Source: Methylomonas sp. AM2-LC (lineage in GTDB: Bacteria; Pseudomonadota; Gammaproteobacteria; Methylococcales; Methylomonadaceae). From it: a stretch of 64,000 bases of DNA. The stretch's first letter is position 1, and each line of letters begins with the position of its first letter. This document shows positions 1 to 64,000 of this stretch, one piece after another. The DNA is taken from NCBI RefSeq assembly GCF_039904985.1, contig NZ_CP157006.1, forward strand, positions 224,758 to 288,757, given 5' to 3'. The notes below the pieces were generated by a model. That model was not told where the DNA came from. It did no database searches and was given only the letters and a program-made list of their open reading frames with translations. Both the position numbers and the translations under genes were made by a program.

Positions 1-92
1 TCGATCAAGCGGTCGACAATGTCGACAAAATAGCACTCTAATAGAAATATTACTTTAAAAGCAGTATAAAAGATGAAAAAAGGAGTATGTAA

Positions 93-1139
93 ATGAGTTT
101 AAATAGTTGTGTTGCTGCAGTTGATATAGGGTATGGAAATGTTAAGTATAGCTATTATAATAACGGGAAAATAGTCCTGCCAAGTCATTTTCCATCAACA
201 GCAAAATTAGTAAATGGTAGCGTAAATAAAGGTGTATTAGACTGGTCTGATCAGTTCGATATTTTAACTGTGATGGCCGAGGGGTTCAAATATATGGTCG
301 GCCCCGATGTGACAAAAACAATGTCGGTAGAAGAAAGTAGAAATAGACCATTATTAAAAGATTATGTTGAAACACCTCAACATATGGCGCTATTAAAAGG
401 TGCGTTGCGATTTATTGGGAAAAGGGAAATTAATATACTAATTACGGGTCTTCCAGTAGATTACTATAATTCATTTAAAGATGTTATGCGAGAAAAAGTA
501 ACTGGAATTCATGATTATCCAGATGGCGAAAGAATAGTAGTACATGAGGCTAAAGTTATGCCACAGCCAATGGGCGGTTTTGTAAATTATTTTTTGGACA
601 ATAATGAATTAAGCAGATTTAAAGATTTGAGATCTTTAACTATTGATGTAGGTTATTGTACGCTTGACTGGTTAATGTGTGAATCATTAGTAATGAATGA
701 TGGCCGCAGTAATTCTATAAGACATGGAATGTCTTCTGTACTGGAAAGATACAAGAACCTGATTAACGCAGATACGGGTTATGAATGTTCCGATGTTAGT
801 CGTATTGACGAAGGGCTTAGAAAAGGTTGCGTTATGAGAATTAACGGTGAAGAATACAATTTCAGTAAATTCACTCCTATAGTAAATCAGTTTATACAGG
901 AAGGAGCAATGTTATTAATGGCTGGAGTTGGTGAGCTTCAGGATATTGATGTAATTTTAATAGTCGGAGGTGGTGCTATATATTTTAAAGAGCAATTTGA
1001 GCTTGTTTTGAAACGTAAAATAATTCTATGTGAAGATGATATTTATTCGAATGTACGTGGTTATCTTAAAGCAGGCATTAGTATAAATAAAACTAATGTA
1101 GCGACAGTTGAACCTCAAAAGAAAATAGCTAAAAAGTAA
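93..1139 (+). CDS. parM: ParM/StbA-like actin-type plasmid segregation ATPase
   Basis: The 348-residue product has the actin/Hsp70 ATPase pattern of ParM-like proteins. VDIGYGNVKY near residues 10-19 fits the phosphate-1 loop, LTIDVGYCTLDW near 180-195 fits phosphate-2, and ILIVGGGAIYF near 287-297 fits the adenosine-side glycines. ParM proteins polymerise into filaments that push plasmid copies apart through a small DNA-binding adaptor and a centromere. The ATG at 93 is chosen because aaaaggag lies about 7 bases upstream. A small basic protein gene at 1731 could be the adaptor, but about 590 bases of repeat-invaded DNA separate them. The family is clear; which ParM subgroup it belongs to is not. 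A separate type I ParAB system lies at 3.7-5.8 kb. Confidence 0.85.
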   Translation: MSLNSCVAAVDIGYGNVKYSYYNNGKIVLPSHFPSTAKLVNGSVNKGVLDWSDQFDILTVMAEGFKYMVGPDVTKTMSVEESRNRPLLKDYVETPQHMALLKGALRFIGKREINILITGLPVDYYNSFKDVMREKVTGIHDYPDGERIVVHEAKVMPQPMGGFVNYFLDNNELSRFKDLRSLTIDVGYCTLDWLMCESLVMNDGRSNSIRHGMSSVLERYKNLINADTGYECSDVSRIDEGLRKGCVMRINGEEYNFSKFTPIVNQFIQEGAMLLMAGVGELQDIDVILIVGGGAIYFKEQFELVLKRKIILCEDDIYSNVRGYLKAGISINKTNVATVEPQKKIAKK

Positions 1140-1243
1140 GCACTTTAGATGTTTTATATTTGGCAGCCGCACTAAGCCAAGTACAGAGTGCAAAAATAGA
1201 CTTTCAACCGTTCTTATAATTGCACTGAGGGTGTTTTTAAGGA

Positions 1244-1442
1244 AGTCGATTGACCAGGAAGCTACGGGATAGAGAACGATAGTCAAATAGTCCATTGAAG
1301 TGCCTCATGTGCCTGTACTGTTTACTTGGAAGCATGCATGGCCGCTTATTTAGGGCAAGGGCTCAGCAGTCATTAAAATGCCGGTGTAGACCGATTTTAG
1401 GCCAAGGACGGACTATTCTTTGCGCTCGGAATACTGCACTCA
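1244..1442 (+). repeat. Degenerate copy of the 258-bp structured repeat
   Basis: Diverged copy of the element seen intact at 2848..3105. It keeps the start (ccaggaagctac, caaatagtcc) and the late segment (ccggtgtagaccgatttt, aggccaaggacggact), with a middle that has drifted. No gene is apparent between 1140 and 1567. Confidence 0.65.
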
Positions 1443-1567
1443 CTGCGTAATTTATATGCTCTGACATAAACGCTAAAAATCATAGAGTGAAAATTACTTT
1501 GGAAAATTCATTTGCGAGCACGGCAGGAAATTAAGTGTGCATACAACCCTCTTTGTTGGGTGGAGAC

Positions 1568-1708
1568 ATGATTGACGAAGACGATCGATCAAAAATGAAG
1601 TACTCATGTTCAACATGCAGATGGCTATTCATAAACATAGATAGCAAATTACAAAGGAGATGCGAGATTGGCCGCCGTACAGCGGACGCTATCCCTCACA
1701 GCTGGTAA
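1568..1708 (+). CDS. Small CxxC protein, 46 residues
   Basis: A short reading frame starting MIDEDDRSKMKYSCSTCRW and ending IPHSW, with a CSTC motif near residues 14-17 and a further Cys near 32. The spacing would allow a small metal-binding fold, and the composition (Cys, Trp, Arg) looks protein-like rather than random. It ends 22 bases before the next gene on the same strand, so the two may be cotranscribed. There is no strong ribosome-binding site (tggagac upstream). I do not recognise a family. It could be spurious. Confidence 0.35.
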   Translation: MIDEDDRSKMKYSCSTCRWLFINIDSKLQRRCEIGRRTADAIPHSW

Positions 1709-1730
1709 ATCGGCTGTGTTTCTCGTGTAA

Positions 1731-2027
1731 ATGATGATAAATAATGATAATGAATTGAGAATTCTGTTAAGGGTCACTAAAGATGACGATCCGGAAATTT
1801 GGAATTGGTTAAGCAAAATATCACCAAGAAGAAGAGCGTCATTCGTTCGTGTTGGATTAAGGAATGGTTTAGTGGGTCAAGGAATTGGAGTTGTAGGAAA
1901 AGAAAAGATTGATCTTAATTCAAATGCAATTGTTAAAAAACAAGATCTTAATGATAATAGTGCAAACTTGGTCGATAATGATTCTGAAAAACAAGTGGAA
2001 ATAAGTAGAGCTTTCGCAAACTTTTAG
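1731..2027 (+). CDS. Putative plasmid-stability adaptor (ParR/StbB-like)
   Basis: The 98-residue product has an N-terminal half rich in basic and hydrophobic residues (WLSKISPRRRASFVRVGL) and a hydrophilic tail rich in Asn, Asp and Gln. Small proteins with a basic RxSFxR helix after a short strand are typical of ParR/StbB-type ribbon-helix-helix adaptors encoded next to parM. That placement and composition are the only grounds for the call; no diagnostic motif is visible. Two adjacent ATG codons (1731 and 1734) are possible starts. It lies on the same strand as parM but is separated from it by about 590 bases with a decayed repeat copy, so the original operon may have been disrupted. Confidence 0.4.
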   Translation: MMINNDNELRILLRVTKDDDPEIWNWLSKISPRRRASFVRVGLRNGLVGQGIGVVGKEKIDLNSNAIVKKQDLNDNSANLVDNDSEKQVEISRAFANF

Positions 2028-2075
2028 ATTTTATTGGGTGAAATAGATATTATTTGGCACTGTCAAAAGCCGTCT

Positions 2076-2185
2076 ATCGCTGTTTGGAGATGAAGCTACG
2101 AGTGGATCGATGATAAGGGTAATAGCTTTTTGTGTGAAAAACTTGGTTAGGGAGTCAATGCACGTTATAGGCCAAGAGCGGTGGC
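2076..2185 (+). repeat. Possible short, decayed copy of the 258-bp repeat
   Basis: Starts cgctgtttgga like the intact copies, continues with gaagctacg, then skips to ataggccaagagcggtggcc, which resembles the late aggccaaggacggact segment. The middle is missing. Nothing else supportable is seen in 2028..2403. Confidence 0.35.
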
Positions 2186-2403
2186 CAGCAAAGGTCTGCT
2201 TTCCAGATCAGTTGTCGAATAATCAAAAATATAAATAGCGAGGGGTGCTTGTTATCGATAGATACCGATGGAGCACGCAACAACTAGATAACTTGGAAGG
2301 ATCCTATGTTTTTAAAAAGTGTTGACGGCGAGTACGAGCCGTCGTTTTTCATCATTAGACTTCGCACTACGCAAGCAATTTCGGTAGGATTGTCAAAGTT
2401 ATT

Positions 2404-2691
2404 GTGACTGAGGTTCCGATTGAAGAACATGGATTCAAACTCTATCAATACGATCTCAGGCTGGATGATGGGTCAACTTACCAGTTCGGGGCTCGGGACC
2501 TACTTGAGTACATAGCTTGCAAGATTGAAACAAAGCACTTTCCCTGTGAGCAGAAGCCTCCGGATCTACCTTGCAACTCGGTAGACATTCTTGTCAGGCA
2601 CTACGGGGGATCTCACCTAAGCGACTTCAAGCGTATAGCCCTAGGACGATTTGTGCCCTTTCGGCGCATTTGCCAAGACGCATGGCCTTGA
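2404..2691 (+). CDS. Hypothetical protein, 95 residues
   Basis: A GTG-started frame beginning MTEVPIEEHGFKLYQYD. The N-terminal two thirds (QYDLRLDDGSTYQFGARDLLEY) looks like a folded domain. A second frame at 2306..2407 (MFLKSVDGEYEPSFF...) runs directly into it with an overlap, so the true gene may be longer and frameshifted near 2404. No family is recognised. It sits just upstream of the iteron-like repeats and intact repeat copy A. Confidence 0.35.
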   Translation: MTEVPIEEHGFKLYQYDLRLDDGSTYQFGARDLLEYIACKIETKHFPCEQKPPDLPCNSVDILVRHYGGSHLSDFKRIALGRFVPFRRICQDAWP

Positions 2692-2778
2692 TCAGATTAG
2701 TTGGTACGTAAATGACAGACTCGTCTCAATTCAGGGTTCAAACTAGCCTTGATTTATAGATGGTTGTTCTGTGAGCGG

Positions 2779-3175
2779 GTAATAAAGTTTCATACTGAAA
2801 ACAAGATTCTTTAACAAAATATCACTTTATTGATTTATAACTACTTGCGCTGTTTGGACAGGAAACTACGCGATAGCGAGTGTCGTCCAAATAGTCCCTG
2901 GAAGCGCACAGGTGCCGGGCGGGTTTTCATGGAAAACCTGCAAGGCCTCCCGATAGCGCGTAGAGTCATAAGAGAGCAAGAAGTCCTACCTTCGAGCGAC
3001 GTGGACGGCCAGGGCGTCGAAGACATTAAGCCGTGCCGGTGTAGACCGATTTTAGGCCAAGGACGGACTAAAATCTTTACGGTTGAATCCGGCACTCGCT
3101 TTTTTTTAAATCAATATGCATCTTTATTACTTCACCAGTATGATACTTTATTACCTGGTATGAAACTCTATTGCC
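2779..3175. repeat. Iteron-like CTTTATTAC repeats interrupted by repeat copy A
   Basis: Related 16-17-bp units occur at 3115 (TATGCATCTTTATTAC), 3139 (TATGATACTTTATTACC) and 3159 (TATGAAACTCTATTGCC), the last two exactly 20 bp apart. An inverted unit lies at 2779..2796. The intact repeat 2848..3105 falls between the inverted and direct units. Related CTTTATTA words recur near 8935 and 8990. Spaced units like these could be replication-initiator or partition-protein sites, but no Rep gene is seen. Confidence 0.35.
2848..3105 (+). repeat. 258-bp structured repeat, intact copy A
   Basis: Near-identical to 9134..9391. Visible hairpins are: TTTGGAC pairing with GTCCAAA near the start; GGTTTTC-atg-GAAAACC; CGACG pairing with CGTCG; and GATTTTAG pairing with CTAAAATC near the end. 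It runs from cgctgtttgg to actcgctttttt. There is no obvious terminal inverted repeat and no convincing reading frame. Its flanks form a 10-bp inverted pair (tattgattta / taaatcaata), so it may have entered a palindromic site. Confidence 0.85.
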
Positions 3176-3429
3176 TTACTACATGTTCTTTCGACTGCTG
3201 TAGCAACTACGTGACACATTTGCCTTAGATTCAATATGTCCATAGTATTGTGCGTTTTTACACAGCCAGGGTCGTTAAAAGACGATCATAAGCCGACCAA
3301 CCAAGCCATTAATTATCGAAAGTCGAATTCAAATCACTTAATGGTGTTCAATGTTAAAAGCCATCAGTTTTCATTCAAAACGTATTTTTACAAATAGCCT
3401 AATAAAGATCCGCAGATAATGCCGGATTT

Positions 3430-3480
3430 AGATCATGAATATTTTGGGATGTATGGCCAAAAATCGATCTACACCTGAAG
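3430..3480 (-). repeat. Decayed fragment of the 258-bp repeat
   Basis: On the minus strand this matches the late hairpin segment (attttgggatgtatggcc, aaaaatcgatctacacc). No gene is supported in the rest of 3229..3643. Confidence 0.45.
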
Positions 3481-3643
3481 GATTAATGTCACCGGCCTAG
3501 GGACCGTTCACTTCACTCGAAGATGAGACTTATTGTTTTGGTATAACTATATGCTATATCGGGAACGGTAATACTCGTTGTTAGTTCTGTTATGGTACTT
3601 TTGAAACAAATATTATTCAATGTAACATTATGCCTCTCGCGTA

Positions 3644-3671
3644 ACATTATTATGCTAATTAATAATAATGT
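3644..3671. promoter_or_regulatory. Palindromic operator candidate upstream of parA
   Basis: ACATTATTAT (3644..3653) and ATAATAATGT (3662..3671) form a perfect 10-bp inverted repeat around an 8-bp spacer. A partial copy (gtaacattatg) lies just upstream at about 3622. Type Ia ParA proteins with an N-terminal helix-turn-helix usually repress their own operon from such a site, and parA starts 58 bases downstream. Confidence 0.5.
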
Positions 3672-3729
3672 GCTGGAATTACTAATTTATCGTATACTTT
3701 GAAAATAATACAAAAACTGGGTATTTTCA

Positions 3730-4788
3730 ATGAACAATAAATTTAGTGAATTTAGAGATTTTGGTGTTAGGGCTAAACTTGCGCAGGAATTCATCGGCTT
3801 TGTAGATGGTAGTAACAGAAAATTTAGATCTTTGTTTGATAGTAAAGGAATTTATGAAAAAATTTACTATCCACACGAAATTCGTCAAGCAAGATTACAG
3901 CTATTAGGGCATACAGAGTTAACTGCTTCAAAAAAACAAGCAACACTACCACCAATCATCACTAGTCGAATGGCGAAGGGCGGGACCGGGAAAACGACCC
4001 TTTGCGCTGGTGTAGCAACCACTTTAGCTATGAACGGATTAAGGGTTCTACTTATCGACGGTGACCCTCAAGCAAGTCTAACAAGTCTTTTTGGGATTGA
4101 TTGGAGTAAGGTGGATATTACCCATATTGGCACATTAATGTACAAGTACCACTTTAAGCAGCCATATAACTTACAAGAAGCAATAATTCCACTATATAAG
4201 CACGGCATGTTGGACTTAATTGCTTCTGACATTTCTTTAGCTAACGCCGATTCATGGCTAATGTCAGCAACGAATCGGGAGTTTACATTTAAAAAATTAC
4301 TAGATTCAAACGTTGATGTTTTGAGTAATTACGATGTTGTAATAATTGACTCTGCACCATCTACCAATCTTCTTACCAATACTTTTATGTGCGCATGCAA
4401 GAAAATACTTGCTGTCGTTTGGCTTGATGGGCAATCACTTATGGCAATGAAAGTGCTAGCCAATAATGTTAATGAGCTTAATGAAGCATTCCACCAAACA
4501 GGATTTCATCTTGGTGTTCATATAGTCGCAAACGGATACCATCAAAGTTACGGTACTTGCAAAGAAGCAATGGGGACGCTGTGTAGCAGTTACCCAAACA
4601 ATGTAAACGACAATATTATTCCTCATTCCAGTAGCTTTATGCGTCAAGTAGAGCTTCTTGCGGATAAAAAAAGTGGCACGGTTTTAGAGCGCGAACCTAA
4701 TTCAGTTGCGGCCAGATCAATTATTGAGCTCACAAAAAGTTTAATCAAAGAGTACGACATTAAGATTGGTACTGTAAAAATAATTTAA
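3730..4788 (+). CDS. parA: ParA partition ATPase (type Ia)
   Basis: The 352-residue protein carries a deviant Walker A motif (KGGTGKTT, about residues 82-89), the A' region LLIDGDPQAS (about 107-116) and a Walker B-like DVVIIDSAP (about 205-213). The roughly 75-residue N-terminal extension fits the helix-turn-helix part of type Ia ParA proteins, which both move plasmids over the nucleoid and repress their own promoter. parB follows after 10 bases, so the genes form an operon. A perfect 10-bp palindrome 58 bases upstream is a likely operator. The length and all core motifs look intact. Confidence 0.92.
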   Translation: MNNKFSEFRDFGVRAKLAQEFIGFVDGSNRKFRSLFDSKGIYEKIYYPHEIRQARLQLLGHTELTASKKQATLPPIITSRMAKGGTGKTTLCAGVATTLAMNGLRVLLIDGDPQASLTSLFGIDWSKVDITHIGTLMYKYHFKQPYNLQEAIIPLYKHGMLDLIASDISLANADSWLMSATNREFTFKKLLDSNVDVLSNYDVVIIDSAPSTNLLTNTFMCACKKILAVVWLDGQSLMAMKVLANNVNELNEAFHQTGFHLGVHIVANGYHQSYGTCKEAMGTLCSSYPNNVNDNIIPHSSSFMRQVELLADKKSGTVLEREPNSVAARSIIELTKSLIKEYDIKIGTVKII

Positions 4789-4798
4789 GGTAATCACG

Positions 4799-5764
4799 AT
4801 GAAAAAAGAACGTTTGACAGTTGCATCCTTGGTTAGTAGTGGAAAACTACCGACAGGAAACACAGTTTCATTACCAGCTTTCAAGCAAGAAGAAGATTAT
4901 TCAACTGGCTATAAGATTGCTAATATTCCTTTAAATCAGATCACACCTAACCCATACCAGCCTAGACAAACTTTCCCAGACTTTGAAATACAATCGCTTG
5001 CTGATTCGATTCAATCAGAAGGTCTTATTCAACCGATAGCTTTGCGGATGCTTGAGGACGGTAAATATCAAATCATCGCCGGCGAACGCAGATACAGAGC
5101 TTTTCGAATCCTTGAAAGAATTGAGATTCCTTCTGTATTATTCGAGGTAACAGAAACTCAAATGGCTGTTATGGCTCTTGTTGAAAATGTTCGGCGAAAA
5201 GACTTGTCAGATTATGAAATTGGGTGTGCCATACGGCGTATTGAGAATGATTTCAAATCAAAGAAAAATCTTGCTGAATCTCTAGGTCTTGGTAGAGAAG
5301 ATATGTATAAATACCTTAGCTTTGAATCGCTACCAGATTTTATAAAAACTAAATTTATAAATGATCCTTGGTTTATATCAAGAAATGCATCGTACGATAT
5401 AGTTGCCACTTTGAATAAACTAAAGGCAATGCCCGATATTAATTATCAGAATGCAATTCATCACCTTGGTTGTGCAATCGAATTACTTGAATCAGGTGAT
5501 ATCGATCAGACAAAAATATCAAAATTTGTATATGATAAAACCATACTGTTAACTGACAATATTATTAGTAAAGAGCAGGAGTACTTTTATACCGGCTCAA
5601 GACGTATCGGGTTTTTCTCATCATCAGCAAATGGTCTATCAATAAAGTTATCAAGCGGGGTTCTTACCGTAGATCAAACAATGCAACTTAAGGCATTAAT
5701 TAACGAATTTGTTAGTCAAAAACTTTCGACTCCAATAACAAGTGTAATTGATAAAAAGAATTAA
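4799..5764 (+). CDS. parB: ParB centromere-binding CTPase
   Basis: The 321-residue product has the ParB/Spo0J N-terminal fold: PNPYQPRQTF (about residues 52-61), IIAGERRYRA (about 93-102; the GxRRxR box that binds CTP in the family) and LVENVRRKDLSDYE (about 125-138). A helix-turn-helix follows near 154-175 (NLAESLGLGREDMYKYLSF). The C-terminal third is less conserved and should contain the dimerisation domain. It loads on parS and stimulates ParA. A palindrome pair that could be parS begins at the base after its stop codon. The ATG at 4799 follows aaggtaatcac. Confidence 0.92.
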   Translation: MKKERLTVASLVSSGKLPTGNTVSLPAFKQEEDYSTGYKIANIPLNQITPNPYQPRQTFPDFEIQSLADSIQSEGLIQPIALRMLEDGKYQIIAGERRYRAFRILERIEIPSVLFEVTETQMAVMALVENVRRKDLSDYEIGCAIRRIENDFKSKKNLAESLGLGREDMYKYLSFESLPDFIKTKFINDPWFISRNASYDIVATLNKLKAMPDINYQNAIHHLGCAIELLESGDIDQTKISKFVYDKTILLTDNIISKEQEYFYTGSRRIGFFSSSANGLSIKLSSGVLTVDQTMQLKALINEFVSQKLSTPITSVIDKKN

Positions 5765-5815
5765 GTGTAGCTAGTAGCTACACATTAAAGATTAAAGTGT
5801 AGCTACTAGCTACAG
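5765..5815. promoter_or_regulatory. parS: parS centromere candidate: two 19-bp palindromes
   Basis: GTGTAGCTAGTAGCTACAC (5765..5783) is a perfect palindrome. GTGTAGCTACTAGCTACAG (5797..5815) is the same with one arm mismatch. They are offset by 32 bp (about three helical turns) and begin right after the parB stop. A partial third unit (atgtagcg) follows at about 5821. There is no T-run, so a terminator is less likely than a ParB site. Confidence 0.65.
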
Positions 5816-5831
5816 ATTCAATGTAGCGATT

Positions 5832-5900
5832 GCAGGTTCCGACAGTAAAGATTTTAATCCTCCTTGGGTGAAAATCGGTCTACACACCTACACTGTTTAA
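5832..5900 (-). repeat. Decayed fragment of the 258-bp repeat
   Basis: The minus-strand match covers the late hairpin: agtaaagattttaatcc, then tgaaaatcggtctacac. The hairpin arms (gatttt / aaaatc) remain complementary although the loop has changed. I see no supportable gene in 5901..6438. Confidence 0.55.
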
Positions 5901-6438
5901 TTTCTTCGATGCTATTGACGTCCATCTCGCTCTTGCGTGACCGGCGATTTTTCCGATCGTGCTCACGCCAAATAACTGCATCAATGTAGGCAATAAGCAG
6001 TATGCCAACTTTCACATGTGGCAGTCGAAAGTTGTGAATGCTCTCGATACTTCATATCCAATCATTTCGTTCATACAGATAATTTAGGTTCACATTCTAA
6101 ATGCTATTTAGGATGTTCAATGTTGAACGGTAACGACTTAGGCTGTACTCAAGATTATTGCTATATTGCGAATAAAAACTTCTTACAAGTTTACAAGGAA
6201 CTCTATACCGTATTCCCTGAGCCACAGAGCTTCCAAAATAAATAGATAACTCCGTTGACCGATTTAGTGTGCAATCAATCATTAAATAGCGTATTTTAAA
6301 GGCCGTCACCGTCTTTCACGAATCGGCCGATATAATGGGAAGTATAGCTATGGATGGTCAGTCTTTGATGTTCATTAGTGGTTAGGCATAATGAAATGAT
6401 GTTATATTTGCATAAGAACGCTCTTCTGTGTAATTTTC

Positions 6439-8097
6439 TTAGAAAATTTTATTAAACTGAGCATGATTAGCATCTTCCTCAGCATGAATATACTGCGATG
6501 TTGTTTCAAGACTAGAATGCCCCATATTTTCTTTAATCATGGACAAGGGAACAGATTTTTCTGCAGAAATAGATCCATAGGTATGACGCAACCAATGTGT
6601 ACTAGCTTTATCAATCTTTTGAGCAAGATCAGGATGCTCTTCCTTTACCATTAAAGATATTTGTTCAAAAAAACCTTTAATGGTGGTGTGAATGGCCAAT
6701 GGCATTACATGCTCTTCAACAGATTTTCGTAAAGAAGGAATTAGAGGGTAATCAGGTGATGATGAGGTAAATGAAAGACCAGTAAGCAATAAATAAGTCT
6801 GTCTAATTAAAATATAGGTACTATTTGGAAGGGGGGTTTTACGAATTTTTTGACCTTTACCCAGAACTGTTATCCAAGTTTGTATGCCGTCTATCCTTTC
6901 TATATATTTAACGTCTTCAATTTTTGCTTGAACAATTTCGTGTAGTCGCAATCCGGTTGAAAATCCCAAAAAGCTAATCATTCTGGCTCGTAACCATTTT
7001 TTACGCGTAGCCAGTTTATCAGAAGAGTCAATCAGCTTATTAGAAGCTGAGTCAATAATATGCCACTGGGCCTCGGAAAATGATCGATTGACTAAAATAG
7101 CACCCTCTTTTGTTTGTTTTTTAAACATGGGTAATACACTGAACGGATTATGTTTTAAATAGTGCACTTCAACAAGAAAACCAAACAATCCTTTGATAAT
7201 GGTGTAGGCCAATTTTTGGCTCTGGTGAGAAAGAGGACCTTTAAATGGCCGCCAGCGAATATCATTCTGTTTCCGTGGCCTTCCAACCCATTTTTCAATA
7301 GGCTTAGGTGATTTAATAAATTTAAAATATTCTTTAATATCCTCATGATCAAGAGAAGAAATGGCTTTAAATTTTACAGTGAGACTCCAAAGCAAAAGCC
7401 GTTCCGCTTCACGTTTATAGCTTCTATAGGTATGAGTTTGAATATCGTGCCTTTTTAACCAAGCATAAATTGCAGACAAATCATTATTGATTTCTATATC
7501 TGGCCGAGTTTCAGAACGATTGACGCCCATGGAACCATTAATATGCTCAGGTATCAACAATCGCTCAAGAGGAACAACTCCGGTTTCATAGACAATAGGT
7601 GTGCGATCAATCACAGCGACTGCTTTGATCAAGCTTTCCGGAAATAAATTGGTAAATATTTCTTGAACTTGTTTTGCGTGTACTTCACCTAGACCATCAA
7701 TTCCTGCCCACCAAAATTTTTCACTGGTTGCAAAAAATGTTATAAATTCCTGACATGTTGTTAATTTAAGATGTTTTAATTTTAAAAGAATTGTCGGTGG
7801 CACCCAATAGCTTAGAGGATCTTCATAAGAGGGTGTAATGTCTGGTTCGGAAATCAGAATAGATAACCTGTGTAATGTCAGTTTTTCTGATTCCTTTGAG
7901 GTGGGTGGCTTGTTAAGCCATATACTAGACCAATCAAATTTTAGACGCAAAGATTTTAGATAAAGCTGGTTACGCACAAAATTTAGGCGGGAAAAAGTTA
8001 ATTCATTTACACCTGAGTCAGTTAGTGATGAAATCGGTATACCACGTATCCAGGCTCTAGCCAGTAATTGGTCGTCAAGACACAGTCCTTTATTCAT
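6439..8097 (-). CDS. Tyrosine recombinase/integrase with N-terminal DUF3701-like region
   Basis: This 552-residue site-specific recombinase has the catalytic pattern of the tyrosine family: TGLRLHEIV (Arg, about residue 376), HWLRHTYGS (HxxR, about 500), MGHSS (about 525) and SQYIH with the nucleophilic Tyr (about 535). The first 170 residues resemble the DUF3701 domain found in some plasmid and transposon integrases, and a SAM-like DNA-binding domain follows (YAWLKRHDIQTHTYRSYKR). It is encoded alone between partition genes and repeats. It could resolve plasmid multimers or integrate an element; no attachment site was identified. Start chosen from good spacing to a GGAGG-like run on the minus strand (cccggaggtt). 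Confidence 0.85.
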   Translation of the reverse strand: MNKGLCLDDQLLARAWIRGIPISSLTDSGVNELTFSRLNFVRNQLYLKSLRLKFDWSSIWLNKPPTSKESEKLTLHRLSILISEPDITPSYEDPLSYWVPPTILLKLKHLKLTTCQEFITFFATSEKFWWAGIDGLGEVHAKQVQEIFTNLFPESLIKAVAVIDRTPIVYETGVVPLERLLIPEHINGSMGVNRSETRPDIEINNDLSAIYAWLKRHDIQTHTYRSYKREAERLLLWSLTVKFKAISSLDHEDIKEYFKFIKSPKPIEKWVGRPRKQNDIRWRPFKGPLSHQSQKLAYTIIKGLFGFLVEVHYLKHNPFSVLPMFKKQTKEGAILVNRSFSEAQWHIIDSASNKLIDSSDKLATRKKWLRARMISFLGFSTGLRLHEIVQAKIEDVKYIERIDGIQTWITVLGKGQKIRKTPLPNSTYILIRQTYLLLTGLSFTSSSPDYPLIPSLRKSVEEHVMPLAIHTTIKGFFEQISLMVKEEHPDLAQKIDKASTHWLRHTYGSISAEKSVPLSMIKENMGHSSLETTSQYIHAEEDANHAQFNKIF

Positions 8098-8507
8098 ATA
8101 ACCTCCGGGAATGTTTAATATGCCATTAAAAATTTAGCGAGTGCCGAATTACGACCGTAACTAATTTTGGGCTCACAACCATTATCATCTATTCAATGAT
8201 CTTTACACACAAGATAAGGGATAACCCTAAAAAGCAATATAGCCATGGGATGGACTATAAAGCATGACTATTTGATTAAGCTAGTCTGAAAAGGCATTAA
8301 TATATTAATTCTGACACCTAACGTTTGCGCTACATTAGCTGTTAGATATGGACCTGCGCCTAGGTCTGCCATTGCACCTAGATATTTTTCTCCCAAGATA
8401 TCAGTCACGCTGAAAACTATCACCCATCCGCTTCGAAACAATCGCGCCAGAGTTGATATGACATACCTTTACCATACTGAGAGGTATTTACTTTGGCATT
8501 TATGTTG

Positions 8508-8558
8508 GAAGTAAAAATTATACATTGCGACAAAAAACCTAGGTATAACTTTTACTTC
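8508..8558. repeat. 15-bp inverted repeat
   Basis: gaagtaaaaattata (8508..8522) pairs with tataacttttacttc (8544..8558) with one mismatch, around a 21-bp loop. No T-run follows. Function unknown. No gene is seen between 8098 and 8791. Confidence 0.45.
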
Positions 8559-8594
8559 GTCGTGTCGAATAACTGCATTAGTGTCATAACGGCT

Positions 8595-8690
8595 ATTAAT
8601 TTATAAGGGTTTTGACATTAATTGTGTCACATGCAATTTCATTTATGACATAGATAATGTCATTTCTAGAAAATTGTGACACGGATAGCG
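8595..8690. promoter_or_regulatory. Cluster of TGACA/TGTCA repeats, possible binding array
   Basis: Contains GACATTAATTGTGTCAC, the palindrome ATGACAT-agata-ATGTCAT (8645..8663) and AATTGTGACAC in about 95 bp. The word ATTAATTGTGTCAC resembles ATTAATGGTGTCAC in the direct repeats at 21517..21572. It may be a protein-binding or origin-like array; this is unproven. Confidence 0.35.
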
Positions 8691-8791
8691 TCCATTTTTT
8701 ATCTATCTTCGCCTGTAGTTACTCGTCTCAAGCTTACTACTAAGTTCAGTAGTCTTTGTAAATAAGAACGGTTTTTACAACTGAAAGCTAT

Positions 8792-8933
8792 TTAAAGATC
8801 GATGCTTGCAACTTCATCATCATCTTGATCTAAACATAATTCGCCATCAGCCAGTTTACGAATTAATTTGTCATCAATCGCCGCAAACCATGTGTTAAAA
8901 CCTTTTTGAGTCGGAGTAAGCGTGAAGCATTGA
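8792..8933 (-). pseudogene. 3' remnant of an unidentified gene
   Basis: The minus strand reads as a protein tail (TPTQKGFNTWFAAIDDKL followed by an acidic end, DQDDDEVASIDL) to a clean stop. Upstream in the same frame are two consecutive stops, so the 5' part has been lost. The composition looks genuinely coding. The parent family is not recognised. Confidence 0.4.
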
Positions 8934-9038
8934 CTTTATTATTCTATTTTTCTGAGATATTTTGGTTTAAGCCAAGCGAGTATAGGACTTTATTATTTTT
9001 GCCACCTGTTTTTATGACGGTAGAATCAAGCTTGCAGA

Positions 9039-9521
9039 TCATTCCAGTATAGAAGGTGTATTATTCACCTGTTTTGGATTACGACCAATACGTGCCTTTC
9101 GTGATAATGATTCAAAACTACCAAAACCGCGAACGCTGTTTGGACAGGAAACTACGCGATAGCGAGTGTCGTCCAAATAGTCCCTGGAAGCGCACAGGTG
9201 CCGGGCGGGTTTTCATGGAAAACCTGCAAGGCCTCCCGATAGCGCGTAGAGTCATAAGAGAGCAAGAAGTCCTACCTTCGAGCGACGTGGACGGCCAGGG
9301 CGTCGAAGACATTAAGCCGTGCCGGTGTAGACCGATTTTAGGCCAAGGACGGACTAAAATCTTTACGGTTGAATCCGGCACTCGCTTTTTTCAATTCTAT
9401 TGTAGGATGCTAAAGTTTCGGTCAATGTTTGCACAATATTGTTGATTGCAAGCGCCACGTCTTTTATGTCGAAGTGTGGCTGTTTGCTGGAAATTAAGGC
9501 AATGAGTTCAGATTTGGTCAT
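9039..9521 (-). pseudogene. ihfB: IHF-beta-like gene disrupted by the 258-bp repeat
   Basis: Read on the minus strand from 9521, the protein begins MTKSELIALISSKQPHFD, continues to LASYNRIE, and then runs into the repeat at 9391. Beyond the repeat it resumes at 9133 with VRGFGSF...RIGRNPK. This matches the IHF-beta/HU layout (MTKSELI start, RIE-[IV]RGFGSF joint, IGRNPKTG), and the join is seamless once the repeat is removed. After RIGRNPK the frame slips, apparently through loss of one A, and a stop follows soon after. The C-terminal third is therefore also lost. The gene is dead, and it dates the repeat as a mobile insertion. Confidence 0.8.
9134..9391 (+). repeat. 258-bp structured repeat, intact copy B
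   Basis: Same length as and almost identical to 2848..3105, with the same hairpins. It is inserted between the codons for RIE and VRGFG of an IHF-beta-like gene. No target duplication longer than about 3 bp is evident. Confidence 0.9.
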
Positions 9522-9686
9522 TTAAGCAGTCTACATCAAGCGTAAATCTTAATCATAGTGCAACAAATTTATAATGTAATAAAACCATTATTTCAATATG
9601 TGAAACGATTTATATATAAAACCAGGTATTGTGAAAAACTTAGAATAACCTATCATTTAACTCAAGATTAGTGATTTAGGTATTTT

Positions 9687-9845
9687 ATGAAATTTGACAA
9701 TTTACACAGAGACATTATGGTTAGCCTGTTATTTTTGACAGGTACATTTGGTTTTATGTCAGGCGAATTTATTATTTCCACATTGCTATTTAGCTTTGCA
9801 TCCATATCTAGCAATCTGGATTTTGGAACTCCCTGTCGTAATTAG
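9687..9845 (+). CDS. Small membrane protein, 52 residues
   Basis: A short frame beginning MKFDNLHRDIMVSLLF with one long hydrophobic stretch (about residues 11-42) ending GTPCRN. It lies directly ahead of a good rho-independent terminator at 9883, which suggests a real transcript ends here. There is no strong Shine-Dalgarno sequence. No family is recognised. Confidence 0.35.
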   Translation: MKFDNLHRDIMVSLLFLTGTFGFMSGEFIISTLLFSFASISSNLDFGTPCRN

Positions 9846-9882
9846 TTTTATGTTGTTTCTCTCCTTGCTGTTCCCTCTTTAG

Positions 9883-9917
9883 CCTCCACCTTGCGCTTTA
9901 GGTGGGGGTATTTTTTG
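9883..9917 (+). terminator. Rho-independent terminator
   Basis: cctccacct (9883..9891) pairs with aggtggggg (9900..9908) around a short loop and is followed closely by a T-run. Confidence 0.65.
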
Positions 9918-9950
9918 CCAATCAATTTTGGCATTTAATTTAGCAAATGA

Positions 9951-10289
9951 CTAAGGTTTGAGGAGGAAATATATTCCGAAACCTAGCCAGGTAAGAATAA
10001 GCAACAACCAGGGCAACCAGTGTTGTTGATACACAATTATTTCCTGTCCTTCAGAATCATTCTGCTCAACTGTATTTTCCCTCTGATTTGCCAATTTTTT
10101 GCGCGTTTTGTTTAGTTCCCTCGCTTTTTCTTTTTGCTGTCTTTTATAAAGATCAATGCCTTGCTGGATACCTTGAGAGATCAGCTTGGTTTGTTCTTTG
10201 GTTTGAGCAGGACGTTGAATGCTTTTTGCAACTTTCAACGCTTCTTCTTGAGTTTGCGGAGATGGCTTTTGATAATTACTTTTTATCAT
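9951..10289 (-). CDS. DUF2956 family protein
   Basis: The 112-residue product begins with a conserved-looking polar segment (QTQEEALKVAKSIQRPAQ, TKEQTKLISQGIQQGI), has a Lys/Arg/Glu-rich helix in the middle (about residues 48-70), and ends with one hydrophobic segment (WLPWLLLILTWLGFGIYFLL, about 91-110). This order matches the DUF2956 family of small gammaproteobacterial membrane-anchored proteins, whose function is unknown. It precedes two other minus-strand genes of chromosomal character, so the block at 9.9-11.3 kb may have been captured from a chromosome. Confidence 0.75.
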   Translation of the reverse strand: MIKSNYQKPSPQTQEEALKVAKSIQRPAQTKEQTKLISQGIQQGIDLYKRQQKEKARELNKTRKKLANQRENTVEQNDSEGQEIIVYQQHWLPWLLLILTWLGFGIYFLLKP

Positions 10290-10355
10290 GACTGTCTTTT
10301 GATGGGTTAAGGTAAGGATCGGATCAACTCCTTTAGATAGCTGGGTGCTAATTGG

Positions 10356-10718
10356 CTATTTAGATTTAAGGTAGTAACGGCGGCGTTCGCCTTGCCGTCT
10401 ATCTTCTGGATAGAACCGGTCAAGGTTAAAGCGCCTGTCATTACTCCATATTCTGGTATGATAAATTTCAATCAAGTGCTGATTGCCACCGATTTTTTCT
10501 TTCAATAACTTGACTATTTTCTCTGCCGGTTTATTAGAAACTCTAATTATTGCGTTCCTTTTAATGATTTTCTTTTCTTTGCTAATCAGTTGAATAATCT
10601 TAATGTCTTCAATAGTACCAACTTTTCTGAATAGTCTTTTTTTCAATGCGGGCGCTAGGAAGTTTTCAATTTCTTCATATTGAACACATGGACACAAATT
10701 TTTTATAATTAATAACAT
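10356..10718 (-). CDS. Hypothetical basic protein, 120 residues
   Basis: Begins MLLIIKNLCPCVQYEEIENF and ends with an Arg-rich tail containing NDRRFNLDRF and DRRQGERRR. The alternating beta/alpha pattern in the first 90 residues, with LLIIKNL followed by an IIRVSN strand, would fit an RRM-like nucleic-acid-binding fold. I infer this only loosely from the strand spacing and the basic tail. It lies between the DUF2956 and GNAT genes on the same strand. No family is assigned. Confidence 0.55.
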   Translation of the reverse strand: MLLIIKNLCPCVQYEEIENFLAPALKKRLFRKVGTIEDIKIIQLISKEKKIIKRNAIIRVSNKPAEKIVKLLKEKIGGNQHLIEIYHTRIWSNDRRFNLDRFYPEDRRQGERRRYYLKSK

Positions 10719-10758
10719 GCCGCTTGTCCTTTTAGAATTGAGTTACCGGAAGCGTGGC

Positions 10759-11304
10759 TCAATTATAGAATTTGATGTTAGCTACACAACCTTCAAATTT
10801 TTCGATGCCATTTTTTATATCCTTTCTGACCGATTTTAATCCGATACTATGTAACAATTGTTTCATTGGTCTAGCTTTTGGTAGACATTCAGCAACTATA
10901 ATCGCATCCTCCTCTAAATTGACAATAGCCTTTTTAATTAGACGATTGCCCAAACCCTGCCTACAATGGAGCTCATCAACAGCACACATATATATTTCAT
11001 GGCGATTTTTTGAGCCTGGAAGTCTCCGCATAATAATGAAGCCCACAACTTCATGAGATATTTTTGCTACCCGCATGTGTGTTTTATGCCAACTGCCATC
11101 AGGTAGTCGAATACGATCTAGTAACAACATTGAAAACAACTGAATACCTAATCCTGCTTGGTATCGAGGTTGCAAATAAAAATTATTGAAATAACCTTGA
11201 GCACTGTAATCTTGGATCAGGTTAAAAATCGGAGCTATGTCTGAAAGACTTACCTGGTCGATTGTTGTTGAAAGTTGACGATTAGTATCGGTATTGATTA
11301 GCAT
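10759..11304 (-). CDS. GNAT-family N-acetyltransferase
   Basis: The 181-residue product has a GNAT acetyl-CoA loop: CAVDELHCRQGLGNRLIKKA near residues 106-125, with the R/QxxGxG/A pattern as RQGLGN. It is preceded by a beta-strand pair (VVGFIIMRRL) and followed by IIVAECLPKA. Such enzymes transfer acetyl groups from acetyl-CoA to amines; the substrate cannot be read from sequence. The ATG at 11304 gives the usual family length. Upstream, 11305..11555 holds no gene I can support. Confidence 0.75.
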   Translation of the reverse strand: MLINTDTNRQLSTTIDQVSLSDIAPIFNLIQDYSAQGYFNNFYLQPRYQAGLGIQLFSMLLLDRIRLPDGSWHKTHMRVAKISHEVVGFIIMRRLPGSKNRHEIYMCAVDELHCRQGLGNRLIKKAIVNLEEDAIIVAECLPKARPMKQLLHSIGLKSVRKDIKNGIEKFEGCVANIKFYN

Positions 11305-11555
11305 TAATTGATGTTTCTTGTTCGAGTCTAGTAACGTTTAGTTTAAAAAACTTGGTCTGGTCAATGCCAAGATTAGTAGCAATAACCTTTAAATCAAATA
11401 TCCGCCATGATTTCTGATATACAAATAATTTAGCTAGCCCCAACCTAACCAAAAATTTTACTAAAAACTTTATGACCTTAGCCTAGTAACTGTCCACTGT
11501 TGCTCTATTAGAAATATAGTTCAATAATTCTCAAATGCAAGCGATATAAGGGGTG

Positions 11556-11702
11556 CATGCAAGCCGGAGGAGGTAAATAAACTAAAAATGGGAACAAACG
11601 TTTCTGGCTCTCGTATCCAGGCTTTCGGCGGGAAATACGGTGACGCAACCTATCGGCAACATCACTTCAAAAGTTTGGCTTTGACCGCCCCGGTTTGCAT
11701 GC
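11556..11702. repeat. Possible 147-bp miniature element
   Basis: GCATGCAAGCCGG (11556..11568) and CCGGTTTGCATGC (11690..11702) are 13-bp inverted repeats with one mismatch, bracketing about 120 bp without a gene. No target duplication is clear. 11703..11929 holds only a TTAAGAAT/ATTCTTAA hairpin near 11871..11903. Confidence 0.3.
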
Positions 11703-11929
11703 ATTCCTTCTACGAGAGAATATAGCTATACAATTCTAGATAATCAGGTTCAATTATCATTAATAAATGGCCCATTGGGAGCGAAGCTACAATTTGACGA
11801 CATATAACGGGTACAGCCAACATACGTATAAATATAGGACATAGTATACAGCTTGAGCTGCTTTATCAGATTTTAAGAATAGTTTGCTTTAGTGATTCTT
11901 AAAGCAGCATTTCGGCGTCAATTTTCGAC

Positions 11930-11989
11930 CCAGATTATGCGAACTGGAGGGCTACAAAGCAGACATTGGCGACCTCACACAATCGGCCA
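11930..11989 (+). repeat. 60-bp perfect inverted repeat, left member
   Basis: Identical on the opposite strand to 21195..21254. It is bordered by other scrambled intergenic segments (gaacggcagatctctgcg and similar). It is probably part of a dispersed intergenic repeat family. Confidence 0.7.
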
Positions 11990-12118
11990 TCAAAAGTCAT
12001 TGGCATCCCGCAAAACCAGCACTGTCGAACGGCAGATCTCTGCGCATTAGCGGCCACTGGCGAACTTCTTGGCTGCATGTAAGTTGACCAAAGCTGCCAG
12101 TCATGTTTGGCGCTTACT

Positions 12119-13570
12119 TCATTCCCCCGAATGGCGGTTTTCGGGAATACAGTCGGGGTCAATGCCGGATTCCATCATCGCGGCAAGCTTCGCGTCCCGA
12201 ATCACTTCTTCAATGTGGGCAAGTATCATAGGTGACAAAGGCTCTGTTTTCTGAAGCTTACTTACCAATAGATCTCTAGCAGCATAGGTAGCATGATGTG
12301 AGCGGTAGTCCATTAACATAGCACGCCTTTTGCGCTTAAGTGACAATCGCGCGTGCCAAGACGTTGTCTTATCTCTAATTTGATGGCGAATTACCTTCAG
12401 GGAGAAAAGCAAGCTGGTACGTAAGTAAGCCCGTTGAGTCTTTGAGCGAAGCGACAACGTTATTTCGGTAAGCTTGAGGCAGGCTTGGGTCCAGTCTGCA
12501 CGCTCTTCAAAAGACACATCAGGTTTAGAGAATTGCTGATCGCGGGCGTAAGTTTGCTTCTCCAGGTGATTCCACAGATAGACTTCATTGGCGAATGTTA
12601 GGTACTTGTTGACTAGCTCGTATTGACCCCAGTCACCTGCCTGTGTAGCGGACTGGACAATTTGATCGTAAATCTGTTGGCCCATCTCCTGGCTTGCGAT
12701 CGATTGCTCAGATAATCTCGACTGGACCAACGCTTCAAATTCCTTCAGTTTTCCGATAATGTCTTCAGTCCCTTGCCGTTGCTTTACGATTGCGGGTAAT
12801 AATTCCTTTCGCTCTGGGTAGCAAAAATCGCTCAACTCGCCTTCAATATGCTCCAATTGCGATAGGTCAATGAATGCCTCCGGAACTTCTTTCAGCAGGC
12901 TTGAGTTTTCGTCGAGGTGGTTAGGTGACACGCTCTCAGCGCTCCTCGGCTTCTTGAATAGCGTGATGCCCAGAGCGTCGAAGTACATCGCTACCAGCTC
13001 TGAGCAAAATACTCCTGTATGGCTCGATACCCCTTTCCGGCTTTCCATGAGCTTGACCACTTGTTCTGAGATCTCCTCGATCCGGTCTGAAAGATCTACC
13101 GGCTTGATCAGTCGTGAGAGAATAGAGTAGCGGCGAAAGAGCACCTTCTCTTGCAAGTCTGACGCAGCTTTAAGGAGTTGCTTGGGAGTCTTGCTCTCGA
13201 TTGCGGGATGCCGAAGCAGCTTGTAGGCCTTGGGAGCATCTGGAATTGAGTACACAGAGAAGTTTCCGAACTCCGTGCTTGAAAGAAACAACAAGGGCAG
13301 GTTTGTAAAACCGACACCCAACCCATCCGCTTCCACAAGTGTCGGCTGTAGCGCGTATTCCAGTGGAAGAAAAATCGCGGCATGGGAAAACTCTCCTCTG
13401 GTAGCTTTTGCGATGAATGTCGACCGAGCGGCTCGGCCGCGAGTCAGTAAGACATCACCTGGACGGATTTTGTCTATCCGGAGGAAAGGTGCAAGGGATT
13501 GGAGTTTCTTCGGATTTATTTTTTTGCTCTCTTCTGACAAGAAAGTCTCCTCGCTCGTAATTTGGTTCAT
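12119..13570 (-). CDS. Papain-fold (permuted NlpC/P60, YiiX-like) hydrolase with long helical tail
   Basis: The first 210 of 483 residues follow the YiiX-like, circularly permuted NlpC/P60 layout: IRPGDVLLTRG (about 36-46), FSHAAIFL with the likely catalytic His (about 62-69), and VFCSELVAMYF with the likely catalytic Cys (about 188). Enzymes of this fold cleave amide or ester bonds, including peptides, lipids and peptidoglycan stems. The remaining 270 residues have no recognised domain and look largely helical and charged. No signal peptide is visible, so action in the cytosol, or export by a dedicated system, is possible. Flanked by repeat-rich DNA on one side and an RIT element on the other. 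The extended tail is unusual for the family. Confidence 0.65.
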   Translation of the reverse strand: MNQITSEETFLSEESKKINPKKLQSLAPFLRIDKIRPGDVLLTRGRAARSTFIAKATRGEFSHAAIFLPLEYALQPTLVEADGLGVGFTNLPLLFLSSTEFGNFSVYSIPDAPKAYKLLRHPAIESKTPKQLLKAASDLQEKVLFRRYSILSRLIKPVDLSDRIEEISEQVVKLMESRKGVSSHTGVFCSELVAMYFDALGITLFKKPRSAESVSPNHLDENSSLLKEVPEAFIDLSQLEHIEGELSDFCYPERKELLPAIVKQRQGTEDIIGKLKEFEALVQSRLSEQSIASQEMGQQIYDQIVQSATQAGDWGQYELVNKYLTFANEVYLWNHLEKQTYARDQQFSKPDVSFEERADWTQACLKLTEITLSLRSKTQRAYLRTSLLFSLKVIRHQIRDKTTSWHARLSLKRKRRAMLMDYRSHHATYAARDLLVSKLQKTEPLSPMILAHIEEVIRDAKLAAMMESGIDPDCIPENRHSGE

Positions 13571-13960
13571 CTGGCTTTCATCTCTTTGAGTCTTAGCCGC
13601 TGTACGTCTTTAGAATCTAAAGAAAGCCGCCATCGGCGAATGGTAGACTTTGGTCAGGCCGAATAACTGCTGAGGCCGATCAGTACTCTTTCGTGGTGTG
13701 GAAACCAGCGTCAGCAATACCCCTGATAGCTGCCCTTAATGCCATCGAAGGGCGAACGTCTCTTGTGGGTCGGCTGCACTCATTGACGACTGGCCGCTTT
13801 AGGGAATCAGGATTCACTGACCGCTTTCTGGCGACGAGGTTGAAGAGTGGACGGTCGCCAGACGACCCCTATGTATAGTGGCCAACTATGTGTAGTTACA
13901 ATTTATTTTGAACTACAACCAGCGCGCTGCCTGACTTTACTGGCAGCACGCTTTACATAG

Positions 13961-14974
13961 TTAAAGTGCCTGAAGAAACTGCATCAATGTATCATCAGGA
14001 TTGTAACGGCAATTTGTTGTTTCAGGCGGCTGTAGCCTTGCCAGAGCTTTACTCTTCATCGCCAAGTCGGCTTCAACATACCGATGGGTAGTGGTTGTGC
14101 TTTCGTGTCCCAGCCATAAGGCAATCACGTTAAACGCCACGCCAGACTGTAGCAGATGCATGGCCGTGGTATGACGAATGGTATGCGGCGATATGTTTCG
14201 TTTGGAAAGACTTTTGACGGTTTGGGCTGCATGAGCGACTGCAATATTGAGTCGCTGGGTAACATTGCAACGTGTCATCGGATTGCCATCACGGTTGGGT
14301 AGTAACGCGGCATCAGCACCTAATACTGGATTACGTTTCAACCAAGCTCGGATTTCTTGGACTGTACTTTTCCATAAAGGCGTCGAACGCTGTTTACGAC
14401 CCTTGCCACGCAAGTGGATACAAGCCGATTCACTCATGACGACGTCGCCGACCTTGACGCCAATGATTTCGGAAACGCGTGCACCGGTATTGTAAAGCAG
14501 AGTCAGCAATAGATGATCTCGCTGGGACGTCCAGGTTTCGCCGGGTTGATCCAAGATCGCCAACATTTCTTCGCGACTCAGGAATCCCAGCATGGGGCGT
14601 TCGAACCGTTTCATGGGGATACCTAGCGCCTGTTCAATGACGAAAAAAGACGACACATCACGTCGGGCAGCGAATTTCAAAAATGCGCGCAAGGCTGTCA
14701 GCCTCAAATTCCGGCTACGCACCGCATTGTGGCGTTGTTGTTCTAAATGATCCAAGAAGGCTAGGATCAAATTCGGTGTAATATCGGCCAGATTCAAGGT
14801 TGTCGGCATTTTCCCCAGGCGATGCTGGGCGAAGTCCAGGAAAAGCAACATGGCGTCCCGATACGAGGCAATCGTACGTGGACTCATGGCACGTTGATTG
14901 ACCAGATATTCGGTAAAAAACTGCTGGACTAAAGCGGGGAAGGAAATAGGATGTGGGGCCTTGGTTTCAGTCAT
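13961..14974 (-). CDS. RIT element tyrosine recombinase, third gene
   Basis: Third recombinase of the trio, read last. The start at 14974 (MTETKAPHPISF) gives an 8-base overlap with the preceding gene; an in-frame upstream start at 15007 is possible. An N-terminal SAM-like DNA-binding domain includes SPRTIASYRDAMLLFLDF. Catalytic residues are in NTGARVSEI (Arg), HTIRHTTAMHLL (HxxR), LGHES (His) and HRYVEAD (Tyr). A hairpin near 13922..13950 after the stop resembles a terminator but lacks a long T-run. The frame is intact, unlike its homologue in RIT 2. Confidence 0.85.
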   Translation of the reverse strand: MTETKAPHPISFPALVQQFFTEYLVNQRAMSPRTIASYRDAMLLFLDFAQHRLGKMPTTLNLADITPNLILAFLDHLEQQRHNAVRSRNLRLTALRAFLKFAARRDVSSFFVIEQALGIPMKRFERPMLGFLSREEMLAILDQPGETWTSQRDHLLLTLLYNTGARVSEIIGVKVGDVVMSESACIHLRGKGRKQRSTPLWKSTVQEIRAWLKRNPVLGADAALLPNRDGNPMTRCNVTQRLNIAVAHAAQTVKSLSKRNISPHTIRHTTAMHLLQSGVAFNVIALWLGHESTTTTHRYVEADLAMKSKALARLQPPETTNCRYNPDDTLMQFLQAL

Positions 14975-15944
14975 GGCTAGTCTCCGGTAGCTGCGCAAAG
15001 GTTTCAAACCGGTTTGCAGCGACTGCCATGAGTTCAGGAATACCCGTCAGATACCAGTAGGTATTGGTGATCATGGCATGCCCGACATAGGTGGATAAAG
15101 CCAACATCTGTCGGTCGACATCCATACCTTGTGCCTGCCATAGCAGTATGCGGCGAACGACAAATGTATGTCGTAAGTCGTGAATGCGAGGGCCATCGTG
15201 GTTACCCCGATTGATCCAGCCCAGTTGGTTACGCAATTGGATAAATACCCGATGAACTTGTCGAGAATCCAGTCTTTGCCCCAGAAGTCGTCCTCGGGTA
15301 CTGATGAAAAATGGCGTATCTTCCGTGACAGAGATATGGATGTTGCGTTGCGACCGATACCGCTTAAGTACCTCTATACAGCTGGGATGGAGCGGCACAT
15401 AACGTGATTTGGCAAACTTGGTTTGCCGTATGGCGAGTATGCCAGCCTTTAAATCGACATCAGAATCCAGTAAATGCAAGGCTTCGGAAATTCGCAGCCC
15501 CGTGGACGCGAGTAACCCGAACAATGTTTCGTAAGTGGCACCCCGCAAGCCTGGAATAAAGGAATCCAGGCTATGCGCGGCGGCCAGCAAATCGATAATC
15601 TCCAGCTCACTATAAATGTGCGGGGCCAACCGCTGGCCGACTCGGCCAAAGATGCTGTCATCGGGTACCTCGGTGCGCGGTTCAAATTGTTGCAGGTAGC
15701 GACAAAAGGAGCGCAAATTCTTCAGTCGCCTTGCCCAAGTAGCAGGATCATCACTATGTCCCTGGTCTTGTCGAGCCCAATTTGCCATCATCTCGACAGT
15801 GAGCGGTTCTTGGGTATTCAGTGCATCAATATAGTGAGCAAAACTGAGTACGGCATAGCCTGGGTTACGTAAACCAAAGCCCAGTTGCCGACGTTCGCTC
15901 AAGTAATTTTCAGCGTGGGTGGTCATCTCGATAGTGGTATTCAT
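14967..15944 (-). CDS. RIT element tyrosine recombinase, second gene
   Basis: Second recombinase of the trio. The start MNTTIEMTTHAENYL at 15944 produces an ATGA overlap with the stop of the first gene, the expected translational coupling. Catalytic pattern: STGLRISEAL (Arg), IHDLRHTFVVRR (HxxR), YVGHA (His) and NTYWYLT (Tyr). It shares the architecture and most residues with 44189..45166 in RIT 2. RIT recombinases are thought to act together, but the role of each is unresolved in the family. Confidence 0.85.
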   Translation of the reverse strand: MNTTIEMTTHAENYLSERRQLGFGLRNPGYAVLSFAHYIDALNTQEPLTVEMMANWARQDQGHSDDPATWARRLKNLRSFCRYLQQFEPRTEVPDDSIFGRVGQRLAPHIYSELEIIDLLAAAHSLDSFIPGLRGATYETLFGLLASTGLRISEALHLLDSDVDLKAGILAIRQTKFAKSRYVPLHPSCIEVLKRYRSQRNIHISVTEDTPFFISTRGRLLGQRLDSRQVHRVFIQLRNQLGWINRGNHDGPRIHDLRHTFVVRRILLWQAQGMDVDRQMLALSTYVGHAMITNTYWYLTGIPELMAVAANRFETFAQLPETSHD

Positions 15945-17212
15945 GACACAACCCCAGGCCAAGGCAAGGCAACCGTTGCCAGGTTCCGGCTGTCGAGTTT
16001 GGCATAAACCAGCGTGGTATTGAGCGAGCGATGCCGCAAGACATCCGCCACTTCTTTGAGGGAACTACCACTTTCCAGGAGTCTGCTGGCCATGGTATGC
16101 CGTAATAAATGCGACCGCGTGTAAGGTAAGCCCGCTCGCGCATAAGCCTGACGGATCGATTTTCGGATCAGATCAGGCCCGACGGGCTGATCTCGTGGCG
16201 CCATATTACGCACAAACACCGCACGATTGCTGGTAGGGGGGCGTTCATACTTCAGGTAATCAGCAATAGCTTGACCGGTGGCCGTCGGCAAGGGCATGAC
16301 ATCTTCACGTCGTCCCTTGGTACCACGTAAAGTAATAGTGGCTGCCGACCAGTCAATGTCATCCAGGCCAAGATAAGCCACCTCGCTACTGCGCAAGCCT
16401 AAGTCCAATGCACAATGCACGATGGCGGCAGTTCGGAGTGCCGCTGATCCGTCATGTTCAAGTGCGCCTAGCAAGCGTTTGATCTCACTCTTAGTCAGTG
16501 TTTTCGGCAGCGAGGCTTGTTGCCAATTGGCCGGAAAACTGGTGACGCCGATCAGATGATGAACTGCATCGCCCAGCGTAGCGCGATACCGAAAATAGCT
16601 ACGTAATGCCGAAACCGGTGCGCTGATACTGGCAGGCACAGTACATCGTGCACTTTGGCTGACGACAAACTGGCGAATCTGTTCGGGTTTGATGGCGGCA
16701 ATCACCACTGCTCGATCAGCAAACTGTGCCAACAGTAGGCAGCGAACGATAGAAAGATAGTGTTTACGAGTTTTTGAAGCGAGTCCACGAACGTGGTTCA
16801 TGTGATCATCGAATCGCCTCAATTCCTCATCTACCGGCGTTTGGCCTATTGATGGATCGGCGATGATGGCATTGGCTCGCAGGAGCACCAGTAAATGTCC
16901 CAGCGCCGCATGTAAATCTTTGGCATTAGAAAATGCCGGTTGCTCGCAGCAACAGTTTGGCAGATGGTCATCCAGAAAATGCTGAATTATCCCTTCGTCG
17001 ATAGTTTTGACATCAATAGAGCTCTCGGTAAGCCAGTGAGCAAAATGCGTTAGGCCAGCTAGGTAATTAGCAATGGTGTTTGATGCATAGCGGCAATCAA
17101 ACAAGTGCAGCATAAATGCATCAACGAAGGGTGTTAATGGACTTTCAAACAGCCAACTGCTTGTATGGTGATCAGATTTCATTAGAATCTCCTGTAGTGG
17201 GTAAGATTCCAC
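15941..17212 (-). CDS. RIT element tyrosine recombinase, first gene
   Basis: The 423-residue product is the promoter-proximal recombinase of the trio. It has a long N-terminal core-binding region, including an unusual Cys-rich patch (LPNCCCEQPAF, about residues 90-100). The C-terminal catalytic domain has DLGLRSSEVAYL (Arg), HLLRHTMASRLL (HxxR), LRHRS (His) and LVYAKLD (Tyr). About 94 bases separate its start from the right terminal repeat, enough for a promoter. It is the full-length reference for the truncated homologue at 43199. Confidence 0.85.
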   Translation of the reverse strand: MESYPLQEILMKSDHHTSSWLFESPLTPFVDAFMLHLFDCRYASNTIANYLAGLTHFAHWLTESSIDVKTIDEGIIQHFLDDHLPNCCCEQPAFSNAKDLHAALGHLLVLLRANAIIADPSIGQTPVDEELRRFDDHMNHVRGLASKTRKHYLSIVRCLLLAQFADRAVVIAAIKPEQIRQFVVSQSARCTVPASISAPVSALRSYFRYRATLGDAVHHLIGVTSFPANWQQASLPKTLTKSEIKRLLGALEHDGSAALRTAAIVHCALDLGLRSSEVAYLGLDDIDWSAATITLRGTKGRREDVMPLPTATGQAIADYLKYERPPTSNRAVFVRNMAPRDQPVGPDLIRKSIRQAYARAGLPYTRSHLLRHTMASRLLESGSSLKEVADVLRHRSLNTTLVYAKLDSRNLATVALPWPGVVS

Positions 17213-17338
17213 TTCGGGAGATCGGTAAAACTATGTCAAGCTAATTGATAAAGATAGGGGGAAATATCAATAACATCGTGCCTTGCAAGCAACGTCCATT
17301 TTGATCTACACATAGTTGGGCACTATACATAGGGGTCG

Positions 17339-17358
17339 CTATGGATAGCTATCCATAG
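17339..17358. repeat. 20-bp palindrome abutting the RIT 1 right end
   Basis: CTATGGATAGCTATCCATAG is a perfect palindrome directly outside the inverted repeat. A degenerate version (46264..46283) lies next to the end of RIT 2. It could be part of the extended element end or a preferred target. Confidence 0.5.
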
Positions 17359-17431
17359 CGACCCCATGCGGTCATTGACCCCATATTTCCGAGCGGCAGC
17401 AATAAAGCATAAAGCGGACTTTCGATTTTAG

Positions 17432-17893
17432 CTAATCAACTTTGCACCCTATGGGTATAATCATCGTCGTTCTTAAATCGCTGTGCCCCAATATTTCTGA
17501 ATCGTGCGGATATCGTAGTTTGCCTGCAATAAATGACTGGCAAAGGAATTCCTGAAGGTATGCCGAAGCCCGTTTAGTGATTTTGGCGTCATTCACTGCT
17601 TTTTTGAACGCTTTTTGTACAACCGATTCATGAATGTTATAACTCCTATATTCCTGCGCTTCGGCCAACAAAGTTAACGATTGGGTTGGAAATAATTATT
17701 GCCAGATAAACTCTTTAACAGCGTTCTTATGCTTACGATCCAATTGATCCGGCAAAAAAGTACCGGCAAACTTAGTCTTCAGGTCGGTCTCATGTGCAGC
17801 GATTACTTTCTGCAATTGCTGTTTTAAGGCGGGAACAATCGTTTGCGGAAAGGGTAAGCGTCTTTGACGAGTAATGCCGGATTTTGATTTCAT
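17432..17893 (-). pseudogene. intI: Integron integrase remnant, frameshifted and 5'-truncated
   Basis: On the minus strand the text follows the C-terminal half of integron integrases: PFPQTIVPALKQQLQKV, then DLKTKFAGTFLPDQLD, then FIWQ and an in-frame stop, then [34 protein letters not shown], a shifted stretch that in another frame reads [20 protein letters not shown], and finally [12 protein letters not shown]. The KRAS-HTFRxSFASHLL and [11 protein letters not shown] blocks are characteristic of IntI. The first half is missing and the nucleophilic Tyr region is lost after another slip. A His to Asn change also appears in the HxxR box region. It is certainly non-functional. It lies immediately before cassettes with attC-like sites, in the orientation expected for intI. 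Confidence 0.8.
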
Positions 17894-18159
17894 TCAACAA
17901 CCTCCGACCTGTCGAACACAAAAAACCAGCTGGCTCCGGTTGTTGCTGGAGCAGTCTGAATGATTGCAGAATATTCTTGTACGGGTTTTCGTTGTGCATT
18001 TGGCTTGTGTTGGCCTACTTTATGCTGGACATTCTCGGGTGTGGTTATCTTTTCAGCATTAAGCACATCGCTGTCGGCGCTCTGACTTTGGTCTTTTGTA
18101 TTCTCATCCTTTGGAAGGGGCGAACGCTTCTTGAGGATCACATGCACGTCGCCAATTGA
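17884..18159 (+). CDS. Small membrane protein in the first cassette
   Basis: A TTG-started frame with two hydrophobic segments (IFLYGFSLCIWLVLAYFML, about residues 30-48, and HIAVGALTLVFCILILW, about 61-77) and a stop just before an attC-like site, the usual position of a cassette gene. Its 5' end overlaps the broken intI by a few bases, so the true start is uncertain and the gene may be truncated. No family is recognised. Confidence 0.4.
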   Translation: MISFNNLRPVEHKKPAGSGCCWSSLNDCRIFLYGFSLCIWLVLAYFMLDILGCGYLFSIKHIAVGALTLVFCILILWKGRTLLEDHMHVAN

Positions 18160-18161
18160 CA

Positions 18162-18249
18162 TATAACATAGCTCTCAACCGGAGCGCGGTTATAATGGGT
18201 TTTGTTTTTTCAGCATTCCGGGCCGCGCCCGGTTAGCTCTACGTTAGCG
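18162..18249 (+). other. attC-like recombination site 1
   Basis: Outer cores TATAAC (18162) and GTTAGCG (18243..18249). Inner arms AACCGGAGCGCGG and CCGCGCCCGGTT are nearly complementary, and TAGCTCT faces AGCTCTA. The imperfect fold with a roughly 30-base loop is typical of attC. Confidence 0.7.
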
Positions 18250-18266
18250 CCTATAAAGGAGCCACC

Positions 18267-18725
18267 TTGACAGCCGACAGTATTATCACAATTCTTGGCG
18301 CCATGATTACGATTGCCGGTGCCCTCTTCACCCTTGATCAAGCAAGAAAAGCCAAAGACTATTCCGATCAAATCAAGGTGGATGTTGAAAAAGTTTCTCT
18401 CATGCGTATCACGGAATCGTTATATCGATGCCAAGAGGAGGTTCGAAAACTACCAAGGGATCAAACAAACGTTCCTCGCGGATTTAAAATAAAAGATGCT
18501 TTGGAGAGAATATGGCCACATTTTGACCACATCCTTAGCTCCCATGTATTGAGTGGGAATAACGCCGCTATCCGGCAGAAGGTAATGGATGCACAGGGAC
18601 TTCTAAGAACCTACGAGATCAATAGCACTCAACCAGCTATCGATCCATTTGATGTTCAGTGCCTGATTCAAGAATCTCTATCTGAGATCAATTCAAAAGT
18701 ATACAAACTTGATGGGAAAGCATAA
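18267..18725 (+). CDS. Cassette protein A, membrane-anchored, 152 residues
   Basis: Begins with TTG at 18267 preceded by an excellent aaaggag, 18 bases after attC-like site 1. The product has one N-terminal hydrophobic segment (IITILGAMITIAGALFTL, about residues 6-23) followed by a charged, mostly helical cytoplasmic region, including DYSDQIKVDVEKV. The stop overlaps the ATG of the next gene by one base (taatg), so the two are translationally coupled. Two coupled genes in one cassette often encode interacting partners, for example toxin-antitoxin or defence pairs. That is a suggestion only, since neither is recognised. Confidence 0.65.
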   Translation: MTADSIITILGAMITIAGALFTLDQARKAKDYSDQIKVDVEKVSLMRITESLYRCQEEVRKLPRDQTNVPRGFKIKDALERIWPHFDHILSSHVLSGNNAAIRQKVMDAQGLLRTYEINSTQPAIDPFDVQCLIQESLSEINSKVYKLDGKA

Positions 18726-19108
18726 TGGAAAATATTGAAGCGATTATTGCCCGGCTTGAGAAGCTGGAGTTTCACGTCAAGCTCCTTGCCGAATCATTGA
18801 ATCACACAGAAAACCCAACTGCATCCTTAGTGGTTGATTTTGACTGGTCATCAGCGGACTTGAATTGTGCCCACGATATATTTGAGATGTTTGATAACAT
18901 GATGCGTGAGGAAGTAAAAATTAATTGGTACGACTTTGAAAAAGAATTCAGCGAAAAATTGAATATATCTTATCAAGGACTGAAATCAGTCGTTCTTGCT
19001 TTCTATCGAAATGGGCAATGGTCTGAGGTTTGCCATGCATATGCTTCAAGTTTTGGAAACAGCGTTTCCCTTGAGCTAAAGTCCATCGCTCAAGGGAAAA
19101 TCCTCTAA
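18725..19108 (+). CDS. Cassette protein B, 127 residues
   Basis: Coupled to the preceding gene by a one-base overlap. It begins MENIEAIIARLEKLEFHVKL, a short amphipathic or coiled-coil helix, followed by an acidic domain (DFDWSSADLNCAHDIF) and a C-terminal part with GLKSVVLAFYRNGQW. No catalytic motif or family is recognised. Its stop codon lies inside attC-like site 2, as usual for cassettes. Confidence 0.6.
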   Translation: MENIEAIIARLEKLEFHVKLLAESLNHTENPTASLVVDFDWSSADLNCAHDIFEMFDNMMREEVKINWYDFEKEFSEKLNISYQGLKSVVLAFYRNGQWSEVCHAYASSFGNSVSLELKSIAQGKIL

Positions 19109-19213
19109 CAAGTCAGTCAAAGAGACGTGCCGCCCGGTGGCGGTTTTGAAGTTTGGTTTTCATCAAGGGTTTGGCGGCTTCGTTTAAGCTCAGTGAGCAG
19201 CGCGCCCCTTGCC
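19102..19213 (+). other. attC-like recombination site 2, degenerate
   Basis: Begins CTCTAACAAGTCAGTCAAAGAG, a common attC left arm. The right side (tgagcagcgcgccccttgcc) keeps the arm sequence but lacks a clear GTTRRRY core, so the site looks damaged. Confidence 0.45.
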
Positions 19214-19227
19214 ATCAAAGGACAACA

Positions 19228-19866
19228 ATGCAGAGTTTAGTAAAACATACCCTATACCTTTTTCTGTGGATTACGGGTTTGACGGCTGCCATGACTCTAG
19301 CTGGAATAGGCTATGTTTGGTTTTTCCCCGATGCAAAGGAGCTGCCACATTTAGAATGGCTAATTGGATCGGTCATTGTTGAAATAATCACTGTAATCCT
19401 GATGCTTGCGAAAAAGGGAATGAAATACCTGCCTGACACGCAAACAGACAAAGTGCCCAAGGACACACTTAAATTTATGCAAGATTTTATTTCCACTGGA
19501 ACAAGCGCAACAGTAGTAAGTAACCGGGTTTCATGGCTTGCAGGAAACGATAATCTAATATCCATTCTTCGGTCAAAAATTGAAAATGGAACACGCATTG
19601 AAATTATTACTCCGAGAGAAGTGTCCGAAGCACTTAAAGAAAACCTTAACGGTGCTTCATTTATCGTCACAAATGAAAGCACTTCGCCAGAAGCTAGGTT
19701 TACATTGGTCAATGGTGATCGCAGTGGTGCTGAAAAACTTGCGATTGCCAGGGGTGTTCACCCTGACCATGAGATAACTATCTTTGATAACGATTCTGGG
19801 CCTCAAATAATAGCAATGGCCAAGGACATAATTAGAAAATCAAAGGAATTGGCCAATGCCCAATAG
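19228..19866 (+). CDS. Membrane protein with a nuclease/phosphatidyltransferase-like C-terminal domain
   Basis: Start at 19228 chosen for aaaggacaaca directly upstream (212 residues). Two hydrophobic segments at about residues 6-29 and 43-65 are followed by a cytoplasmic domain (about 85-212). Its pattern, with strands FIVTNES, ARFTLVNGDR and HEITIFDNDSG plus an upstream IEIITPREV, is reminiscent of one half of a phospholipase-D-like sensor domain, but the HxK motif is absent. It overlaps the next gene by 11 bases, so the two are coupled. Function unknown. Confidence 0.55.
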   Translation: MQSLVKHTLYLFLWITGLTAAMTLAGIGYVWFFPDAKELPHLEWLIGSVIVEIITVILMLAKKGMKYLPDTQTDKVPKDTLKFMQDFISTGTSATVVSNRVSWLAGNDNLISILRSKIENGTRIEIITPREVSEALKENLNGASFIVTNESTSPEARFTLVNGDRSGAEKLAIARGVHPDHEITIFDNDSGPQIIAMAKDIIRKSKELANAQ

Positions 19867-20563
19867 GTGGTGTAACTCGGCAAAAATACGTCGTGAACAA
19901 ATCGAGTCTGGAACAGACCTTACATTCAATTTGGTTTTCAAACCGCTGATTGTCAGCCTCATATCAAATCTTTCCCCGAGAAATGTTCTTGAGATTGGTG
20001 CTGGCACGGGGCATCTCTCAAAAGAGCTCTTTAATATAGGTCTATCAGTTACCGCAATTGAGCCTTCCAAAGGGATGTTTGAAGTGGCCAAAGAAGTTTT
20101 GACAACGTCCAACGTAAAACTAATCAATTGCACTTCATTTGAATTAGAAAAAGACGAGATTTACGAAGTTGCTTTTTCCCACTTGGTTGCTCATGTGGTT
20201 GATGACTTATTGGGTTTCTTTCACTCAGTTGGTCAGCATTTAAAAAAGGGTGGCCACTTCATATTTTCAATCCCACATCCGTGTTTTTATAATGAATATA
20301 AAGGTTTTTTTGGGAATGAATACAGCTACATGACCCCAATGGCAAAAAATGTGTCATTCACTATTACCAAAGACGCTGAAAATATAATTAGTGGTGTTCC
20401 TTACCATCATCGCCCTTTATCTGAATACATAAATAAATTGGTGGAATCTGGGTTTGCGATTGATGGGTTTGATGAGACCTATCCAAATGAAGAAATCCAA
20501 GAAAAGTATGGAACCAAGTGGGAAACTCCTAGGTATTGCGTATTTACCTGCAAAAAGCTCTAA
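19856..20563 (+). CDS. SAM-dependent methyltransferase (class I)
   Basis: The 235-residue product contains motif I VLEIGAGTGHLSKEL (about residues 43-57), the acidic end of strand 2 as TAIEPSKGM (about 68-76), and a motif near LINCTSFELEKD. These define a class I methyltransferase fold. The end of strand 4 reads FSHLVAHVVDD, and the late Tyr-rich region may contact the substrate. It sits in the same cassette as the membrane protein before it and shares an 11-base overlap with it. The substrate is unknown. Confidence 0.75.
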   Translation: MPNRWCNSAKIRREQIESGTDLTFNLVFKPLIVSLISNLSPRNVLEIGAGTGHLSKELFNIGLSVTAIEPSKGMFEVAKEVLTTSNVKLINCTSFELEKDEIYEVAFSHLVAHVVDDLLGFFHSVGQHLKKGGHFIFSIPHPCFYNEYKGFFGNEYSYMTPMAKNVSFTITKDAENIISGVPYHHRPLSEYINKLVESGFAIDGFDETYPNEEIQEKYGTKWETPRYCVFTCKKL

Positions 20564-20632
20564 AAAAGGACTGCTGTCGGACAAATTTTCCGTTATGTTC
20601 CAAATTTGCCGCAGAGTGCGGCGGCGTTAAGT
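20557..20632 (+). other. attC-like recombination site 3
   Basis: Right core GTTAAGT (20626..20632) fits GTTRRRY. Arms CTGTCGGACAAATTT and AAATTTGCCGCAG fold around a 12-base loop. The stop codon of the preceding gene overlaps its left end. Confidence 0.6.
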
Positions 20633-20638
20633 GAATTT

Positions 20639-21048
20639 ATGAGTATTGAGAAAATAATTTCAGAATTTAAAAATCAAATTGAGTGGGAGATAGCACTAAA
20701 TAATCGCGGCGAAGTACATGAGTCTCCTGCTATATATGCAATCGTCACGCTTGCCCCATTCACTCGACTGCAGAGCCTAAGCAGAATTATGTACATTGGT
20801 AAGACTGGCTGCCTTGGTGGCGATAGCGATCTTTGTAGATTGTATACGGTTACAGGTATGCTCCAAATGGTCAGCAGGGTTCAAGAATAAGATCCTCGGT
20901 ATTCCAAGTAGCAAATATTGGTCACTCTGTTTATCTAAAATGGCGTGTGCTGGATTCAAAAGAGCAAGCCACTGCACTTGAAAGGGAATACCTTGCCCTC
21001 TATGCGCAAGAGCACATTGAACTACCACCGCTAAATAGAATGTCATGA
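20639..21048 (+). pseudogene. GIY-YIG-like protein, frameshifted
   Basis: Starts 7 bases after attC-like site 3. AIYAIVTLAP and RIMYIGKTG match the two strands of a GIY-YIG nuclease domain, and LCRLY follows. At about 20845 the frame slips. In the next frame the protein continues YGYRYAPNGQQGSRIRSS, VYLKWRVLDSKEQATALE and REYLALYAQ to a stop at 21046..21048, giving an expected length of about 135 residues. It is either a broken gene or a sequencing indel. GIY-YIG domains cut DNA in repair and mobile elements. Confidence 0.6.
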
Positions 21049-21055
21049 AAAATTC

Positions 21056-21140
21056 ACTTAACAAATGCAAGCTGGCTCGCACTACTGTGTGGTGCTGGAC
21101 TCACAAAAGCTTTTGTTTGCCCTTGTTGATAGCGTTAAGC
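21056..21140 (+). other. attC-like recombination site 4
   Basis: Left core ACTTAAC (21056..21062, fits RYYYAAC) and right core GTTAAGC (21134..21140, fits GTTRRRY) are 85 bp apart end to end, with partly complementary inner arms. It follows the GIY-YIG stop by 7 bases. The array ends here in dispersed repeats. Confidence 0.6.
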
Positions 21141-21194
21141 GACTGCTTTCGGATTTACTGCCGCCATACGCTGAAATCTTTGAATGTCGCAAAG

Positions 21195-21254
21195 TGGCCG
21201 ATTGTGTGAGGTCGCCAATGTCTGCTTTGTAGCCCTCCAGTTCGCATAATCTGG
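21195..21254 (-). repeat. 60-bp perfect inverted repeat, right member
   Basis: Reverse complement of 11930..11989 without a mismatch. It directly follows the last attC-like site. Confidence 0.7.
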
Positions 21255-21299
21255 ATTAGACTGACTGGTCGCTTTTGAGAAACGCGACCGTCAGCAAGG

Positions 21300-21445
21300 G
21301 GTCGGACTTAGTCACTCTGGCCAGCAATCGCACCAACACTCCACGGTGAATTCTTTCGCTGGCCCTGCCGTCCACGTTGCTTGAGGCCGGAACTTCTTGC
21401 TCTCGTATGATTCGATCCGCTATCTGGAAACTTTGCAATATAGTC
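21300..21445 (-). repeat. Decayed copy of the 258-bp repeat
   Basis: The minus-strand match to the central part includes ctggccctgccgtccacgtt and aacttcttgctctcgtatga (compare the intact copies read in reverse). The ends are lost. Confidence 0.6.
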
Positions 21446-21516
21446 GGACAAATCAGAGACCACATTATCAAAAAATTTTCATTATCTGTGTCAGAAGTTT
21501 TTCACTGTTTTGTCAA

Positions 21517-21572
21517 TTTTTTCATTAATGGTGTCACTCGACAAGTTTTTTCATTAATGGTGTCACTCGACA
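21517..21572 (+). repeat. Two 27-bp direct repeats (iteron-like)
   Basis: TTTTTTCATTAATGGTGTCA plus CTCGACA occurs at 21517 and again at 21546, offset 29 bp. A partial third unit (TTTTCATTATCTGTGTCAG) lies at about 21476. They sit 140 bp ahead of kfrA and may bind KfrA or a replication protein. Confidence 0.55.
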
Positions 21573-21604
21573 GACGTTCAAAACCTAAAAACGAATAAGA
21601 CCTA

Positions 21605-21660
21605 TAAAATAGATTATTCGACTAATCTATTTTATATAATTCATAACATACAAATTTGTA
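21605..21660. promoter_or_regulatory. kfrA promoter-region palindromes
   Basis: TAAAATAGATTA (21605..21616) and TAATCTATTTTA (21623..21634) form a perfect 12-bp inverted repeat. TACAAATTTGTA (21649..21660) is a 12-bp palindrome, followed by related half-sites ACTACAAATTAGT and TACAATT. KfrA proteins repress themselves at such sites. Confidence 0.55.
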
Positions 21661-21716
21661 CTATAAAACTACAAATTAGTAGTACAATTCTGTAGGTTAA
21701 ATTTCAGGAAATGACC

Positions 21717-22541
21717 ATGGCACTAAGAACAGATACTTTTGAACGCGCAATGAAAGCGTGTGACACGATTTTGTATGAAGAAAATGAATTTCCAAATATG
21801 GACGCAGTACGAAGGATCATCGGTGTAAATAACCCGGCCACAATAAGGTCGGCAATTTCTGTTTGGAAGGAACATTTAGCTGAGAAACTATTTGAAAAAA
21901 ATAAGCAACTCGATATACCCTTAGTATTACTTGATAGCGTTAATCACGTGTGGAAACAGGCGGTTTCTGAGGCTGAAAAAAATTATGTTGCCCAAGAGAA
22001 AACGTTGACAGATCAAATATCAATACTAAACACCGCTGTTTTAGAACTACAGACAGAGCTGACTAATACTCAAGAAGCATTAAAAAAGTCTCTTGAAGAA
22101 TTAACTCAAGCCTGTATTTATGCTGAAAAGATGCAGTCTACGATCGACACATTGCAAATTCAATTTGATGAAAAGGCTCGTGAAGTAGATGAGCTTCAGA
22201 ACAAACTAAATGAGATAACAACTCTTCATACCGAAAATGAGTTGTCATGGCAAAAATCAAGAGATAAAGATAATGAGTGGTTTGCACGGCGTTTGGATGA
22301 AGAAAAACGCTACACAGAAGAACGCTGGAAAGAAAAGAATACGCAAAATATCCAAACGATACAATCACTCAAAGAAACAGAAGCAATGCTTAGGCAGTCC
22401 GGTTACACATTGAAAACTGAAAATATTAGACTATCTAAATTAGTATCAGAACTTGAAGCAGCCGAAAATAACCGTAAAAAAATGTTAGGCGTACCTTTTA
22501 AGACCAGAATTAAACGGTCATCAAAAATGGTTAGTGATTGA
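21717..22541 (+). CDS. kfrA: KfrA-type plasmid DNA-binding protein 1
   Basis: The 274-residue product has an N-terminal helix-turn-helix region (MDAVRRIIGVNNPATIRSAI, about residues 25-44) and then a long alpha-helical coiled coil rich in Glu, Lys, Gln and Leu (about 80-255), with a basic end KTRIKRSSKM. This is the KfrA layout: a plasmid-encoded autorepressor that forms filamentous multimers and supports stability. The ATG at 21717 is preferred over 21711 because aggaaa is better spaced. Palindromes just upstream are probable operators. A second, longer KfrA-type gene lies at 41802. Confidence 0.75.
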   Translation: MALRTDTFERAMKACDTILYEENEFPNMDAVRRIIGVNNPATIRSAISVWKEHLAEKLFEKNKQLDIPLVLLDSVNHVWKQAVSEAEKNYVAQEKTLTDQISILNTAVLELQTELTNTQEALKKSLEELTQACIYAEKMQSTIDTLQIQFDEKAREVDELQNKLNEITTLHTENELSWQKSRDKDNEWFARRLDEEKRYTEERWKEKNTQNIQTIQSLKETEAMLRQSGYTLKTENIRLSKLVSELEAAENNRKKMLGVPFKTRIKRSSKMVSD

Positions 22542-22603
22542 GTGTTTGTGAAAACAGCGACCTAATATGTATAATTATAATTTTTAATATAAAGAAATGC
22601 ATC

Positions 22604-23008
22604 ATGCCTACAGTTGCAAAAGGTTTTCACCTTGATCCAGATTTGCCCGAGGATTTTGATTGTACACCGAATTGTGAGCGCCCCGCATCACACCGTAACT
22701 GGTGGGGTATTCCATATATAGTTACCCTGCGAAACAGTGATTACCAAACTGTTGGTTTTGATGTGAGGCGATTGGATGGTGGAGCATGGGATCGATCAAC
22801 ATCCATTGGACATTCCGATACATTGGATAGCGCAGTAGAAATTTGTCAACGATCAGCCGAAGACGAAATATTTGAGTGCCCTGAATGCCAAGCAACTATT
22901 TTGGCCAAATATTCTGGACCGATGACGTTACTTGAAGGTTCTGGGGCATTTTTAGTTATCATCTGTCCTATTTGCTCATTTATTGCAAGTAAAGTGAAAC
23001 GTGACTAA
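22604..23008 (+). CDS. Hypothetical protein with C-terminal double CxxC
   Basis: The 134-residue product starts MPTVAKGFHLDPDLPEDF. The middle contains paired Trp and a strand pattern (YIVTLRNSDYQTVGFDVRRL). The C-terminal part carries CPECQ and ICPICSF, about 32 residues apart, probably a zinc ribbon. The ATG at 22604 is taken because the frame upstream overlaps the end of kfrA and lacks a ribosome-binding site. Same strand as kfrA, about 60 bases downstream. No family is recognised. Confidence 0.5.
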   Translation: MPTVAKGFHLDPDLPEDFDCTPNCERPASHRNWWGIPYIVTLRNSDYQTVGFDVRRLDGGAWDRSTSIGHSDTLDSAVEICQRSAEDEIFECPECQATILAKYSGPMTLLEGSGAFLVIICPICSFIASKVKRD

Positions 23009-23111
23009 ATGAAAGATCTCATAAACTTTCTAGCTGGGAATCTCTGTATCAAGCAATAAAGCTTAGAATATACGTTTTTTATAAACTTTTGATTAAAATA
23101 ACAAACTTTCT

Positions 23112-23436
23112 GGGGTCCTGTGGAACAACCCCCATAAGTGTTCGTTCTAGCTATGTTTCTTCATGAATTGATCGGAACTGGCTTTTTAAATGCATCACTT
23201 GATGAATAAGGGGGGCGCATATCCTATTTTCATACGGATTAGTCCAGCTAAACCCTGAAGTTTTTTTGAACCTGCAAGACGAACCTATAGACTTTCAGAA
23301 ATTATGTTTCCAATCTTGCGTGTAAAAATGCCTTTTAAAATCAGTCTCATAAACTTTATAAATTATTTAAAATGGTATTGATGAAAAGTGGCTTAGATCA
23401 GAACGAACACTTATGGGGGTTGTTCCACAGGACCCC
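23112..23436 (+). mobile_element. Tn3-derived miniature element (TIME), copy 1
   Basis: 325 bp, non-coding, identical or nearly so to 25960..26284, with 38-bp terminal inverted repeats of the GGGGTCCTGTGG type. Its right end supplies the last eight codons and the stop of the neighbouring minus-strand gene. Confidence 0.85.
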
Positions 23437-24235
23437 TAGAAGGAGAAATAATCTCAAATATTTTCATCTGTTTAGCGTTACGGACGCGCATTTCTTCGGC
23501 TCTTTGTCGTAGAAGTTTTATGCCTGCTATCCATTGCTCTACTGTTGATACATCACAAAGCTCAGCATAAAGCAATTTTAGTTCACCTGTAATAGTTATC
23601 GGTGATGCCAAACGAATAAAACCAGCGCCACTTAAATCCGCTCGAAATTTTACTGAGTACGGTTGTTCAACTGCGTCAGCTCGAAAGTTATCATACCGAA
23701 CAAGCGCAGTAACTTGTGATGCACCGAGTGGATTTGAGCTAGCAAAGTTTCTAGCTTTTTTTGCGTCAATAGGTTCTAAGGATGATTGGCGAGTGATGTC
23801 ATCGTTAGACTTACAAAAAAGTGCATAATGTGAACGCTTGCCATCAATTTTACCCTGATCACCTCGGCTTGTAATGAGCATGTGACTCGGTAAATTTACT
23901 TGTCCATGCTCATTGTCAAAATAATCCAACCATAACAATAGCTGATTTGGTGAGACATCTTTATTTTTTGCAGGGCTTTTCATCGGAGAAAATAAAACAT
24001 CTATTTTTTTATATTGTTTGAGTGCAAGCTCAACAGTATTGCCAAGCGAATTTCCAATCCCCCAAGAAAAGACGCCATTACCAGCACCTCTTTCCAGTTC
24101 CTTCCGCAAAAGAATTTTCTCAATTGGTTGTCCAGCCTCTGTACCCATTTTTGTCCAACAAAAAACCTCTGGAATACGTTCAGCTTCAGGTTGAATTGGC
24201 GTGTTTGAGTTAAATGAATAATTAGATGTAATCAT
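23411..24235 (-). CDS. Conserved-looking protein of unknown function, C-terminus altered by TIME
   Basis: The 274-residue product begins MITSNYSFNSNTPIQPEAER and has a striking N-terminal block: PEVFCWTKMGTEAG, RKELERGAGNG, VFSWGIGNSLG and VLFSPMKS. I have the impression of a family carrying FxWTxxGTEAG and FxWGxGN motifs that may relate to nucleotide or DNA modification, but I cannot name it with confidence. The rest has mixed strands and helices with no known catalytic motif. The last residues (RGPVEQPP) come from the TIME inverted repeat, so the native end is lost. It is divergent from a small HTH gene, with shared TTTGCACTT operators between them. Confidence 0.55.
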   Translation of the reverse strand: MITSNYSFNSNTPIQPEAERIPEVFCWTKMGTEAGQPIEKILLRKELERGAGNGVFSWGIGNSLGNTVELALKQYKKIDVLFSPMKSPAKNKDVSPNQLLLWLDYFDNEHGQVNLPSHMLITSRGDQGKIDGKRSHYALFCKSNDDITRQSSLEPIDAKKARNFASSNPLGASQVTALVRYDNFRADAVEQPYSVKFRADLSGAGFIRLASPITITGELKLLYAELCDVSTVEQWIAGIKLLRQRAEEMRVRNAKQMKIFEIISPSRGPVEQPP

Positions 24236-24247
24236 GGTCTACCAATA

Positions 24248-24295
24248 TTTGCACTTTTATAGTATTATATCACGCATATATGAATAAAGTGCAAA
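24248..24295. promoter_or_regulatory. Shared operator/promoter between divergent cargo genes
   Basis: TTTGCACTTTTAT (24248) and ATAAAGTGCAAA (24285) form an inverted pair around tagtattatat, an AT-rich likely -10 area. The same TTTGCACTTATTT / AAAGTGCAAATAAG pair recurs inside the HTH gene at 24452..24503. Confidence 0.5.
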
Positions 24296-24627
24296 AACCT
24301 TGGAGTGTTTTAGCTAAAGAAATAGTTGACAATTTACGTAGTTGTACATTGTCTAATAGAGAATTAGCTATTAAATCTGGCGTTGATTACTTTGCGATTC
24401 GTCGGTTTCGCAAGAATGGTGTGCACAACAAAACAAAAGGTGCAGCTAGTCTTTGCACTTATTTTCAAATTATTATTGCAGTTGAAGAAAAAGTGCAAAT
24501 AAGTAAGCTTGAACAATTAGTTTCTGAATTGACTTCCGTGTGGGATGGGTCCGAATCGCATGCGAAACTGTTGACTAATCTGATCAGAAGCACTAAATCT
24601 TTTAAAGTGGAAGAGCGCAATAGTTAG
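24280..24627 (+). CDS. Small helix-turn-helix regulator
   Basis: The 115-residue product has an XRE-like pattern near residues 24-50 (LSNRELAIKSGVDYFAIRRF) followed by a basic turn (RKNGVHNKTKGA). It is divergently transcribed from the 274-residue gene across a 44-base gap holding an inverted TTTGCACTT pair, so it probably regulates both. The operator overlaps its own start codon, and a second pair of half-sites lies within its coding sequence. Short regulators of this sort often accompany restriction, toxin or modification genes. Confidence 0.6.
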   Translation: MNKVQKPWSVLAKEIVDNLRSCTLSNRELAIKSGVDYFAIRRFRKNGVHNKTKGAASLCTYFQIIIAVEEKVQISKLEQLVSELTSVWDGSESHAKLLTNLIRSTKSFKVEERNS

Positions 24628-24795
24628 GTTAATCAAATGTTCTGCATAGCTGCATTTTGTGCTAACTCCCGACATAATTTCTTAGTGTTTTCGAACTTGC
24701 CCAGAATTTTTTTTTGCAAAGTTAATATTTTTTGTTTTTACAAAGTAAAATGCTGCTTATGATCTCTTAAATACCAATGTAGCAAGCAAACACTG

Positions 24796-25536
24796 ATGAA
24801 TATTTCGTTTGAAATCGTACCGAGAAGCTTGCATGCTTTCGATGAGCAATATACCTTTGTACAAAAGCTGGATGATGGCATTAATTTGATCAATGTTCCA
24901 GATATTCAACGATTCGAAATTCGGAGTTGGGAATTGTCTGCACAAGTTGACCGTAATAAATATAGATTTATTCCGCATTTTCGGGCAATAGATTTTAAGA
25001 TCGAAAATGGCGAATTACATCGAATTATTGAGATGTATCAGCTTGATAGTGTGTTATTGGTGACGGGTGACCCACCTGAAGGTTTAAAGCGTGCTTATTA
25101 CAATACAGACGTAGTTGATCTGATTCGGGATTTACGAAATCACTTTCCGCTGTTAAATATTTATGCAGGGTTTGATCCGCATCGGAAAGGTTTACTGGAC
25201 GAATGTGATTATATTCAGCGCAAAGCTGATGCTGGTGCAACTGGATTTTTTTCGCAACCTTTTTATGACCATCGACTGATCGATATATATATAGAACATA
25301 TGGAAGGCTTGGAAACTTACATTGGTATTAGCCCGATTACCAGTCTAGCCTCTATGAATTATTGGGAGGTAAAAAATAGAGTGAAATTCCCTAAGGACTT
25401 TAGGCCGGATTATGATTGGAACGTTGAATTTGCAAATCGAGTCATTGCTACTGCGGGAGCTGCAGGAGCAAATGTTTATTTCATGCCAATTCGGATTGAT
25501 TTAGAAAGGTATTTTGAGGGAATTAAGTTGCGTTGA
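24796..25536 (+). CDS. metF: Methylenetetrahydrofolate reductase-like protein
   Basis: The 246-residue product is shorter than typical MetF (about 290). It retains the family landmarks: ISFEIVPRS near the N-terminus (flavin/folate barrel), VLLVTGDPP (about residues 84-92), YAGFDPHRKG, IQRKADAGATGFFSQPFYD (about 140-158) and GISPITSLASMNYW (about 176-189). MetF reduces 5,10-methylene-THF to 5-methyl-THF for methionine synthesis, using FAD. The segment between the first strand and VTGDPP is compressed compared with MetF, so substrate or partner may differ. Why a transposon cargo carries a folate gene is unclear. Start at 24796 chosen by alignment of the SFE motif. Confidence 0.7.
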   Translation: MNISFEIVPRSLHAFDEQYTFVQKLDDGINLINVPDIQRFEIRSWELSAQVDRNKYRFIPHFRAIDFKIENGELHRIIEMYQLDSVLLVTGDPPEGLKRAYYNTDVVDLIRDLRNHFPLLNIYAGFDPHRKGLLDECDYIQRKADAGATGFFSQPFYDHRLIDIYIEHMEGLETYIGISPITSLASMNYWEVKNRVKFPKDFRPDYDWNVEFANRVIATAGAAGANVYFMPIRIDLERYFEGIKLR

Positions 25537-25655
25537 GTTCGCCGTTTTCTTTTAAATTTCCGATTTGTCAATTATTAGCGTTGAGTTTTCCAGAAAAGCC
25601 GATGAATCCTGATTGATGGCTCCAGTCAACGATGAAATGGTCTAAGCTTATAAGT

Positions 25656-25959
25656 TCATTGAGCAATGACTTTACCCTGTTCAACGCTCTCTATCCTATC
25701 CCGCCCTAATGCACCACTACCTGCCAACAAACGCAAGCGTGCCGACCGCCATTCTGCCAGCGTTCTAATCCGTTCTTGCGCCGCATCGGCAAACGCTGTT
25801 TGGGTGGTGAGCATCTCCATAATATCTGCAGCACCCTTATCATAACGGCGTTGAGAGGTGGCAAGCGCCTCCTGTGCGGCGTTCAACAATGTTGCAGAAT
25901 AACTCAGGTTTTGCAGAGAAGACGTGGCATCGGCATAAGCTTTAACCACTTCCATCAAG
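25656..25959 (-). pseudogene. 3' fragment of a TolC-family outer-membrane efflux gene
   Basis: The minus strand encodes the end of a TolC/OprM-type protein: VVKAYADATSSLQNL, then AAQEALATSQRRYDKGAADI, MLTTQTAFADAAQERIRTLAEW and a final ARLRLLAGSGALG. The YxxGxxxxxxxLxxQ pattern and helical heptads are typical. Its 5' portion is cut off by the second TIME at 25960. No adjacent pump genes remain. Confidence 0.75.
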
Positions 25960-26284
25960 GGGGTCCTGTGGAACAACCCCCATAAGTGTTCGTTCTAGCT
26001 ATGTTTCTTCATGAATTGATCGGAACTGGCTTTTTAAATGCATCACTTGATGAATAAGGGGGGCGCATATCCTATTTTCATACGGATTAGTCCAGCTAAA
26101 CCCTGAAGTTTTTTTGAACCTGCAAGACGAACCTATAGACTTTCAGAAATTATGTTTCCAATCTTGCGTGTAAAAATGCCTTTTAAAATCAGTCTCATAA
26201 ACTTTATAAATTATTTAAAATGGTATTGATGAAAAGTGGCTTAGATCAGAACGAACACTTATGGGGGTTGTTCCACAGGACCCC
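25960..26284 (+). mobile_element. Tn3-derived miniature element (TIME), copy 2
   Basis: 325 bp, same sequence and orientation as 23112..23436. The flanks (tcaag / tataa) do not match each other, so this copy did not simply insert here. Confidence 0.85.
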
Positions 26285-26506
26285 TATAACGCTATTATTT
26301 TAAACACCGTTTATGAACGGATGCTTGCCGCTGGGACGAGCCAAGCAATTATCGATGAATTTGCCAGAATCTCACCCATTGCCTGGTCGCACATTGCATT
26401 CACTGGCAAGTACAATTTTAGAAAAAGCAATGGTGATATTGATGTGGATGCGATGGCAAATGAGCTTGAAAAACATTTAAAACGGTACTTCTGGAAAGAG
26501 GCTTAG
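26285..26506 (+). pseudogene. 3' end of a Tn3-family transposase gene
   Basis: Reads NAIILNTVYERMLAAGTSQ, then FARISPIAWSHIAFTGKYNF to a stop at 26504..26506. This is the C-terminal signature of Tn3 TnpA (ISPxAWxHIxFxGxYxF). The right inverted repeat follows at once (26509..26546). The rest of the transposase is missing, so the composite cannot supply its own. Confidence 0.8.
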
Positions 26507-26551
26507 ATCAGAACGAACACTTTTGGGGGTTCTTCCACAGGACCCCTTTCT

Positions 26552-26594
26552 GGCATAGTCATTTTTAATTTGCTAGAATTGGATCGTACGATCC
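26552..26594 (+). promoter_or_regulatory. Promoter and palindromic operator for the SprT-like gene
   Basis: An extended -10 (TGCTAGAAT, 26572..26580) lies 17 bases after TGGCAT. It is followed directly by the 14-bp perfect palindrome GGATCGTACGATCC (26581..26594), well placed for repression. Confidence 0.5.
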
Positions 26595-26617
26595 ATATTC
26601 TGACTGAGATTATTATC

Positions 26618-27478
26618 ATGACTTCGGATAATCGCGATCTATTAGATCCTTCCTCACAGTTTTATTCAACGCTGACAGCGGCGTTCAATCATTTCAACGA
26701 GACTTTGTTTGACTCAAAATTGCCACCTGTAATCTTTGTTACGCAGCGAAAGAAGAATGTCATGGGACATTATTCATATGCCAGGTGGCGTAATGATACT
26801 AAATATTGCGATGAATTGGCCGTAAACCCAACCTATTTTGCAAAATCCGCACTGATTGATTTGCTAAGTCTTTTGGTTCATGAGCTCTGTCACGAATGGC
26901 AGGCGCATTTCGGTAATCCTGGTCGCAGGGGATATCACAATCGGGAATGGTCTAGAAAAATGCAATCCATTGGGTTGATGCCTTCTGATACAGGTAAAGA
27001 AGGTGGAGCAAAAACCGGTGAGAAAATGTCAGATTATATTATTCCACGTGGAAAATTTATCATTGAAGCTGGCAACTTGGTTTCATCGGGATTCTTTATG
27101 CCGTGGATAGATCGATACTCCGTCAGCAGAAAATTGTATCTGCCTACTATACCACCTAGATATGGTAAACCAGAAAGAATCATGGAAGCCATAGAATCGA
27201 AAGAAACACCCCTGGAAACATCAACGAGCATTGAGAATCCCAGCAAAATAAAAAATATGTTGGAATCAATGGGATTGAATGACAAGGCGGCTGAAATTCT
27301 CTCGGTTGATCTTGAGTCCTTATTATCTGCGGAAGACAACCCTTCCGGAGTGGAGATATATCCTCCTAGGAACTTTAAGACAAAATATACCTGCCCAGTT
27401 TGTAGCGTTAACATTTGGGGTAGGCCTAAGTTGGATGTTTTGTGTATAACCTGCAATATTCAGTTCATCGAGATATAA
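26618..27478 (+). CDS. SprT-like zinc metalloprotease
   Basis: The 286-residue product has the SprT/Spartan-like catalytic helix LVHELCHEWQAH (HExxH, about residues 85-96) after a strand containing MGHYSYARW. A second half ends with a zinc ribbon, CPVC...CITC (about 262-282). Plasmid SprT-like proteins are common on conjugative elements and may act on DNA-bound proteins; that role is inferred from the Spartan relationship. The ATG at 26618 is preferred to 26570, because 26570 lies upstream of the operator palindrome. 27479..27816 holds no supportable gene. Confidence 0.75.
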   Translation: MTSDNRDLLDPSSQFYSTLTAAFNHFNETLFDSKLPPVIFVTQRKKNVMGHYSYARWRNDTKYCDELAVNPTYFAKSALIDLLSLLVHELCHEWQAHFGNPGRRGYHNREWSRKMQSIGLMPSDTGKEGGAKTGEKMSDYIIPRGKFIIEAGNLVSSGFFMPWIDRYSVSRKLYLPTIPPRYGKPERIMEAIESKETPLETSTSIENPSKIKNMLESMGLNDKAAEILSVDLESLLSAEDNPSGVEIYPPRNFKTKYTCPVCSVNIWGRPKLDVLCITCNIQFIEI

Positions 27479-28082
27479 AAATTTATCGCACCCAGGACAC
27501 CTACTAGCGAGCAAATCATCTATGAAGTTGCAGTAGCGGAGTGATATAGAATTTATTTTATTGTTAGATAATGTGTGTTGATATTTGAATTATTTTGTTT
27601 CATTGTTTTAACTATTGTTGAGCTATCAATCCCAAGCAATTGGTACCGGCACGGTTAATGATTTCGACGACAAAAACATAAATCCATGAATCTAAAATGG
27701 GAACGCACTATCGTGAGGTGTTGCAGGTTACTGAGAAAACACACCCTGAAACTGGAAGCGTAAAGAGACTATTTGGTTGTGAATCGCTGAACGTAGCTTC
27801 AATCTGTAAACAGAGTTTTCATTGGGGTTGTAAGCCGGAACCCCAGAAAATTTTGTCACATTGAATAAACCTATTTTGTGTATTCCAGCAACCAGTTCCG
27901 ATTCCACTCAGACCATCGATTCCGGCACGAATCCACCAGTAGTGAATGTCGGCTTTTGAGAGTGGTGAATTGACGCAACCGACCCATTGCGGTCAGTCAC
28001 TCGATCTGATTCAATGGCCGCAATTTGATCAATTTCGGACGTTGTTATTTATTAATGATAATATACAGAAAGGAAACTGCAC

Positions 28083-28664
28083 GTGGACGAGTCAAAATTT
28101 CAGAAACTTCTTACCGAACGAGGTGTTGTGATTGTTCACTTCTCTCACTTCGCCGTAATGGGGCACTATGTGGAGTTTCCAGATGATCTTGAACATGCAA
28201 TCGCCTTCTACCAATCTGAGACTCGATCCTGTTGCGCCTTCTGGCCTAGGCACAACATGAACCTACCAGGCTCTGTTGGCGTAATATTCAGACCCAGATT
28301 TGAACAAGTTCTATCTGTCCGGGCAGACGACTCTGGATCATCTGACTTCGGAGGCGCAGAAAATTCAGGTGGTCACGCACCTTCCGAACAGACCATTTTG
28401 GAAAGCCTCAATGTTACTGCGGGGCGCTACAACGAGTGGAGAGTAAGAGGCGCAGAGCCAGTTGGTATCTTCGTAGCCAACACTAACGATATATACGCCA
28501 AGAGGAAGACACAACTTTCACATAACGGCGAAACTTTTGAGGAAATTGGTTACACAAATATCGCAATATCATCAGTTTTCGAGGCGTTCCCAGAAATGCC
28601 AATCTTCACAATGAGGGCAGGCGAACTTTTTTGCATACGCGATAATGCCGCTAAGATTTATTGA
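28083..28664 (+). CDS. Hypothetical protein, 193 residues
   Basis: A GTG start at 28083 follows aaaggaaactgcac. The product begins MDESKFQKLLTERGVVIVHF and contains HFAVMGHYVEFPDDL, a Gly/Ser-rich loop (DDSGSSDFGGAENSGG) and RYNEWRVRGAEPVGIFV. The mix of strands and conserved Trp/His looks like a folded cytoplasmic protein, but no family is recognised. A GTTAGCG word 37 bases after the stop matches the right core of attC-like site 1, so it may once have been a cassette gene. Confidence 0.6.
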   Translation: MDESKFQKLLTERGVVIVHFSHFAVMGHYVEFPDDLEHAIAFYQSETRSCCAFWPRHNMNLPGSVGVIFRPRFEQVLSVRADDSGSSDFGGAENSGGHAPSEQTILESLNVTAGRYNEWRVRGAEPVGIFVANTNDIYAKRKTQLSHNGETFEEIGYTNIAISSVFEAFPEMPIFTMRAGELFCIRDNAAKIY

Positions 28665-28710
28665 AACCATCGTCGCTTTGCGGCACAACTTAATTAAGGC
28701 GTTAGCGCCA
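28665..28710 (+). other. Possible degenerate attC right end
   Basis: GGCGTTAGCGCC at 28699..28710 equals the right core and flank of the site at 18243, and is followed by a similar aaggag. A convincing left arm is missing. Confidence 0.25.
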
Positions 28711-28817
28711 TGAAGGAGATGATCTTTGATTAGCGAAAAAGGTATTTCAGTTGGTTTGGTAGCCTTTTTTAGACATTCTAGGCTTTGGAGACAAGGTGTA
28801 TGTAGATCTTCCTTCTT

Positions 28818-29678
28818 TTGTTACGAGAAAATTCTACTTTTAAGCGGTCCTTTTTTCAGGGGTGGATTACCCTCGAACCAAACTTTAAGTTAAAGGAGTT
28901 CTTTTTGCTTTCATATAGGGAAATCGATGACGATTATTGCTTGGGCATTGAGTTTGATGTTACCGATGTCGACTCATTAGCCAAGACAATTGCTTTAGTT
29001 CTTATTCAAGAATACGACATGGCTCGTAACTTAGTGACTGGAAATACTTTTTCAGAGGACACTGCCCAATTTGACCAAGACGAAATTGAAGACATCATCC
29101 AACGCCGCCTACACCCGACAGTCGTTTACCACCGCGATGGATTCCTGTTTCAACTTATGATGTGGCTCGCGGCCCATCTTGACTTGCAAGACAGCGATCT
29201 TGTAGCACTTCCACACTCGCAGGGTTCTGCGAAAGGTCAGGACAGTATCGTTGTCCATCGTTCTACGGATGCAGTGGTCGCGTTAACGATCTGTGAAGAT
29301 AAAGCGACAGAGAATCCTCGCGATATGGTTCGAGATGAGGTTTGGCCTGAAATTAAGGAGTATGAACAAGGAGGAAGACGGGACGAACTGCGATCAAACA
29401 TAATTGCAACGCTTGGTACTGGTGGCATTCCTAGTGCTGAGGCTCAAAATCTGATTCGCGGTATCTCTTGGAGCGGCAAACGTCGTTATCGTGTGCGTGT
29501 TACCGTTGAACCTAATCAGCGCACATCTAAATTATTCAAAGGTTTCGAAGAAATCGTCAACGGCGACAACGAAATGCGTAGAGGCGAAACTACAATATTG
29601 CCGTCGATGCGAAACTGGATGACAACCCTTGCTGGCAAAATTGAAAACGAGCTTCGTTGCTTTACACCTGGAGTTTAG
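28818..29678 (+). CDS. Putative PD-(D/E)XK-type nuclease partner of a helicase (Hachiman HamA-like role)
   Basis: The 286-residue frame opens with TTG at 28818; the true start may lie further in, since upstream sequence looks frameshifted. A possible restriction-nuclease core is KGQDSIVVHR...VALTICEDKATEN (about residues 137-165), with D and the ExK pair EDK. DEVWPEIKEY follows. The length and the tight coupling to a Ski2-like helicase (2-base gap) match nuclease-helicase defence pairs such as Hachiman HamAB, but I cannot see a diagnostic HamA motif. Upstream, 28727..28840 holds fragments (FLDILGFGDKVYV) that suggest a lost neighbour. Confidence 0.5.
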   Translation: MLRENSTFKRSFFQGWITLEPNFKLKEFFLLSYREIDDDYCLGIEFDVTDVDSLAKTIALVLIQEYDMARNLVTGNTFSEDTAQFDQDEIEDIIQRRLHPTVVYHRDGFLFQLMMWLAAHLDLQDSDLVALPHSQGSAKGQDSIVVHRSTDAVVALTICEDKATENPRDMVRDEVWPEIKEYEQGGRRDELRSNIIATLGTGGIPSAEAQNLIRGISWSGKRRYRVRVTVEPNQRTSKLFKGFEEIVNGDNEMRRGETTILPSMRNWMTTLAGKIENELRCFTPGV

Positions 29679-29680
29679 CA

Positions 29681-32600
29681 ATGTTTGATGCTGAGACCAC
29701 CAGTTTCATCCAGTCGGCTGTTCCTCTTGAAGGCTTGGATTTAGAAAAACTTCCGCAACAACTTACAGAAGCCTATGCAAATGTAGTCTCCGCTCGCCTT
29801 GGTGCAGTGAATATTGATGCTGAAGAAACACCTGCCAATTGGCAGGCTATGATTTTAGAGCTACGGCGCATAGCTGAAACATACGAAGGTCTTACGATAT
29901 TCCTTCCCGAGAATGATAATCACCGTCCATCCTGCGCTTTCGTAGCAGGATCGGCTCATTTCACTCTGAATCAAGCTGGGCGTATACAGGCTAGACTTTC
30001 TGGAAATGAGCAATCGTTCCCTTCGCTGTCTCCATATGCAGTAGCCCCTGAAGTCGCCGCGGCGTTACTTTTCCTAATCGGCGGACATCAAGCCGATGCG
30101 GCTGAAACAGCCAAGACATTCAATAAGGAAGATGCTAGTCCTGTAAGTAAACAATTGCTCGATTTTATAGCAGCGCTTGCATCTGGAAATGGGCAAAATC
30201 TTCGCCAAATCGCAGATATATCGCTGGTAACAGTGCAGAGATCCGATAGAGATTATTTGGCTGTGGCTGCTGATGTCATGTGGCGATCGCTTGCCAGTGC
30301 TGTTCAAATGATTGCAAAAGCCGTCCTTGGATTAGCGGCGGAAAATCCTATCGTGGTAATCAACGATGTTATTCAGCGGTTATCGAGTGCTAATCAACCA
30401 TTACATATTGGAAATTCAACTGTAAGACTCCAGCTCCAGCTAGCAGGCCCATATCATCTTGCTAAGCTTCTTTATGCAGCGACCGAAACACTGCTCAACT
30501 CTGCCGTTACCGCAACGAATCCACCAACTGGTACTGATAGTGCGACATGGTCAAATCTCACAAATCACCTAGCTGCTCAACGACCGTTTCTTTGGCGAAA
30601 CCACATAAAAGCCATTGATGAGGGATTTCTTGAAAGCGGTGCTTCATTTGTACTTACTTTTCCTACGGGGGCAGGCAAGACGACGATTACCGAACTTCGA
30701 ATCGCTACTGAATTGATAAGGGGGCGAACGGTTGTCTACTTGGCACCAACAAGAGCGCTCGTCGATCAAGTGGCTAATGAAATTTCTCGTACCGTTCGGC
30801 CTATAGCTCGTGATGTCGTGCTAGGAAGATTTCTCGAAGATTTTGGTGAATTAGCTGAAGGAAAAGTATTTGTCCAAACGCCCGAACAATGCTTGGCTTA
30901 TCTGACACATGATCCAGATGGTCATAGCAATATTGGTTTGATTGTTGTCGATGAATGCCATCAGCTCTGCGAACGTCCAAACGCCGATGGTTCGTCTCGT
31001 CTTCCTGGCCGTCGGGCTGTCGATGCCATGTGGGCCTTGTTGTCGCTACTTCAGCGCTCCCCTGCTTCCGACATCATTTTAATTTCTGCCATGGTCCGCA
31101 ATGGTGGTGAGCTGGGTCAGTGGCTCGAAACCATAACGCAGAGACCGGCAAGGGTACTTGATCTCGGATGGAAGCCAACGCGTCAAGTGCGAGGTGTGGT
31201 TGCTTACGAAAATTCCGAGGTTACTTTACTTAATGCAGAACTTAGAAGACGAAAGAATGCAAAACCGGGCAAAACGCCGGGGGCCGCAGACAAAAGAGGG
31301 CTTATGACTACCCCTGTCGGGCTCTTCTGTCATACGCAAGTTTGGAATACTACAAGTACTTTCGCCAAATTTCCTTTGCTTCCTGAAAGCGTATCGCTCG
31401 GTGTAAATAATTACTGGGGACTTTCGGCAAATAGAAACGAGATCGCAGGAAAACTTCTCGGAGCAACGGCGCTTGCCGGAATGCGTCCTATAGTGTTCAG
31501 CCAAAATATTGATTGGACGAGTACGATTGCCGAGCACGGAGCCGCCGAATTGGAAAAAGCTGGCATAGGTCCAGTCATGTTACAGCCGAATGAAGAAGCC
31601 CTATTCATTGCGGCTTCGATAGAATTAGGCGACACCAGCTTAGTGGAGCGTCCAGTCCAGCAGCGGGTAGGTTTGCACCATGGCTTACTTCTTTTGCCTG
31701 AACGGCTTGCCATGGAATCGGCATTTCGACGAAAAGATGGATTGCTAGCCTTGGTCGCTACACCGACAGTCGCACAAGGGATTAATCTGCCTGCGGAAGC
31801 AGTCATCATCGCCGGCGACGACAGGTGGACGGCGGACGGTTCGGAAACTCTAGCCGTTCATGAACTGCTCAATGCTGCAGGTCGAGCTGGGCGTGCTGGA
31901 CATTATGCCCATGGGATCGTTATAGATCTTCCCGGTAAAGTCTTTTCGGTTGGTCGAAACAGTAGCGGCCGTATCACGTTCGATGGATTAGCGCACGTGA
32001 TGGAGCTATTTGGATCGCCTGATCAATGTTTGAACATAGTTGACCCTATAACCCAAGTGATCGATCGGATTGCAACAGCCGGTGTTAATTCGGATATTGG
32101 CGAATATTTAGTCCGTAAAATTGGAGGTGTCGATGACAATATTCTCCGAAAGGTACTCGGTGCTACCTTGGGAAATGCTTTGCGTTCAGAACGTGACCAA
32201 AGGGTAGAAGCACAAGCTTTGCTACTCAAAACAGTAGCCGCAGAAATAGATATCGCCGCGAATACGAACCAACTTGATACTGAAACCTGGATTGAACTGG
32301 CCACTCAAGCCGGAGTATCGCCCGTAACCCTCGCAACCCTGGCAGCATCTTTACCCGAAGTGGATAAATTTCAAGCTTGGCCCTTCAAGGATTTGCTTAA
32401 TTATCATGCTCAGCTTTTACTCAGATACCCTGGAATGCTATTTGGTTTTGTTGATCCTCAATCGTCTGATCTCAACCGCATAATGCCAAGTCGCAGTCAA
32501 CCCATAAATGGGCAAACTGTTTATGAAGATGTTCGTGATTGGGAGCAGCGTTGGCAGAACGCTCTACAAGATGTACTGCCACAGTGGCTATCGGGTCAAC

Positions 32601-33010
32601 CGCTAAATGTGATTGGAAATTCTCTTCACGCCCACCGAGGGGCGAAAGGGCACGTAAAAGCAATACAGTTGGGTCGTCGATTTGCGCTCCAGGCTGCCGG
32701 CGGATTAGGTCATGGAGTTTCATTAGTCGCCCAAGTATTTGAGCGTAAGTACTCCGAAAAGGCCTCTCCAACACTATTATCTTGGCTTCGGTTAATAGCA
32801 GGCTGTGTGAGGGAAGGTTTTGACGACCCAGATAAATTACTCCTATTCTGGTATCTACGACGCTCCGAACCTGGCCTCTACCCTCGGGTACGTATCCATC
32901 AAATTTTCAACGAAAATGTTATCGGGCAACTTCAATCATGGCAAGATGAACCAGATATCGAAGCTCGTAGGCGCTTAATTCGTAACTTGATCGGCGAGGT
33001 TTCTGAATGA
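29681..33010 (+). CDS. SF2 Ski2-like DNA/RNA helicase, putative defence ATPase
   Basis: The 1109-residue protein has complete SF2 motifs: FPTGAGKTT (I, about 326-334), VVYLAPTRALVDQV (Ia), DECHQ (II, about 424), SAM (III, about 469), ATPTVAQGINLP (V, about 692) and NAAGRAGRAGHY (VI, about 730), the Ski2/Hel308 style. The first 300 residues and last 350 have no recognised domain. The start at 29681 follows ctggag and is two bases past the upstream stop. Its own stop overlaps a YhcG-like remnant by ATGA, so the ancestral operon had three genes: nuclease-like, helicase, YhcG nuclease. The helicase core is intact. A role in anti-phage defence is inference from that architecture. Confidence 0.7.
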   Translation: MFDAETTSFIQSAVPLEGLDLEKLPQQLTEAYANVVSARLGAVNIDAEETPANWQAMILELRRIAETYEGLTIFLPENDNHRPSCAFVAGSAHFTLNQAGRIQARLSGNEQSFPSLSPYAVAPEVAAALLFLIGGHQADAAETAKTFNKEDASPVSKQLLDFIAALASGNGQNLRQIADISLVTVQRSDRDYLAVAADVMWRSLASAVQMIAKAVLGLAAENPIVVINDVIQRLSSANQPLHIGNSTVRLQLQLAGPYHLAKLLYAATETLLNSAVTATNPPTGTDSATWSNLTNHLAAQRPFLWRNHIKAIDEGFLESGASFVLTFPTGAGKTTITELRIATELIRGRTVVYLAPTRALVDQVANEISRTVRPIARDVVLGRFLEDFGELAEGKVFVQTPEQCLAYLTHDPDGHSNIGLIVVDECHQLCERPNADGSSRLPGRRAVDAMWALLSLLQRSPASDIILISAMVRNGGELGQWLETITQRPARVLDLGWKPTRQVRGVVAYENSEVTLLNAELRRRKNAKPGKTPGAADKRGLMTTPVGLFCHTQVWNTTSTFAKFPLLPESVSLGVNNYWGLSANRNEIAGKLLGATALAGMRPIVFSQNIDWTSTIAEHGAAELEKAGIGPVMLQPNEEALFIAASIELGDTSLVERPVQQRVGLHHGLLLLPERLAMESAFRRKDGLLALVATPTVAQGINLPAEAVIIAGDDRWTADGSETLAVHELLNAAGRAGRAGHYAHGIVIDLPGKVFSVGRNSSGRITFDGLAHVMELFGSPDQCLNIVDPITQVIDRIATAGVNSDIGEYLVRKIGGVDDNILRKVLGATLGNALRSERDQRVEAQALLLKTVAAEIDIAANTNQLDTETWIELATQAGVSPVTLATLAASLPEVDKFQAWPFKDLLNYHAQLLLRYPGMLFGFVDPQSSDLNRIMPSRSQPINGQTVYEDVRDWEQRWQNALQDVLPQWLSGQPLNVIGNSLHAHRGAKGHVKAIQLGRRFALQAAGGLGHGVSLVAQVFERKYSEKASPTLLSWLRLIAGCVREGFDDPDKLLLFWYLRRSEPGLYPRVRIHQIFNENVIGQLQSWQDEPDIEARRRLIRNLIGEVSE

Positions 33011-33245
33011 CGCCAGATGCCATTTCCCTGATCGACATCGCCAAGTTACTACACCGACTGGCTAACCGAGTTCAAAACCCGTAACCATTCCGCCCAGCAA
33101 CGCGCGGCGTTATCCTTCAATTGCGAATTGATCTTGGTGTATTGGCAAATCGGTCGCAACATACTGGAACTGCAAGAGCAACAAGGCTGCGAGAGGGCGA
33201 AGGTGATCGAACGGCCTTCAGCTGTTTTCAAACCAATTTTGTAGG
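33007..33245 (+). pseudogene. 5' remnant of a DUF1016/YhcG nuclease gene
   Basis: Begins MTPDAISLIDIAKLL with its ATG overlapping the helicase stop (ATGA). After a frame change near 33055 it reads WLTEFKTRNHSAQQRAALSF and ELILVYWQIGRNILELQEQQ, the N-terminal signature of DUF1016 proteins (compare RLYWEIGQLIETRQKQQGWG in the intact gene at 57034). Only about the first 70 residues remain. 33246..33460 holds no recognisable gene. Confidence 0.65.
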
Positions 33246-33460
33246 GCGCGTCAACCCGAGCGTCTGGGCAGGGCAATCGTCTGAATTCAACCGTTCGACA
33301 GGTTTTTTAACCGACTTTTCCGGGGCTTCAATGTCTGCAATCAGAAGGTTTTCGCTCATTCGGAATCGCGCATGGATGGCAGCAATTGGCCGATACCCAG
33401 CATTCAAAATGTGGCTGGGTTTGTAGTGTAATCAATGGTGGATTTCATCGGGATACGCAC

Positions 33461-33937
33461 CTATTTCCAGCCGCCATCACATTCATCCCAATAACGGCCT
33501 GTTGATTCTTCCTGGAGTGACAGGTCGGTTATTTCGCAATTGCGAAAATCAGCTATTTGATAAATCTCATCCAGAATTTCGTCGATTTGTTCTTTCAGAT
33601 CGGCATCGTCGGCAAACTGAATCATAATCCGAGTTTCGATATCGTTCAGCTTCTGCCCTTGGTAATTTGTCAAAAGCATCCATGCGATTTTCTCTCGTAC
33701 TGCTTTTTTGCCGCGAGTAAATTTGCTGCCGTTTTCAACATGAACCCAAAGAATGATTGCAACGGATTTGTTCGCTTCGACTTCTGGATCGGCGCATTGT
33801 GTGCTTACTGCCAGTGACTTATGCTTGATTGCGCTGCTTATCGTACTGCGACTGCATTTAATAGTTTTCTGTACAACGTTCCATGAAGGGTGACCGTAAG
33901 GATTGCACCGTAAATGGGCAATAGCGGCTATTTTCAT
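33461..33937 (-). CDS. Hypothetical protein, 158 residues
   Basis: Begins MKIAAIAHLRCNPYGHPSWN, with a possible helix-turn-helix near residues 20-40 (NVVQKTIKCSRSTISSAIKH). A hydrophobic strand (SVAIILWVHVENG) and an acidic region (LKEQIDEILDEIYQIADF) follow. No family is recognised. It is convergent to the broken YhcG gene, alone on its strand, and could be a small regulator. Confidence 0.5.
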   Translation of the reverse strand: MKIAAIAHLRCNPYGHPSWNVVQKTIKCSRSTISSAIKHKSLAVSTQCADPEVEANKSVAIILWVHVENGSKFTRGKKAVREKIAWMLLTNYQGQKLNDIETRIMIQFADDADLKEQIDEILDEIYQIADFRNCEITDLSLQEESTGRYWDECDGGWK

Positions 33938-34152
33938 GCGTATCTAGCCTCTAGATGGGGTATTCTTCCATATTTGACATCGTTTTGTGAATTTTATAAG
34001 TGATTTAAGCGAAAGATTTGGTATACTAAAGCCAATTATTGGCAAAATATGGTGATTTTTACGTCAAATAATCCTAAATCACCTGAGTTTGTTTACTATT
34101 ACCCATTTACGGTGCAATCCTTACGGTCCCCCTGGCGCGTCAGCAGGCACGC

Positions 34153-34638
34153 ATGGATGAACACAGATTTTACCGACTGGAGTTACTTGCGCGTAGACGA
34201 TATTCTAAATCTTGGGTTGAAAGGGGAATGATTTGGTTGTATGACGTTTCCAGTCTATGTGGTACGTCATTCGTGCGGCCACTCTTGATTCTTGTGGTAT
34301 TCATGCTTCTTTTTGGATTTGGATATTGGGCCTCGACACACAAACCGAATGAACTCGTTGCTGCCTTGAACCCCTTACCATTCCGTTCATTAGACACCAA
34401 TTTCGTCGACGCATTACGGTTTTCGGTAGAGAACACAGTCCAACCTATGAGTGTGTGGAAACACAACTTAAAAGAAATCAGTTCTCGCGATGCTTGGGTA
34501 GTCGGATTTCTGAACGAAGAAAATGCACTGCGCTATCTTCTTGTTCGCCTTATCGCTACGCTCCAATCCTTGATTGCCGTCACCTTACTTTTTCTGGCTG
34601 CACTAGGGGGTAAACGCCGTTTTCAAATGAGTTCATAA
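34153..34638 (+). CDS. Membrane protein C-terminal module, probably truncated
   Basis: Starts MDEHRFYRLELLARRRYSKS, the hinge that in larger proteins links pentapeptide repeats to a C-terminal ion-channel-like membrane domain. Hydrophobic segments lie at about residues 41-62 and 134-154. In another frame just upstream NTDFTDWSYLRVDD suggests the remains of pentapeptide-like coding sequence (34150..34200). The N-terminal part thus seems lost or frameshifted, and function is doubtful. Confidence 0.5.
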   Translation: MDEHRFYRLELLARRRYSKSWVERGMIWLYDVSSLCGTSFVRPLLILVVFMLLFGFGYWASTHKPNELVAALNPLPFRSLDTNFVDALRFSVENTVQPMSVWKHNLKEISSRDAWVVGFLNEENALRYLLVRLIATLQSLIAVTLLFLAALGGKRRFQMSS

Positions 34639-34697
34639 TTAGAGAACTTCTCAATCATGAATATGTAATTTTATACATAAGATAAATTTATAAGTGA

Positions 34698-36821
34698 ATT
34701 AGATTAGACGCTATCGTACGTTTTCGTACCACTGGACTTCAACCCCCTAAAACCATCATTAACGACGAAGCGGGTAACGATATACAGATTACCGACCGCA
34801 AAACGCAAATCACCCAACAGTATTTTGATGTGATGAACCGCAAAGTGCAAAGCAATCTGGCCGATAGCACCAGTGATATTTACACCTATAACAGCTTTGA
34901 CGATTTAGTGCAGGTGCAGAACAATGCCGTGAGTTATACCTATGGCTACGATAGCAAACACCAATTGCTGAGTAAAACCGACAACCGGCAGAACCTTAGC
35001 CTGAACTGGACGTTCGATGCGGTGGGTAATATCCACAGCAAAAGCGATTATCAGGGCAGTTTGACCACCTATCAATACGATGATAGCAACCGCCTGACTG
35101 CCGAAAGTAATCCCAGCTATCTGGAAGTCAGCTATCACTACGACCCTGCCGGACGCATACTGGACCGCATACTTAGTAACGGCGCACAAACCAATTATAC
35201 CTACGATAAAGGCGGGCGATTAACCTTACTGAAAAACAGTAGCGCAACCGGTGTATTGGTTAACAGCACTCAATATACCCGCGATAGCATTGGCAATATC
35301 CTGTCCGCTACAGAAGCCGCCAGCACCAGCCAGACGGCCGGGGTCAGCACTTTCAAATACGACCCAGAATACCGTTTGCTAACCGTCACTTATCCAACCA
35401 CGGCCAATAACGAAACGATAAGCTATGATCCGGTCGGCAACCGTAAAACCTATACCAAAGGCACACTGACCCTGTATTACAACGTCAATGCCGCCAACCG
35501 CCTGCTTACCACCCGCACTGTCAGCGCCACCGGTACGATTTACGAAACTTACGGCTACGATAATAACGGCAGCATGACCAGTATTAGCGGTAACCGTACG
35601 GTTGGCATGACTTGGGATGCACATAACCGCATTAGTCAAATGCAAATCAACGCCATTCCAGCGTATTCTTACCAATACGATCCCTCCGGGTACCGTATCC
35701 AGAAAAATGCCGGCAGCATCAAAAACTATTACCTGCAAGCTGAACACTTGGAAGCCATTTACGATAATATCGGTACCCTGCAAGCCAAATACATGCGCGG
35801 CAGCGTCATCGACGAAGTGGTCAATGGCTACCAGTTGGATAGCACCGGCAAGCTGGTCAATTATACTTACCATCATGACGCGCTGGAATCGGTACTGGGG
35901 CAAAGCGGGCATGATGGCACGGTATTAGCCGCCCAAGGCTACACCTCTTTTGGAACCATATCCAACGCCTCCGGTAGTAGTAACAACCTGTTGAAATATA
36001 CTGGACGTGAGCAGGATACAGAAACGGGGTTTTATTATTATCGAGACAGGTATTATGATCCTATCACTGGGCGGTTTATTAGTGAAGACCGTAAGGGGTT
36101 TGGAGCAGGGGTTAATTTTTATACCTATGCCAATAATAATCCGGTTAATGGGAATGATCCAACTGGTTTTGTTGATGTTACTTACACGGCAGGTTCAAAC
36201 AATCCTACAATTACGAACTCGCCATTAGCAGGAGTTAATTATCAGGTATCTGATTCAAATGGTAATACTGCCTCAATGGGAGTTGGTGTTTATAATATGG
36301 TAGTTCAGCAAGGTAATAGTTTTAATACTGTTTTCAATGTTAACCAAACTAATTCATACATAAACGGTGGCGTTAATTATATTCTAAATAATAGGCTAAA
36401 TGGTGCGACTGGCGATGCTAGTTTTGACGAAATTGCACAACAGTCTGTAACTGGTGGCCCATGGGATACAAAACAATACTTGCCTAATAATGCAGTTTAT
36501 TTTTTAAATGACCAAGCCGAATTAAATGACTATGTTGGTAATGTAATTTGGGCAGCAGGTGTTAATTCTTTAGGTTTATCACAAACAACAGCAATAATTG
36601 GCGCTCAGGCATATGCTTTGAAGTCAAATGGCACTTTTGATGATCCTAGAGATCAAGAAGCCATAAACTACGGATATTCTCTTACATTGCCTTTACCCAC
36701 ACAATCATCAGGTAGTTTATCCCTATCTGATGAAGAAGATAGTGCGGCGGCTGATGGAGGTTTTGTTATTTATCCAAATAAATCAAATACAAATCAAATA
36801 AGATCTGTTTATTCAAAATGA
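34698..36821 (+). CDS. Rhs-repeat protein C-terminal part with polymorphic tip, 5' truncated
   Basis: Open from 34698 without a natural start (first ATG 34830). YD repeats (YGYDSKHQL, YQYDDSNRL, YHYDPAGRI and more) run to the Rhs core box LKYTGREQDTETGFYYYRDR...NPVNGNDPTG ending near 36172. A roughly 215-residue tip follows, unlike the core in base composition. It contains NSPLAGVNYQVSDSNGNTA and FDEIAQQSV and ends DGGFVIYPNKSNTNQIRSVY. Tips of Rhs proteins are usually toxins delivered to rivals, here with no known catalytic motif. The next gene overlaps by 4 bases and encodes a membrane protein, as expected for a cognate immunity factor. Confidence 0.75.
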   Translation: MRLDAIVRFRTTGLQPPKTIINDEAGNDIQITDRKTQITQQYFDVMNRKVQSNLADSTSDIYTYNSFDDLVQVQNNAVSYTYGYDSKHQLLSKTDNRQNLSLNWTFDAVGNIHSKSDYQGSLTTYQYDDSNRLTAESNPSYLEVSYHYDPAGRILDRILSNGAQTNYTYDKGGRLTLLKNSSATGVLVNSTQYTRDSIGNILSATEAASTSQTAGVSTFKYDPEYRLLTVTYPTTANNETISYDPVGNRKTYTKGTLTLYYNVNAANRLLTTRTVSATGTIYETYGYDNNGSMTSISGNRTVGMTWDAHNRISQMQINAIPAYSYQYDPSGYRIQKNAGSIKNYYLQAEHLEAIYDNIGTLQAKYMRGSVIDEVVNGYQLDSTGKLVNYTYHHDALESVLGQSGHDGTVLAAQGYTSFGTISNASGSSNNLLKYTGREQDTETGFYYYRDRYYDPITGRFISEDRKGFGAGVNFYTYANNNPVNGNDPTGFVDVTYTAGSNNPTITNSPLAGVNYQVSDSNGNTASMGVGVYNMVVQQGNSFNTVFNVNQTNSYINGGVNYILNNRLNGATGDASFDEIAQQSVTGGPWDTKQYLPNNAVYFLNDQAELNDYVGNVIWAAGVNSLGLSQTTAIIGAQAYALKSNGTFDDPRDQEAINYGYSLTLPLPTQSSGSLSLSDEEDSAAADGGFVIYPNKSNTNQIRSVYSK

Positions 36822-37162
36822 AGTATTTAATTTCCTTTATTCGTTATTTGATTATCAGTTCATTATTCGGTATTTTGTATGCAATAATGTTTCTTGAGGT
36901 TGATGAATTACTGTGTAAAAGTAAAAGTGGTCAAACTGCCGCTGGGGGTGGTGCGGCGATTGGACTATTATCTCTAAAATATTTTTTTATATCATGGATA
37001 GTTTCAATGGTTATTTTATTTGCCATTAATATAATGCAAAAATATAGTTTATTGAAATCAAATACATCTTTTTCGTTTAAAATGCTCATTGTTTTAGGAG
37101 TGACATTAGTCATTACTTTTGATTCTATTTTAAGCTTTTGGCGGTCATTAGATTGTGTGTAG
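36818..37162 (+). CDS. Putative membrane immunity protein for the Rhs tip
   Basis: The 114-residue product has three hydrophobic segments (about residues 3-27, 46-68 and 83-105) and no signal peptide cleavage site. It starts inside the Rhs stop (ATGA), so it is made from the same transcript. Placement and membrane location are the grounds for calling it an immunity protein. If correct, the tip may act at the inner membrane. No family is recognised. Confidence 0.55.
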   Translation: MKYLISFIRYLIISSLFGILYAIMFLEVDELLCKSKSGQTAAGGGAAIGLLSLKYFFISWIVSMVILFAINIMQKYSLLKSNTSFSFKMLIVLGVTLVITFDSILSFWRSLDCV

Positions 37163-37895
37163 TTCTAACTTTTATGCTTATTGTTTGAATAATCCGGTTA
37201 ATGGGAGTGATCCGAGCGGGTTGGATGTAATTAAGTTTTCTGTTTCAGGAAATTCATTTGGTATTGGTGGTTCAGCTGGTTTATTCATAAGTTACCCGGG
37301 ACCCGGTGGGAATGACAATAATGATATTGGAGGATTTGTGACAGGCCAACCACCTTCGTTACCAGCAAGCTTGGCCTTGCAAGCTTTGGATCCTAGTAAT
37401 CCAGTTTTAGATATGTCTGCAGGTATTGGAGCAGCTAAATTGACAGCGGATTTTGGATGGGATGCCAGTCGTAGTTCCATGGATGGAATAGGTCTCACTA
37501 GTTATGGTGGTTATGGAGTTGGGCTTAAGACAGGTGGAAGTCTTAGTTGGGATATTCCATCAGGAGGTGGCGATCCAACATTATCGGAATTAGCCCCATC
37601 GGGTGTTTCAATAAATTATGGTTATCAGGGTGTACCTTATCTTCCATTCAATGCTGGGTTTCAAGTTGATTATACAAAGTCATTTTCAATAGGTGACCTT
37701 TTGATTAATTATGTTTTTCCATTAATAGACAATGTAACGAATGGTTGGTTTTCTGGGACAAATAATAAATCTTCTAGTGCCGCCGGATCGAATACTGTCG
37801 ATGATCCTGCTATAAATAACGAAACTGATGGAGGCTTTGTCCTTTATCCAAATATGTCAAATACTAATCAACTGCAAAGTGTTTATAGAAAATAA
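37161..37895 (+). pseudogene. Orphan Rhs C-terminal tip
   Basis: Begins with the end of an Rhs core (SSNFYAYCLNNPVNGSDPSG), homologous to NFYTYANNNPVNGNDPTG in the full gene, and then a different tip of about 215 residues rich in Gly and Ser (GIGGSAGLFISYPGP, WDIPSGGGDPTLSEL). It ends DGGFVLYPNMSNTNQLQSVY, almost the same tail as the active tip. It has no start of its own except a GTG that overlaps the previous stop. This is a displaced tip that could be recombined onto the core. Confidence 0.7.
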
Positions 37896-37899
37896 TGCC

Positions 37900-38217
37900 A
37901 TGCACATAATACGAAATATTTTTCTAGCAATAATTATTTTAGTTTTGTTTATTTCTTGTCTTGTTTATACGGCTCTATTGATTATTTCATTAGCAAAGTT
38001 TTTGTTTAATTTACCTAATAGTGAGCATGAAAGACAAGTTAAGATTAATGGGGTATTTTCATATTTCCCTCAATTTATTTTGTTTTCAGAATATTTAGAT
38101 TCACCACATAAAGAAAATGCAAAGTTGGTAGTAAGAAGATTTATTTTTACATTGATTTTATGGTCACTCTTTTTTATTTTTAAGTTTGTCATAGATAATG
38201 GTTTTATAATCCTTTGA
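37900..38217 (+). CDS. Putative immunity protein for the orphan tip
   Basis: The 105-residue product starts MHIIRNIFLAIIILVLFISC, with hydrophobic segments at about residues 8-32 and 82-103. It starts 5 bases after the orphan tip, mirroring the first toxin-immunity pair. No family is recognised. 38218..38502 holds a short Rhs-core fragment (aacggcagcatgaccagcat, 38251) but no gene. Confidence 0.5.
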   Translation: MHIIRNIFLAIIILVLFISCLVYTALLIISLAKFLFNLPNSEHERQVKINGVFSYFPQFILFSEYLDSPHKENAKLVVRRFIFTLILWSLFFIFKFVIDNGFIIL

Positions 38218-38502
38218 AAAGTTGGCGGATGTCTACAAATAACGCTTTAACAACGGCAGCATGACCAGCATCAGAAACTATTATGAACGTACCTCCATTA
38301 AATAACATGATGGTACATCTGTTTAATGATGAAATCCAGCGACGTACAAATAGGTTGATGAATCAAAGGACAATTTGATAAAAAAGGTATTAATTATTTT
38401 GTAGTTATTGCTGACGGCCTAAAACTTCGAGACTAGGCTGACATTGATTTAATCAGGGAAATAAAACTAGAAACTTATATTTAGATCATTTAAGGAACTG
38501 TT

Positions 38503-40119
38503 ATGAAAGTAAAAGTGTTATCAGCAGCTATTGCCACTGTGCTTATAGTTGACGTTTTTTATCAAAACCTACAAGCTGCTACGGCAACGACTGGGGTTAC
38601 AGTCACCGTACCCACGGCCGCGGTCAGCATCAATCTGGCTGGTTCTTCCGAACAGGACAGATTACTGCAATCTATTTTAAGCGGTGATATTTGTACATCC
38701 GGATCGTTAGTGATATTTAAAGATAACGATGGCGGCACCACTAATACCACATACTGGGGCGGCAGATGGACCAGCTACTATTGTACTGTTGCCGTAAAAG
38801 CGTCTACACCTGTGTCTCTACAGAGTAAGATTTTAGCGGTTAACAAACGTTCTGCAGGCGGTTCCGGCTATGGTGTTCTGCCTTTGGTGAATAACCCCAC
38901 CACTGGCAAGACGCCTTTTCCGATTAATTTTATGGCAGAGACCGCCACTAATTGCAAAATGCAGGATACCACGCAAACTATTCCTACCTATGGCTGTACG
39001 GCCAGCGAAACTAGCGGTCATATTGCCGGCACCAATACTGCCCTGGTTATACCGGATGCTGGAGTATTAGATTCCAATCCCGGTTTATACACAGGCGTTA
39101 ACACCGTACTAGATTTTGGTGTGCCCATTCTAGCGTCGGATGTTGCTACTTTAACGGTTGCCAATGGTGCAGCATTAACTTTTGGTGTACCGGTCACTTT
39201 AGATTTGTATAAAGCTTTACAAGCGGCGCAGGGTTTAAATACCGGTAGCTGTAGTTTGGGTGCATACGGCTATACCGGCGCAACTGCCGCCTGTATGCCC
39301 AGTTTGACGCGCTATCATATGGCAGCACTGATTTCGGGTGGTGCCCAAAACTGGGAACAGTTTAGTTTTAATGGCACAAATTTAGTAACCGCTGCCGAAA
39401 GTGCTGGTGTTGCTGCGCCGGGCGACATGCTGGTGCACTACTGCCAGGGTACGGCCGGTTCCGGCGCTGCCGCCAACCAGTATGCAAAATTCTTGAACAG
39501 CCCTTGCAATGCCAACGCCGCCTCACCTGTTGCCGATAATCGAGCCGCTGGCGGTGTTGCGGTGTCGCATATCTATACATCCGCCGATATGGAAGCCTGT
39601 CTGGATGACTTGCAAAACGGTACGAGCAACGCTGTGGATTATGTGACGGGCGGTTCTGTAAACGCTAACGTAAAGGCTTGGGGTTTTGGGGCTATTGCAG
39701 CCGATAAAAACGCAGTGAGTAGCACGAGTACCTATGCACACGGCTACCGTTATATCAAAGTGGATGGTTTTACACCGACTTTACAAAATGTCGTCAACGG
39801 TAGTTACAGCAATTGGGCACAAACCAGCTGGGTTATCAGCAAAAGCGCAACAATTGCGCCCACTGGCGCTAAACTGGATGCTATTAACTACATCCGCTCT
39901 GAATCGACTTTGGGCACTGTTCTACCTTTGGCTAATGTGGTTCAATCGTTCGGTACAGCGGGTTATTTAGGTTTGCCTACGCCTTATGGGCCCGCCGCCA
40001 ACGTCATCAGCAATCCTGTCAATACCAGCAACCCTGTAACCCCTATGGCCTACACTGCGGGTGACAACTGTTCGGTGCCGGTTCCGGTTACGCAAACCGA
40101 AATCTTTACTTTTCAATAA
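38503..40119 (+). CDS. Secreted PstS-like (periplasmic-binding-fold) protein
   Basis: The 538-residue product has a signal peptide (KVKVLSAAIATVLIVDVFYQ, cleavage probably after NLQAATA). The C-terminal half resembles phosphate-binding-type solute proteins: YAHGYRYIKVDGFTPTLQNV (about residues 406-425), then NGSYSNWAQTSWVIS, as in PstS. Paired Cys and low-complexity TATTG stretches are present. No exosortase sorting tail is seen at its C-terminus (ends QTEIFTFQ), so it is probably not the substrate of the exosortase gene that follows. The gene starts after aaggaac. Confidence 0.55.
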   Translation: MKVKVLSAAIATVLIVDVFYQNLQAATATTGVTVTVPTAAVSINLAGSSEQDRLLQSILSGDICTSGSLVIFKDNDGGTTNTTYWGGRWTSYYCTVAVKASTPVSLQSKILAVNKRSAGGSGYGVLPLVNNPTTGKTPFPINFMAETATNCKMQDTTQTIPTYGCTASETSGHIAGTNTALVIPDAGVLDSNPGLYTGVNTVLDFGVPILASDVATLTVANGAALTFGVPVTLDLYKALQAAQGLNTGSCSLGAYGYTGATAACMPSLTRYHMAALISGGAQNWEQFSFNGTNLVTAAESAGVAAPGDMLVHYCQGTAGSGAAANQYAKFLNSPCNANAASPVADNRAAGGVAVSHIYTSADMEACLDDLQNGTSNAVDYVTGGSVNANVKAWGFGAIAADKNAVSSTSTYAHGYRYIKVDGFTPTLQNVVNGSYSNWAQTSWVISKSATIAPTGAKLDAINYIRSESTLGTVLPLANVVQSFGTAGYLGLPTPYGPAANVISNPVNTSNPVTPMAYTAGDNCSVPVPVTQTEIFTFQ

Positions 40120-40241
40120 AGCTTTTAGTATAAACTTGCTTTCAAGTGCAGAAACGGATGCAAGGATGCATCCAGATTCCTCACTCTCATCATGCTTCAA
40201 CAAGGCTCTCCTGAGTCTTACCGAAGGGCTCAGGACAAACA

Positions 40242-40856
40242 GTGAAAACTGGCATGCTTTCTAATCGCATACAGTCGTGTCTATTCACTCTCTGTAAATT
40301 AAGTACAGCTAATCAAATGCTTATAAAGAACACTTATCATTTTTCGATGGCTGCGTATTATGGGTGGTTGCAATGCATTCTGTTTATTGGCTGTTACGTA
40401 CTACTCGATTACGGCTATTTTACTATTCCAGAAGAGTGGTTTACTCAGGTTATTCATTACCGCTGGATGGGTGTCATTTGTGCTGATTTTATCAATATGA
40501 TCGCGCCGCTAGAACAGGTTTCGGCAGCAGAAAATCATTTGCGTTCAGCCAAGGCAGGTATGGATATTGTACGTGGCTGTGATGGTGCTGGAGTATTGTT
40601 TTTACTCGTGTCTGCCATTTTGGTATTTCCGTCAAAACTGAGCCGGAAAGTGACTGGCCTGCTGTTGGGTATTTCTTTTATTTATGGCATCAATCTCCTG
40701 CGTATCAGTGCTTTGTACTTTATTGTTGCCTATTATCCTGATTGGTTTATGTTGATTCATCTTTATTTTTCGCCAACGTTAATGGTTATTGCTGCTTGTG
40801 CCTATTTTGCTTTGTGGGCGTACGGCACCACTAAAATGCTTCATGAATCAGCTTAA
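40242..40856 (+). CDS. xrtH: Exosortase, XrtH-like
   Basis: The polytopic protein has the exosortase triad: RGCDGAGVLF with the Cys (about residue 111 from the GTG at 40242), NLLRISALYF with the Arg (about 151), and IHLYFSPTL with the His (about 171). Exosortases cleave and sort proteins with C-terminal tripartite signals such as PEP-CTERM. The GCD/GAG box and the small downstream membrane protein match the XrtH branch, which recognises an IPTLxxWG-type tail. The start is uncertain: ATG 40254, 40317 or 40347 are alternatives. Confidence 0.7.
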   Translation: MKTGMLSNRIQSCLFTLCKLSTANQMLIKNTYHFSMAAYYGWLQCILFIGCYVLLDYGYFTIPEEWFTQVIHYRWMGVICADFINMIAPLEQVSAAENHLRSAKAGMDIVRGCDGAGVLFLLVSAILVFPSKLSRKVTGLLLGISFIYGINLLRISALYFIVAYYPDWFMLIHLYFSPTLMVIAACAYFALWAYGTTKMLHESA

Positions 40857-41469
40857 TATTATTATTCTGATATCGAAAGGTTTAGCGGTATGGATGGCCT
40901 TGTCGGTATTGGTATTGTATTCTGGAGAATGGTTGCTATCTGGTTTGTTTCCGCTAATTAGAAACGTCATTACATTGATGACATCGGAATTGTCACCCAG
41001 TTTAAAGCTAATAAAATTGCATCAATTTCAATGGGATGCTTCAATTGAACTAACCGCCAAGGTACTTAAACCTATTTATTTGAATGCAGGTCAATATATA
41101 CCCTCCGGCATGGACTTAAAAGCTTCAGCGCACTTGCTGCATGTACTGGTGCCAGTGGTTATCGAATGGACTATTTTGTTGGTCTGGCCACTACAATACT
41201 GGTCGCAGCGCTTATTGTTATTCGTATTGGGCTTATTTGCGGCTGCGTTGCTGGTTATCGCGATATTGCCTGCGCAGTTATTGGGAACACTGGAAATCTC
41301 TTTGCAGAATGTCGCCCTAACAGGTGCTGAACCTCGACCCGCACCGTGGTTTGTGGCCTGGATGGTATTTTGTGAAATGGGTGGTCGCTGGTTACTGGGG
41401 TTAGTGGCTGCAGGGTTGTGTATTCAATTACAAAGAAAGCTTTTTTGGAGAGTATGCAAAACTGGTTAG
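40843..41469 (+). CDS. Exosortase H-associated membrane protein
   Basis: A 208-residue membrane protein starting MNQLNIIILISKGLAVWMAL and overlapping the xrtH stop by 14 bases. Hydrophobic segments lie near both termini and centrally (VIEWTILLVWPL, LLLFVLGLFAAALLVIAI). A conserved-looking AEPRPAPWFVAW precedes the last one. Position and topology fit the small protein that always accompanies XrtH. 41470..41801 holds no gene, only the operator region of the next. Confidence 0.6.
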   Translation: MNQLNIIILISKGLAVWMALSVLVLYSGEWLLSGLFPLIRNVITLMTSELSPSLKLIKLHQFQWDASIELTAKVLKPIYLNAGQYIPSGMDLKASAHLLHVLVPVVIEWTILLVWPLQYWSQRLLLFVLGLFAAALLVIAILPAQLLGTLEISLQNVALTGAEPRPAPWFVAWMVFCEMGGRWLLGLVAAGLCIQLQRKLFWRVCKTG

Positions 41470-41685
41470 ACAGTTAAGACCTATATTTACTCCGATACAA
41501 AACCTGCCACAAAATATCTGTTTTCCCTCGGCTCAAAATTTCAATTATAAACATTGGCTCTGGCAGCGTTCTACGGTTTCCATGCTTTTTCTTTTTTGCG
41601 ATCCTCGAAATCTCTAAACCAGACATCTATATTCAAACAGTGTTATCGTACTTTTTCAATGAATTAAAGCCAACTACATTGCATC

Positions 41686-41777
41686 ACATGTGATAACAAC
41701 CATTATCGCACGTTAAAAAACTGATATTTCAAGCATTGATATTTCAATAAATAGTATGTAATATAATATTACGTAAT
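41686..41777. promoter_or_regulatory. Palindromes upstream of kfrA 2
   Basis: TGTGATAA / TTATCGCA (41689..41710) is an imperfect inverted pair. GTAATATAATATTAC (41758..41772) and ATTACGTAAT (41768..41777) are perfect overlapping palindromes. TGATATTTCAA is directly repeated at 41722 and 41738. Probable autoregulatory sites. Confidence 0.5.
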
Positions 41778-41801
41778 ACGGTATGAAATACGAGGTGAGT
41801 C

Positions 41802-42857
41802 ATGGCTAGAGCGGGTATTTATAGAACAGAGGTTGCGAGAGCACGTAACAATCTACTGGCAATGGGACGACGACCCTCCATTGACGCCATTCGTATCGAA
41901 CTGGGCAATACGGGTTCGAAAACCACCATCCAGCGCTATCTCAAAGAGATTGAGGAAGAAGAAAACGGTAATCATGGTCCGAAAGTGGCCGCAAGTGATG
42001 CAATTCTGGAATTGACGACTCGGCTGGCGGAGCAACTCCACCAAGAAGCAGATCAGCAAATTTCTGTATACACAGAAAAACACAAGGCGGAAATTGCCGA
42101 TCTGAACAATCTAATCTCGTCACTGAGAAACGAGGCCGCGTCATTCCGAGGGCAAACAGAACAGTTAGCCCTTGACCTAGCAGCCGAAAAAGCCGCACAC
42201 ATGGAAACTCAAAATAAGCTCCAAGACGAGCGACTGTCGGTAGCGCAATTAGGACAACGTATTCAGGATATCGAAGCACTGCGAGCCAAAGAAGAAGAGC
42301 ATCGACTTTCTCTGGAAGAAAAGCATCGACACGCCCGAGAAGCTTTGGAACATTTCCGTGACGCCGCTAAAGAACAGCGCGAACAAGATCATCGACAGTT
42401 TGAGCAACAAATCCAATTCCTGAAAGGCGAATTGCGTACTGCCCAGAACACGCTTAACACCAAGCAACAAGAACTTATTGTCAGCCATGAAAACAACGCC
42501 AGGTTATCAAGCGAGCTGAAACATTCTCGAAGCGAATTTTATCGTGTAGAAGATGAAATCCGATTGTTGGCTACTGCAAAAGAACAGTTAAGCGTTGCCG
42601 AACTAAAAAATCAACAGCTATTGTCACAAATGAACAAAGCCACCGATAGAGAAGTTGAGTTGATTAATGAAAATAAAATAAATGCAGGAAAACTACTTGA
42701 TGTAACAGCCGTATCCCAACGACTTGAAGCAGAATTGATGGCGGCAAATGCTGTTACAGCGACTCAGGAACAAATTCTGCAATTACTTTCCCCACATCAT
42801 AATTCGCAAAAAGAAACTATTGACAATTCTGTATCACCTTTAGATTCAAAGCCATAG
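41802..42857 (+). CDS. kfrA: KfrA-type DNA-binding protein 2
   Basis: The 351-residue product begins MARAGIYRTEVARARNNLLA, with a helix-turn-helix region (PSIDAIRIELGNTGSKTTIQ, about 25-44), then a coiled coil rich in Glu, Gln and Leu (about 60-340). The ordering matches KfrA and the kfrA at 21717, but sequence identity between them seems low. A start after gaggtgag with strong palindromes upstream suggests autoregulation. Being inside the candidate 35.5-kb transposon, it could come from another plasmid. A piece of its 5' end is repeated at 42898. Confidence 0.75.
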   Translation: MARAGIYRTEVARARNNLLAMGRRPSIDAIRIELGNTGSKTTIQRYLKEIEEEENGNHGPKVAASDAILELTTRLAEQLHQEADQQISVYTEKHKAEIADLNNLISSLRNEAASFRGQTEQLALDLAAEKAAHMETQNKLQDERLSVAQLGQRIQDIEALRAKEEEHRLSLEEKHRHAREALEHFRDAAKEQREQDHRQFEQQIQFLKGELRTAQNTLNTKQQELIVSHENNARLSSELKHSRSEFYRVEDEIRLLATAKEQLSVAELKNQQLLSQMNKATDREVELINENKINAGKLLDVTAVSQRLEAELMAANAVTATQEQILQLLSPHHNSQKETIDNSVSPLDSKP

Positions 42858-42897
42858 GTCTGTTTTTTGAATTTTTTACATGAATCCCGGCCGACCC

Positions 42898-42951
42898 TCT
42901 AGAGCGGGTATTTATAGAACAGAGGTTGCGAGAGCACGTAACAATCTACTG
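42898..42951 (+). repeat. Duplicated 5' segment of kfrA 2
   Basis: 54 bp identical to codons 2-19 of the kfrA at 41802 (ctagagcgggtatttatag through caatctactg), ending exactly at a Tn3-type inverted repeat. It is the scar of an insertion into a second kfrA copy followed by deletion. Confidence 0.75.
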
Positions 42952-43198
42952 GGGGTAGTTACCACATAGCTGCCAAAACCGCCATCTTGGTTAAACTTAA
43001 CCAAAAGCATCCCAAATGCAGTGATCGAGTGCCTCTCATAAGTCGAAAACGAGCCTATTGAGAGTGATTTGGCGTATTTTGTGGTTTAGTGATCAAACAC
43101 GGGTTAAAATCCGAAAAAACTTAACCTATTGATTATATTTAATTAATGCCCCAATCAGGAGAAGATGGCACTTTTGGCAGCTATGTGGTAACTACCCC
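42952..43198. mobile_element. 247-bp Tn3-derived miniature element
   Basis: Ends GGGGTAGTTACCACATAGCT and its reverse complement-like partner (ctatgtggtaactacccc) match the inverted repeats of the Tn3 transposon at 58806..62710. Non-coding inside. Flanks TACTG / ATACC do not match, so the junction is recombinant. It is a TIME of the Tn3 at 58.8 kb. Confidence 0.75.
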
Positions 43199-44192
43199 AT
43201 ACCACCACCGACAAGATTTGCATGCAGCACTTGGTCATCTTCTTGTTCAGCTGCGCGCCAATGCCGTCATCGCCGATCCAGCAATAGGGCTAACGCCGGT
43301 GGATGAGGAGTTGCGCCGATTCGATGAGTATATGAACCGTGTCCGAGGACTCGCACCCATAACGCGTAAACAATCTATTGCTGTCATTCGCCGCCTGCTT
43401 TTTGGGCAGTTTGCCGATCAAGCCATTGTGGTCAGCACTTTCAGGCCCGACGATATACGCAAGTTTGTCGCCTGTCAGGGCGAGTTTTGCAAAGTTCCCG
43501 CCAGTATAAAAGGCACTATCTCGGCATTACGCGGCTATTTTCGTTACCGTACCACCCTGGGTGATAGGGTGCATCATTTAATTGGTGTCACCAGCTATCC
43601 AGCCAATTGGCAACAGGCTTCTTTACCGAAAACATTGAACACTAATGAAATTGAACGTTTATTGGCCGCCCTTGACTATGGCGGCGCAGCTTCACGCAGA
43701 ACGGCAGCCATCGTGCATTGTGCGCTGGATCTTGGCTTGCGAAGCTGCGAGGTGGCCCAACTTGGGCTTGATGACATTGACTGGTCGGCTGCGACTATCA
43801 CGCTGCGACACACCAAAGGCCGTCGCGACGATGTCATGCCGTTACCCGCTGCAACCGGCCAAGCCATTGCCGATTATTTGAAGTTCGAGCGGCCACAAAC
43901 CACCAACCGGGCGGTGTTTGTGCGCAACGTTGCACCACGCGACCAGCCTGTCGGCCCTGATCTCATCCAAAAATCGATACGGCAGGCTTATGCCCATGCC
44001 GGATTGCCCTACACGCGTTCACATCTTCTGCGGCACACTATGGCCAGCCGACTATTGGCGGGCGGCAGTTCGATTAAAGAGGTGGCCGATGTCTTGCGGC
44101 ACCGCTCACTGAATACCACCCTAGTTTACGCTAAACTCGACAGCAAAAATCTTGCAGCGGTGGCCTTGCCTTGGCCAGGGAGTGTGTCATGA
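43199..44192 (+). pseudogene. RIT tyrosine recombinase, first gene, 5' truncated
   Basis: Homology to the RIT 1 first gene begins at about its residue 97 (RQDLHAALGHLLVQLRANAV). Everything before has been replaced by the miniature element, whose sequence provides the MPQSGEDGTFGSY start. The catalytic half is intact: DLGLRSCEVAQL, HLLRHTMASRLL, LRHRS and LVYAKLD. The N-terminal DNA-binding domain is lost. Confidence 0.8.
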
Positions 44193-45166
44193 ATGCATAC
44201 ATCACCCTGCAAACACATGCCGAAAATTACCTGGGTGAGCGTCGTCGGCTGGGTTTTGGCTTGCGCAGTTCGGGCTATTCGGTGATGAGTTTTGCCCGCT
44301 ACGCCGACTCCCTTAATAGCCAAGAACCCTTGACCGTTGAGATCATGGCCGATTGGGCACGGCAAGACCAGGGCAAGAGTGATAAACCATCCACTTGGGC
44401 GCGACGACTGAAAAAGTTACGTCCGTTTTGCTGTTACCTACAACAATTTGAACCCCGTACCGAGGTGCCAGACGATAGTATCTTTGGTCGAATTGGCCAG
44501 CGCTTGGCACCGCACATTTATAGCGAGCAGGAAATTATCGATTTGTTGGCAGCAGCCCGTAATCTGGGTTCATTCATTCCAGGGTTGCGTGGTGCCACCT
44601 ACGAAACGCTGTTCGGCTTAATAGCATCCAGTGGGCTTCGTGTTTCTGAAGCGGTGCATCTGCTAGATACGGATGTCGATCTAAAATCAGGTATGCTGAC
44701 CATACGGCAAACCAAATTTGCCAAGTCACGCCATGTTCCGCTCCATCCAAGTACTGTAGAGGCACTGAAACACTATCGGTCACAGCGAAATTTGTCTATT
44801 GAAGTGGTGAATGATACGCCATTTTTCGTCGGCACACGGGGTCGGCATCTCGGGCATAGCCTGGATCTTCGGCAAGTTCATCGTGTCTTCATCAATTTAC
44901 GTGACCAATTAGGTTGGCTCAATCGCGGTGCGCACAACGGCCCACGAATCCATGATTTGAGGCACACCTTTGTCGTACGCCGCGTGCTGCTTTGGCAGTC
45001 ACAAGGTTTGGATGTCGACCAGCATATGTTGGCCTTGTCCACGTATCTGGGCCATACCAATGTGACCAACACATATTGGTATCTGACCGGCATCCCCCAG
45101 CTCATGGCGGTGGCGGCAGAAAAGTTTGAAAGCTTCACGCAAATGCCGGAGGTGTACCATGACTGA
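44189..45166 (+). CDS. RIT tyrosine recombinase, second gene
   Basis: A full-length homologue of 14967..15944, with start MNAYITLQTHAENYL and an ATGA overlap with the upstream stop. Catalytic residues in SSGLRVSEAVHL, IHDLRHTFVVRR, YLGHT and NTYWYLT are present. This is the only intact recombinase of RIT 2. Confidence 0.8.
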   Translation: MNAYITLQTHAENYLGERRRLGFGLRSSGYSVMSFARYADSLNSQEPLTVEIMADWARQDQGKSDKPSTWARRLKKLRPFCCYLQQFEPRTEVPDDSIFGRIGQRLAPHIYSEQEIIDLLAAARNLGSFIPGLRGATYETLFGLIASSGLRVSEAVHLLDTDVDLKSGMLTIRQTKFAKSRHVPLHPSTVEALKHYRSQRNLSIEVVNDTPFFVGTRGRHLGHSLDLRQVHRVFINLRDQLGWLNRGAHNGPRIHDLRHTFVVRRVLLWQSQGLDVDQHMLALSTYLGHTNVTNTYWYLTGIPQLMAVAAEKFESFTQMPEVYHD

Positions 45167-46165
45167 AATAACAGCGCCTCGGCCGGTTTCATTTGCTGCT
45201 TTAGTCCAGCAATTTTTTACGGAATATCTGGTGACCCAGCGCGCATTAAGTCCTCGCACGATTGCTTCCTACCGGGATGCCATGCTGTTGTTCCTGGACT
45301 TTGCACGTCATCGCCTGGGTAAAATGCCGACTTAAACGACATCGTACCGGAGTTGATACTGGCGTTTCTGGATCACTTGGAACAAGAACGACAAAATTCG
45401 GTGCGCAGCCGCAACCTGAGACTGACGGCGTTGCGTGCGTTTCTTAAGTTTGCAGCACGGCGTGACGTAACATCTTTCTTTGTCATTGAACAAGCGTTGG
45501 GCGTACCCATGAAGCGTTTTGAGCGTCCAGTGTTGGGCTTCTTGAACCGTGATGAAATGTTGGCGGTGATTGGGCAGCCCGGGGATACTTGGACTTCGCA
45601 ACGTGACCATCTATTATTCGCCATGCTTTATAACACAGGCGCTCGTGTCTCAGAAATCATTGGTGTTAAGGTGGGCGATGTGGTGTTGGGTGAATCCGCA
45701 TGCGTACATTTACGTGGCAAGGGTCGCAAACAGCGATCAACACCTTTATGGAAAAGCACAGTTCAGGAAATCGGACTCTGGTTACGACGTAACCCAACAC
45801 TGGGAACAGACACCGCGTTGTTGCCCAATCGGGATGGTAATACGATGACACGGTGTAATGTCACGCAACGCCTAAACATTGCGGTAGCTCGTGCAGCTAA
45901 GGTGTATAGCAGCCTCTCCAAACGAAAAATATCGCCGCATATCATAAGGCATACGACCGCCATGCATCTGTTACAGTCGGGTGTTGCTTTCAGTGTAATC
46001 GCTTTGTGGTTGGGTCATGAAAGCACAACCACCACACATCGATATGTTGAGGCCGATTTGGCGATGAAGGAAAAGGCTCTTGCCAGGCTCCAAGAGCCAG
46101 ACACCATCCTTTGTCGTTACCATCCGGCTGATGATGAATTGATGCAGTTCCTTAAAGAACTATAA
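45159..46165 (+). pseudogene. RIT tyrosine recombinase, third gene, frameshifted
   Basis: Reads MTEITAPRPVSFAALVQQFF to RLGKMPT, then hits a stop at 45333. Resuming in another frame at about 45336 it gives LNDIVPELILAFLDHLEQE and continues to the end with HIIRHTTAMHLLQ, LGHES and HRYVEAD. RIT 1 shows TLNLADITPNLILAF at this point, so a small deletion caused the frameshift. Hairpin GCGCACTACCAG / CTGGTAGTGCG follows the stop (46168..46196). Confidence 0.8.
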
Positions 46166-46397
46166 CTATGTATAGCGCACTACCAGGCTTTACTGGTAGT
46201 GCGTGGGTTTCTGAGCAAAATAAAACGCTACTATACATAGTTGTCATCTATGCATAGCGGCCACTATGGATAGATATTCATAGTTACCGTTTGGAGCAAT
46301 TCAAATTATTTTTTAAAGCAGACGCTCGCAAATGCTTCGGAATATCATTGGATTTTATACGTAGATATTTATACAACGCCATGATTATAAAGAGTTT

Positions 46398-46485
46398 AAA
46401 AAATAACGAGGGTTTGGGCTTAGAACCCCTGTAACGCTTGAAAACGATTCGCCGGAATTTTCGGCGGTTTGGGCTTACACCCCCT
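46398..46485 (-). repeat. Two decayed Tn3-type ends in tandem
   Basis: On the minus strand GGGGTTCTAAGCCCAAACC (from about 46428) and GGGGGTGTAAGCCCAAACC (from about 46485) resemble the ends of the 35.5-kb candidate (GGGGTTGTAAGCCGGAACC). They are remnants of related transposon ends. Confidence 0.5.
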
Positions 46486-46854
46486 TTCAAGAAATCGTCC
46501 GCGCAAAGGCGTGCGGATCGGATCGAGATATTAGCCGCTCAACTCGAATTGTCGCGTGATGCACTGGAAAGCCGGCCTGACGTGGCGATATTCAGCCGAC
46601 CCGATGGCATACCAACCCAAACATTTACTGACCCAGACCCATTCAACCAGCTGACGTACCCCAGTGCACTGGCAGCGAAACGCGCAATTTCGGAATTTTT
46701 GGGGCTGCCGCTGGCGAAGTTATCGGCTGATCAACTCGCTCGTATCAACGAGCTTGTCCAGTCCACGCTGAACAAGCAGGAAGTGCTGGCACGGGTTCCG
46801 GCCTGTGTCGAACCTATCGAACTCTCAACGGAGAACCAACCCCATGCTGAGTGA
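46438..46854 (+). CDS. Hypothetical/partial protein upstream of a transposition ATPase
   Basis: The 138-residue frame begins in a decayed transposon end (MKTIRRNFRRFGLTPPF), so its N-terminus is probably artificial. The body (RRADRIEILAAQLELS, LTYPSALAAKRAISEFLGL, LARINELVQSTL) is helical and could be the C-terminal part of a transposase partner. It overlaps the ATPase start by 11 bases, suggesting an operon. No catalytic residues are visible. Confidence 0.45.
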   Translation: MKTIRRNFRRFGLTPPFKKSSAQRRADRIEILAAQLELSRDALESRPDVAIFSRPDGIPTQTFTDPDPFNQLTYPSALAAKRAISEFLGLPLAKLSADQLARINELVQSTLNKQEVLARVPACVEPIELSTENQPHAE

Positions 46855-47824
46855 CATTAGAAACTACTACAGTCTTACCCGAGATATTAGTTTGATTAGC
46901 CAGATTGCTTATTTCGAGACGACCCAGTTACAACAGGTCGTCAACGAACTCAAACTGGCGATTAAGGACAGTAAACTCATTGTGCTGGCGGGCATGGTTG
47001 GCACCGGCAAAACGTCGATGCTGCAAAAAATCCAGGAAATGCTGGAACAAGATAAAGCCATTTTGATTGCTAATTCCTTGGCATTGGATGTTAGCCTGGT
47101 AACACCGGCAATTCTGGTACAGACATTGTTCAGTGAGCTGTCCATCGACAAGGATGACCCAATGCCAAAGGTAGTAGGGCTACGAGAACGGGCATTGCGC
47201 GAGCTGATCCGCAAGCGGAAAAAGCCGGTCGCGTTGTTCATTGATGACGCCCATCAACTGCAAACAAAGACCTTGATTGCCCTAAAACGTCTGATGGAAA
47301 TCGTGCGTAGCGGCAAAGGTACATTGTCAGTAGTGTTAGCCGGACATCCTAAGCTCAAGAATGATTTACTTCGACCCTCAATGGAGGAAATTGGTGCGCG
47401 GACGACGTTTTTTGAACTGAGCGGCTTCGGGCAGGAGAAGAAAAAGTATTTGTACTGGTTGCTCGATCAAGTAACGGAAGCGGAAACTAAGCCGGAAACC
47501 TTAATAACCGACGCAGCCGTGACATTGTTATGTGAGAAGTTAACGACACCGATACAGTTCGAACTTTATCTGACGCGCGCTTTCCAGGAAGCCTTCCGAG
47601 TCGGCCAGAAACCGGTCGATGCCGATACCATTAAAGATATTCTGGCGCCGGATCTGGATGGGTTGGAAGCACGCATGGCGCGCAACGGTTACAACATCAA
47701 GTTCATAACAGAAATACTCTCCGCCAAACCCAGGGAAATTCGGTCTTTCCTGAACGGCCAGTTGCCACCTGAACGCACTCAGGAACTCCATGATCAATTG
47801 CTGGCTGCTGGCGTTCTGCTTTAA
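46844..47824 (+). CDS. AAA+ ATPase of MuB/TniB/ExeA type
   Basis: The 326-residue product has Walker A GMVGTGKTS (about residues 47-55) and Walker B VALFIDDAHQ (about 129-138), followed by sensor-like VVLAGHPKLK (about 165-174). GHPxLKxxL after the sensor is the signature of the MuB/TniB/ExeA group that activates transposases by marking targets. The start at 46844 (MLSDIRNYYSLTRD) has cggagaacc upstream. No intact partner transposase is nearby, and the upstream gene may be its truncated remains. Confidence 0.7.
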   Translation: MLSDIRNYYSLTRDISLISQIAYFETTQLQQVVNELKLAIKDSKLIVLAGMVGTGKTSMLQKIQEMLEQDKAILIANSLALDVSLVTPAILVQTLFSELSIDKDDPMPKVVGLRERALRELIRKRKKPVALFIDDAHQLQTKTLIALKRLMEIVRSGKGTLSVVLAGHPKLKNDLLRPSMEEIGARTTFFELSGFGQEKKKYLYWLLDQVTEAETKPETLITDAAVTLLCEKLTTPIQFELYLTRAFQEAFRVGQKPVDADTIKDILAPDLDGLEARMARNGYNIKFITEILSAKPREIRSFLNGQLPPERTQELHDQLLAAGVLL

Positions 47825-47868
47825 GCGATGAGCAACATTTACATCGAAAAATCCTTGGAAGAATAACA

Positions 47869-48327
47869 ATGGCGACTGCTAATGCGTTAGAACAAATTCA
47901 TCAACGCCGTAAAGCATTCTGGCTTTGGTTTCCGATCGCTCTATTAATAGATGCATTGATAATTGGATTATTCCAATTTACTGTGGGTGAGCCACCCAAA
48001 TGGATTTTTACAGTACTTAACGTCCTGATGAATAGCATTGGCTTGGTTTTGTTAATGCGCATCGGTGCGGTTCGTTGTCCAAAATGTAAAAAACCAGCAC
48101 TTCGGGCAAGCCTAGTATTTACATCAATCAACAACCTACGGTGCTATCATTGCGATTATCTATTAAATAAACAATTAAAAGGGAAAAAACGTTCACTAAT
48201 AATTGGAAAGGACACGATAAATACCAATTTCACTAAAGTTGTTCGGATGCCTGATACTGACCCTTGGACTGGCAAAAGAATTTCTAAAGATTCAGAACAG
48301 GACGAAGATAAGGCGTCGCCCAATTGA
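47869..48327 (+). CDS. Two-TM protein with zinc ribbon
   Basis: The 152-residue product has hydrophobic segments at about residues 18-37 and 46-66 and then a zinc-ribbon pattern CPKCKK (about 69-74) with CYHCDY (about 92-97). The tail is basic then acidic (ISKDSEQDEDKASPN). The stop overlaps the next gene by 4 bases, so the two are coupled. No family is recognised. Confidence 0.5.
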   Translation: MATANALEQIHQRRKAFWLWFPIALLIDALIIGLFQFTVGEPPKWIFTVLNVLMNSIGLVLLMRIGAVRCPKCKKPALRASLVFTSINNLRCYHCDYLLNKQLKGKKRSLIIGKDTINTNFTKVVRMPDTDPWTGKRISKDSEQDEDKASPN

Positions 48328-48623
48328 TTGATTTTGACTCCCTCCCTCTACATGATGCTCTCGTAAAAAGCATCTACATCGACTACGAATCAAAGACGAT
48401 AAATATCCGCATGATGGCATTCCTTTCGTCGGGTTCAAAAGCAATCCCCTGCACGCTCTCATGGTCAGACTACCAATTTTGTTCCTTCTCGCGGAATGAA
48501 CCATGGGGGCCATCAACTTCGATCAACAGGTATCGCAAAATTGGCGGCATGTTCGAGATTGAAATGCAATCGGGAGATGTATTTCAAGTCAAAGCACCTA
48601 GCCACTCGTTCAGCCCAGAGTAG
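48324..48623 (+). CDS. Hypothetical immunity-like protein, 99 residues
   Basis: A TTG start overlaps the preceding stop. Begins MIDFDSLPLHDALVKSIYID and is beta-rich (KTINIRMMAFLSS, LSWSDYQFCSF, MFEIEMQSGDVFQV). The LHDALVKSI start resembles small proteins found in immunity or stress loci of many Gammaproteobacteria, but that is an impression. Coupled to the zinc-ribbon membrane protein. Confidence 0.5.
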   Translation: MIDFDSLPLHDALVKSIYIDYESKTINIRMMAFLSSGSKAIPCTLSWSDYQFCSFSRNEPWGPSTSINRYRKIGGMFEIEMQSGDVFQVKAPSHSFSPE

Positions 48624-48629
48624 CCATTC

Positions 48630-48765
48630 TCAGTTAATGTGGTTCCTGGCGGATGTTATCGGGCTGTTCTCAATTAATCTGGTCCCATTCTCATTTAATG
48701 TGGGCCAGAGTGCTCCGATATTCTCAGCTAATGTGGTCTCGAAAAACGGATGTTATCGGTTCCTG
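48630..48765 (+). repeat. Repeated ATTCTCAGTTAATGTGG units, probable IS end
   Basis: Four related units (ttctcagttaatgtgg, ttctcaattaatctgg, ttctcatttaatgtgg, ttctcagctaatgtgg) and two cggatgttatcgg words within 135 bp. Tandem end-repeats like these are typical of IS21-like termini; no transposase remains. Confidence 0.5.
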
Positions 48766-48781
48766 TGATTTATGTTCTCGG

Positions 48782-48817
48782 GCCGCTACACCTATCTTTT
48801 ACGGGTAGCGGCTTTTT
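48782..48817 (+). terminator. Rho-independent terminator
   Basis: gccgctac (48782..48789) pairs with gtagcggc (48805..48812) and is followed by ttttt. It faces the + strand and separates 48324..48623 from the convergent HAF gene. Confidence 0.7.
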
Positions 48818-49792
48818 GGATTATGGGGTTTTGTGCTTACGCGGTTTTGCGGCGATTAAAGCCAATGAACCCCGCTAAAGCCGAACCGAATAGCCAAACG
48901 CTTGTCGGAACGGGAACGGTAGCAGGGGTGGCTACGAAGCCAATAAGAGAGACCCCATGGTTGTTAACAAAATATCCAGTCACCTTTCCGCTATCGTTAA
49001 TACCAAAGGCATAAGTATCAAGCGTTGGGTTGTTGGGTGTGGTGTTTGGATAGTTAAGGGTAGTATAAGTGCTGCCGTTATATACGAAAGCATGATTTCC
49101 TGTGGAATCTGTGTAATACCCCACCACCTCACCATTATTGTTGATGCCTAAGGCATAAGTTCCATTGGTTGCATTGGGATCGATAAGAGTAGTGTAGGTA
49201 CTACCGTTGTAAAGAAAACCATTTCCAACATTACCGTTGTCAAAATATCCAACCACATCACCACTATTGTTGATGCCATAGGCATAAGTTCCTTTAGTTG
49301 AATTTGGGTCGTTAAGGGTAGTGTAGGTACTGCCGTTGTAAAGAAAACCATTTCCAACATTATTGTTGCCAGTGTAAAAAATCCCAGCCACTTCACCGGT
49401 ATCGTTGATACTAATCGGAATCGTTCCTCCACTGCCCGTTGCGTTAGGATAGTTAAGGGTAGTGTAGGTACTGCCGTTGTATAGGAAACCATGGGGTCCT
49501 GTACTATCTTGGAAATCTCCAACTAGAATTCCGTTATTGTTAATATCACTAGCAACAGTAGTTCCCGCTAGAGCGTTTGGGTCATTAATGGTTGTATAGG
49601 TGCTGCCATCATAAACAAAACTATTTATAGTTTGCCTTTGTGCGCCAGTGAAATAATAACCCGATATCTGCCCGCTATTGTTAATGCCAAAGCCAACAGT
49701 TCCACCAGTTTGATTGGGATTGTCAATGGTGGTGTAGTTGTAGGTGTCGGCTTGACTCGCTTGAGAAACTGTCAAAAGACTACTTAGGATCT

Positions 49793-51111
49793 GGTAAAAA
49801 ATAACTTCCCATAATTTGGATGAGAAAGCTGTAGCAAAATGTTGGATAATAAGCAAAATATAGTGTTTATAAATGAAAGCGAATGACAGGTTACGAAAAA
49901 AACATTGAGATCAAAATGCAGCGTCTGTTTGCAACGCTATCCGAAAAAGACCGGCGACGTTATGCAGGGATTGAGGCGGCAAAGCTGGGGCACGGTGGCA
50001 TTGATTATGTTTCGGGGTTATTCGAAATGGACCCCAAGACTGTCCGAAGAGGCTTAACAGAACTGGAGTCCCCTGAAGATCCCGCGCCAAGCCGGGTCAG
50101 AAAAAAAAGGTGCGGGCCGTAAAGTCTCAATTGAGCGTAAGCCGATGTTAGAGGAAAATTTCCTAAAACTGCTGTCGGAGTTTACGGCGGGCGATCCTAT
50201 GCGTGATGGTGTGTTATGGACCAATTTATCACGCAGTGAAATTAGTCGCCGTCTCGCTGAAATGGGTACATCGGCGAGTCGACATACGGTTCGCAAGTTA
50301 TTAAAGAAACATGGTTTAGGGCAACGTAAAACGCGTAAGAAGAAACCGTTAGGTTCTCATCCTGACCGGGATGCACAGTTTCAGAACATCGCCAAACTCA
50401 AGGTGGAGTATATGGACAAAGGTGAGCCTGTGATCAGCATTGATACCAAAAAGAAGGAACTCATCGGCAATTTCAGTCGAGAAGGCCGCACCTATACACA
50501 AGCACCCGTGGACACACTGGATCATGATTTTCCCAGTGCTGGTGAAGGTAAATTGATTCCGCATGGCATCTATGACTTGGCGCGAAACCAAGGGCATATG
50601 AACCTGAATACCAGCCATGACACCAGTGAATTTTGTTGTGATAGTATTGCACATTGGTGGAGACACTATGGTTGCCGACACTATCCCAATGCCCGCCGCT
50701 TGCTACTGCTTTGTGATGGCGGCGGCAGCAACGCTGCCAATCGGCATGTCTTCAAGGAAGCTTTGCAGGCACTTGCAAACTCACTTGGACTGGAAATTCG
50801 TGTGGCACACTATCCGCCGTATTGCTCAAAGCACAACCCGATTGAACATCGTTTGTTTTCGCATATTACGCGTGCCTGCTTGGGTGTGGTCTTTCATTCG
50901 GTCGCCATCGCCAAACAATTCATGGAGAAGGCTAAAACCTGTACGGGCTTAAAAGTAACCGTGGATATTTTGACAGAGGTTTATGCTACAGGGAAAAAGT
51001 GCGCCGATAGTTTCCTTAACAATATGAAGATTATCTTTGATGACTATCTTCCTCGCTGGAACTATCGAGCTGCACCACAAACAAGTTAATTTCGGGAAGT
51101 TATTTATTACC
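49793..51111 (+). mobile_element. ISAzo13-type insertion sequence
   Basis: 1319 bp between inverted repeats GGTAAAAAATAACTTCCC (49793) and GGGAAGTTATTTATTACC (51094..51111), which differ at one position. The flanks show no clear target duplication. Confidence 0.75.
49883..51089 (+). pseudogene. ISAzo13-family transposase, frameshifted at an A8 run
   Basis: The first frame (49883..50122) begins MTGYEKNIEIKMQRLF and the second (about 50110..51089) carries the catalytic core: VISIDTKKKELIGNF (first Asp), LLLCDGGGSN (second Asp) and HYPPYCSKHNPIEHRLF (Glu). These are the DDE features of the Rhodopirellula-type ISAzo13 transposase. The frames meet at an A8 tract (50101..50108), where a +1 change is needed. 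This could be inactivating, or could be resolved by polymerase slippage, as in some IS. The joined product is about 400 residues, the usual family size. Confidence 0.8.
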
Positions 51112-51219
51112 GTATCCTTACCAAGCCCGTTGCCAAAATCGATTTTTTTATAAATTTGAAATCCATTAATAAATCCTCTTTGAGTATTTTGAATAAATTT
51201 ACTGTCGGTTTGAATGATG

Positions 51220-52236
51220 CTAAATGGCTTGCTGTACAGACTTGCGGCGATTAAAGCCGATAAAGCCAGCCAAAGCCGAACCGAACAGCCAAACGGTGGT
51301 GGGAACTGGGACGGTAGCAGGAGATGCAATAAATGAATGAAGTACTGTTCCGTCAGAAGTATTTCCAGCAATTTGACCTAAATCATTTATGCTACTTAGC
51401 GTGGTGCTTTTATTAATGGATAACCCAGTAAAATCGATAGTTGTATATACACCAGCGTTATATAAAAATCCGTGCGTTATGCCTGTTGCATCGTAATAAT
51501 ACCCTACGACTTCACCAAGATTATTAATGCCGGTTGCAACTGTACCATAGCTATTAGACGCGGCGTTTGGGTCGTTCAGCAAGGTAAATACGCCGCCAAT
51601 ATCAATGAATCCAGAGTTAACATAGCTTGGACTGCCGACTGCTGTTCCTGAAAAAGCTAAAGACCCTACAATTGCTCCGCTGTTGTTAATCGCGTTTGCA
51701 GAAGTTTGGTACGCATTTGAATCAATAATATCCGTATAAACCCCATTACTGTATTCAAAACCAATCCAGCCATTTGATTGACTGTTATATGCACCAACTA
51801 CAGTAGCATTGTCATTAATACCATTCGCAATAGTATATTGTTGGGATCCAGTTGTTATATTAGGGTCACTTAAATTGGTAAAGCCGCTACCGTTGTAGAT
51901 GTAGCTATTCTCAATATAAGGAGCACTTAGATCGATAAAATAGCTTCCTACAATCTGTCCGCTATTGTTAATACCATTACCAAAAGTGTCTGAAGGTGAT
52001 ATTGTTGTATTAGGATTGCTAAATGTAAGGTAGAAATTGTTGGCAGTATTATAAAAAACACCTAACGCTCCGCCGGAACTAGGGTTAAACGTTCCAGCAG
52101 ATTCTCCGTTATTATTAATACCGATAAGAGTAAAACCACTAGGAGTGCTTACAGTAGTAAAATTGTACCCGTCAGCCTGAGCGACTAAACTGGTGGACGA
52201 AAGAACAATTGCCGCGAGAAAATCACGTAAATTCAT
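51220..52236 (-). CDS. HAF-repeat protein 2 with PEP-CTERM-like tail
   Basis: The 338-residue product has a signal peptide (NLRDFLAAIVLSSTSLVAQA, then DGYNFTT), HAF repeats of the form GINNSGQIVGSY, and the tail VPVPTTVWLFGSALAG plus FIGFNRRK. The tail has the three exosortase elements: short motif, hydrophobic helix, basic end. It is therefore a probable exosortase substrate exported to the cell surface. It is an intact paralogue of the split gene next to it, and the two began as a tandem pair. 52237..52873 has no supportable gene. Confidence 0.8.
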   Translation of the reverse strand: MNLRDFLAAIVLSSTSLVAQADGYNFTTVSTPSGFTLIGINNNGESAGTFNPSSGGALGVFYNTANNFYLTFSNPNTTISPSDTFGNGINNSGQIVGSYFIDLSAPYIENSYIYNGSGFTNLSDPNITTGSQQYTIANGINDNATVVGAYNSQSNGWIGFEYSNGVYTDIIDSNAYQTSANAINNSGAIVGSLAFSGTAVGSPSYVNSGFIDIGGVFTLLNDPNAASNSYGTVATGINNLGEVVGYYYDATGITHGFLYNAGVYTTIDFTGLSINKSTTLSSINDLGQIAGNTSDGTVLHSFIASPATVPVPTTVWLFGSALAGFIGFNRRKSVQQAI

Positions 52237-52873
52237 AAATAAAATCTCATTGATTGATTAGAACATTTTTTGTCAAAGCTTCGCTGTTTTGTACAAAATC
52301 TTTTTTCGTTCAAACAAAGAGGCAATCCGGCTATCCGTGAAGCACGAACCCAGTGATGTTCCTTACAGAACCTAGCGGCACTGTTTAGCTTTTTCTCTTT
52401 CGCCCGATTCTAACACTAAAATCATTTCAATGACTAGCGCAGCGCAAGGTGCGCGGCTTGCTGCCGTTGCTGGTTGGTAACGACAAACTAAAACGTTGGT
52501 TATTACTAGCCCTTTCCGGCTGTGAATGATTGCCCATGATTAAAGCAAGGATTAAAGGCTGATTAAGTCAAATTATGCCCTTTTGGCTTGGCGGCTGGTC
52601 GCTGCCGTTCCCGTGCTGCCTTTAACCCTGGCTTTTTCCGCGTCCATTGCTAGCTGATGCCATTATGGATCGCATTGGTCCACAATGCGTATAAGATCAA
52701 TTTGAAAGGCGAATCGTTAAGAAAAAAGCAAGCAAATTTGACGACAATTCAAGACATAGAGTAAAAAGAAAAACCCGCGTCGCTTCGCTCCGACCAACCT
52801 TCGATGGGGTGGCAGCTTTCCCGTGGTTTGGGTGGCGCAGACATCACTGGAATACGCAAGCATCAAATAAATT

Positions 52874-53416
52874 ATGTATTCAGTTATTTTAATAGGTACT
52901 ACGCACCCGATACAGCTTGGAGAGAGCTCACTTGATCTTTTTAAAAAAGTATTGCGTGAACAGTGTCAAAGTCACAGAGTAGAGGGAGTAGCTGAAGAAA
53001 TAAAGAATGGAGATGCAACTGTTGCTTTAGCTCTTGCTGCTGAACTTCAACCTCCCATTCCTCACTTGTACGCAGACCCTGATATAAAAGAGAGAATGGA
53101 ACACGGCATGCCGAGCAACATTGCGGACATTATATTAGGCCTGCAAAATGAATATGCGGCTAGGTTCCCAGAGATAAGATGTTGGCCAAGAAACGCTAGT
53201 AGCGAAAATCTACCACAAGAGGTGTGGAACGAATACTTAAAACGTTCCAATGATGCAGATAGGATGCGAGAGCAAATATGGCTAAATAAAATTATTTCAT
53301 TTGATAAGTGGCCTCTTTTGTTCATATGTGGTGCAGATCATTTTATTGAGTTTTCTAAGCTTTTAAAACAAAACGGGGTTCGAGTCGTTGAGGTAAACAA
53401 AGATTGGTCAGCATAA
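52874..53416 (+). CDS. Hypothetical protein, possibly TraB/ChaN-like
   Basis: The 180-residue product begins MYSVILIGTTHPIQLGESSL. It contains VEGVAEEI near residue 38, REQIWLNKI, and the ending WPLLFICGADHFIEFSKLLK. An N-terminal GTxH and a C-terminal GADH with a short beta-alpha unit are reminiscent of the TraB/ChaN (EreA-like) fold, in which conserved Glu and His residues bind metal. I infer this only from those spaced motifs. It stands alone on the + strand between repeat-rich stretches. Confidence 0.5.
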   Translation: MYSVILIGTTHPIQLGESSLDLFKKVLREQCQSHRVEGVAEEIKNGDATVALALAAELQPPIPHLYADPDIKERMEHGMPSNIADIILGLQNEYAARFPEIRCWPRNASSENLPQEVWNEYLKRSNDADRMREQIWLNKIISFDKWPLLFICGADHFIEFSKLLKQNGVRVVEVNKDWSA

Positions 53417-53540
53417 AACTAGCCGCGACCGAAAACATAAATCAATCGTTAAATGTACCTGCTCGCGTTTGAAACTGGTCTGGCTCGCAATCAACGCCGT
53501 TTGTGCCTCACAATAATTGCAAATGAAATTGGCTTTCAAA

Positions 53541-53610
53541 GGGGATTTAAAGTCCAGTGGCACCGTTATGCGAAGCTCAGAATAATCATCCCGTTGGACT
53601 TCAAATCCCC
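53541..53610. repeat. Inverted repeat with 16-bp arms
   Basis: GGGGATTTAAAGTCCA (53541..53556) pairs with TGGACTTCAAATCCCC (53595..53610), with one mismatch, around a 38-base loop. It is not followed by a T-run. It may be a transposon scar or a cruciform; function unknown. Confidence 0.45.
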
Positions 53611-53966
53611 AAAGCTATGTAGGCGTCAACCAGTGCGAGAAGCGGCGGCATTAGACCGCAGGAATGGCGTTGGTGGCCACGCCCCAGATCACAAGTTCAA
53701 GTTCCTCATGCATGGCGATAACCGTTAACATTTGTTCGTCAACATCAGACATAATGGTGGCGTTAAACAATCAAGTGTTTTTTTAACGTTTTGCCGCACC
53801 CCCAAAAAATCGTTTAAAAAATTTATCCACCCCCCAAAAAACGTTAAAAAACTAAGTAAAAAAAGTATAGGCGTGTTATAGTTAAATAATGATACGTAAA
53901 AAAAGTAAAAATGCTCATGTGTAAATTGAAAGATGATTACGAGTCTGATCGAATGGATTCAATATA

Positions 53967-54521
53967 ATGAAAATTGGTTACGCCAGAGTATCGACCAATG
54001 ACCAAGACACCCAACTTCAGTTGGATGCGCTTAATCTTGTTGGTTGCGAACGGATTTATGAAGAAAAGCAATCCGGAGCAAAAACAGATAGGCCAGAATT
54101 ACTACAATGTCTAAAATCCCTTAGGGAAGGGGATCTATTGATAGTATGGAAGCTGGATCGATTAGGTCGTAGTTTGCCGCATCTCATTGAGACGGTGACT
54201 GATTTGGAAAATCGCCAGATTGGTTTTCAGTCCTTAACTGAAAACATCGATACCACCAGTCCAACCGGAAAATTGATTTTTCACATTTTTGGCTCGCTTG
54301 CTGAATTCGAGCGTGGTTTGATCCGGGAGCGGGTCAAGGCCGGTTTGGCTGCTGCCAAAAAGAAAGGCAAGAAATTTGGTCGTCCTGATGCGCTGAATGA
54401 AACAGATAAAACTATGGCGTTAGCAATGTTCAACGGCGGTGCGACCAAAATTGATATTGCCAGGCACTTCAAGGTGACCCGGCAAACCATCTATACAATG
54501 TTAAAAGACTACGACACCTGA
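53967..54521 (+). CDS. Serine recombinase (resolvase/invertase)
   Basis: The 184-residue product has the catalytic Ser in YARVSTNDQD (about residue 9), the family block LLIVWKLDRLGRS (about 57-69), and a C-terminal helix-turn-helix (TKIDIARHFKVTRQTIYTML, about 159-178). It is close to Pin/Tn3 resolvases. It precedes the WGR gene by about 40 bases and may serve as a resolvase for an element whose ends are lost. AT-rich DNA with repeated aaaaaa and gttaaaa lies in 53760..53960. Confidence 0.85.
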   Translation: MKIGYARVSTNDQDTQLQLDALNLVGCERIYEEKQSGAKTDRPELLQCLKSLREGDLLIVWKLDRLGRSLPHLIETVTDLENRQIGFQSLTENIDTTSPTGKLIFHIFGSLAEFERGLIRERVKAGLAAAKKKGKKFGRPDALNETDKTMALAMFNGGATKIDIARHFKVTRQTIYTMLKDYDT

Positions 54522-54563
54522 TTTATACCGGATACCACCAATGACTAAAGCCCGAGGTGAGCC

Positions 54564-54812
54564 ATGAACCACATATACTTGGAAAGGCATGATGCTAAAC
54601 AAAACATGCATCGGTTTTATCAGTTGTTTGTGATGCCAGGCCTGTTTGATGATTGGTCCTTGGTTAAGGAATGGGGCAGGGTGGGATCACCGGGTACGGT
54701 GAGGAAGGAATGGTTTACCACGGAAGAAGAAGCGGAACTGGCCAGCCAAAAGATCAGCGGCAAAAAAATTAAAAAAGGTTATCATCTAAAATCAGCCAAG
54801 GTGGATTTATGA
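54564..54812 (+). CDS. WGR-domain protein
   Basis: The 82-residue product is a stand-alone WGR domain: SLVKEWGRVGSPGT (about residues 31-44) is the defining WGR motif, followed by KKIKKGYHLK. WGR domains bind nucleic acid ends in PARP and bacterial defence or conjugation proteins. The ATG follows cgaggtgagcc. A second, broken copy of its 3' part is at 56642..56733. Between the resolvase and the AlbA-type ATPase, 29 bases from the latter, so they may be cotranscribed. Confidence 0.75.
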   Translation: MNHIYLERHDAKQNMHRFYQLFVMPGLFDDWSLVKEWGRVGSPGTVRKEWFTTEEEAELASQKISGKKIKKGYHLKSAKVDL

Positions 54813-54841
54813 TTTTTAAAAGGCTATAGGGAGTTGATTTA

Positions 54842-56374
54842 ATGCCGATACCCAAAATTCTCCAAGCACTGTTAGATGCAGGCGAATGGAACGATGCCGA
54901 ATTCAAGGAATCTCGTTCAGCACTGCCAAAATCTGCTTTCGAAACCGTTTCAGCCTTTGCTAACACACACGGAGGTTGGATTGTGCTGGGTATCAAGCAG
55001 GACGGTGAGAGTTTTGAGATTTGTGGTGTCGATGTCCCCGACAAAATACAAAATGATTTCCTATCCGTGCTGCATGCGGACAACAAGGTCAATCACGACT
55101 TGGACATCACCGAACGGCGCTATCAACAGGATGGCAAGATCGTGTTGGCATTTCACGTTGCTGAAAATCCCCGTACCCGTAAGCCAGTTTATCTGGATGG
55201 TGACATTCGCCGTACCTTTATCCGCAAGGGCGGTGGCGATTACAAAGCGCAGTCTCAGGACATTGAACGGATGCTGCGCGATGCCAGCACCGACCGCTGG
55301 GATGGGCAGCCCTTCACCCGAGTCGATCTCGACGAGACGTTGCACCCCGGCAGTCTCAAGTGGTATCGCAATCGCTTTCATACAGTCAATCCGGGTTTCG
55401 ATGCCGACCAATCCGATCTCGATTTTTTGTACGACTGGGGATATCTGATCAAGGATGGCGGCAGACTCCTGCCCAGCCATGCGGCTATTGCGTTGTTTGG
55501 CTCGCTACGTGCAGTGCGTAATTTACTGCCTCGCCCGATCCTGGATTTGCAGTTTCTTGGCTATGGTACCCAGGACGAGATGCCGGAAACGCGCTGGATA
55601 GACCGTTTGGTATGCGAGGAAAATATCGTACAGAGTTGGCAGCAGCTTTTGGCAAAATACTTGTTTTTCATGCCGAAACCATTCAAGGACATCGATCCAA
55701 TGACTTTGGAGCGTCGCGATGCACCGCCCAGTTTTCGGGTGTTTCGCGAGGCAGCGATGAATCTGCTGATCCATCAGGATTATAGCGACCATTCTCGCAA
55801 GGCGACCATCCAGTTCTTCAATGATGGCATTCGTTTCTGGAATCCTGGAGATATTTTCGGCGACGATACCCGTTTGCTGGAGCCCGGCGAAAAAGATGTT
55901 CGAAACCCGGCCATAGCCATGGCTATGCGGCGTGTCGCTATGTGTGAACAAGCAGGTACTGGTTTGCGCATGATGCAAAGAGAATGGACCGGTATGGGTC
56001 ACGCTGCACCGATCTTAAGCAATGATCGGGCTAGAAAATCATTCGAGTTGTTCATCCCGGAGCGTGATCGAGACGCACAGCCCGTCGCTGAATTCGATGC
56101 GACCGAAAAGAGTTCCCCTCAAGTCACCCCTCAAGTCACCCCTCAAGTCACCCCTCAAGTCGGAGCGCTTCTCGCCGTGATATCAGGTGAAAACGACAGG
56201 GAAACACTACAGCTAGCGCTGGGATTGAAAGACCGTGCTCATTTCCGCCAAGCTTACCTTAGCACAGCATTGGAGGCTGGTTTGATCGAAATGACTATTC
56301 CCGAGAAACCCACCAGTCGCATGCAACGCTACCGGCTCACCGATTTAGGGCGAAGCGTTAAAGAAAAAATGTAG
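54842..56374 (+). CDS. AlbA_2/Schlafen-type ATP-binding transcriptional regulator
   Basis: The 510-residue product opens with an AlbA_2 (Schlafen) domain: EFKESRSALPKSAFETVSAF (about residues 21-40), GGWIVLGI and RTFIRKGGGDYKAQ (about 122-135). A GHKL-like ATP-binding half follows, with REAAMNLLIHQDYS (about 305-318; N-box-like) and NPAIAMAMRRVAMCEQAGTG (about 357-376; G1/G2-like). A Pro-Gln-Val-Thr repeat linker follows at about 427-440, and a winged-helix end. Such regulators or defence sensors are frequent on accessory islands. Start taken at 54842 after agggag. Confidence 0.8.
   Translation: MPIPKILQALLDAGEWNDAEFKESRSALPKSAFETVSAFANTHGGWIVLGIKQDGESFEICGVDVPDKIQNDFLSVLHADNKVNHDLDITERRYQQDGKIVLAFHVAENPRTRKPVYLDGDIRRTFIRKGGGDYKAQSQDIERMLRDASTDRWDGQPFTRVDLDETLHPGSLKWYRNRFHTVNPGFDADQSDLDFLYDWGYLIKDGGRLLPSHAAIALFGSLRAVRNLLPRPILDLQFLGYGTQDEMPETRWIDRLVCEENIVQSWQQLLAKYLFFMPKPFKDIDPMTLERRDAPPSFRVFREAAMNLLIHQDYSDHSRKATIQFFNDGIRFWNPGDIFGDDTRLLEPGEKDVRNPAIAMAMRRVAMCEQAGTGLRMMQREWTGMGHAAPILSNDRARKSFELFIPERDRDAQPVAEFDATEKSSPQVTPQVTPQVTPQVGALLAVISGENDRETLQLALGLKDRAHFRQAYLSTALEAGLIEMTIPEKPTSRMQRYRLTDLGRSVKEKM
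56117..56161 (+). repeat. 12-bp tandem repeat coding a PQVT linker
   Basis: Unit cctcaagtcacc occurs about 3.7 times in frame in the AlbA_2 gene, giving PQVT repeated. Copy number may vary between strains. Confidence 0.7.
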
Positions 56375-56641
56375 AATATTATTGAATTTGAGCCGCACTG
56401 CGGGTCAAGGTATTGCCTGGTTACATGTGCGCATTGAAAATGAGCCAAAATACTATCATTTTTGCATTATGCAGAGTCAGATTAGGCTTGCAAATTGGAT
56501 TTTATCAGGATCGCCGGCAAAATGATCGTACTGAGCCTTCTGTACTTCGGTTAATAAGTCGAAGGCCATCCATGTGCTCCTGGTCAGAATTGGAATTGAA
56601 TGAAATTAACGTTCTAGGTGTCTACAATATTATAAGTTTGT

Positions 56642-56733
56642 AGAAGGAATGGTTTACCACTGAACAAGAAGCAGAATTGGCCAGCCAAAAGATCAGCAGC
56701 AAAAAAATTAAAAAGGGTTATTGCTTTAAATAA
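56642..56733 (+). pseudogene. Duplicated 3' fragment of the WGR gene
   Basis: Reads KEWFTTEQEAELASQKISSK then KIKKGYCFK and stop, over 85% identical in DNA to 54709..54812. It lacks the WGR motif. The rest of 56375..57033 holds no supportable gene. Confidence 0.7.
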
Positions 56734-57033
56734 GCACGATGAAGAGATGTTCAGCTATGTGCGACAATGCCTTATGAAACGCAAAAATGCACTTATGTGC
56801 AATGAATGTCGCTATTTGGTAATGCGAGCTTTTAATCGAACAGGCAGCCTTTACCGGCTGGTAAGTAACTATTAAACACTAATGGCCATTAAAAAATCAG
56901 AGCTTTACAGTTCGCCAAGGAAACGATGCGACGATTTGCGCGGCGGTATCCTACCAACTCATCATTTAATATCTACGATTTGTGGCATGGATGTTAGGAA
57001 GACGAGCCGTAAAAAACGTGGTGGGCTTGTGCT

Positions 57034-58131
57034 ATGAATACTGAGCTAACGTTTTATGGTGATTTATTAGGCGATATCAAAGCGCGTATCCAAGCAGCGC
57101 AAGTATGCGCGTTGATCATGGTCAACGGCGAATTGCTGCGTTTGTACTGGGAGATCGGGCAATTGATTGAAACAAGGCAAAAACAGCAAGGTTGGGGGGC
57201 GTTTGTCATTCCCCGTTTGGCGCATGACCTGCATAACGAATTGCCGGAAGTCAAAGGTTTTTCCGAACGGAATATCAAGCGCATGTTGGCTTTCTACCGC
57301 GCCTATCGGGAGCCAGACTACTTTGTGCCACAAGCTGCGGCACAATTGTCAGACAGCGAAAAAGTGCCGCAACCTGTGGCACAAATAGCAACTCGTAATT
57401 TACTCTGGCAAGTACCATGGGGCCATCACGCCGTATTGTTGGAAAAAATCAAAGACCCGGCGACCCGGCGCTGGTACATGGCTAAAACCCTCGAATTTGG
57501 CTGGAGTCGCAGCATTCTGCTGATACAAATCGAGAGTGTGGCGCATTTGCGCGAAGGAAACACAGTCAATAACTTCGCTAGTCGTCTGCCGGCACCGCAA
57601 TCTGATCTGGTGCAGCAGACTCTCAAAGATCCATATCTTTTCGACTTTCTGACACTGGAAAAAAATTTTCACGAACGAGAATTGGAAACCGGGTTGGTGC
57701 GCCATTTGGAAAAGTTCCTGCTCGAACTCGGCCAAGGCTTTGCCTTTGTCGGTCGCCAATATCAGGTCAGCGTAGGCGAAGAAGACTTTTACATTGACCT
57801 GCTGTTTTATCATCTTAAACTACGATGCTTTGTGGTGATCGAACTTAAACGCGGTAACTTCAAGCCTGAATACGCCGGAAAACTCAATTTCTACTGTAAC
57901 CTTGTTGACGACGTAATCCGGCATGAGCATGATCAGCCCACAATTGGCCTAATGCTTTGCCAAGGCAAAAACCGGGTAATCGCCGAGTATGCTCTGCGCG
58001 GCATCGATAAACCGATTGGCATTGCCGATTACGATTTAGTGCGAGCATTGCCGGAATCTTTACAAAGTAGTTTGCCTAGCATTGAGGATATTGAGGCTGA
58101 GTTGGGGGCTGAAGCAGGACAAACGGAATGA
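57034..58131 (+). CDS. DUF1016/YhcG PD-(D/E)XK nuclease
   Basis: The 365-residue product has the DUF1016 N-terminal domain (GELLRLYWEIGQLIETRQKQ, WGAFVIPRLAHDL, FSERNIKRMLAFYRAY) and the C-terminal YhcG nuclease core: EDFYIDLLFYHLKLRCFVVI then ELKRG (about residues 250-275), with D and ExK. These proteins cut DNA and often belong to restriction or defence loci. The gene is close behind the WGR/AlbA island and may be part of it. Full length; a broken homologue follows the helicase at 33007. Confidence 0.85.
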   Translation: MNTELTFYGDLLGDIKARIQAAQVCALIMVNGELLRLYWEIGQLIETRQKQQGWGAFVIPRLAHDLHNELPEVKGFSERNIKRMLAFYRAYREPDYFVPQAAAQLSDSEKVPQPVAQIATRNLLWQVPWGHHAVLLEKIKDPATRRWYMAKTLEFGWSRSILLIQIESVAHLREGNTVNNFASRLPAPQSDLVQQTLKDPYLFDFLTLEKNFHERELETGLVRHLEKFLLELGQGFAFVGRQYQVSVGEEDFYIDLLFYHLKLRCFVVIELKRGNFKPEYAGKLNFYCNLVDDVIRHEHDQPTIGLMLCQGKNRVIAEYALRGIDKPIGIADYDLVRALPESLQSSLPSIEDIEAELGAEAGQTE

Positions 58132-58281
58132 GCGGCAGTGCTGTCTATGCAACAAAAAATGGGTAAGTTGTCTCGGGACAGCAAATGGCGACCATCCGGT
58201 TGGAGGTAGTGTTGCAAAAAAATCTATGAAACAATTCAGTCGTTTGTTTAAACTCAACCAAACCTCGGAACCATTCTAAAA

Positions 58282-58805
58282 ATGATAACAATTATCGAAG
58301 CGTCACCAAACTCATGGGTTTTTCATCATAATCTTCCTGAGGGAGTGGAAGAAAGCTTAGATAACGCAATTGACTGTTTTCAAGCTGGAAATCTTGATGA
58401 AGCAGAGGAAACACTACGCAAATTGTTGCTTGTGTGCCCGTTTTATATGGACGCTTTACATCATTTAGCTCTCGTGTTCTCAGATTCTGGATTAGAGCTT
58501 GAATCCTATCTATGTTCACGCGAAGCTGTCCGCATAGGACTAGAGGCAATCCCATCACAATTCTCTTGGCTTACAAGCCGTATGCTTTGGGGACATATCG
58601 AAAATCGGCCATTTATGCGTGCGTATCATGCATTGGGTCTATCGATATTAAATAATCAAGGAGCGGCTCCGGCCATTGATATTTTTGCCCGTCTCGTATC
58701 CGTCAATCCCAACGACAATTTAGGGTGTAGGTATACCTTGATGCAGTGCTATCTTGATCTTGATGAATGGCAGGCAGCGTTAAATTTAAGCCAACTATAC
58801 AGTAA
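58282..58805 (+). pseudogene. TPR protein, truncated by Tn3
   Basis: Begins MITIIEASPNSWVFHHNLPE, with TPR-like helices: LDNAIDCFQAGNLDEAEETL (about residues 26-45) and YHALGLSILNNQGAAPAIDI. At QLYS it runs into the inverted repeat of the Tn3 transposon, so the natural C-terminus is missing. Native length and partner are unknown. The start at 58282 has no strong ribosome-binding site. Confidence 0.6.
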
Positions 58806-58880
58806 GGGGTAGTTACCTCATAGCTGCCAAAAGTGCCATCTTCGTCAGAAGAAAGATTATAGTTCAATATAATCAATAGA

Positions 58881-59438
58881 TTAACTTTTTCTAGCTTTAG
58901 CCAATACCCTATAAACCGTAGCTTCGCCTACGCCAACCTGATTGGCAATCTCGATCTTGGTTAAACCTTCAGTATTTAAACGGATAATTGTTGCCCTGCG
59001 AGTGGTGTCAATGGGTTTTCGACCCGTATATTTGCCATCCTCTTTTGCCTTAGCGACACCCTCGCGTTGCCGCTCAAGCATCATTTCACGCTCGAATTGG
59101 GCAATGCCACCTAAAATGGTCAGCATTAATTTACCCGTTGTGGTTTTGGTATCCATGCCCAAATTCAAAATACGTAAACCGACTTGTTTACGTTCAAGCT
59201 GATGAATTATAGACATTAAATCCCGCACTGAACGAGCTAAGCGATCCAGCTTTGTCACCACTAGGACATCGCCTTCTCGAACAAACTCTAAAGCAGCATC
59301 AAGTTGTACCCGGTTGCCAACCGAAGAAACCTGTTCCTGAAATACTTTTTCGCAACCGATACTATGCAGCTCGGTAATTTGAGATTCAAAACCAGCCATT
59401 TGGTCGATTGTCGATGTGCGTGCGTAACCAATAATCAT
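58881..59438 (-). CDS. tnpR: Tn3-family resolvase (serine recombinase)
   Basis: The 185-residue product has YARTSTIDQ with the catalytic Ser (about residue 9), VVTKLDRLARSVRDL (about 59-73), FEREMMLERQREGVAKAKED and a C-terminal helix-turn-helix (GLTKIEIANQVGVGEATVYR, about 156-175). It resolves cointegrates at res. It is transcribed in the same direction as tnpA, downstream of it, with the probable res site in the 151-base gap. Confidence 0.85.
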   Translation of the reverse strand: MIIGYARTSTIDQMAGFESQITELHSIGCEKVFQEQVSSVGNRVQLDAALEFVREGDVLVVTKLDRLARSVRDLMSIIHQLERKQVGLRILNLGMDTKTTTGKLMLTILGGIAQFEREMMLERQREGVAKAKEDGKYTGRKPIDTTRRATIIRLNTEGLTKIEIANQVGVGEATVYRVLAKARKS

Positions 59439-59442
59439 TTTA

Positions 59443-59540
59443 CTATCATAAGGTTCTAGTATATGTGATAGAATAACTATCTTAATTAAAAATAAACTCT
59501 AAAGATAGCTTTTACCGCCATTTTTCAAGCTATCACTAGA
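59443..59540. promoter_or_regulatory. Probable res site
   Basis: Subsite-like inverted pairs: CTATCA / TGATAG (59443..59471), CTATCTT / AAGATAG (59477..59518) and a further GCTATCACTAGAGC (59529..59542). The location between tnpR and tnpA is canonical. Confidence 0.6.
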
Positions 59541-59589
59541 GCATGCCCTATTGGTAGTGTTGTGCGGCTTCTTAAGTTCAATTTATTCA

Positions 59590-62550
59590 TTAGGCTGCCA
59601 TTCTTTCGATGGGCAAGCGCTTGTCCATATCCAATTCAAACCACCCGTAGGGATTTATGTGAGCATAAATCAGCGGTGTCAACGCCCTGAAATCGGCAGA
59701 GGTCATTCGGCTATGCCAGATACTTTCCTTCAGTACTTGCTGTATCATAAGTGTGTTCACATACACTAGGCAAAGCTGGAGCAGATGCAGCGATAGTACC
59801 GACAGCTCTTGGTCTTCAATTCGGTTACTCGCTATTTCGCGACCGTCGCCATAAAAAATAAATCCGTTAGCGCTGTTCCAATTTTCAACCACGTTCAGAC
59901 CTGCGTGAATCTCCTGGCGCAGGGTTTCTGAAATAATGTATTGGCACAGAAAGATGGTTTTGATGACTTTACCTAGTTCCGCCAATGCTTTGTAGGTCGG
60001 ATGTTGGACGTTATTACGCGTGAACCGGGACAAGATAGCCTCAGCCTGGGCCGTACCCAATTTTAACGCCGTTGTGTATTTCACCATTTCATCGTACTGC
60101 TGGCGAATCAACTCCCAGTTGATGGAACGGGTCAATATGGGATCAAGATGGGGGTAACGAGTGCCACTGCCTTTTTCCGGCAGGTAGAGTTTTTGTGAGG
60201 CAATCCCTTTTAACCTAGGCATTAAGCTAAACCCCAGCAAATGGCAAAATGCGAAGCCGACTTCACTTTGTCCATGGGTATCGGTATAACTTTTCTGTAT
60301 ATCAATATCCACTTTATGCCGCAGCACACCTTCAATCATTGACGCCACTTCAGAGGATGAACAACGCTTTAACTGAGAGTAGATACAGACAGATTGTCCC
60401 TCGACGTGCCAATAAATCATCACTCCGCGACCACCATAGCGAACATGCCATTCCGTCATGAGATTCTGATCCCAGGCACCGATTTTTGTGGAATCAGAGG
60501 CGCAACTGGTTGTACCTTCACCCCAGATTTCAGGAAGCCTTACGGCCAGCGTCGCATTGGCGACTTGCGAAATAGCCTCACGTAAGGTATTTTTTTCAAG
60601 AAATGAATGTTTGATGTGGAGTAGTTCTTTATAACTGGCGTCATGTCCGCTTGCGGCAATCCTCTTTAATCCAGCATTTGTACCCAGCGCAAATAGGGAC
60701 AACAATAAACGTTTTTGTATCGTGTCTTGGTCTAGCGTTTCACGTTGTCGGCTGCTCTGAAACAGCTGGGTAAAATTAACCCGTAGGTCTGCTTCCTTTA
60801 GAACATCAAGCAGTCCAGTCGCTGGCCAGCGATTGAATATCTCGGCTTTGAGTCGAGCCAAGTTTTCGGGCTCCGCTTGAGGTACTTGGGGAGTAATCCG
60901 AATGCGATTCTTACCCGTAGGAGTAATTTTAACCAATGGATTTTTGGGCATTTCCTTATTCGTATGCTTAAGAGCCTTCTCTAAATCCGTTTTCAGTTTC
61001 TCTATCAGGTCTTCCGGATTCTTGGGTAAATTTAATGCCTCATAATAAGCGTCACTGTTGCTGCTAAAATCGCCCGGTAAGTCTTCATCCGGATTACGGT
61101 AACGACAAGCATCTACCACCCAGATTTCTTTGCTCCGCAAACGCTCACGCAAAGCCTGTAATACCTCGATTTCATAATTGATGCGGTTAATCCTATCATC
61201 GCCATCCTTATCTTGTTCGATGACCGTATCGAATCGTTTGGATTTAACCACGCCGGCGACGGGGATATCATCGATATCAGTAAAATATTGACCACGATAT
61301 TCCTGATTGCTTTTGAGGTAATTTATGGCATCCAGCACAGGCGTGTGCTTGCTGTTATTGCTACGGAATTCCAGTGTATTGAGTAGCGGTACGATCATAC
61401 GCCGGTAATGGTTGCCGTAAGAACGCCGAAGCACTTGATGGACTTCCTGCTGATAGGCCTTGCCGCTTGATTTGTACTCTTTCACCAGGTTTTTCAGAGT
61501 TTCTAAGCTCACTTTAGGATACAAGACATCTTTTATAATCCCTTCAGGCTGTTCAACAGCCACTTCGGCCAACTTGAATAACAACCCGGTTTTGCCATGG
61601 ACTAGTTTTAAATCCTCAAGCAGTTTTTTTTCAATTTTATTTTCGGCACGTTTGCCAATGTTATGGACGACTTGAATCAGCAGATCAATCAAGTTATCCG
61701 TTATTTCCATTTGGCGTTGCCAACAAAAAATGGCCACTAAGGGATAGCAAATCACATCAGGGTGGCGGCGCAACTCCCACGCCGATTCAGTCGAAGCCCG
61801 ACGGTAATATTTTTGCAGCCATTTCGCAGGCAGAGATGCAAGCAGTTCGCCTGGGATGGCCAAGTTTCGTAGGTAGTTTATTTTTTCGACCGCTTGCAAA
61901 ATTCGGTCAAGCCCTACTTTTCCCGTATCGTCTTTTAACCAACTGACGCTCGAAAAGGTGTTGCTTAACGCAGAACTGCCATCCGCATCGTCTTCAGCAA
62001 CATTCAGCAAGCCATCTATCAATTTTTTTGTGTTCGGATTTAAACCTTTATCGATCCGGTTGAACAAATCCGTTTCAAACGTGTGTGTCGTTGAGCGGAT
62101 CAATCGCTCAAGCCGCATTGACCCAGGTGGCTCTATGTGGCGATTCCTAAACCAATGGATGGCATAGTCCTGCAACGCATTGAAGGTTGGATCGGACGGT
62201 AGCATATCAGTCAGTAATACCTTGGCAAACTCAGACTTGTCATTTTTATTAGCACGACGTATTCCCAAAAATGAAAGGATTTCAGTCCGGTCACGCTTGC
62301 CCGTGCGGCCAATGAATTCGTATTGGCTTAAATTGTCGCCAGAAACGCCAATTTGATTGGCCAAATAACCCAAAACCGCTTCAGGGATTTCACGGCAATG
62401 CTCGGGGAAATGACCTTCATTCTGAAAATATTTGAGCGACACAACAAAACCCAAACGGCCATGAGGGGTTTTTTTATACAGCAGGTCGGACTCTTCAGTC
62501 GTCAAATACCAATGGGCATGTAATTCGTCTGCTTGCCATTGCCATTTCAC
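59590..62550 (-). CDS. tnpA: Tn3-family transposase
   Basis: The 986-residue product is full-length. The N-terminal part has a DUF4158-type region ([35 protein letters not shown]). The catalytic core carries [11 protein letters not shown] (first Asp, about residue 683), YTDTHGQSE (second Asp, about 752) and [10 protein letters not shown] (Glu, about 889). The C-terminal [16 protein letters not shown] is typical. It recognises the GGGGTAGTTACC-type ends of this transposon and of the 247-bp element at 42952, so it could mobilise both in trans. Confidence 0.9.
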
Positions 62551-62710
62551 GATAGAATCCGTTCACACTGAATTTAATTGATAAAGATACTATCATTAGA
62601 TTCATATAATTGATAGAGCTTTTTAGAAAAAATTCCTTATGGATTTTTTGCTGCCATGAAATTCAATTCAACCAAGATGGCACTTTTGGCAGCTATGTGG
62701 TAACTACCCC

Positions 62711-63264
62711 ATATTGAGGCCATTGCCAAGGAAAAACCGAACTTCGATCAGATTGTCGCTACTCTTGGCCTAAAAGAAATGACGCAAGGTACGTTGATCC
62801 GCAAGTTATGCACCTATACCGCGCCGAATCCGACACGCCGTGCGATCTTTGACTTCGATAAACTAATACGCAGCATTTACACCTTACGATATTTGCGCGA
62901 TCCGCAACTGGAGCGCAATGTTCATCGCTCACAAAACCGTATTGAATCCTATCACCAGCTACGCGCAGCCATCTCGAAAGTTGGCGGAAAGAAGGAATTG
63001 ACCGGACGCACCGACATAGAAATCGAGATCAGTAACCAGTGTGCAAGGCTGATTGCCAATGCGATCATCTACTACAACTCGGCGATATTGTCCAAATTGC
63101 TGACCCGATACGAAGCAAACGGTAACGCCAAAACTCTGGCATTGATTACTCAAATATCCCCGACCGCGTGGCGACATATCCTGCTGAATGGGCACTACAC
63201 ATTCCAAAACGACGGCAAATTGATCGACTTGGATGCGCTGGTGGAAGGACTGGAATTAGGGTGA
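62711..63264 (+). pseudogene. 3' end of the tnpA of the 35.5-kb element
   Basis: Open from the border of the inner Tn3 at 62711, with no natural start (first ATG 62779). LRYLRDPQLERNVHRSQNRI, ESYHQLRAAIS and then CARLIANAIIYYNSAILSKL and QISPTAWRHILLNGHYTF are the C-terminal third of Tn3 TnpA. The stop falls at the inner edge of the right inverted repeat (63261..63296). The first two thirds have been deleted. Confidence 0.85.
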
Positions 63265-63296
63265 CAAAAATTTCTGGGGTTCCGGCTTACAACCCC
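63261..63296 (-). repeat. Right inverted repeat of the 35.5-kb candidate
   Basis: Minus strand: GGGGTTGTAAGCCGGAACCC then CAGAAATTTTTGTCAC, one difference from 27824..27859. Followed on the + strand by TTTCATT, as at the left end. Confidence 0.8.
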
Positions 63297-63392
63297 TTTC
63301 ATTGTTAAATATATTTAATGCGCCCTAAAAAATGTTGTGATATTTTTTTAACGTGTGATAGTTGAATAAAATTAAAATCAATGGATTTCGAA

Positions 63393-63974
63393 ATGAAAAA
63401 TATAGGTTCGTTAAAAATACCAGGGAGCATTTTAATTTCTTTGATTACGACTACCGTCGTAGGTTGCTCCGCTGCAAATCAATACAAATTAAAACAGCAT
63501 TTTGAATACAGTGCGTGTGCTCAACAAAGACAACATGACACCTATGATCCGGGTGGTTACGCGGAAGCTTATGAAAAATGTAAAAATACTGTAGCGATTA
63601 GTCACATGCGTCAATTGGGTTCAGAAATAGCTGAATACCGTAACGCCGTTAAAAAACCGAAAGACCCAATAAAGGATAATCGTTGCTGGAATATTGGTGT
63701 TGAAATGTACAAAAGACACCTGTTGCTAAACGGGGTAAAAAAGGAAAATTTGCAGAGTGTCTTTGATGAAAAAATGTTCATCGACAAGCCTATCGACGCC
63801 ATTGATACCCAGCATTTGATTGAAATTCGAAATGTTATGGCTGATAACGATTCGAAAATAGCAAATTTTGATAACTCAAAATACGCTAGATACCAATGCA
63901 ATTTGGATAAGATGATGACAATCGAGGCTGGCATCGGAAGGGAAATAATGCGAAGAATTCATACAAATGAGTGA
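63393..63974 (+). CDS. Putative lipoprotein
   Basis: Start at 63393 (MKNIGSLKIPGSILISL) chosen because it gives a better lipoprotein signal than 63381: the hydrophobic segment is followed by TVVGCSAA, with VVGC as lipobox. The mature part is helical with several Cys (ACAQQRQ, EKCKN, NRCWN, YQCNL). No family is recognised. It lies outside the large element, after its right TTTCATT. Confidence 0.6.
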   Translation: MKNIGSLKIPGSILISLITTTVVGCSAANQYKLKQHFEYSACAQQRQHDTYDPGGYAEAYEKCKNTVAISHMRQLGSEIAEYRNAVKKPKDPIKDNRCWNIGVEMYKRHLLLNGVKKENLQSVFDEKMFIDKPIDAIDTQHLIEIRNVMADNDSKIANFDNSKYARYQCNLDKMMTIEAGIGREIMRRIHTNE

Positions 63975-64000
63975 CCCGTCGAAAATTAAAAGGCGAGAAA

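Follow-up and report, generated by a model that had tools for sequence, protein, structure and literature searches.

On a plasmid of Methylomonas, a probable methane-eater, two Tn3-type ends lie about 35.4-35.5 kb apart, and this arrangement raises the question of whether they once belonged to the same transposon. A first-pass annotation of the DNA stretch analysed here (64,000 nucleotides, in the following called the window) had described one 35.5-kb Tn3 element. Our analysis indicates that the region 27824-63296 is probably the remnant of a single Tn3-family transposon, putatively of the Tn4662a/Tn5501 group, which was later swollen and gutted. Elements of this kind are known already, and the present one is a well-preserved specimen and not a novel kind. 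The features of the region are compiled in Table 1.

Table 1. Sequence features of the region, with positions in the window
Feature	Position	Strand	Basis or remark
Flanking direct repeat TTTCATT, left copy	27817..27823		directly outside left end, read from sequence
IRL, left terminal inverted repeat	27824..27859	+	inverted-repeat pair
Remainder of transposon left end	27860..27876	+	resumes at 33467; relatives without interruption
5,583-bp insert within left end, ends TGTGTATTCC / GGGATACGCA	27877..33459	+	flanked by CCTATTT repeats
193-aa ORF	28083..28664	+	no Pfam, PADLOC or NCBIfam match
286-aa ORF	28818..29678	+	no family, no solved relative found
1117-aa DEAD/Ski2-like helicase	29657..33010	+	PADLOC top model HamB (Hachiman)
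C-terminal stump of the element's long serine resolvase, codons 182-322 of 322	33464..33886	-	99.3% to G075 full-length protein
Miniature Tn3-like element, 245 bp, which cuts the resolvase short	33888..34132		inverted repeats; no 5-bp duplication
Rhs-repeat gene (34830-36821) and DNA after it	34830..37205	+	35941-37205 99.8% to plasmid C3
KfrA-like plasmid protein	41802..42857	+	
Miniature element, ends like second Tn3	42952..43198		inverted repeats; 247 bp
Three tandem tyrosine recombinases, RIT-like	43199..46263	+	100% to C2:15171-18235
Remnants of two more Tn3-type ends (46429, 46484)	46380..46484	-	46484 end: 55-bp remnant
res-like region and second, short resolvase gene (53967-54521)	53835..54521	+	91% to chromosomal relative's tnpR
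SLFN_AlbA_2 / Fic-like C-terminal protein	54842..56374	+	between 93-bp repeats 54704-54796 and 56643-56735
YhcG PDDEXK nuclease	57034..58131	+	PADLOC candidate PDC-S02
TPR gene cut by second Tn3, 174 aa	58282..58805	+	homologue lengths
Second Tn3 (tnpR 58881-59438, tnpA 59590-62550)	58806..62710	-	inverted arms; no target duplication
Stump of the element's own tnpA, 183 C-terminal codons	62711..63264	+	Pfam DDE_Tnp_Tn3
IRR, right terminal inverted repeat	63261..63296	-	inverted-repeat pair
Flanking direct repeat TTTCATT, right copy	63297..63303		directly outside right end, read from sequence

Outer ends and the remains of the transposition genes

Tn3-family transposons are bounded by inverted repeats of roughly 38 bp that start with GGGG and encode a transposase (TnpA) of the Tn3 DDE type with about 1000 amino acids. 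They also have a resolvase (or tnpI / tnpS-T) with a resolution site. A 5-bp target duplication is usual but not defining; 6-bp cases have been published and many copies have none. An inverted-repeat search recovered the two arms that had been reported before (36 nt, 35 of 36 positions matched, 97% complementary, GGGG ends), and the TTTCATT copies directly outside them stand in an exact 7-bp register, as had also been noted. A plain 5-bp duplication was rejected because its register against the GGGG ends fails (TCATT vs TTTCA); it works only with two extra T at one end. The region carries a 7-bp direct repeat instead of the family's usual 5-bp duplication; its membership in the Tn3 family rests on the ends and on TnpA. 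When random positions in the plasmid pieces used were compared in the 7-bp register, the chance of a match was about 1.0e-4 for two random plasmid positions and 1.9e-4 for a random right flank against the actual left flank. The match of the inverted repeats themselves was rejected as proof of pairing because these repeats are conserved throughout the lineage, and the right end of an element in Methylobacter sp. YRD-M1 is identical to the left repeat of the window (36/36).

At the right end, the transposase remnant described by the first-pass annotation was recognized by the DDE_Tnp_Tn3 profile (PF01526; profile positions 230-389 of 389, E 7e-46, 157 bits at a cut-off of 24). It shares 96.2% identity with G036, 92.4% with YRD-M1 and 88.3% with Tn4662a. 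Of 1009 TnpA residues, 826 are gone, so that the gene is far from full length, but in a remnant such a loss concerns activity rather than ancestry. A long serine resolvase has left its final 141 codons next to the left end; its Resolvase domain is present in the full-length protein of G075 (322 aa). Hence, residues 182-322 of the resolvase adjoin the left end and residues 827-1009 of TnpA the right one. Order and orientation of these stumps fit the left halves in plasmid C3 (left end, long tnpR at 97%, followed by TnpA residues 1-306 at 93%) and G039 (long tnpR at 92%, TnpA residues 1-35). Taken together, the sequence comparisons support a common Tn3 lineage for the two ends, which are accompanied, in the correct order, by the outer remains of a single resolvase-transposase core.

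The N-termini of this resolvase type and of this TnpA type were not found in the window at E 1e-8. The element's own resolvase is present only as the C-terminal stump, and the short resolvase with its res-like region further inside is foreign. A search of the genome detected no second copy of the C-terminal domain of this TnpA; plasmid C3 has N-terminal TnpA pieces, and the nearest other TnpA in the genome is intact (74%). With tnpA reduced to a stump and no further C-terminal domain of its kind detected, the element is now non-autonomous.

Homology to tnpA of G036 (L079) and G012 (L081) starts exactly at 62711, and the first-pass annotation had ascribed the cut to the arrival of the second Tn3. 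Here, we found that both neighbours of this transposon are truncated. In addition to tnpA, the TPR gene is shortened, its homologues measuring 263-293 aa in 32 of 34 cases in a search that admits only lengths of 0.55-1.75 x query. The 5-bp flanks of the second Tn3 are unlike (AGTAA vs ATATT), and its lack of a target duplication was therefore correctly described. Such a pattern would result from adjacent deletion during one intramolecular Tn3 transposition, a mechanism outlined in PMC9330008. For the truncation of tnpA only, it is quite conceivable, if short of probable, that the second Tn3 was once present twice and that the DNA between the copies was lost through their recombination (or resolution at res). 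This event would look the same, leaving one copy, unlike flanks and two truncated neighbours, and a miniature element related to the second Tn3 is located nearby at 42952. Nothing specific speaks against it, but adjacent deletion needs one copy only.

One transposon or two

Many of the related loci have a left end for which no partner is visible, and searches with two patterns over about 50 kb revealed none for three chromosomal left ends. Relatives with one end only had been named at the outset as a sign against a single element, and this sign is partly present. In 36 related end pairs, we observed exactly 5-bp repeats in 12 cases, a 4-bp repeat in one, none in 23, and no repeats of 6-10 bp; of the pairs read by eye, four had a 5-bp repeat and five had none. 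A relative carrying the whole compact core uninterrupted was not seen. These data leave some room for two transposons of the same lineage that each left one end, the 7-bp match being due to chance or to recombination between copies: partnerless left ends are frequent, 23 of the 36 loci with both types of inverted repeat have no matching flanks, and the length of 7 bp is unlike the family's 5. We consider this scenario unlikely, since a chance flank match has a probability of about 1e-4, the two ends carry complementary stumps of one core, and YRD-M1 has the same two kinds of ends as one element.

A pair of neighbouring elements, one formed by the right end and a lost left end near 53.5 kb and the other by the 27824 end and the 46484 remnant, is very improbable. 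In its favour, the short resolvase at 53967 is 91% identical to one beside a chromosomal relative's left end, the foreign end at 46484 has a flank that also starts TTTCA, and plasmid C3 has the same left-end type followed by the right-end type of 46484, but pattern and alignment searches found no left-end sequence upstream of the short resolvase (the weaker homology to that chromosomal relative begins at about 53761), the 46484 end is a 55-bp remnant whose flank fits only with two extra bases, and the 7-bp match is confined to the outer pair.

The single transposon thus preferred has close counterparts. Its presumed affinity to the Tn4662a/Tn5501 group derives from a pairwise comparison with Tn4662a as named element (pDK1, NC_014124), in which the TnpA end is 88.3% identical over 180 aa; the inverted repeats share GGGGNTGTANGCCGGAANCCCAGAAA and IRR overlaps the end of tnpA. 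However, the pDK1 element carries a toxin-antitoxin pair along with a short tnpR beside tnpA, whereas the window has a long resolvase beside the left end, stumps of both genes and a 7-bp flanking repeat. According to PMC4133298, captured Tn4662a gave 5-bp duplications and is assigned to a Tn501 subfamily; PMC7157771 places it in the Tn3000 subgroup. Plasmid unnamed1 (NZ_CP091425) of Methylobacter sp. YRD-M1 carries an 11.2-kb Tn3 element whose left end is similar and is accompanied by a C-terminal piece of the resolvase, which is split by cargo; its right end is the same (tnpA 92% in the shared end). This element differs by its complete tnpA (87% to G036), other cargo, the absence of an annotated second Tn3 inside and a clean 5-bp duplication (ATCTA) on both sides. 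Long serine resolvases, such as those of Tn5044 and ISXc5, comprise about 310 aa. A C-terminal extension after the resolvase domain is described for the long type in PMC12217951, and the 322-aa resolvase of the window's lineage is likewise extended, a likeness of architecture.

For the empty-site search proposed by the first-pass annotation, the two flanks were joined (...GAGTTTTCATTGTTAAAT...) and compared with two overlapping sets of 151 and 311 genomes of the order, both including the window's own. No empty site was found in the 310 other genomes, for each of which only 2-3 candidates were scored, or in 72,556 plasmids. Apart from the window's own halves, matches of about 25-35 bases were obtained in G047 (151-genome set) and in G047, G267 and G309 (311-genome set). 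Comparison of plasmid backbones gave nothing useful. Three plasmid records matched the element's left 24 kb with at most 6% covered, and for the right-flank protein no more than two relatives, both weak, were obtained (28% and 35%).

The mosaic interior and the insert in the left end

Between the ends, the DNA is a mosaic of several Tn3-type remnants, and for this reason the interpretation as one element stops short of a movement of 35.5 kb as a unit. The original proposal is supported in part, by the shared lineage of the ends, the complementary stumps of one core and the truncations on both sides of the second Tn3. The 245-bp and 247-bp pieces at 33888 and 42952 resemble the Tn3-derived miniature elements (TIMEs) and mosaics covered in PMC4133298 in having Tn3-type ends, but no 5- or 6-bp duplication surrounds either of them. 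Further copies of the 245-bp piece occur in C3, and C2 has a partial one.

The insert in the left end is bordered by 7-bp CCTATTT repeats (27870-27876 and 33460-33466). Its insertion point is uninterrupted in C3, C1:2470170 and G039, and the same insert ends occur in C1:2942704 and, split over two contigs, in G075. The cargo varies, with a HamB-like helicase here and a PEP-CTERM gene in C1:2942704. Among solved relatives of the helicase, the Ski2-type SLH1 ranked best and HamB second. No recombinase was recognized in 27877-33459. The ends (TGCGTATTCC / GGRATACGCA) together with the CCTATTT repeat might define an undescribed kind of mobile segment with a fixed site just inside Tn3 left ends, and a TGCGTATTCC-like sequence is found at the CCTATTT point in 15 of 17 aligned left ends, which were drawn from 35 left-end search rows. 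We regard this idea as doubtful. Against it, no more than 2 of the 17 showed the right boundary, to which G075 adds one on a separate contig. The sober alternative is a single ancestral insertion that was shuffled later.

Proposed history and implications

A plausible history would start with a core of about 5 kb, consisting of the left end, a long resolvase reading toward it, a divergent transposase and the right end, which probably arrived by replicative transposition with duplication of its target. This core would have grown by successive insertions (the 5.6-kb left-end insert, the three recombinases, the miniature elements, further Tn3 remnants and cargo of Rhs and defence-like type). A deletion that began where the 245-bp miniature element ends may have removed most of the resolvase, and another that began at the end of the second Tn3 most of the transposase.

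Such a course would mean that a small Tn3 can swell to 35 kb while it decays and its outer ends stay intact, both machinery genes being trimmed precisely up to the ends of Tn3-type elements that inserted later. For annotation, a large island can have Tn3 ends though the genome shows no intact transposase of that type. Should the left-end insert be specific for its site, other mobile segments would use Tn3 ends as docking points, the one in this region carrying a defence-like helicase.

The two ends and the resolvase-transposase core

The window is the terminal 64 kb of plasmid contig C2 (288,757 bp) in a genome of three contigs, the others being chromosome C1 and plasmid C3. Matching 36-bp ends, TTTCATT outside both of them and the 3' end of a TnpA gene at the right, from which the first-pass annotation had proposed a single Tn3-family transposon, are all present in the sequence. 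The arms are complementary at 97% and the ends lie 35.4 kb apart. In pieces of the same plasmid, a 7-bp match in the same register occurred at about 1.0e-4 for random position pairs, and a random right flank matched the left flank of the window at 1.9e-4.

On its left-end side, the window carries the last 141 codons of a serine resolvase (99.3% identical to the copy in the related genome G075), and on its right-end side the last 183 TnpA codons (96% to G036, another related genome, and 92% to the element on a plasmid of Methylobacter sp. YRD-M1). The inner parts of both genes were not found in the window (E 1e-8). Plasmid C3 carries a left end of this type. Next to it, a complete 322-aa serine resolvase (97% identical to that of G075) points toward the end, and beyond the resolvase lie, in divergent orientation, TnpA residues 1-306 (93% identical to the G036 protein). 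In genome G039 this left half recurs with TnpA reduced to its first 35 residues. The two ends thus bear the outer stumps of one core, with order and orientation kept. The 11.2-kb YRD-M1 element, whose tnpA is complete, is laid out alike: the left end is followed by a C-terminal piece of the resolvase, cargo, an N-terminal piece of the resolvase, toxin-antitoxin genes, tnpA and the right end. An unbroken compact core was seen in no relative examined; G036 and G012 encode a closely similar TnpA, but it is paired with a short resolvase.

The inverted-repeat match was rejected as sufficient proof of pairing because the lineage conserves ends of this type. The right repeat of the YRD-M1 element equals the left repeat of the window at 36 of 36 bases, and the 70-base left end was matched in 20 of 151 genomes, among them the window's own (E 1e-5; some over the repeat only). 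The first-pass annotation had held that relatives with one end only would speak against a single element. Such cases exist, as left ends without a visible partner, and they count against pairing of the two ends in the window. For the chromosomal left ends at C1:1304826, 2470170 and 2942704, two search patterns gave no partner within about 50 kb inward of the end.

Such left ends (these three, L093:11996 and others) are scattered over numerous sites in related genomes and share a conserved inner stretch of 50-165 bp; no partner end turned up in the sequence retrieved. One PEP-CTERM-like segment, about 1.28 kb long, is 98.8% identical between the loci at C1:1304826 (L036, +443..+1717) and C1:2942704 (L040, +152..+1436); it lies in opposite orientation, and the adjoining left ends are only 78% alike.

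Interior of the element and the insert in its left end

The interior is a mosaic, and nothing shows movement of the whole 35.5 kb as one unit.

Features of the candidate transposon
Feature	Position	Size or identity	Remark
TTTCATT, left	27817-27823		outside left end
Left arm	27824-27859	36 bp	
Insert	27877-33459	5,583 bp	after CCTATTT; second CCTATTT and CCAGCC beyond it
Resolvase piece	33464-33886	141 codons	
Miniature element		245 bp	cuts resolvase at codon 182
Rhs sequence		part 99.8% identical to C3	after miniature element
KfrA-like gene			after Rhs
Miniature copy of second Tn3			after KfrA-like gene
Three tandem tyrosine recombinases	43199-46263	100% identical to C2:15171-18235	
Two further Tn3-type end remnants	46429, 46484		
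AAA ATPase			interior
PEP-CTERM-like genes			interior; putative, from a repeated motif
Short resolvase of another Tn3		91%	interior
SLFN-domain protein			interior
YhcG nuclease			interior
TPR gene			interior; ends in second Tn3
Second Tn3	58806-62710		
Right arm	63261-63296	36 bp	
TTTCATT, right	63297-63303		outside right end

The recombinase trio, which we take to be of the RIT type, belongs to a module with three copies on C2 (window 13949-17244 and 43199-46263, C2:15171-18235), two identical and one at about 75%. The flank of the end remnant at 46484 starts with TTTCA, resembling the outer flanks (5-mer chance about 0.002). Just outside the left flank lie copies (23112-23436, 25960-26284 and 26470-26546) of a further miniature element, whose 37-bp ends are Tn3-like. 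On C3 (67233-115307), 27,917 bp repeat perfectly at a 20,158-bp offset, which is either tandem amplification or an assembly artefact.

The least ordinary point of the element is the insert, which occupies a single fixed position within left ends of this type. Uninterrupted left ends in C3, at C1:2470170 and in G039 read ...AATAA(A/T)CCTATTTCCAGCC..., and at C1:2942704 the same point is occupied by a 1.4-kb segment bounded by the same ends. One G075 contig holds the first 103 insert bases (the count starting two bases ahead of the end), another the right boundary plus resolvase (502 bp, 99.8%), each with other DNA adjoining. A TGCGTATTCC-like sequence was present at the insertion point in 15 of 17 aligned left ends, the right boundary in only two of the 17. 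Segments ending in TGCGTATTCC and GGRATACGCA, with CCTATTT repeats and different cargo, were seen in the window, at L040 and at two G075 loci (L243, L125).

The insert encodes a DEAD/Ski2-type helicase, for which the best PADLOC model was HamB and the best solved relative Ski2-type SLH1, with HamB second. It also holds two ORFs without family match, and no recombinase was recognised in its three larger ORFs. A 286-aa ORF and the HamB-like helicase (28818-33010) may together make up a defence pair resembling Hachiman, although the searches gave no match to HamA.

The second Tn3 and the truncated transposase

Homology to the tnpA genes of G036 and G012 begins at exactly 62711, and in G036 and G023 tnpA runs on upstream of the matching point. 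On the other side, the TPR gene product ends inside the end of the second Tn3 at 174 aa, whereas 32 of 34 homologs measure 263-293 aa (proteins of 0.55-1.75 times the query length). The flanks of the second Tn3 are unlike (AGTAA vs ATATT). Two truncated neighbours and the missing duplication fit adjacent deletion by intramolecular transposition, a mechanism described in PMC9330008. Alternatively, recombination between two copies of the second Tn3 may have removed the DNA and truncated tnpA; this yields the same picture, and we regard it as a serious possibility, if one we lean slightly away from. The second Tn3 truncates genes on both its sides and has no target duplication; for the transposase, this is what the first-pass annotation had proposed.

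Flanking repeats and family assignment

Flank repeats were counted at 80 of 191 related loci, of which 36 showed both a right end and a candidate left end within the stretch; in the others the right end lay at a contig edge (7) or was unrecognised (6), or a left end was lacking (31). Among the 36, 12 showed 5 bp (two of them with identical flanks, from a single strain), one 4 bp, 23 none, and none 6-10 bp. Reading nine pairs by eye gave 5 bp in four (L091 TGCTT, YRD-M1 ATCTA at either side, the more distant G049 TTTAA, G036 AACGT) and no repeat in five (L094, C1:4863764-4884220, C3:86843-97384, a 236-bp pair at C3:24760, and pDK1, NC_014124, the plasmid carrying Tn4662a). According to PMC4133298, captured Tn4662a gave 5-bp repeats and Tn3-derived miniature elements give 5- or 6-bp repeats. 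The 7 bp of the window are odd because relatives and Tn4662a show 5 bp; they are either a true 7-bp duplication or 5 bp plus two extra T at one end. Both flanks in pDK1 share TTCTGA, separated from GGGG by 2 bp on one side and 3 bp on the other; this may be chance or a precedent for additional bases at an end. Our search, a weak test, found no Tn3 papers treating both 7-bp and 5-bp repeats.

The TnpA end of the window is 88.3% identical to that of Tn4662a, which is placed in the Tn3000 subgroup in PMC7157771 and in a Tn501 subfamily in PMC4133298. The element was not found in the published literature in a limited search; the one paper that mentions the Tn3 family, Methylomonas, plasmid and transposon together appears to deal with resistance genes. 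The view of it as one old Tn4662a/Tn5501-group transposon, swollen and gutted, is probably right for the most part. Resolvases of the long kind, about 310 aa and extended at the C-terminus, have been described before (PMC12217951). The element adds another example to an already known kind of transposon.
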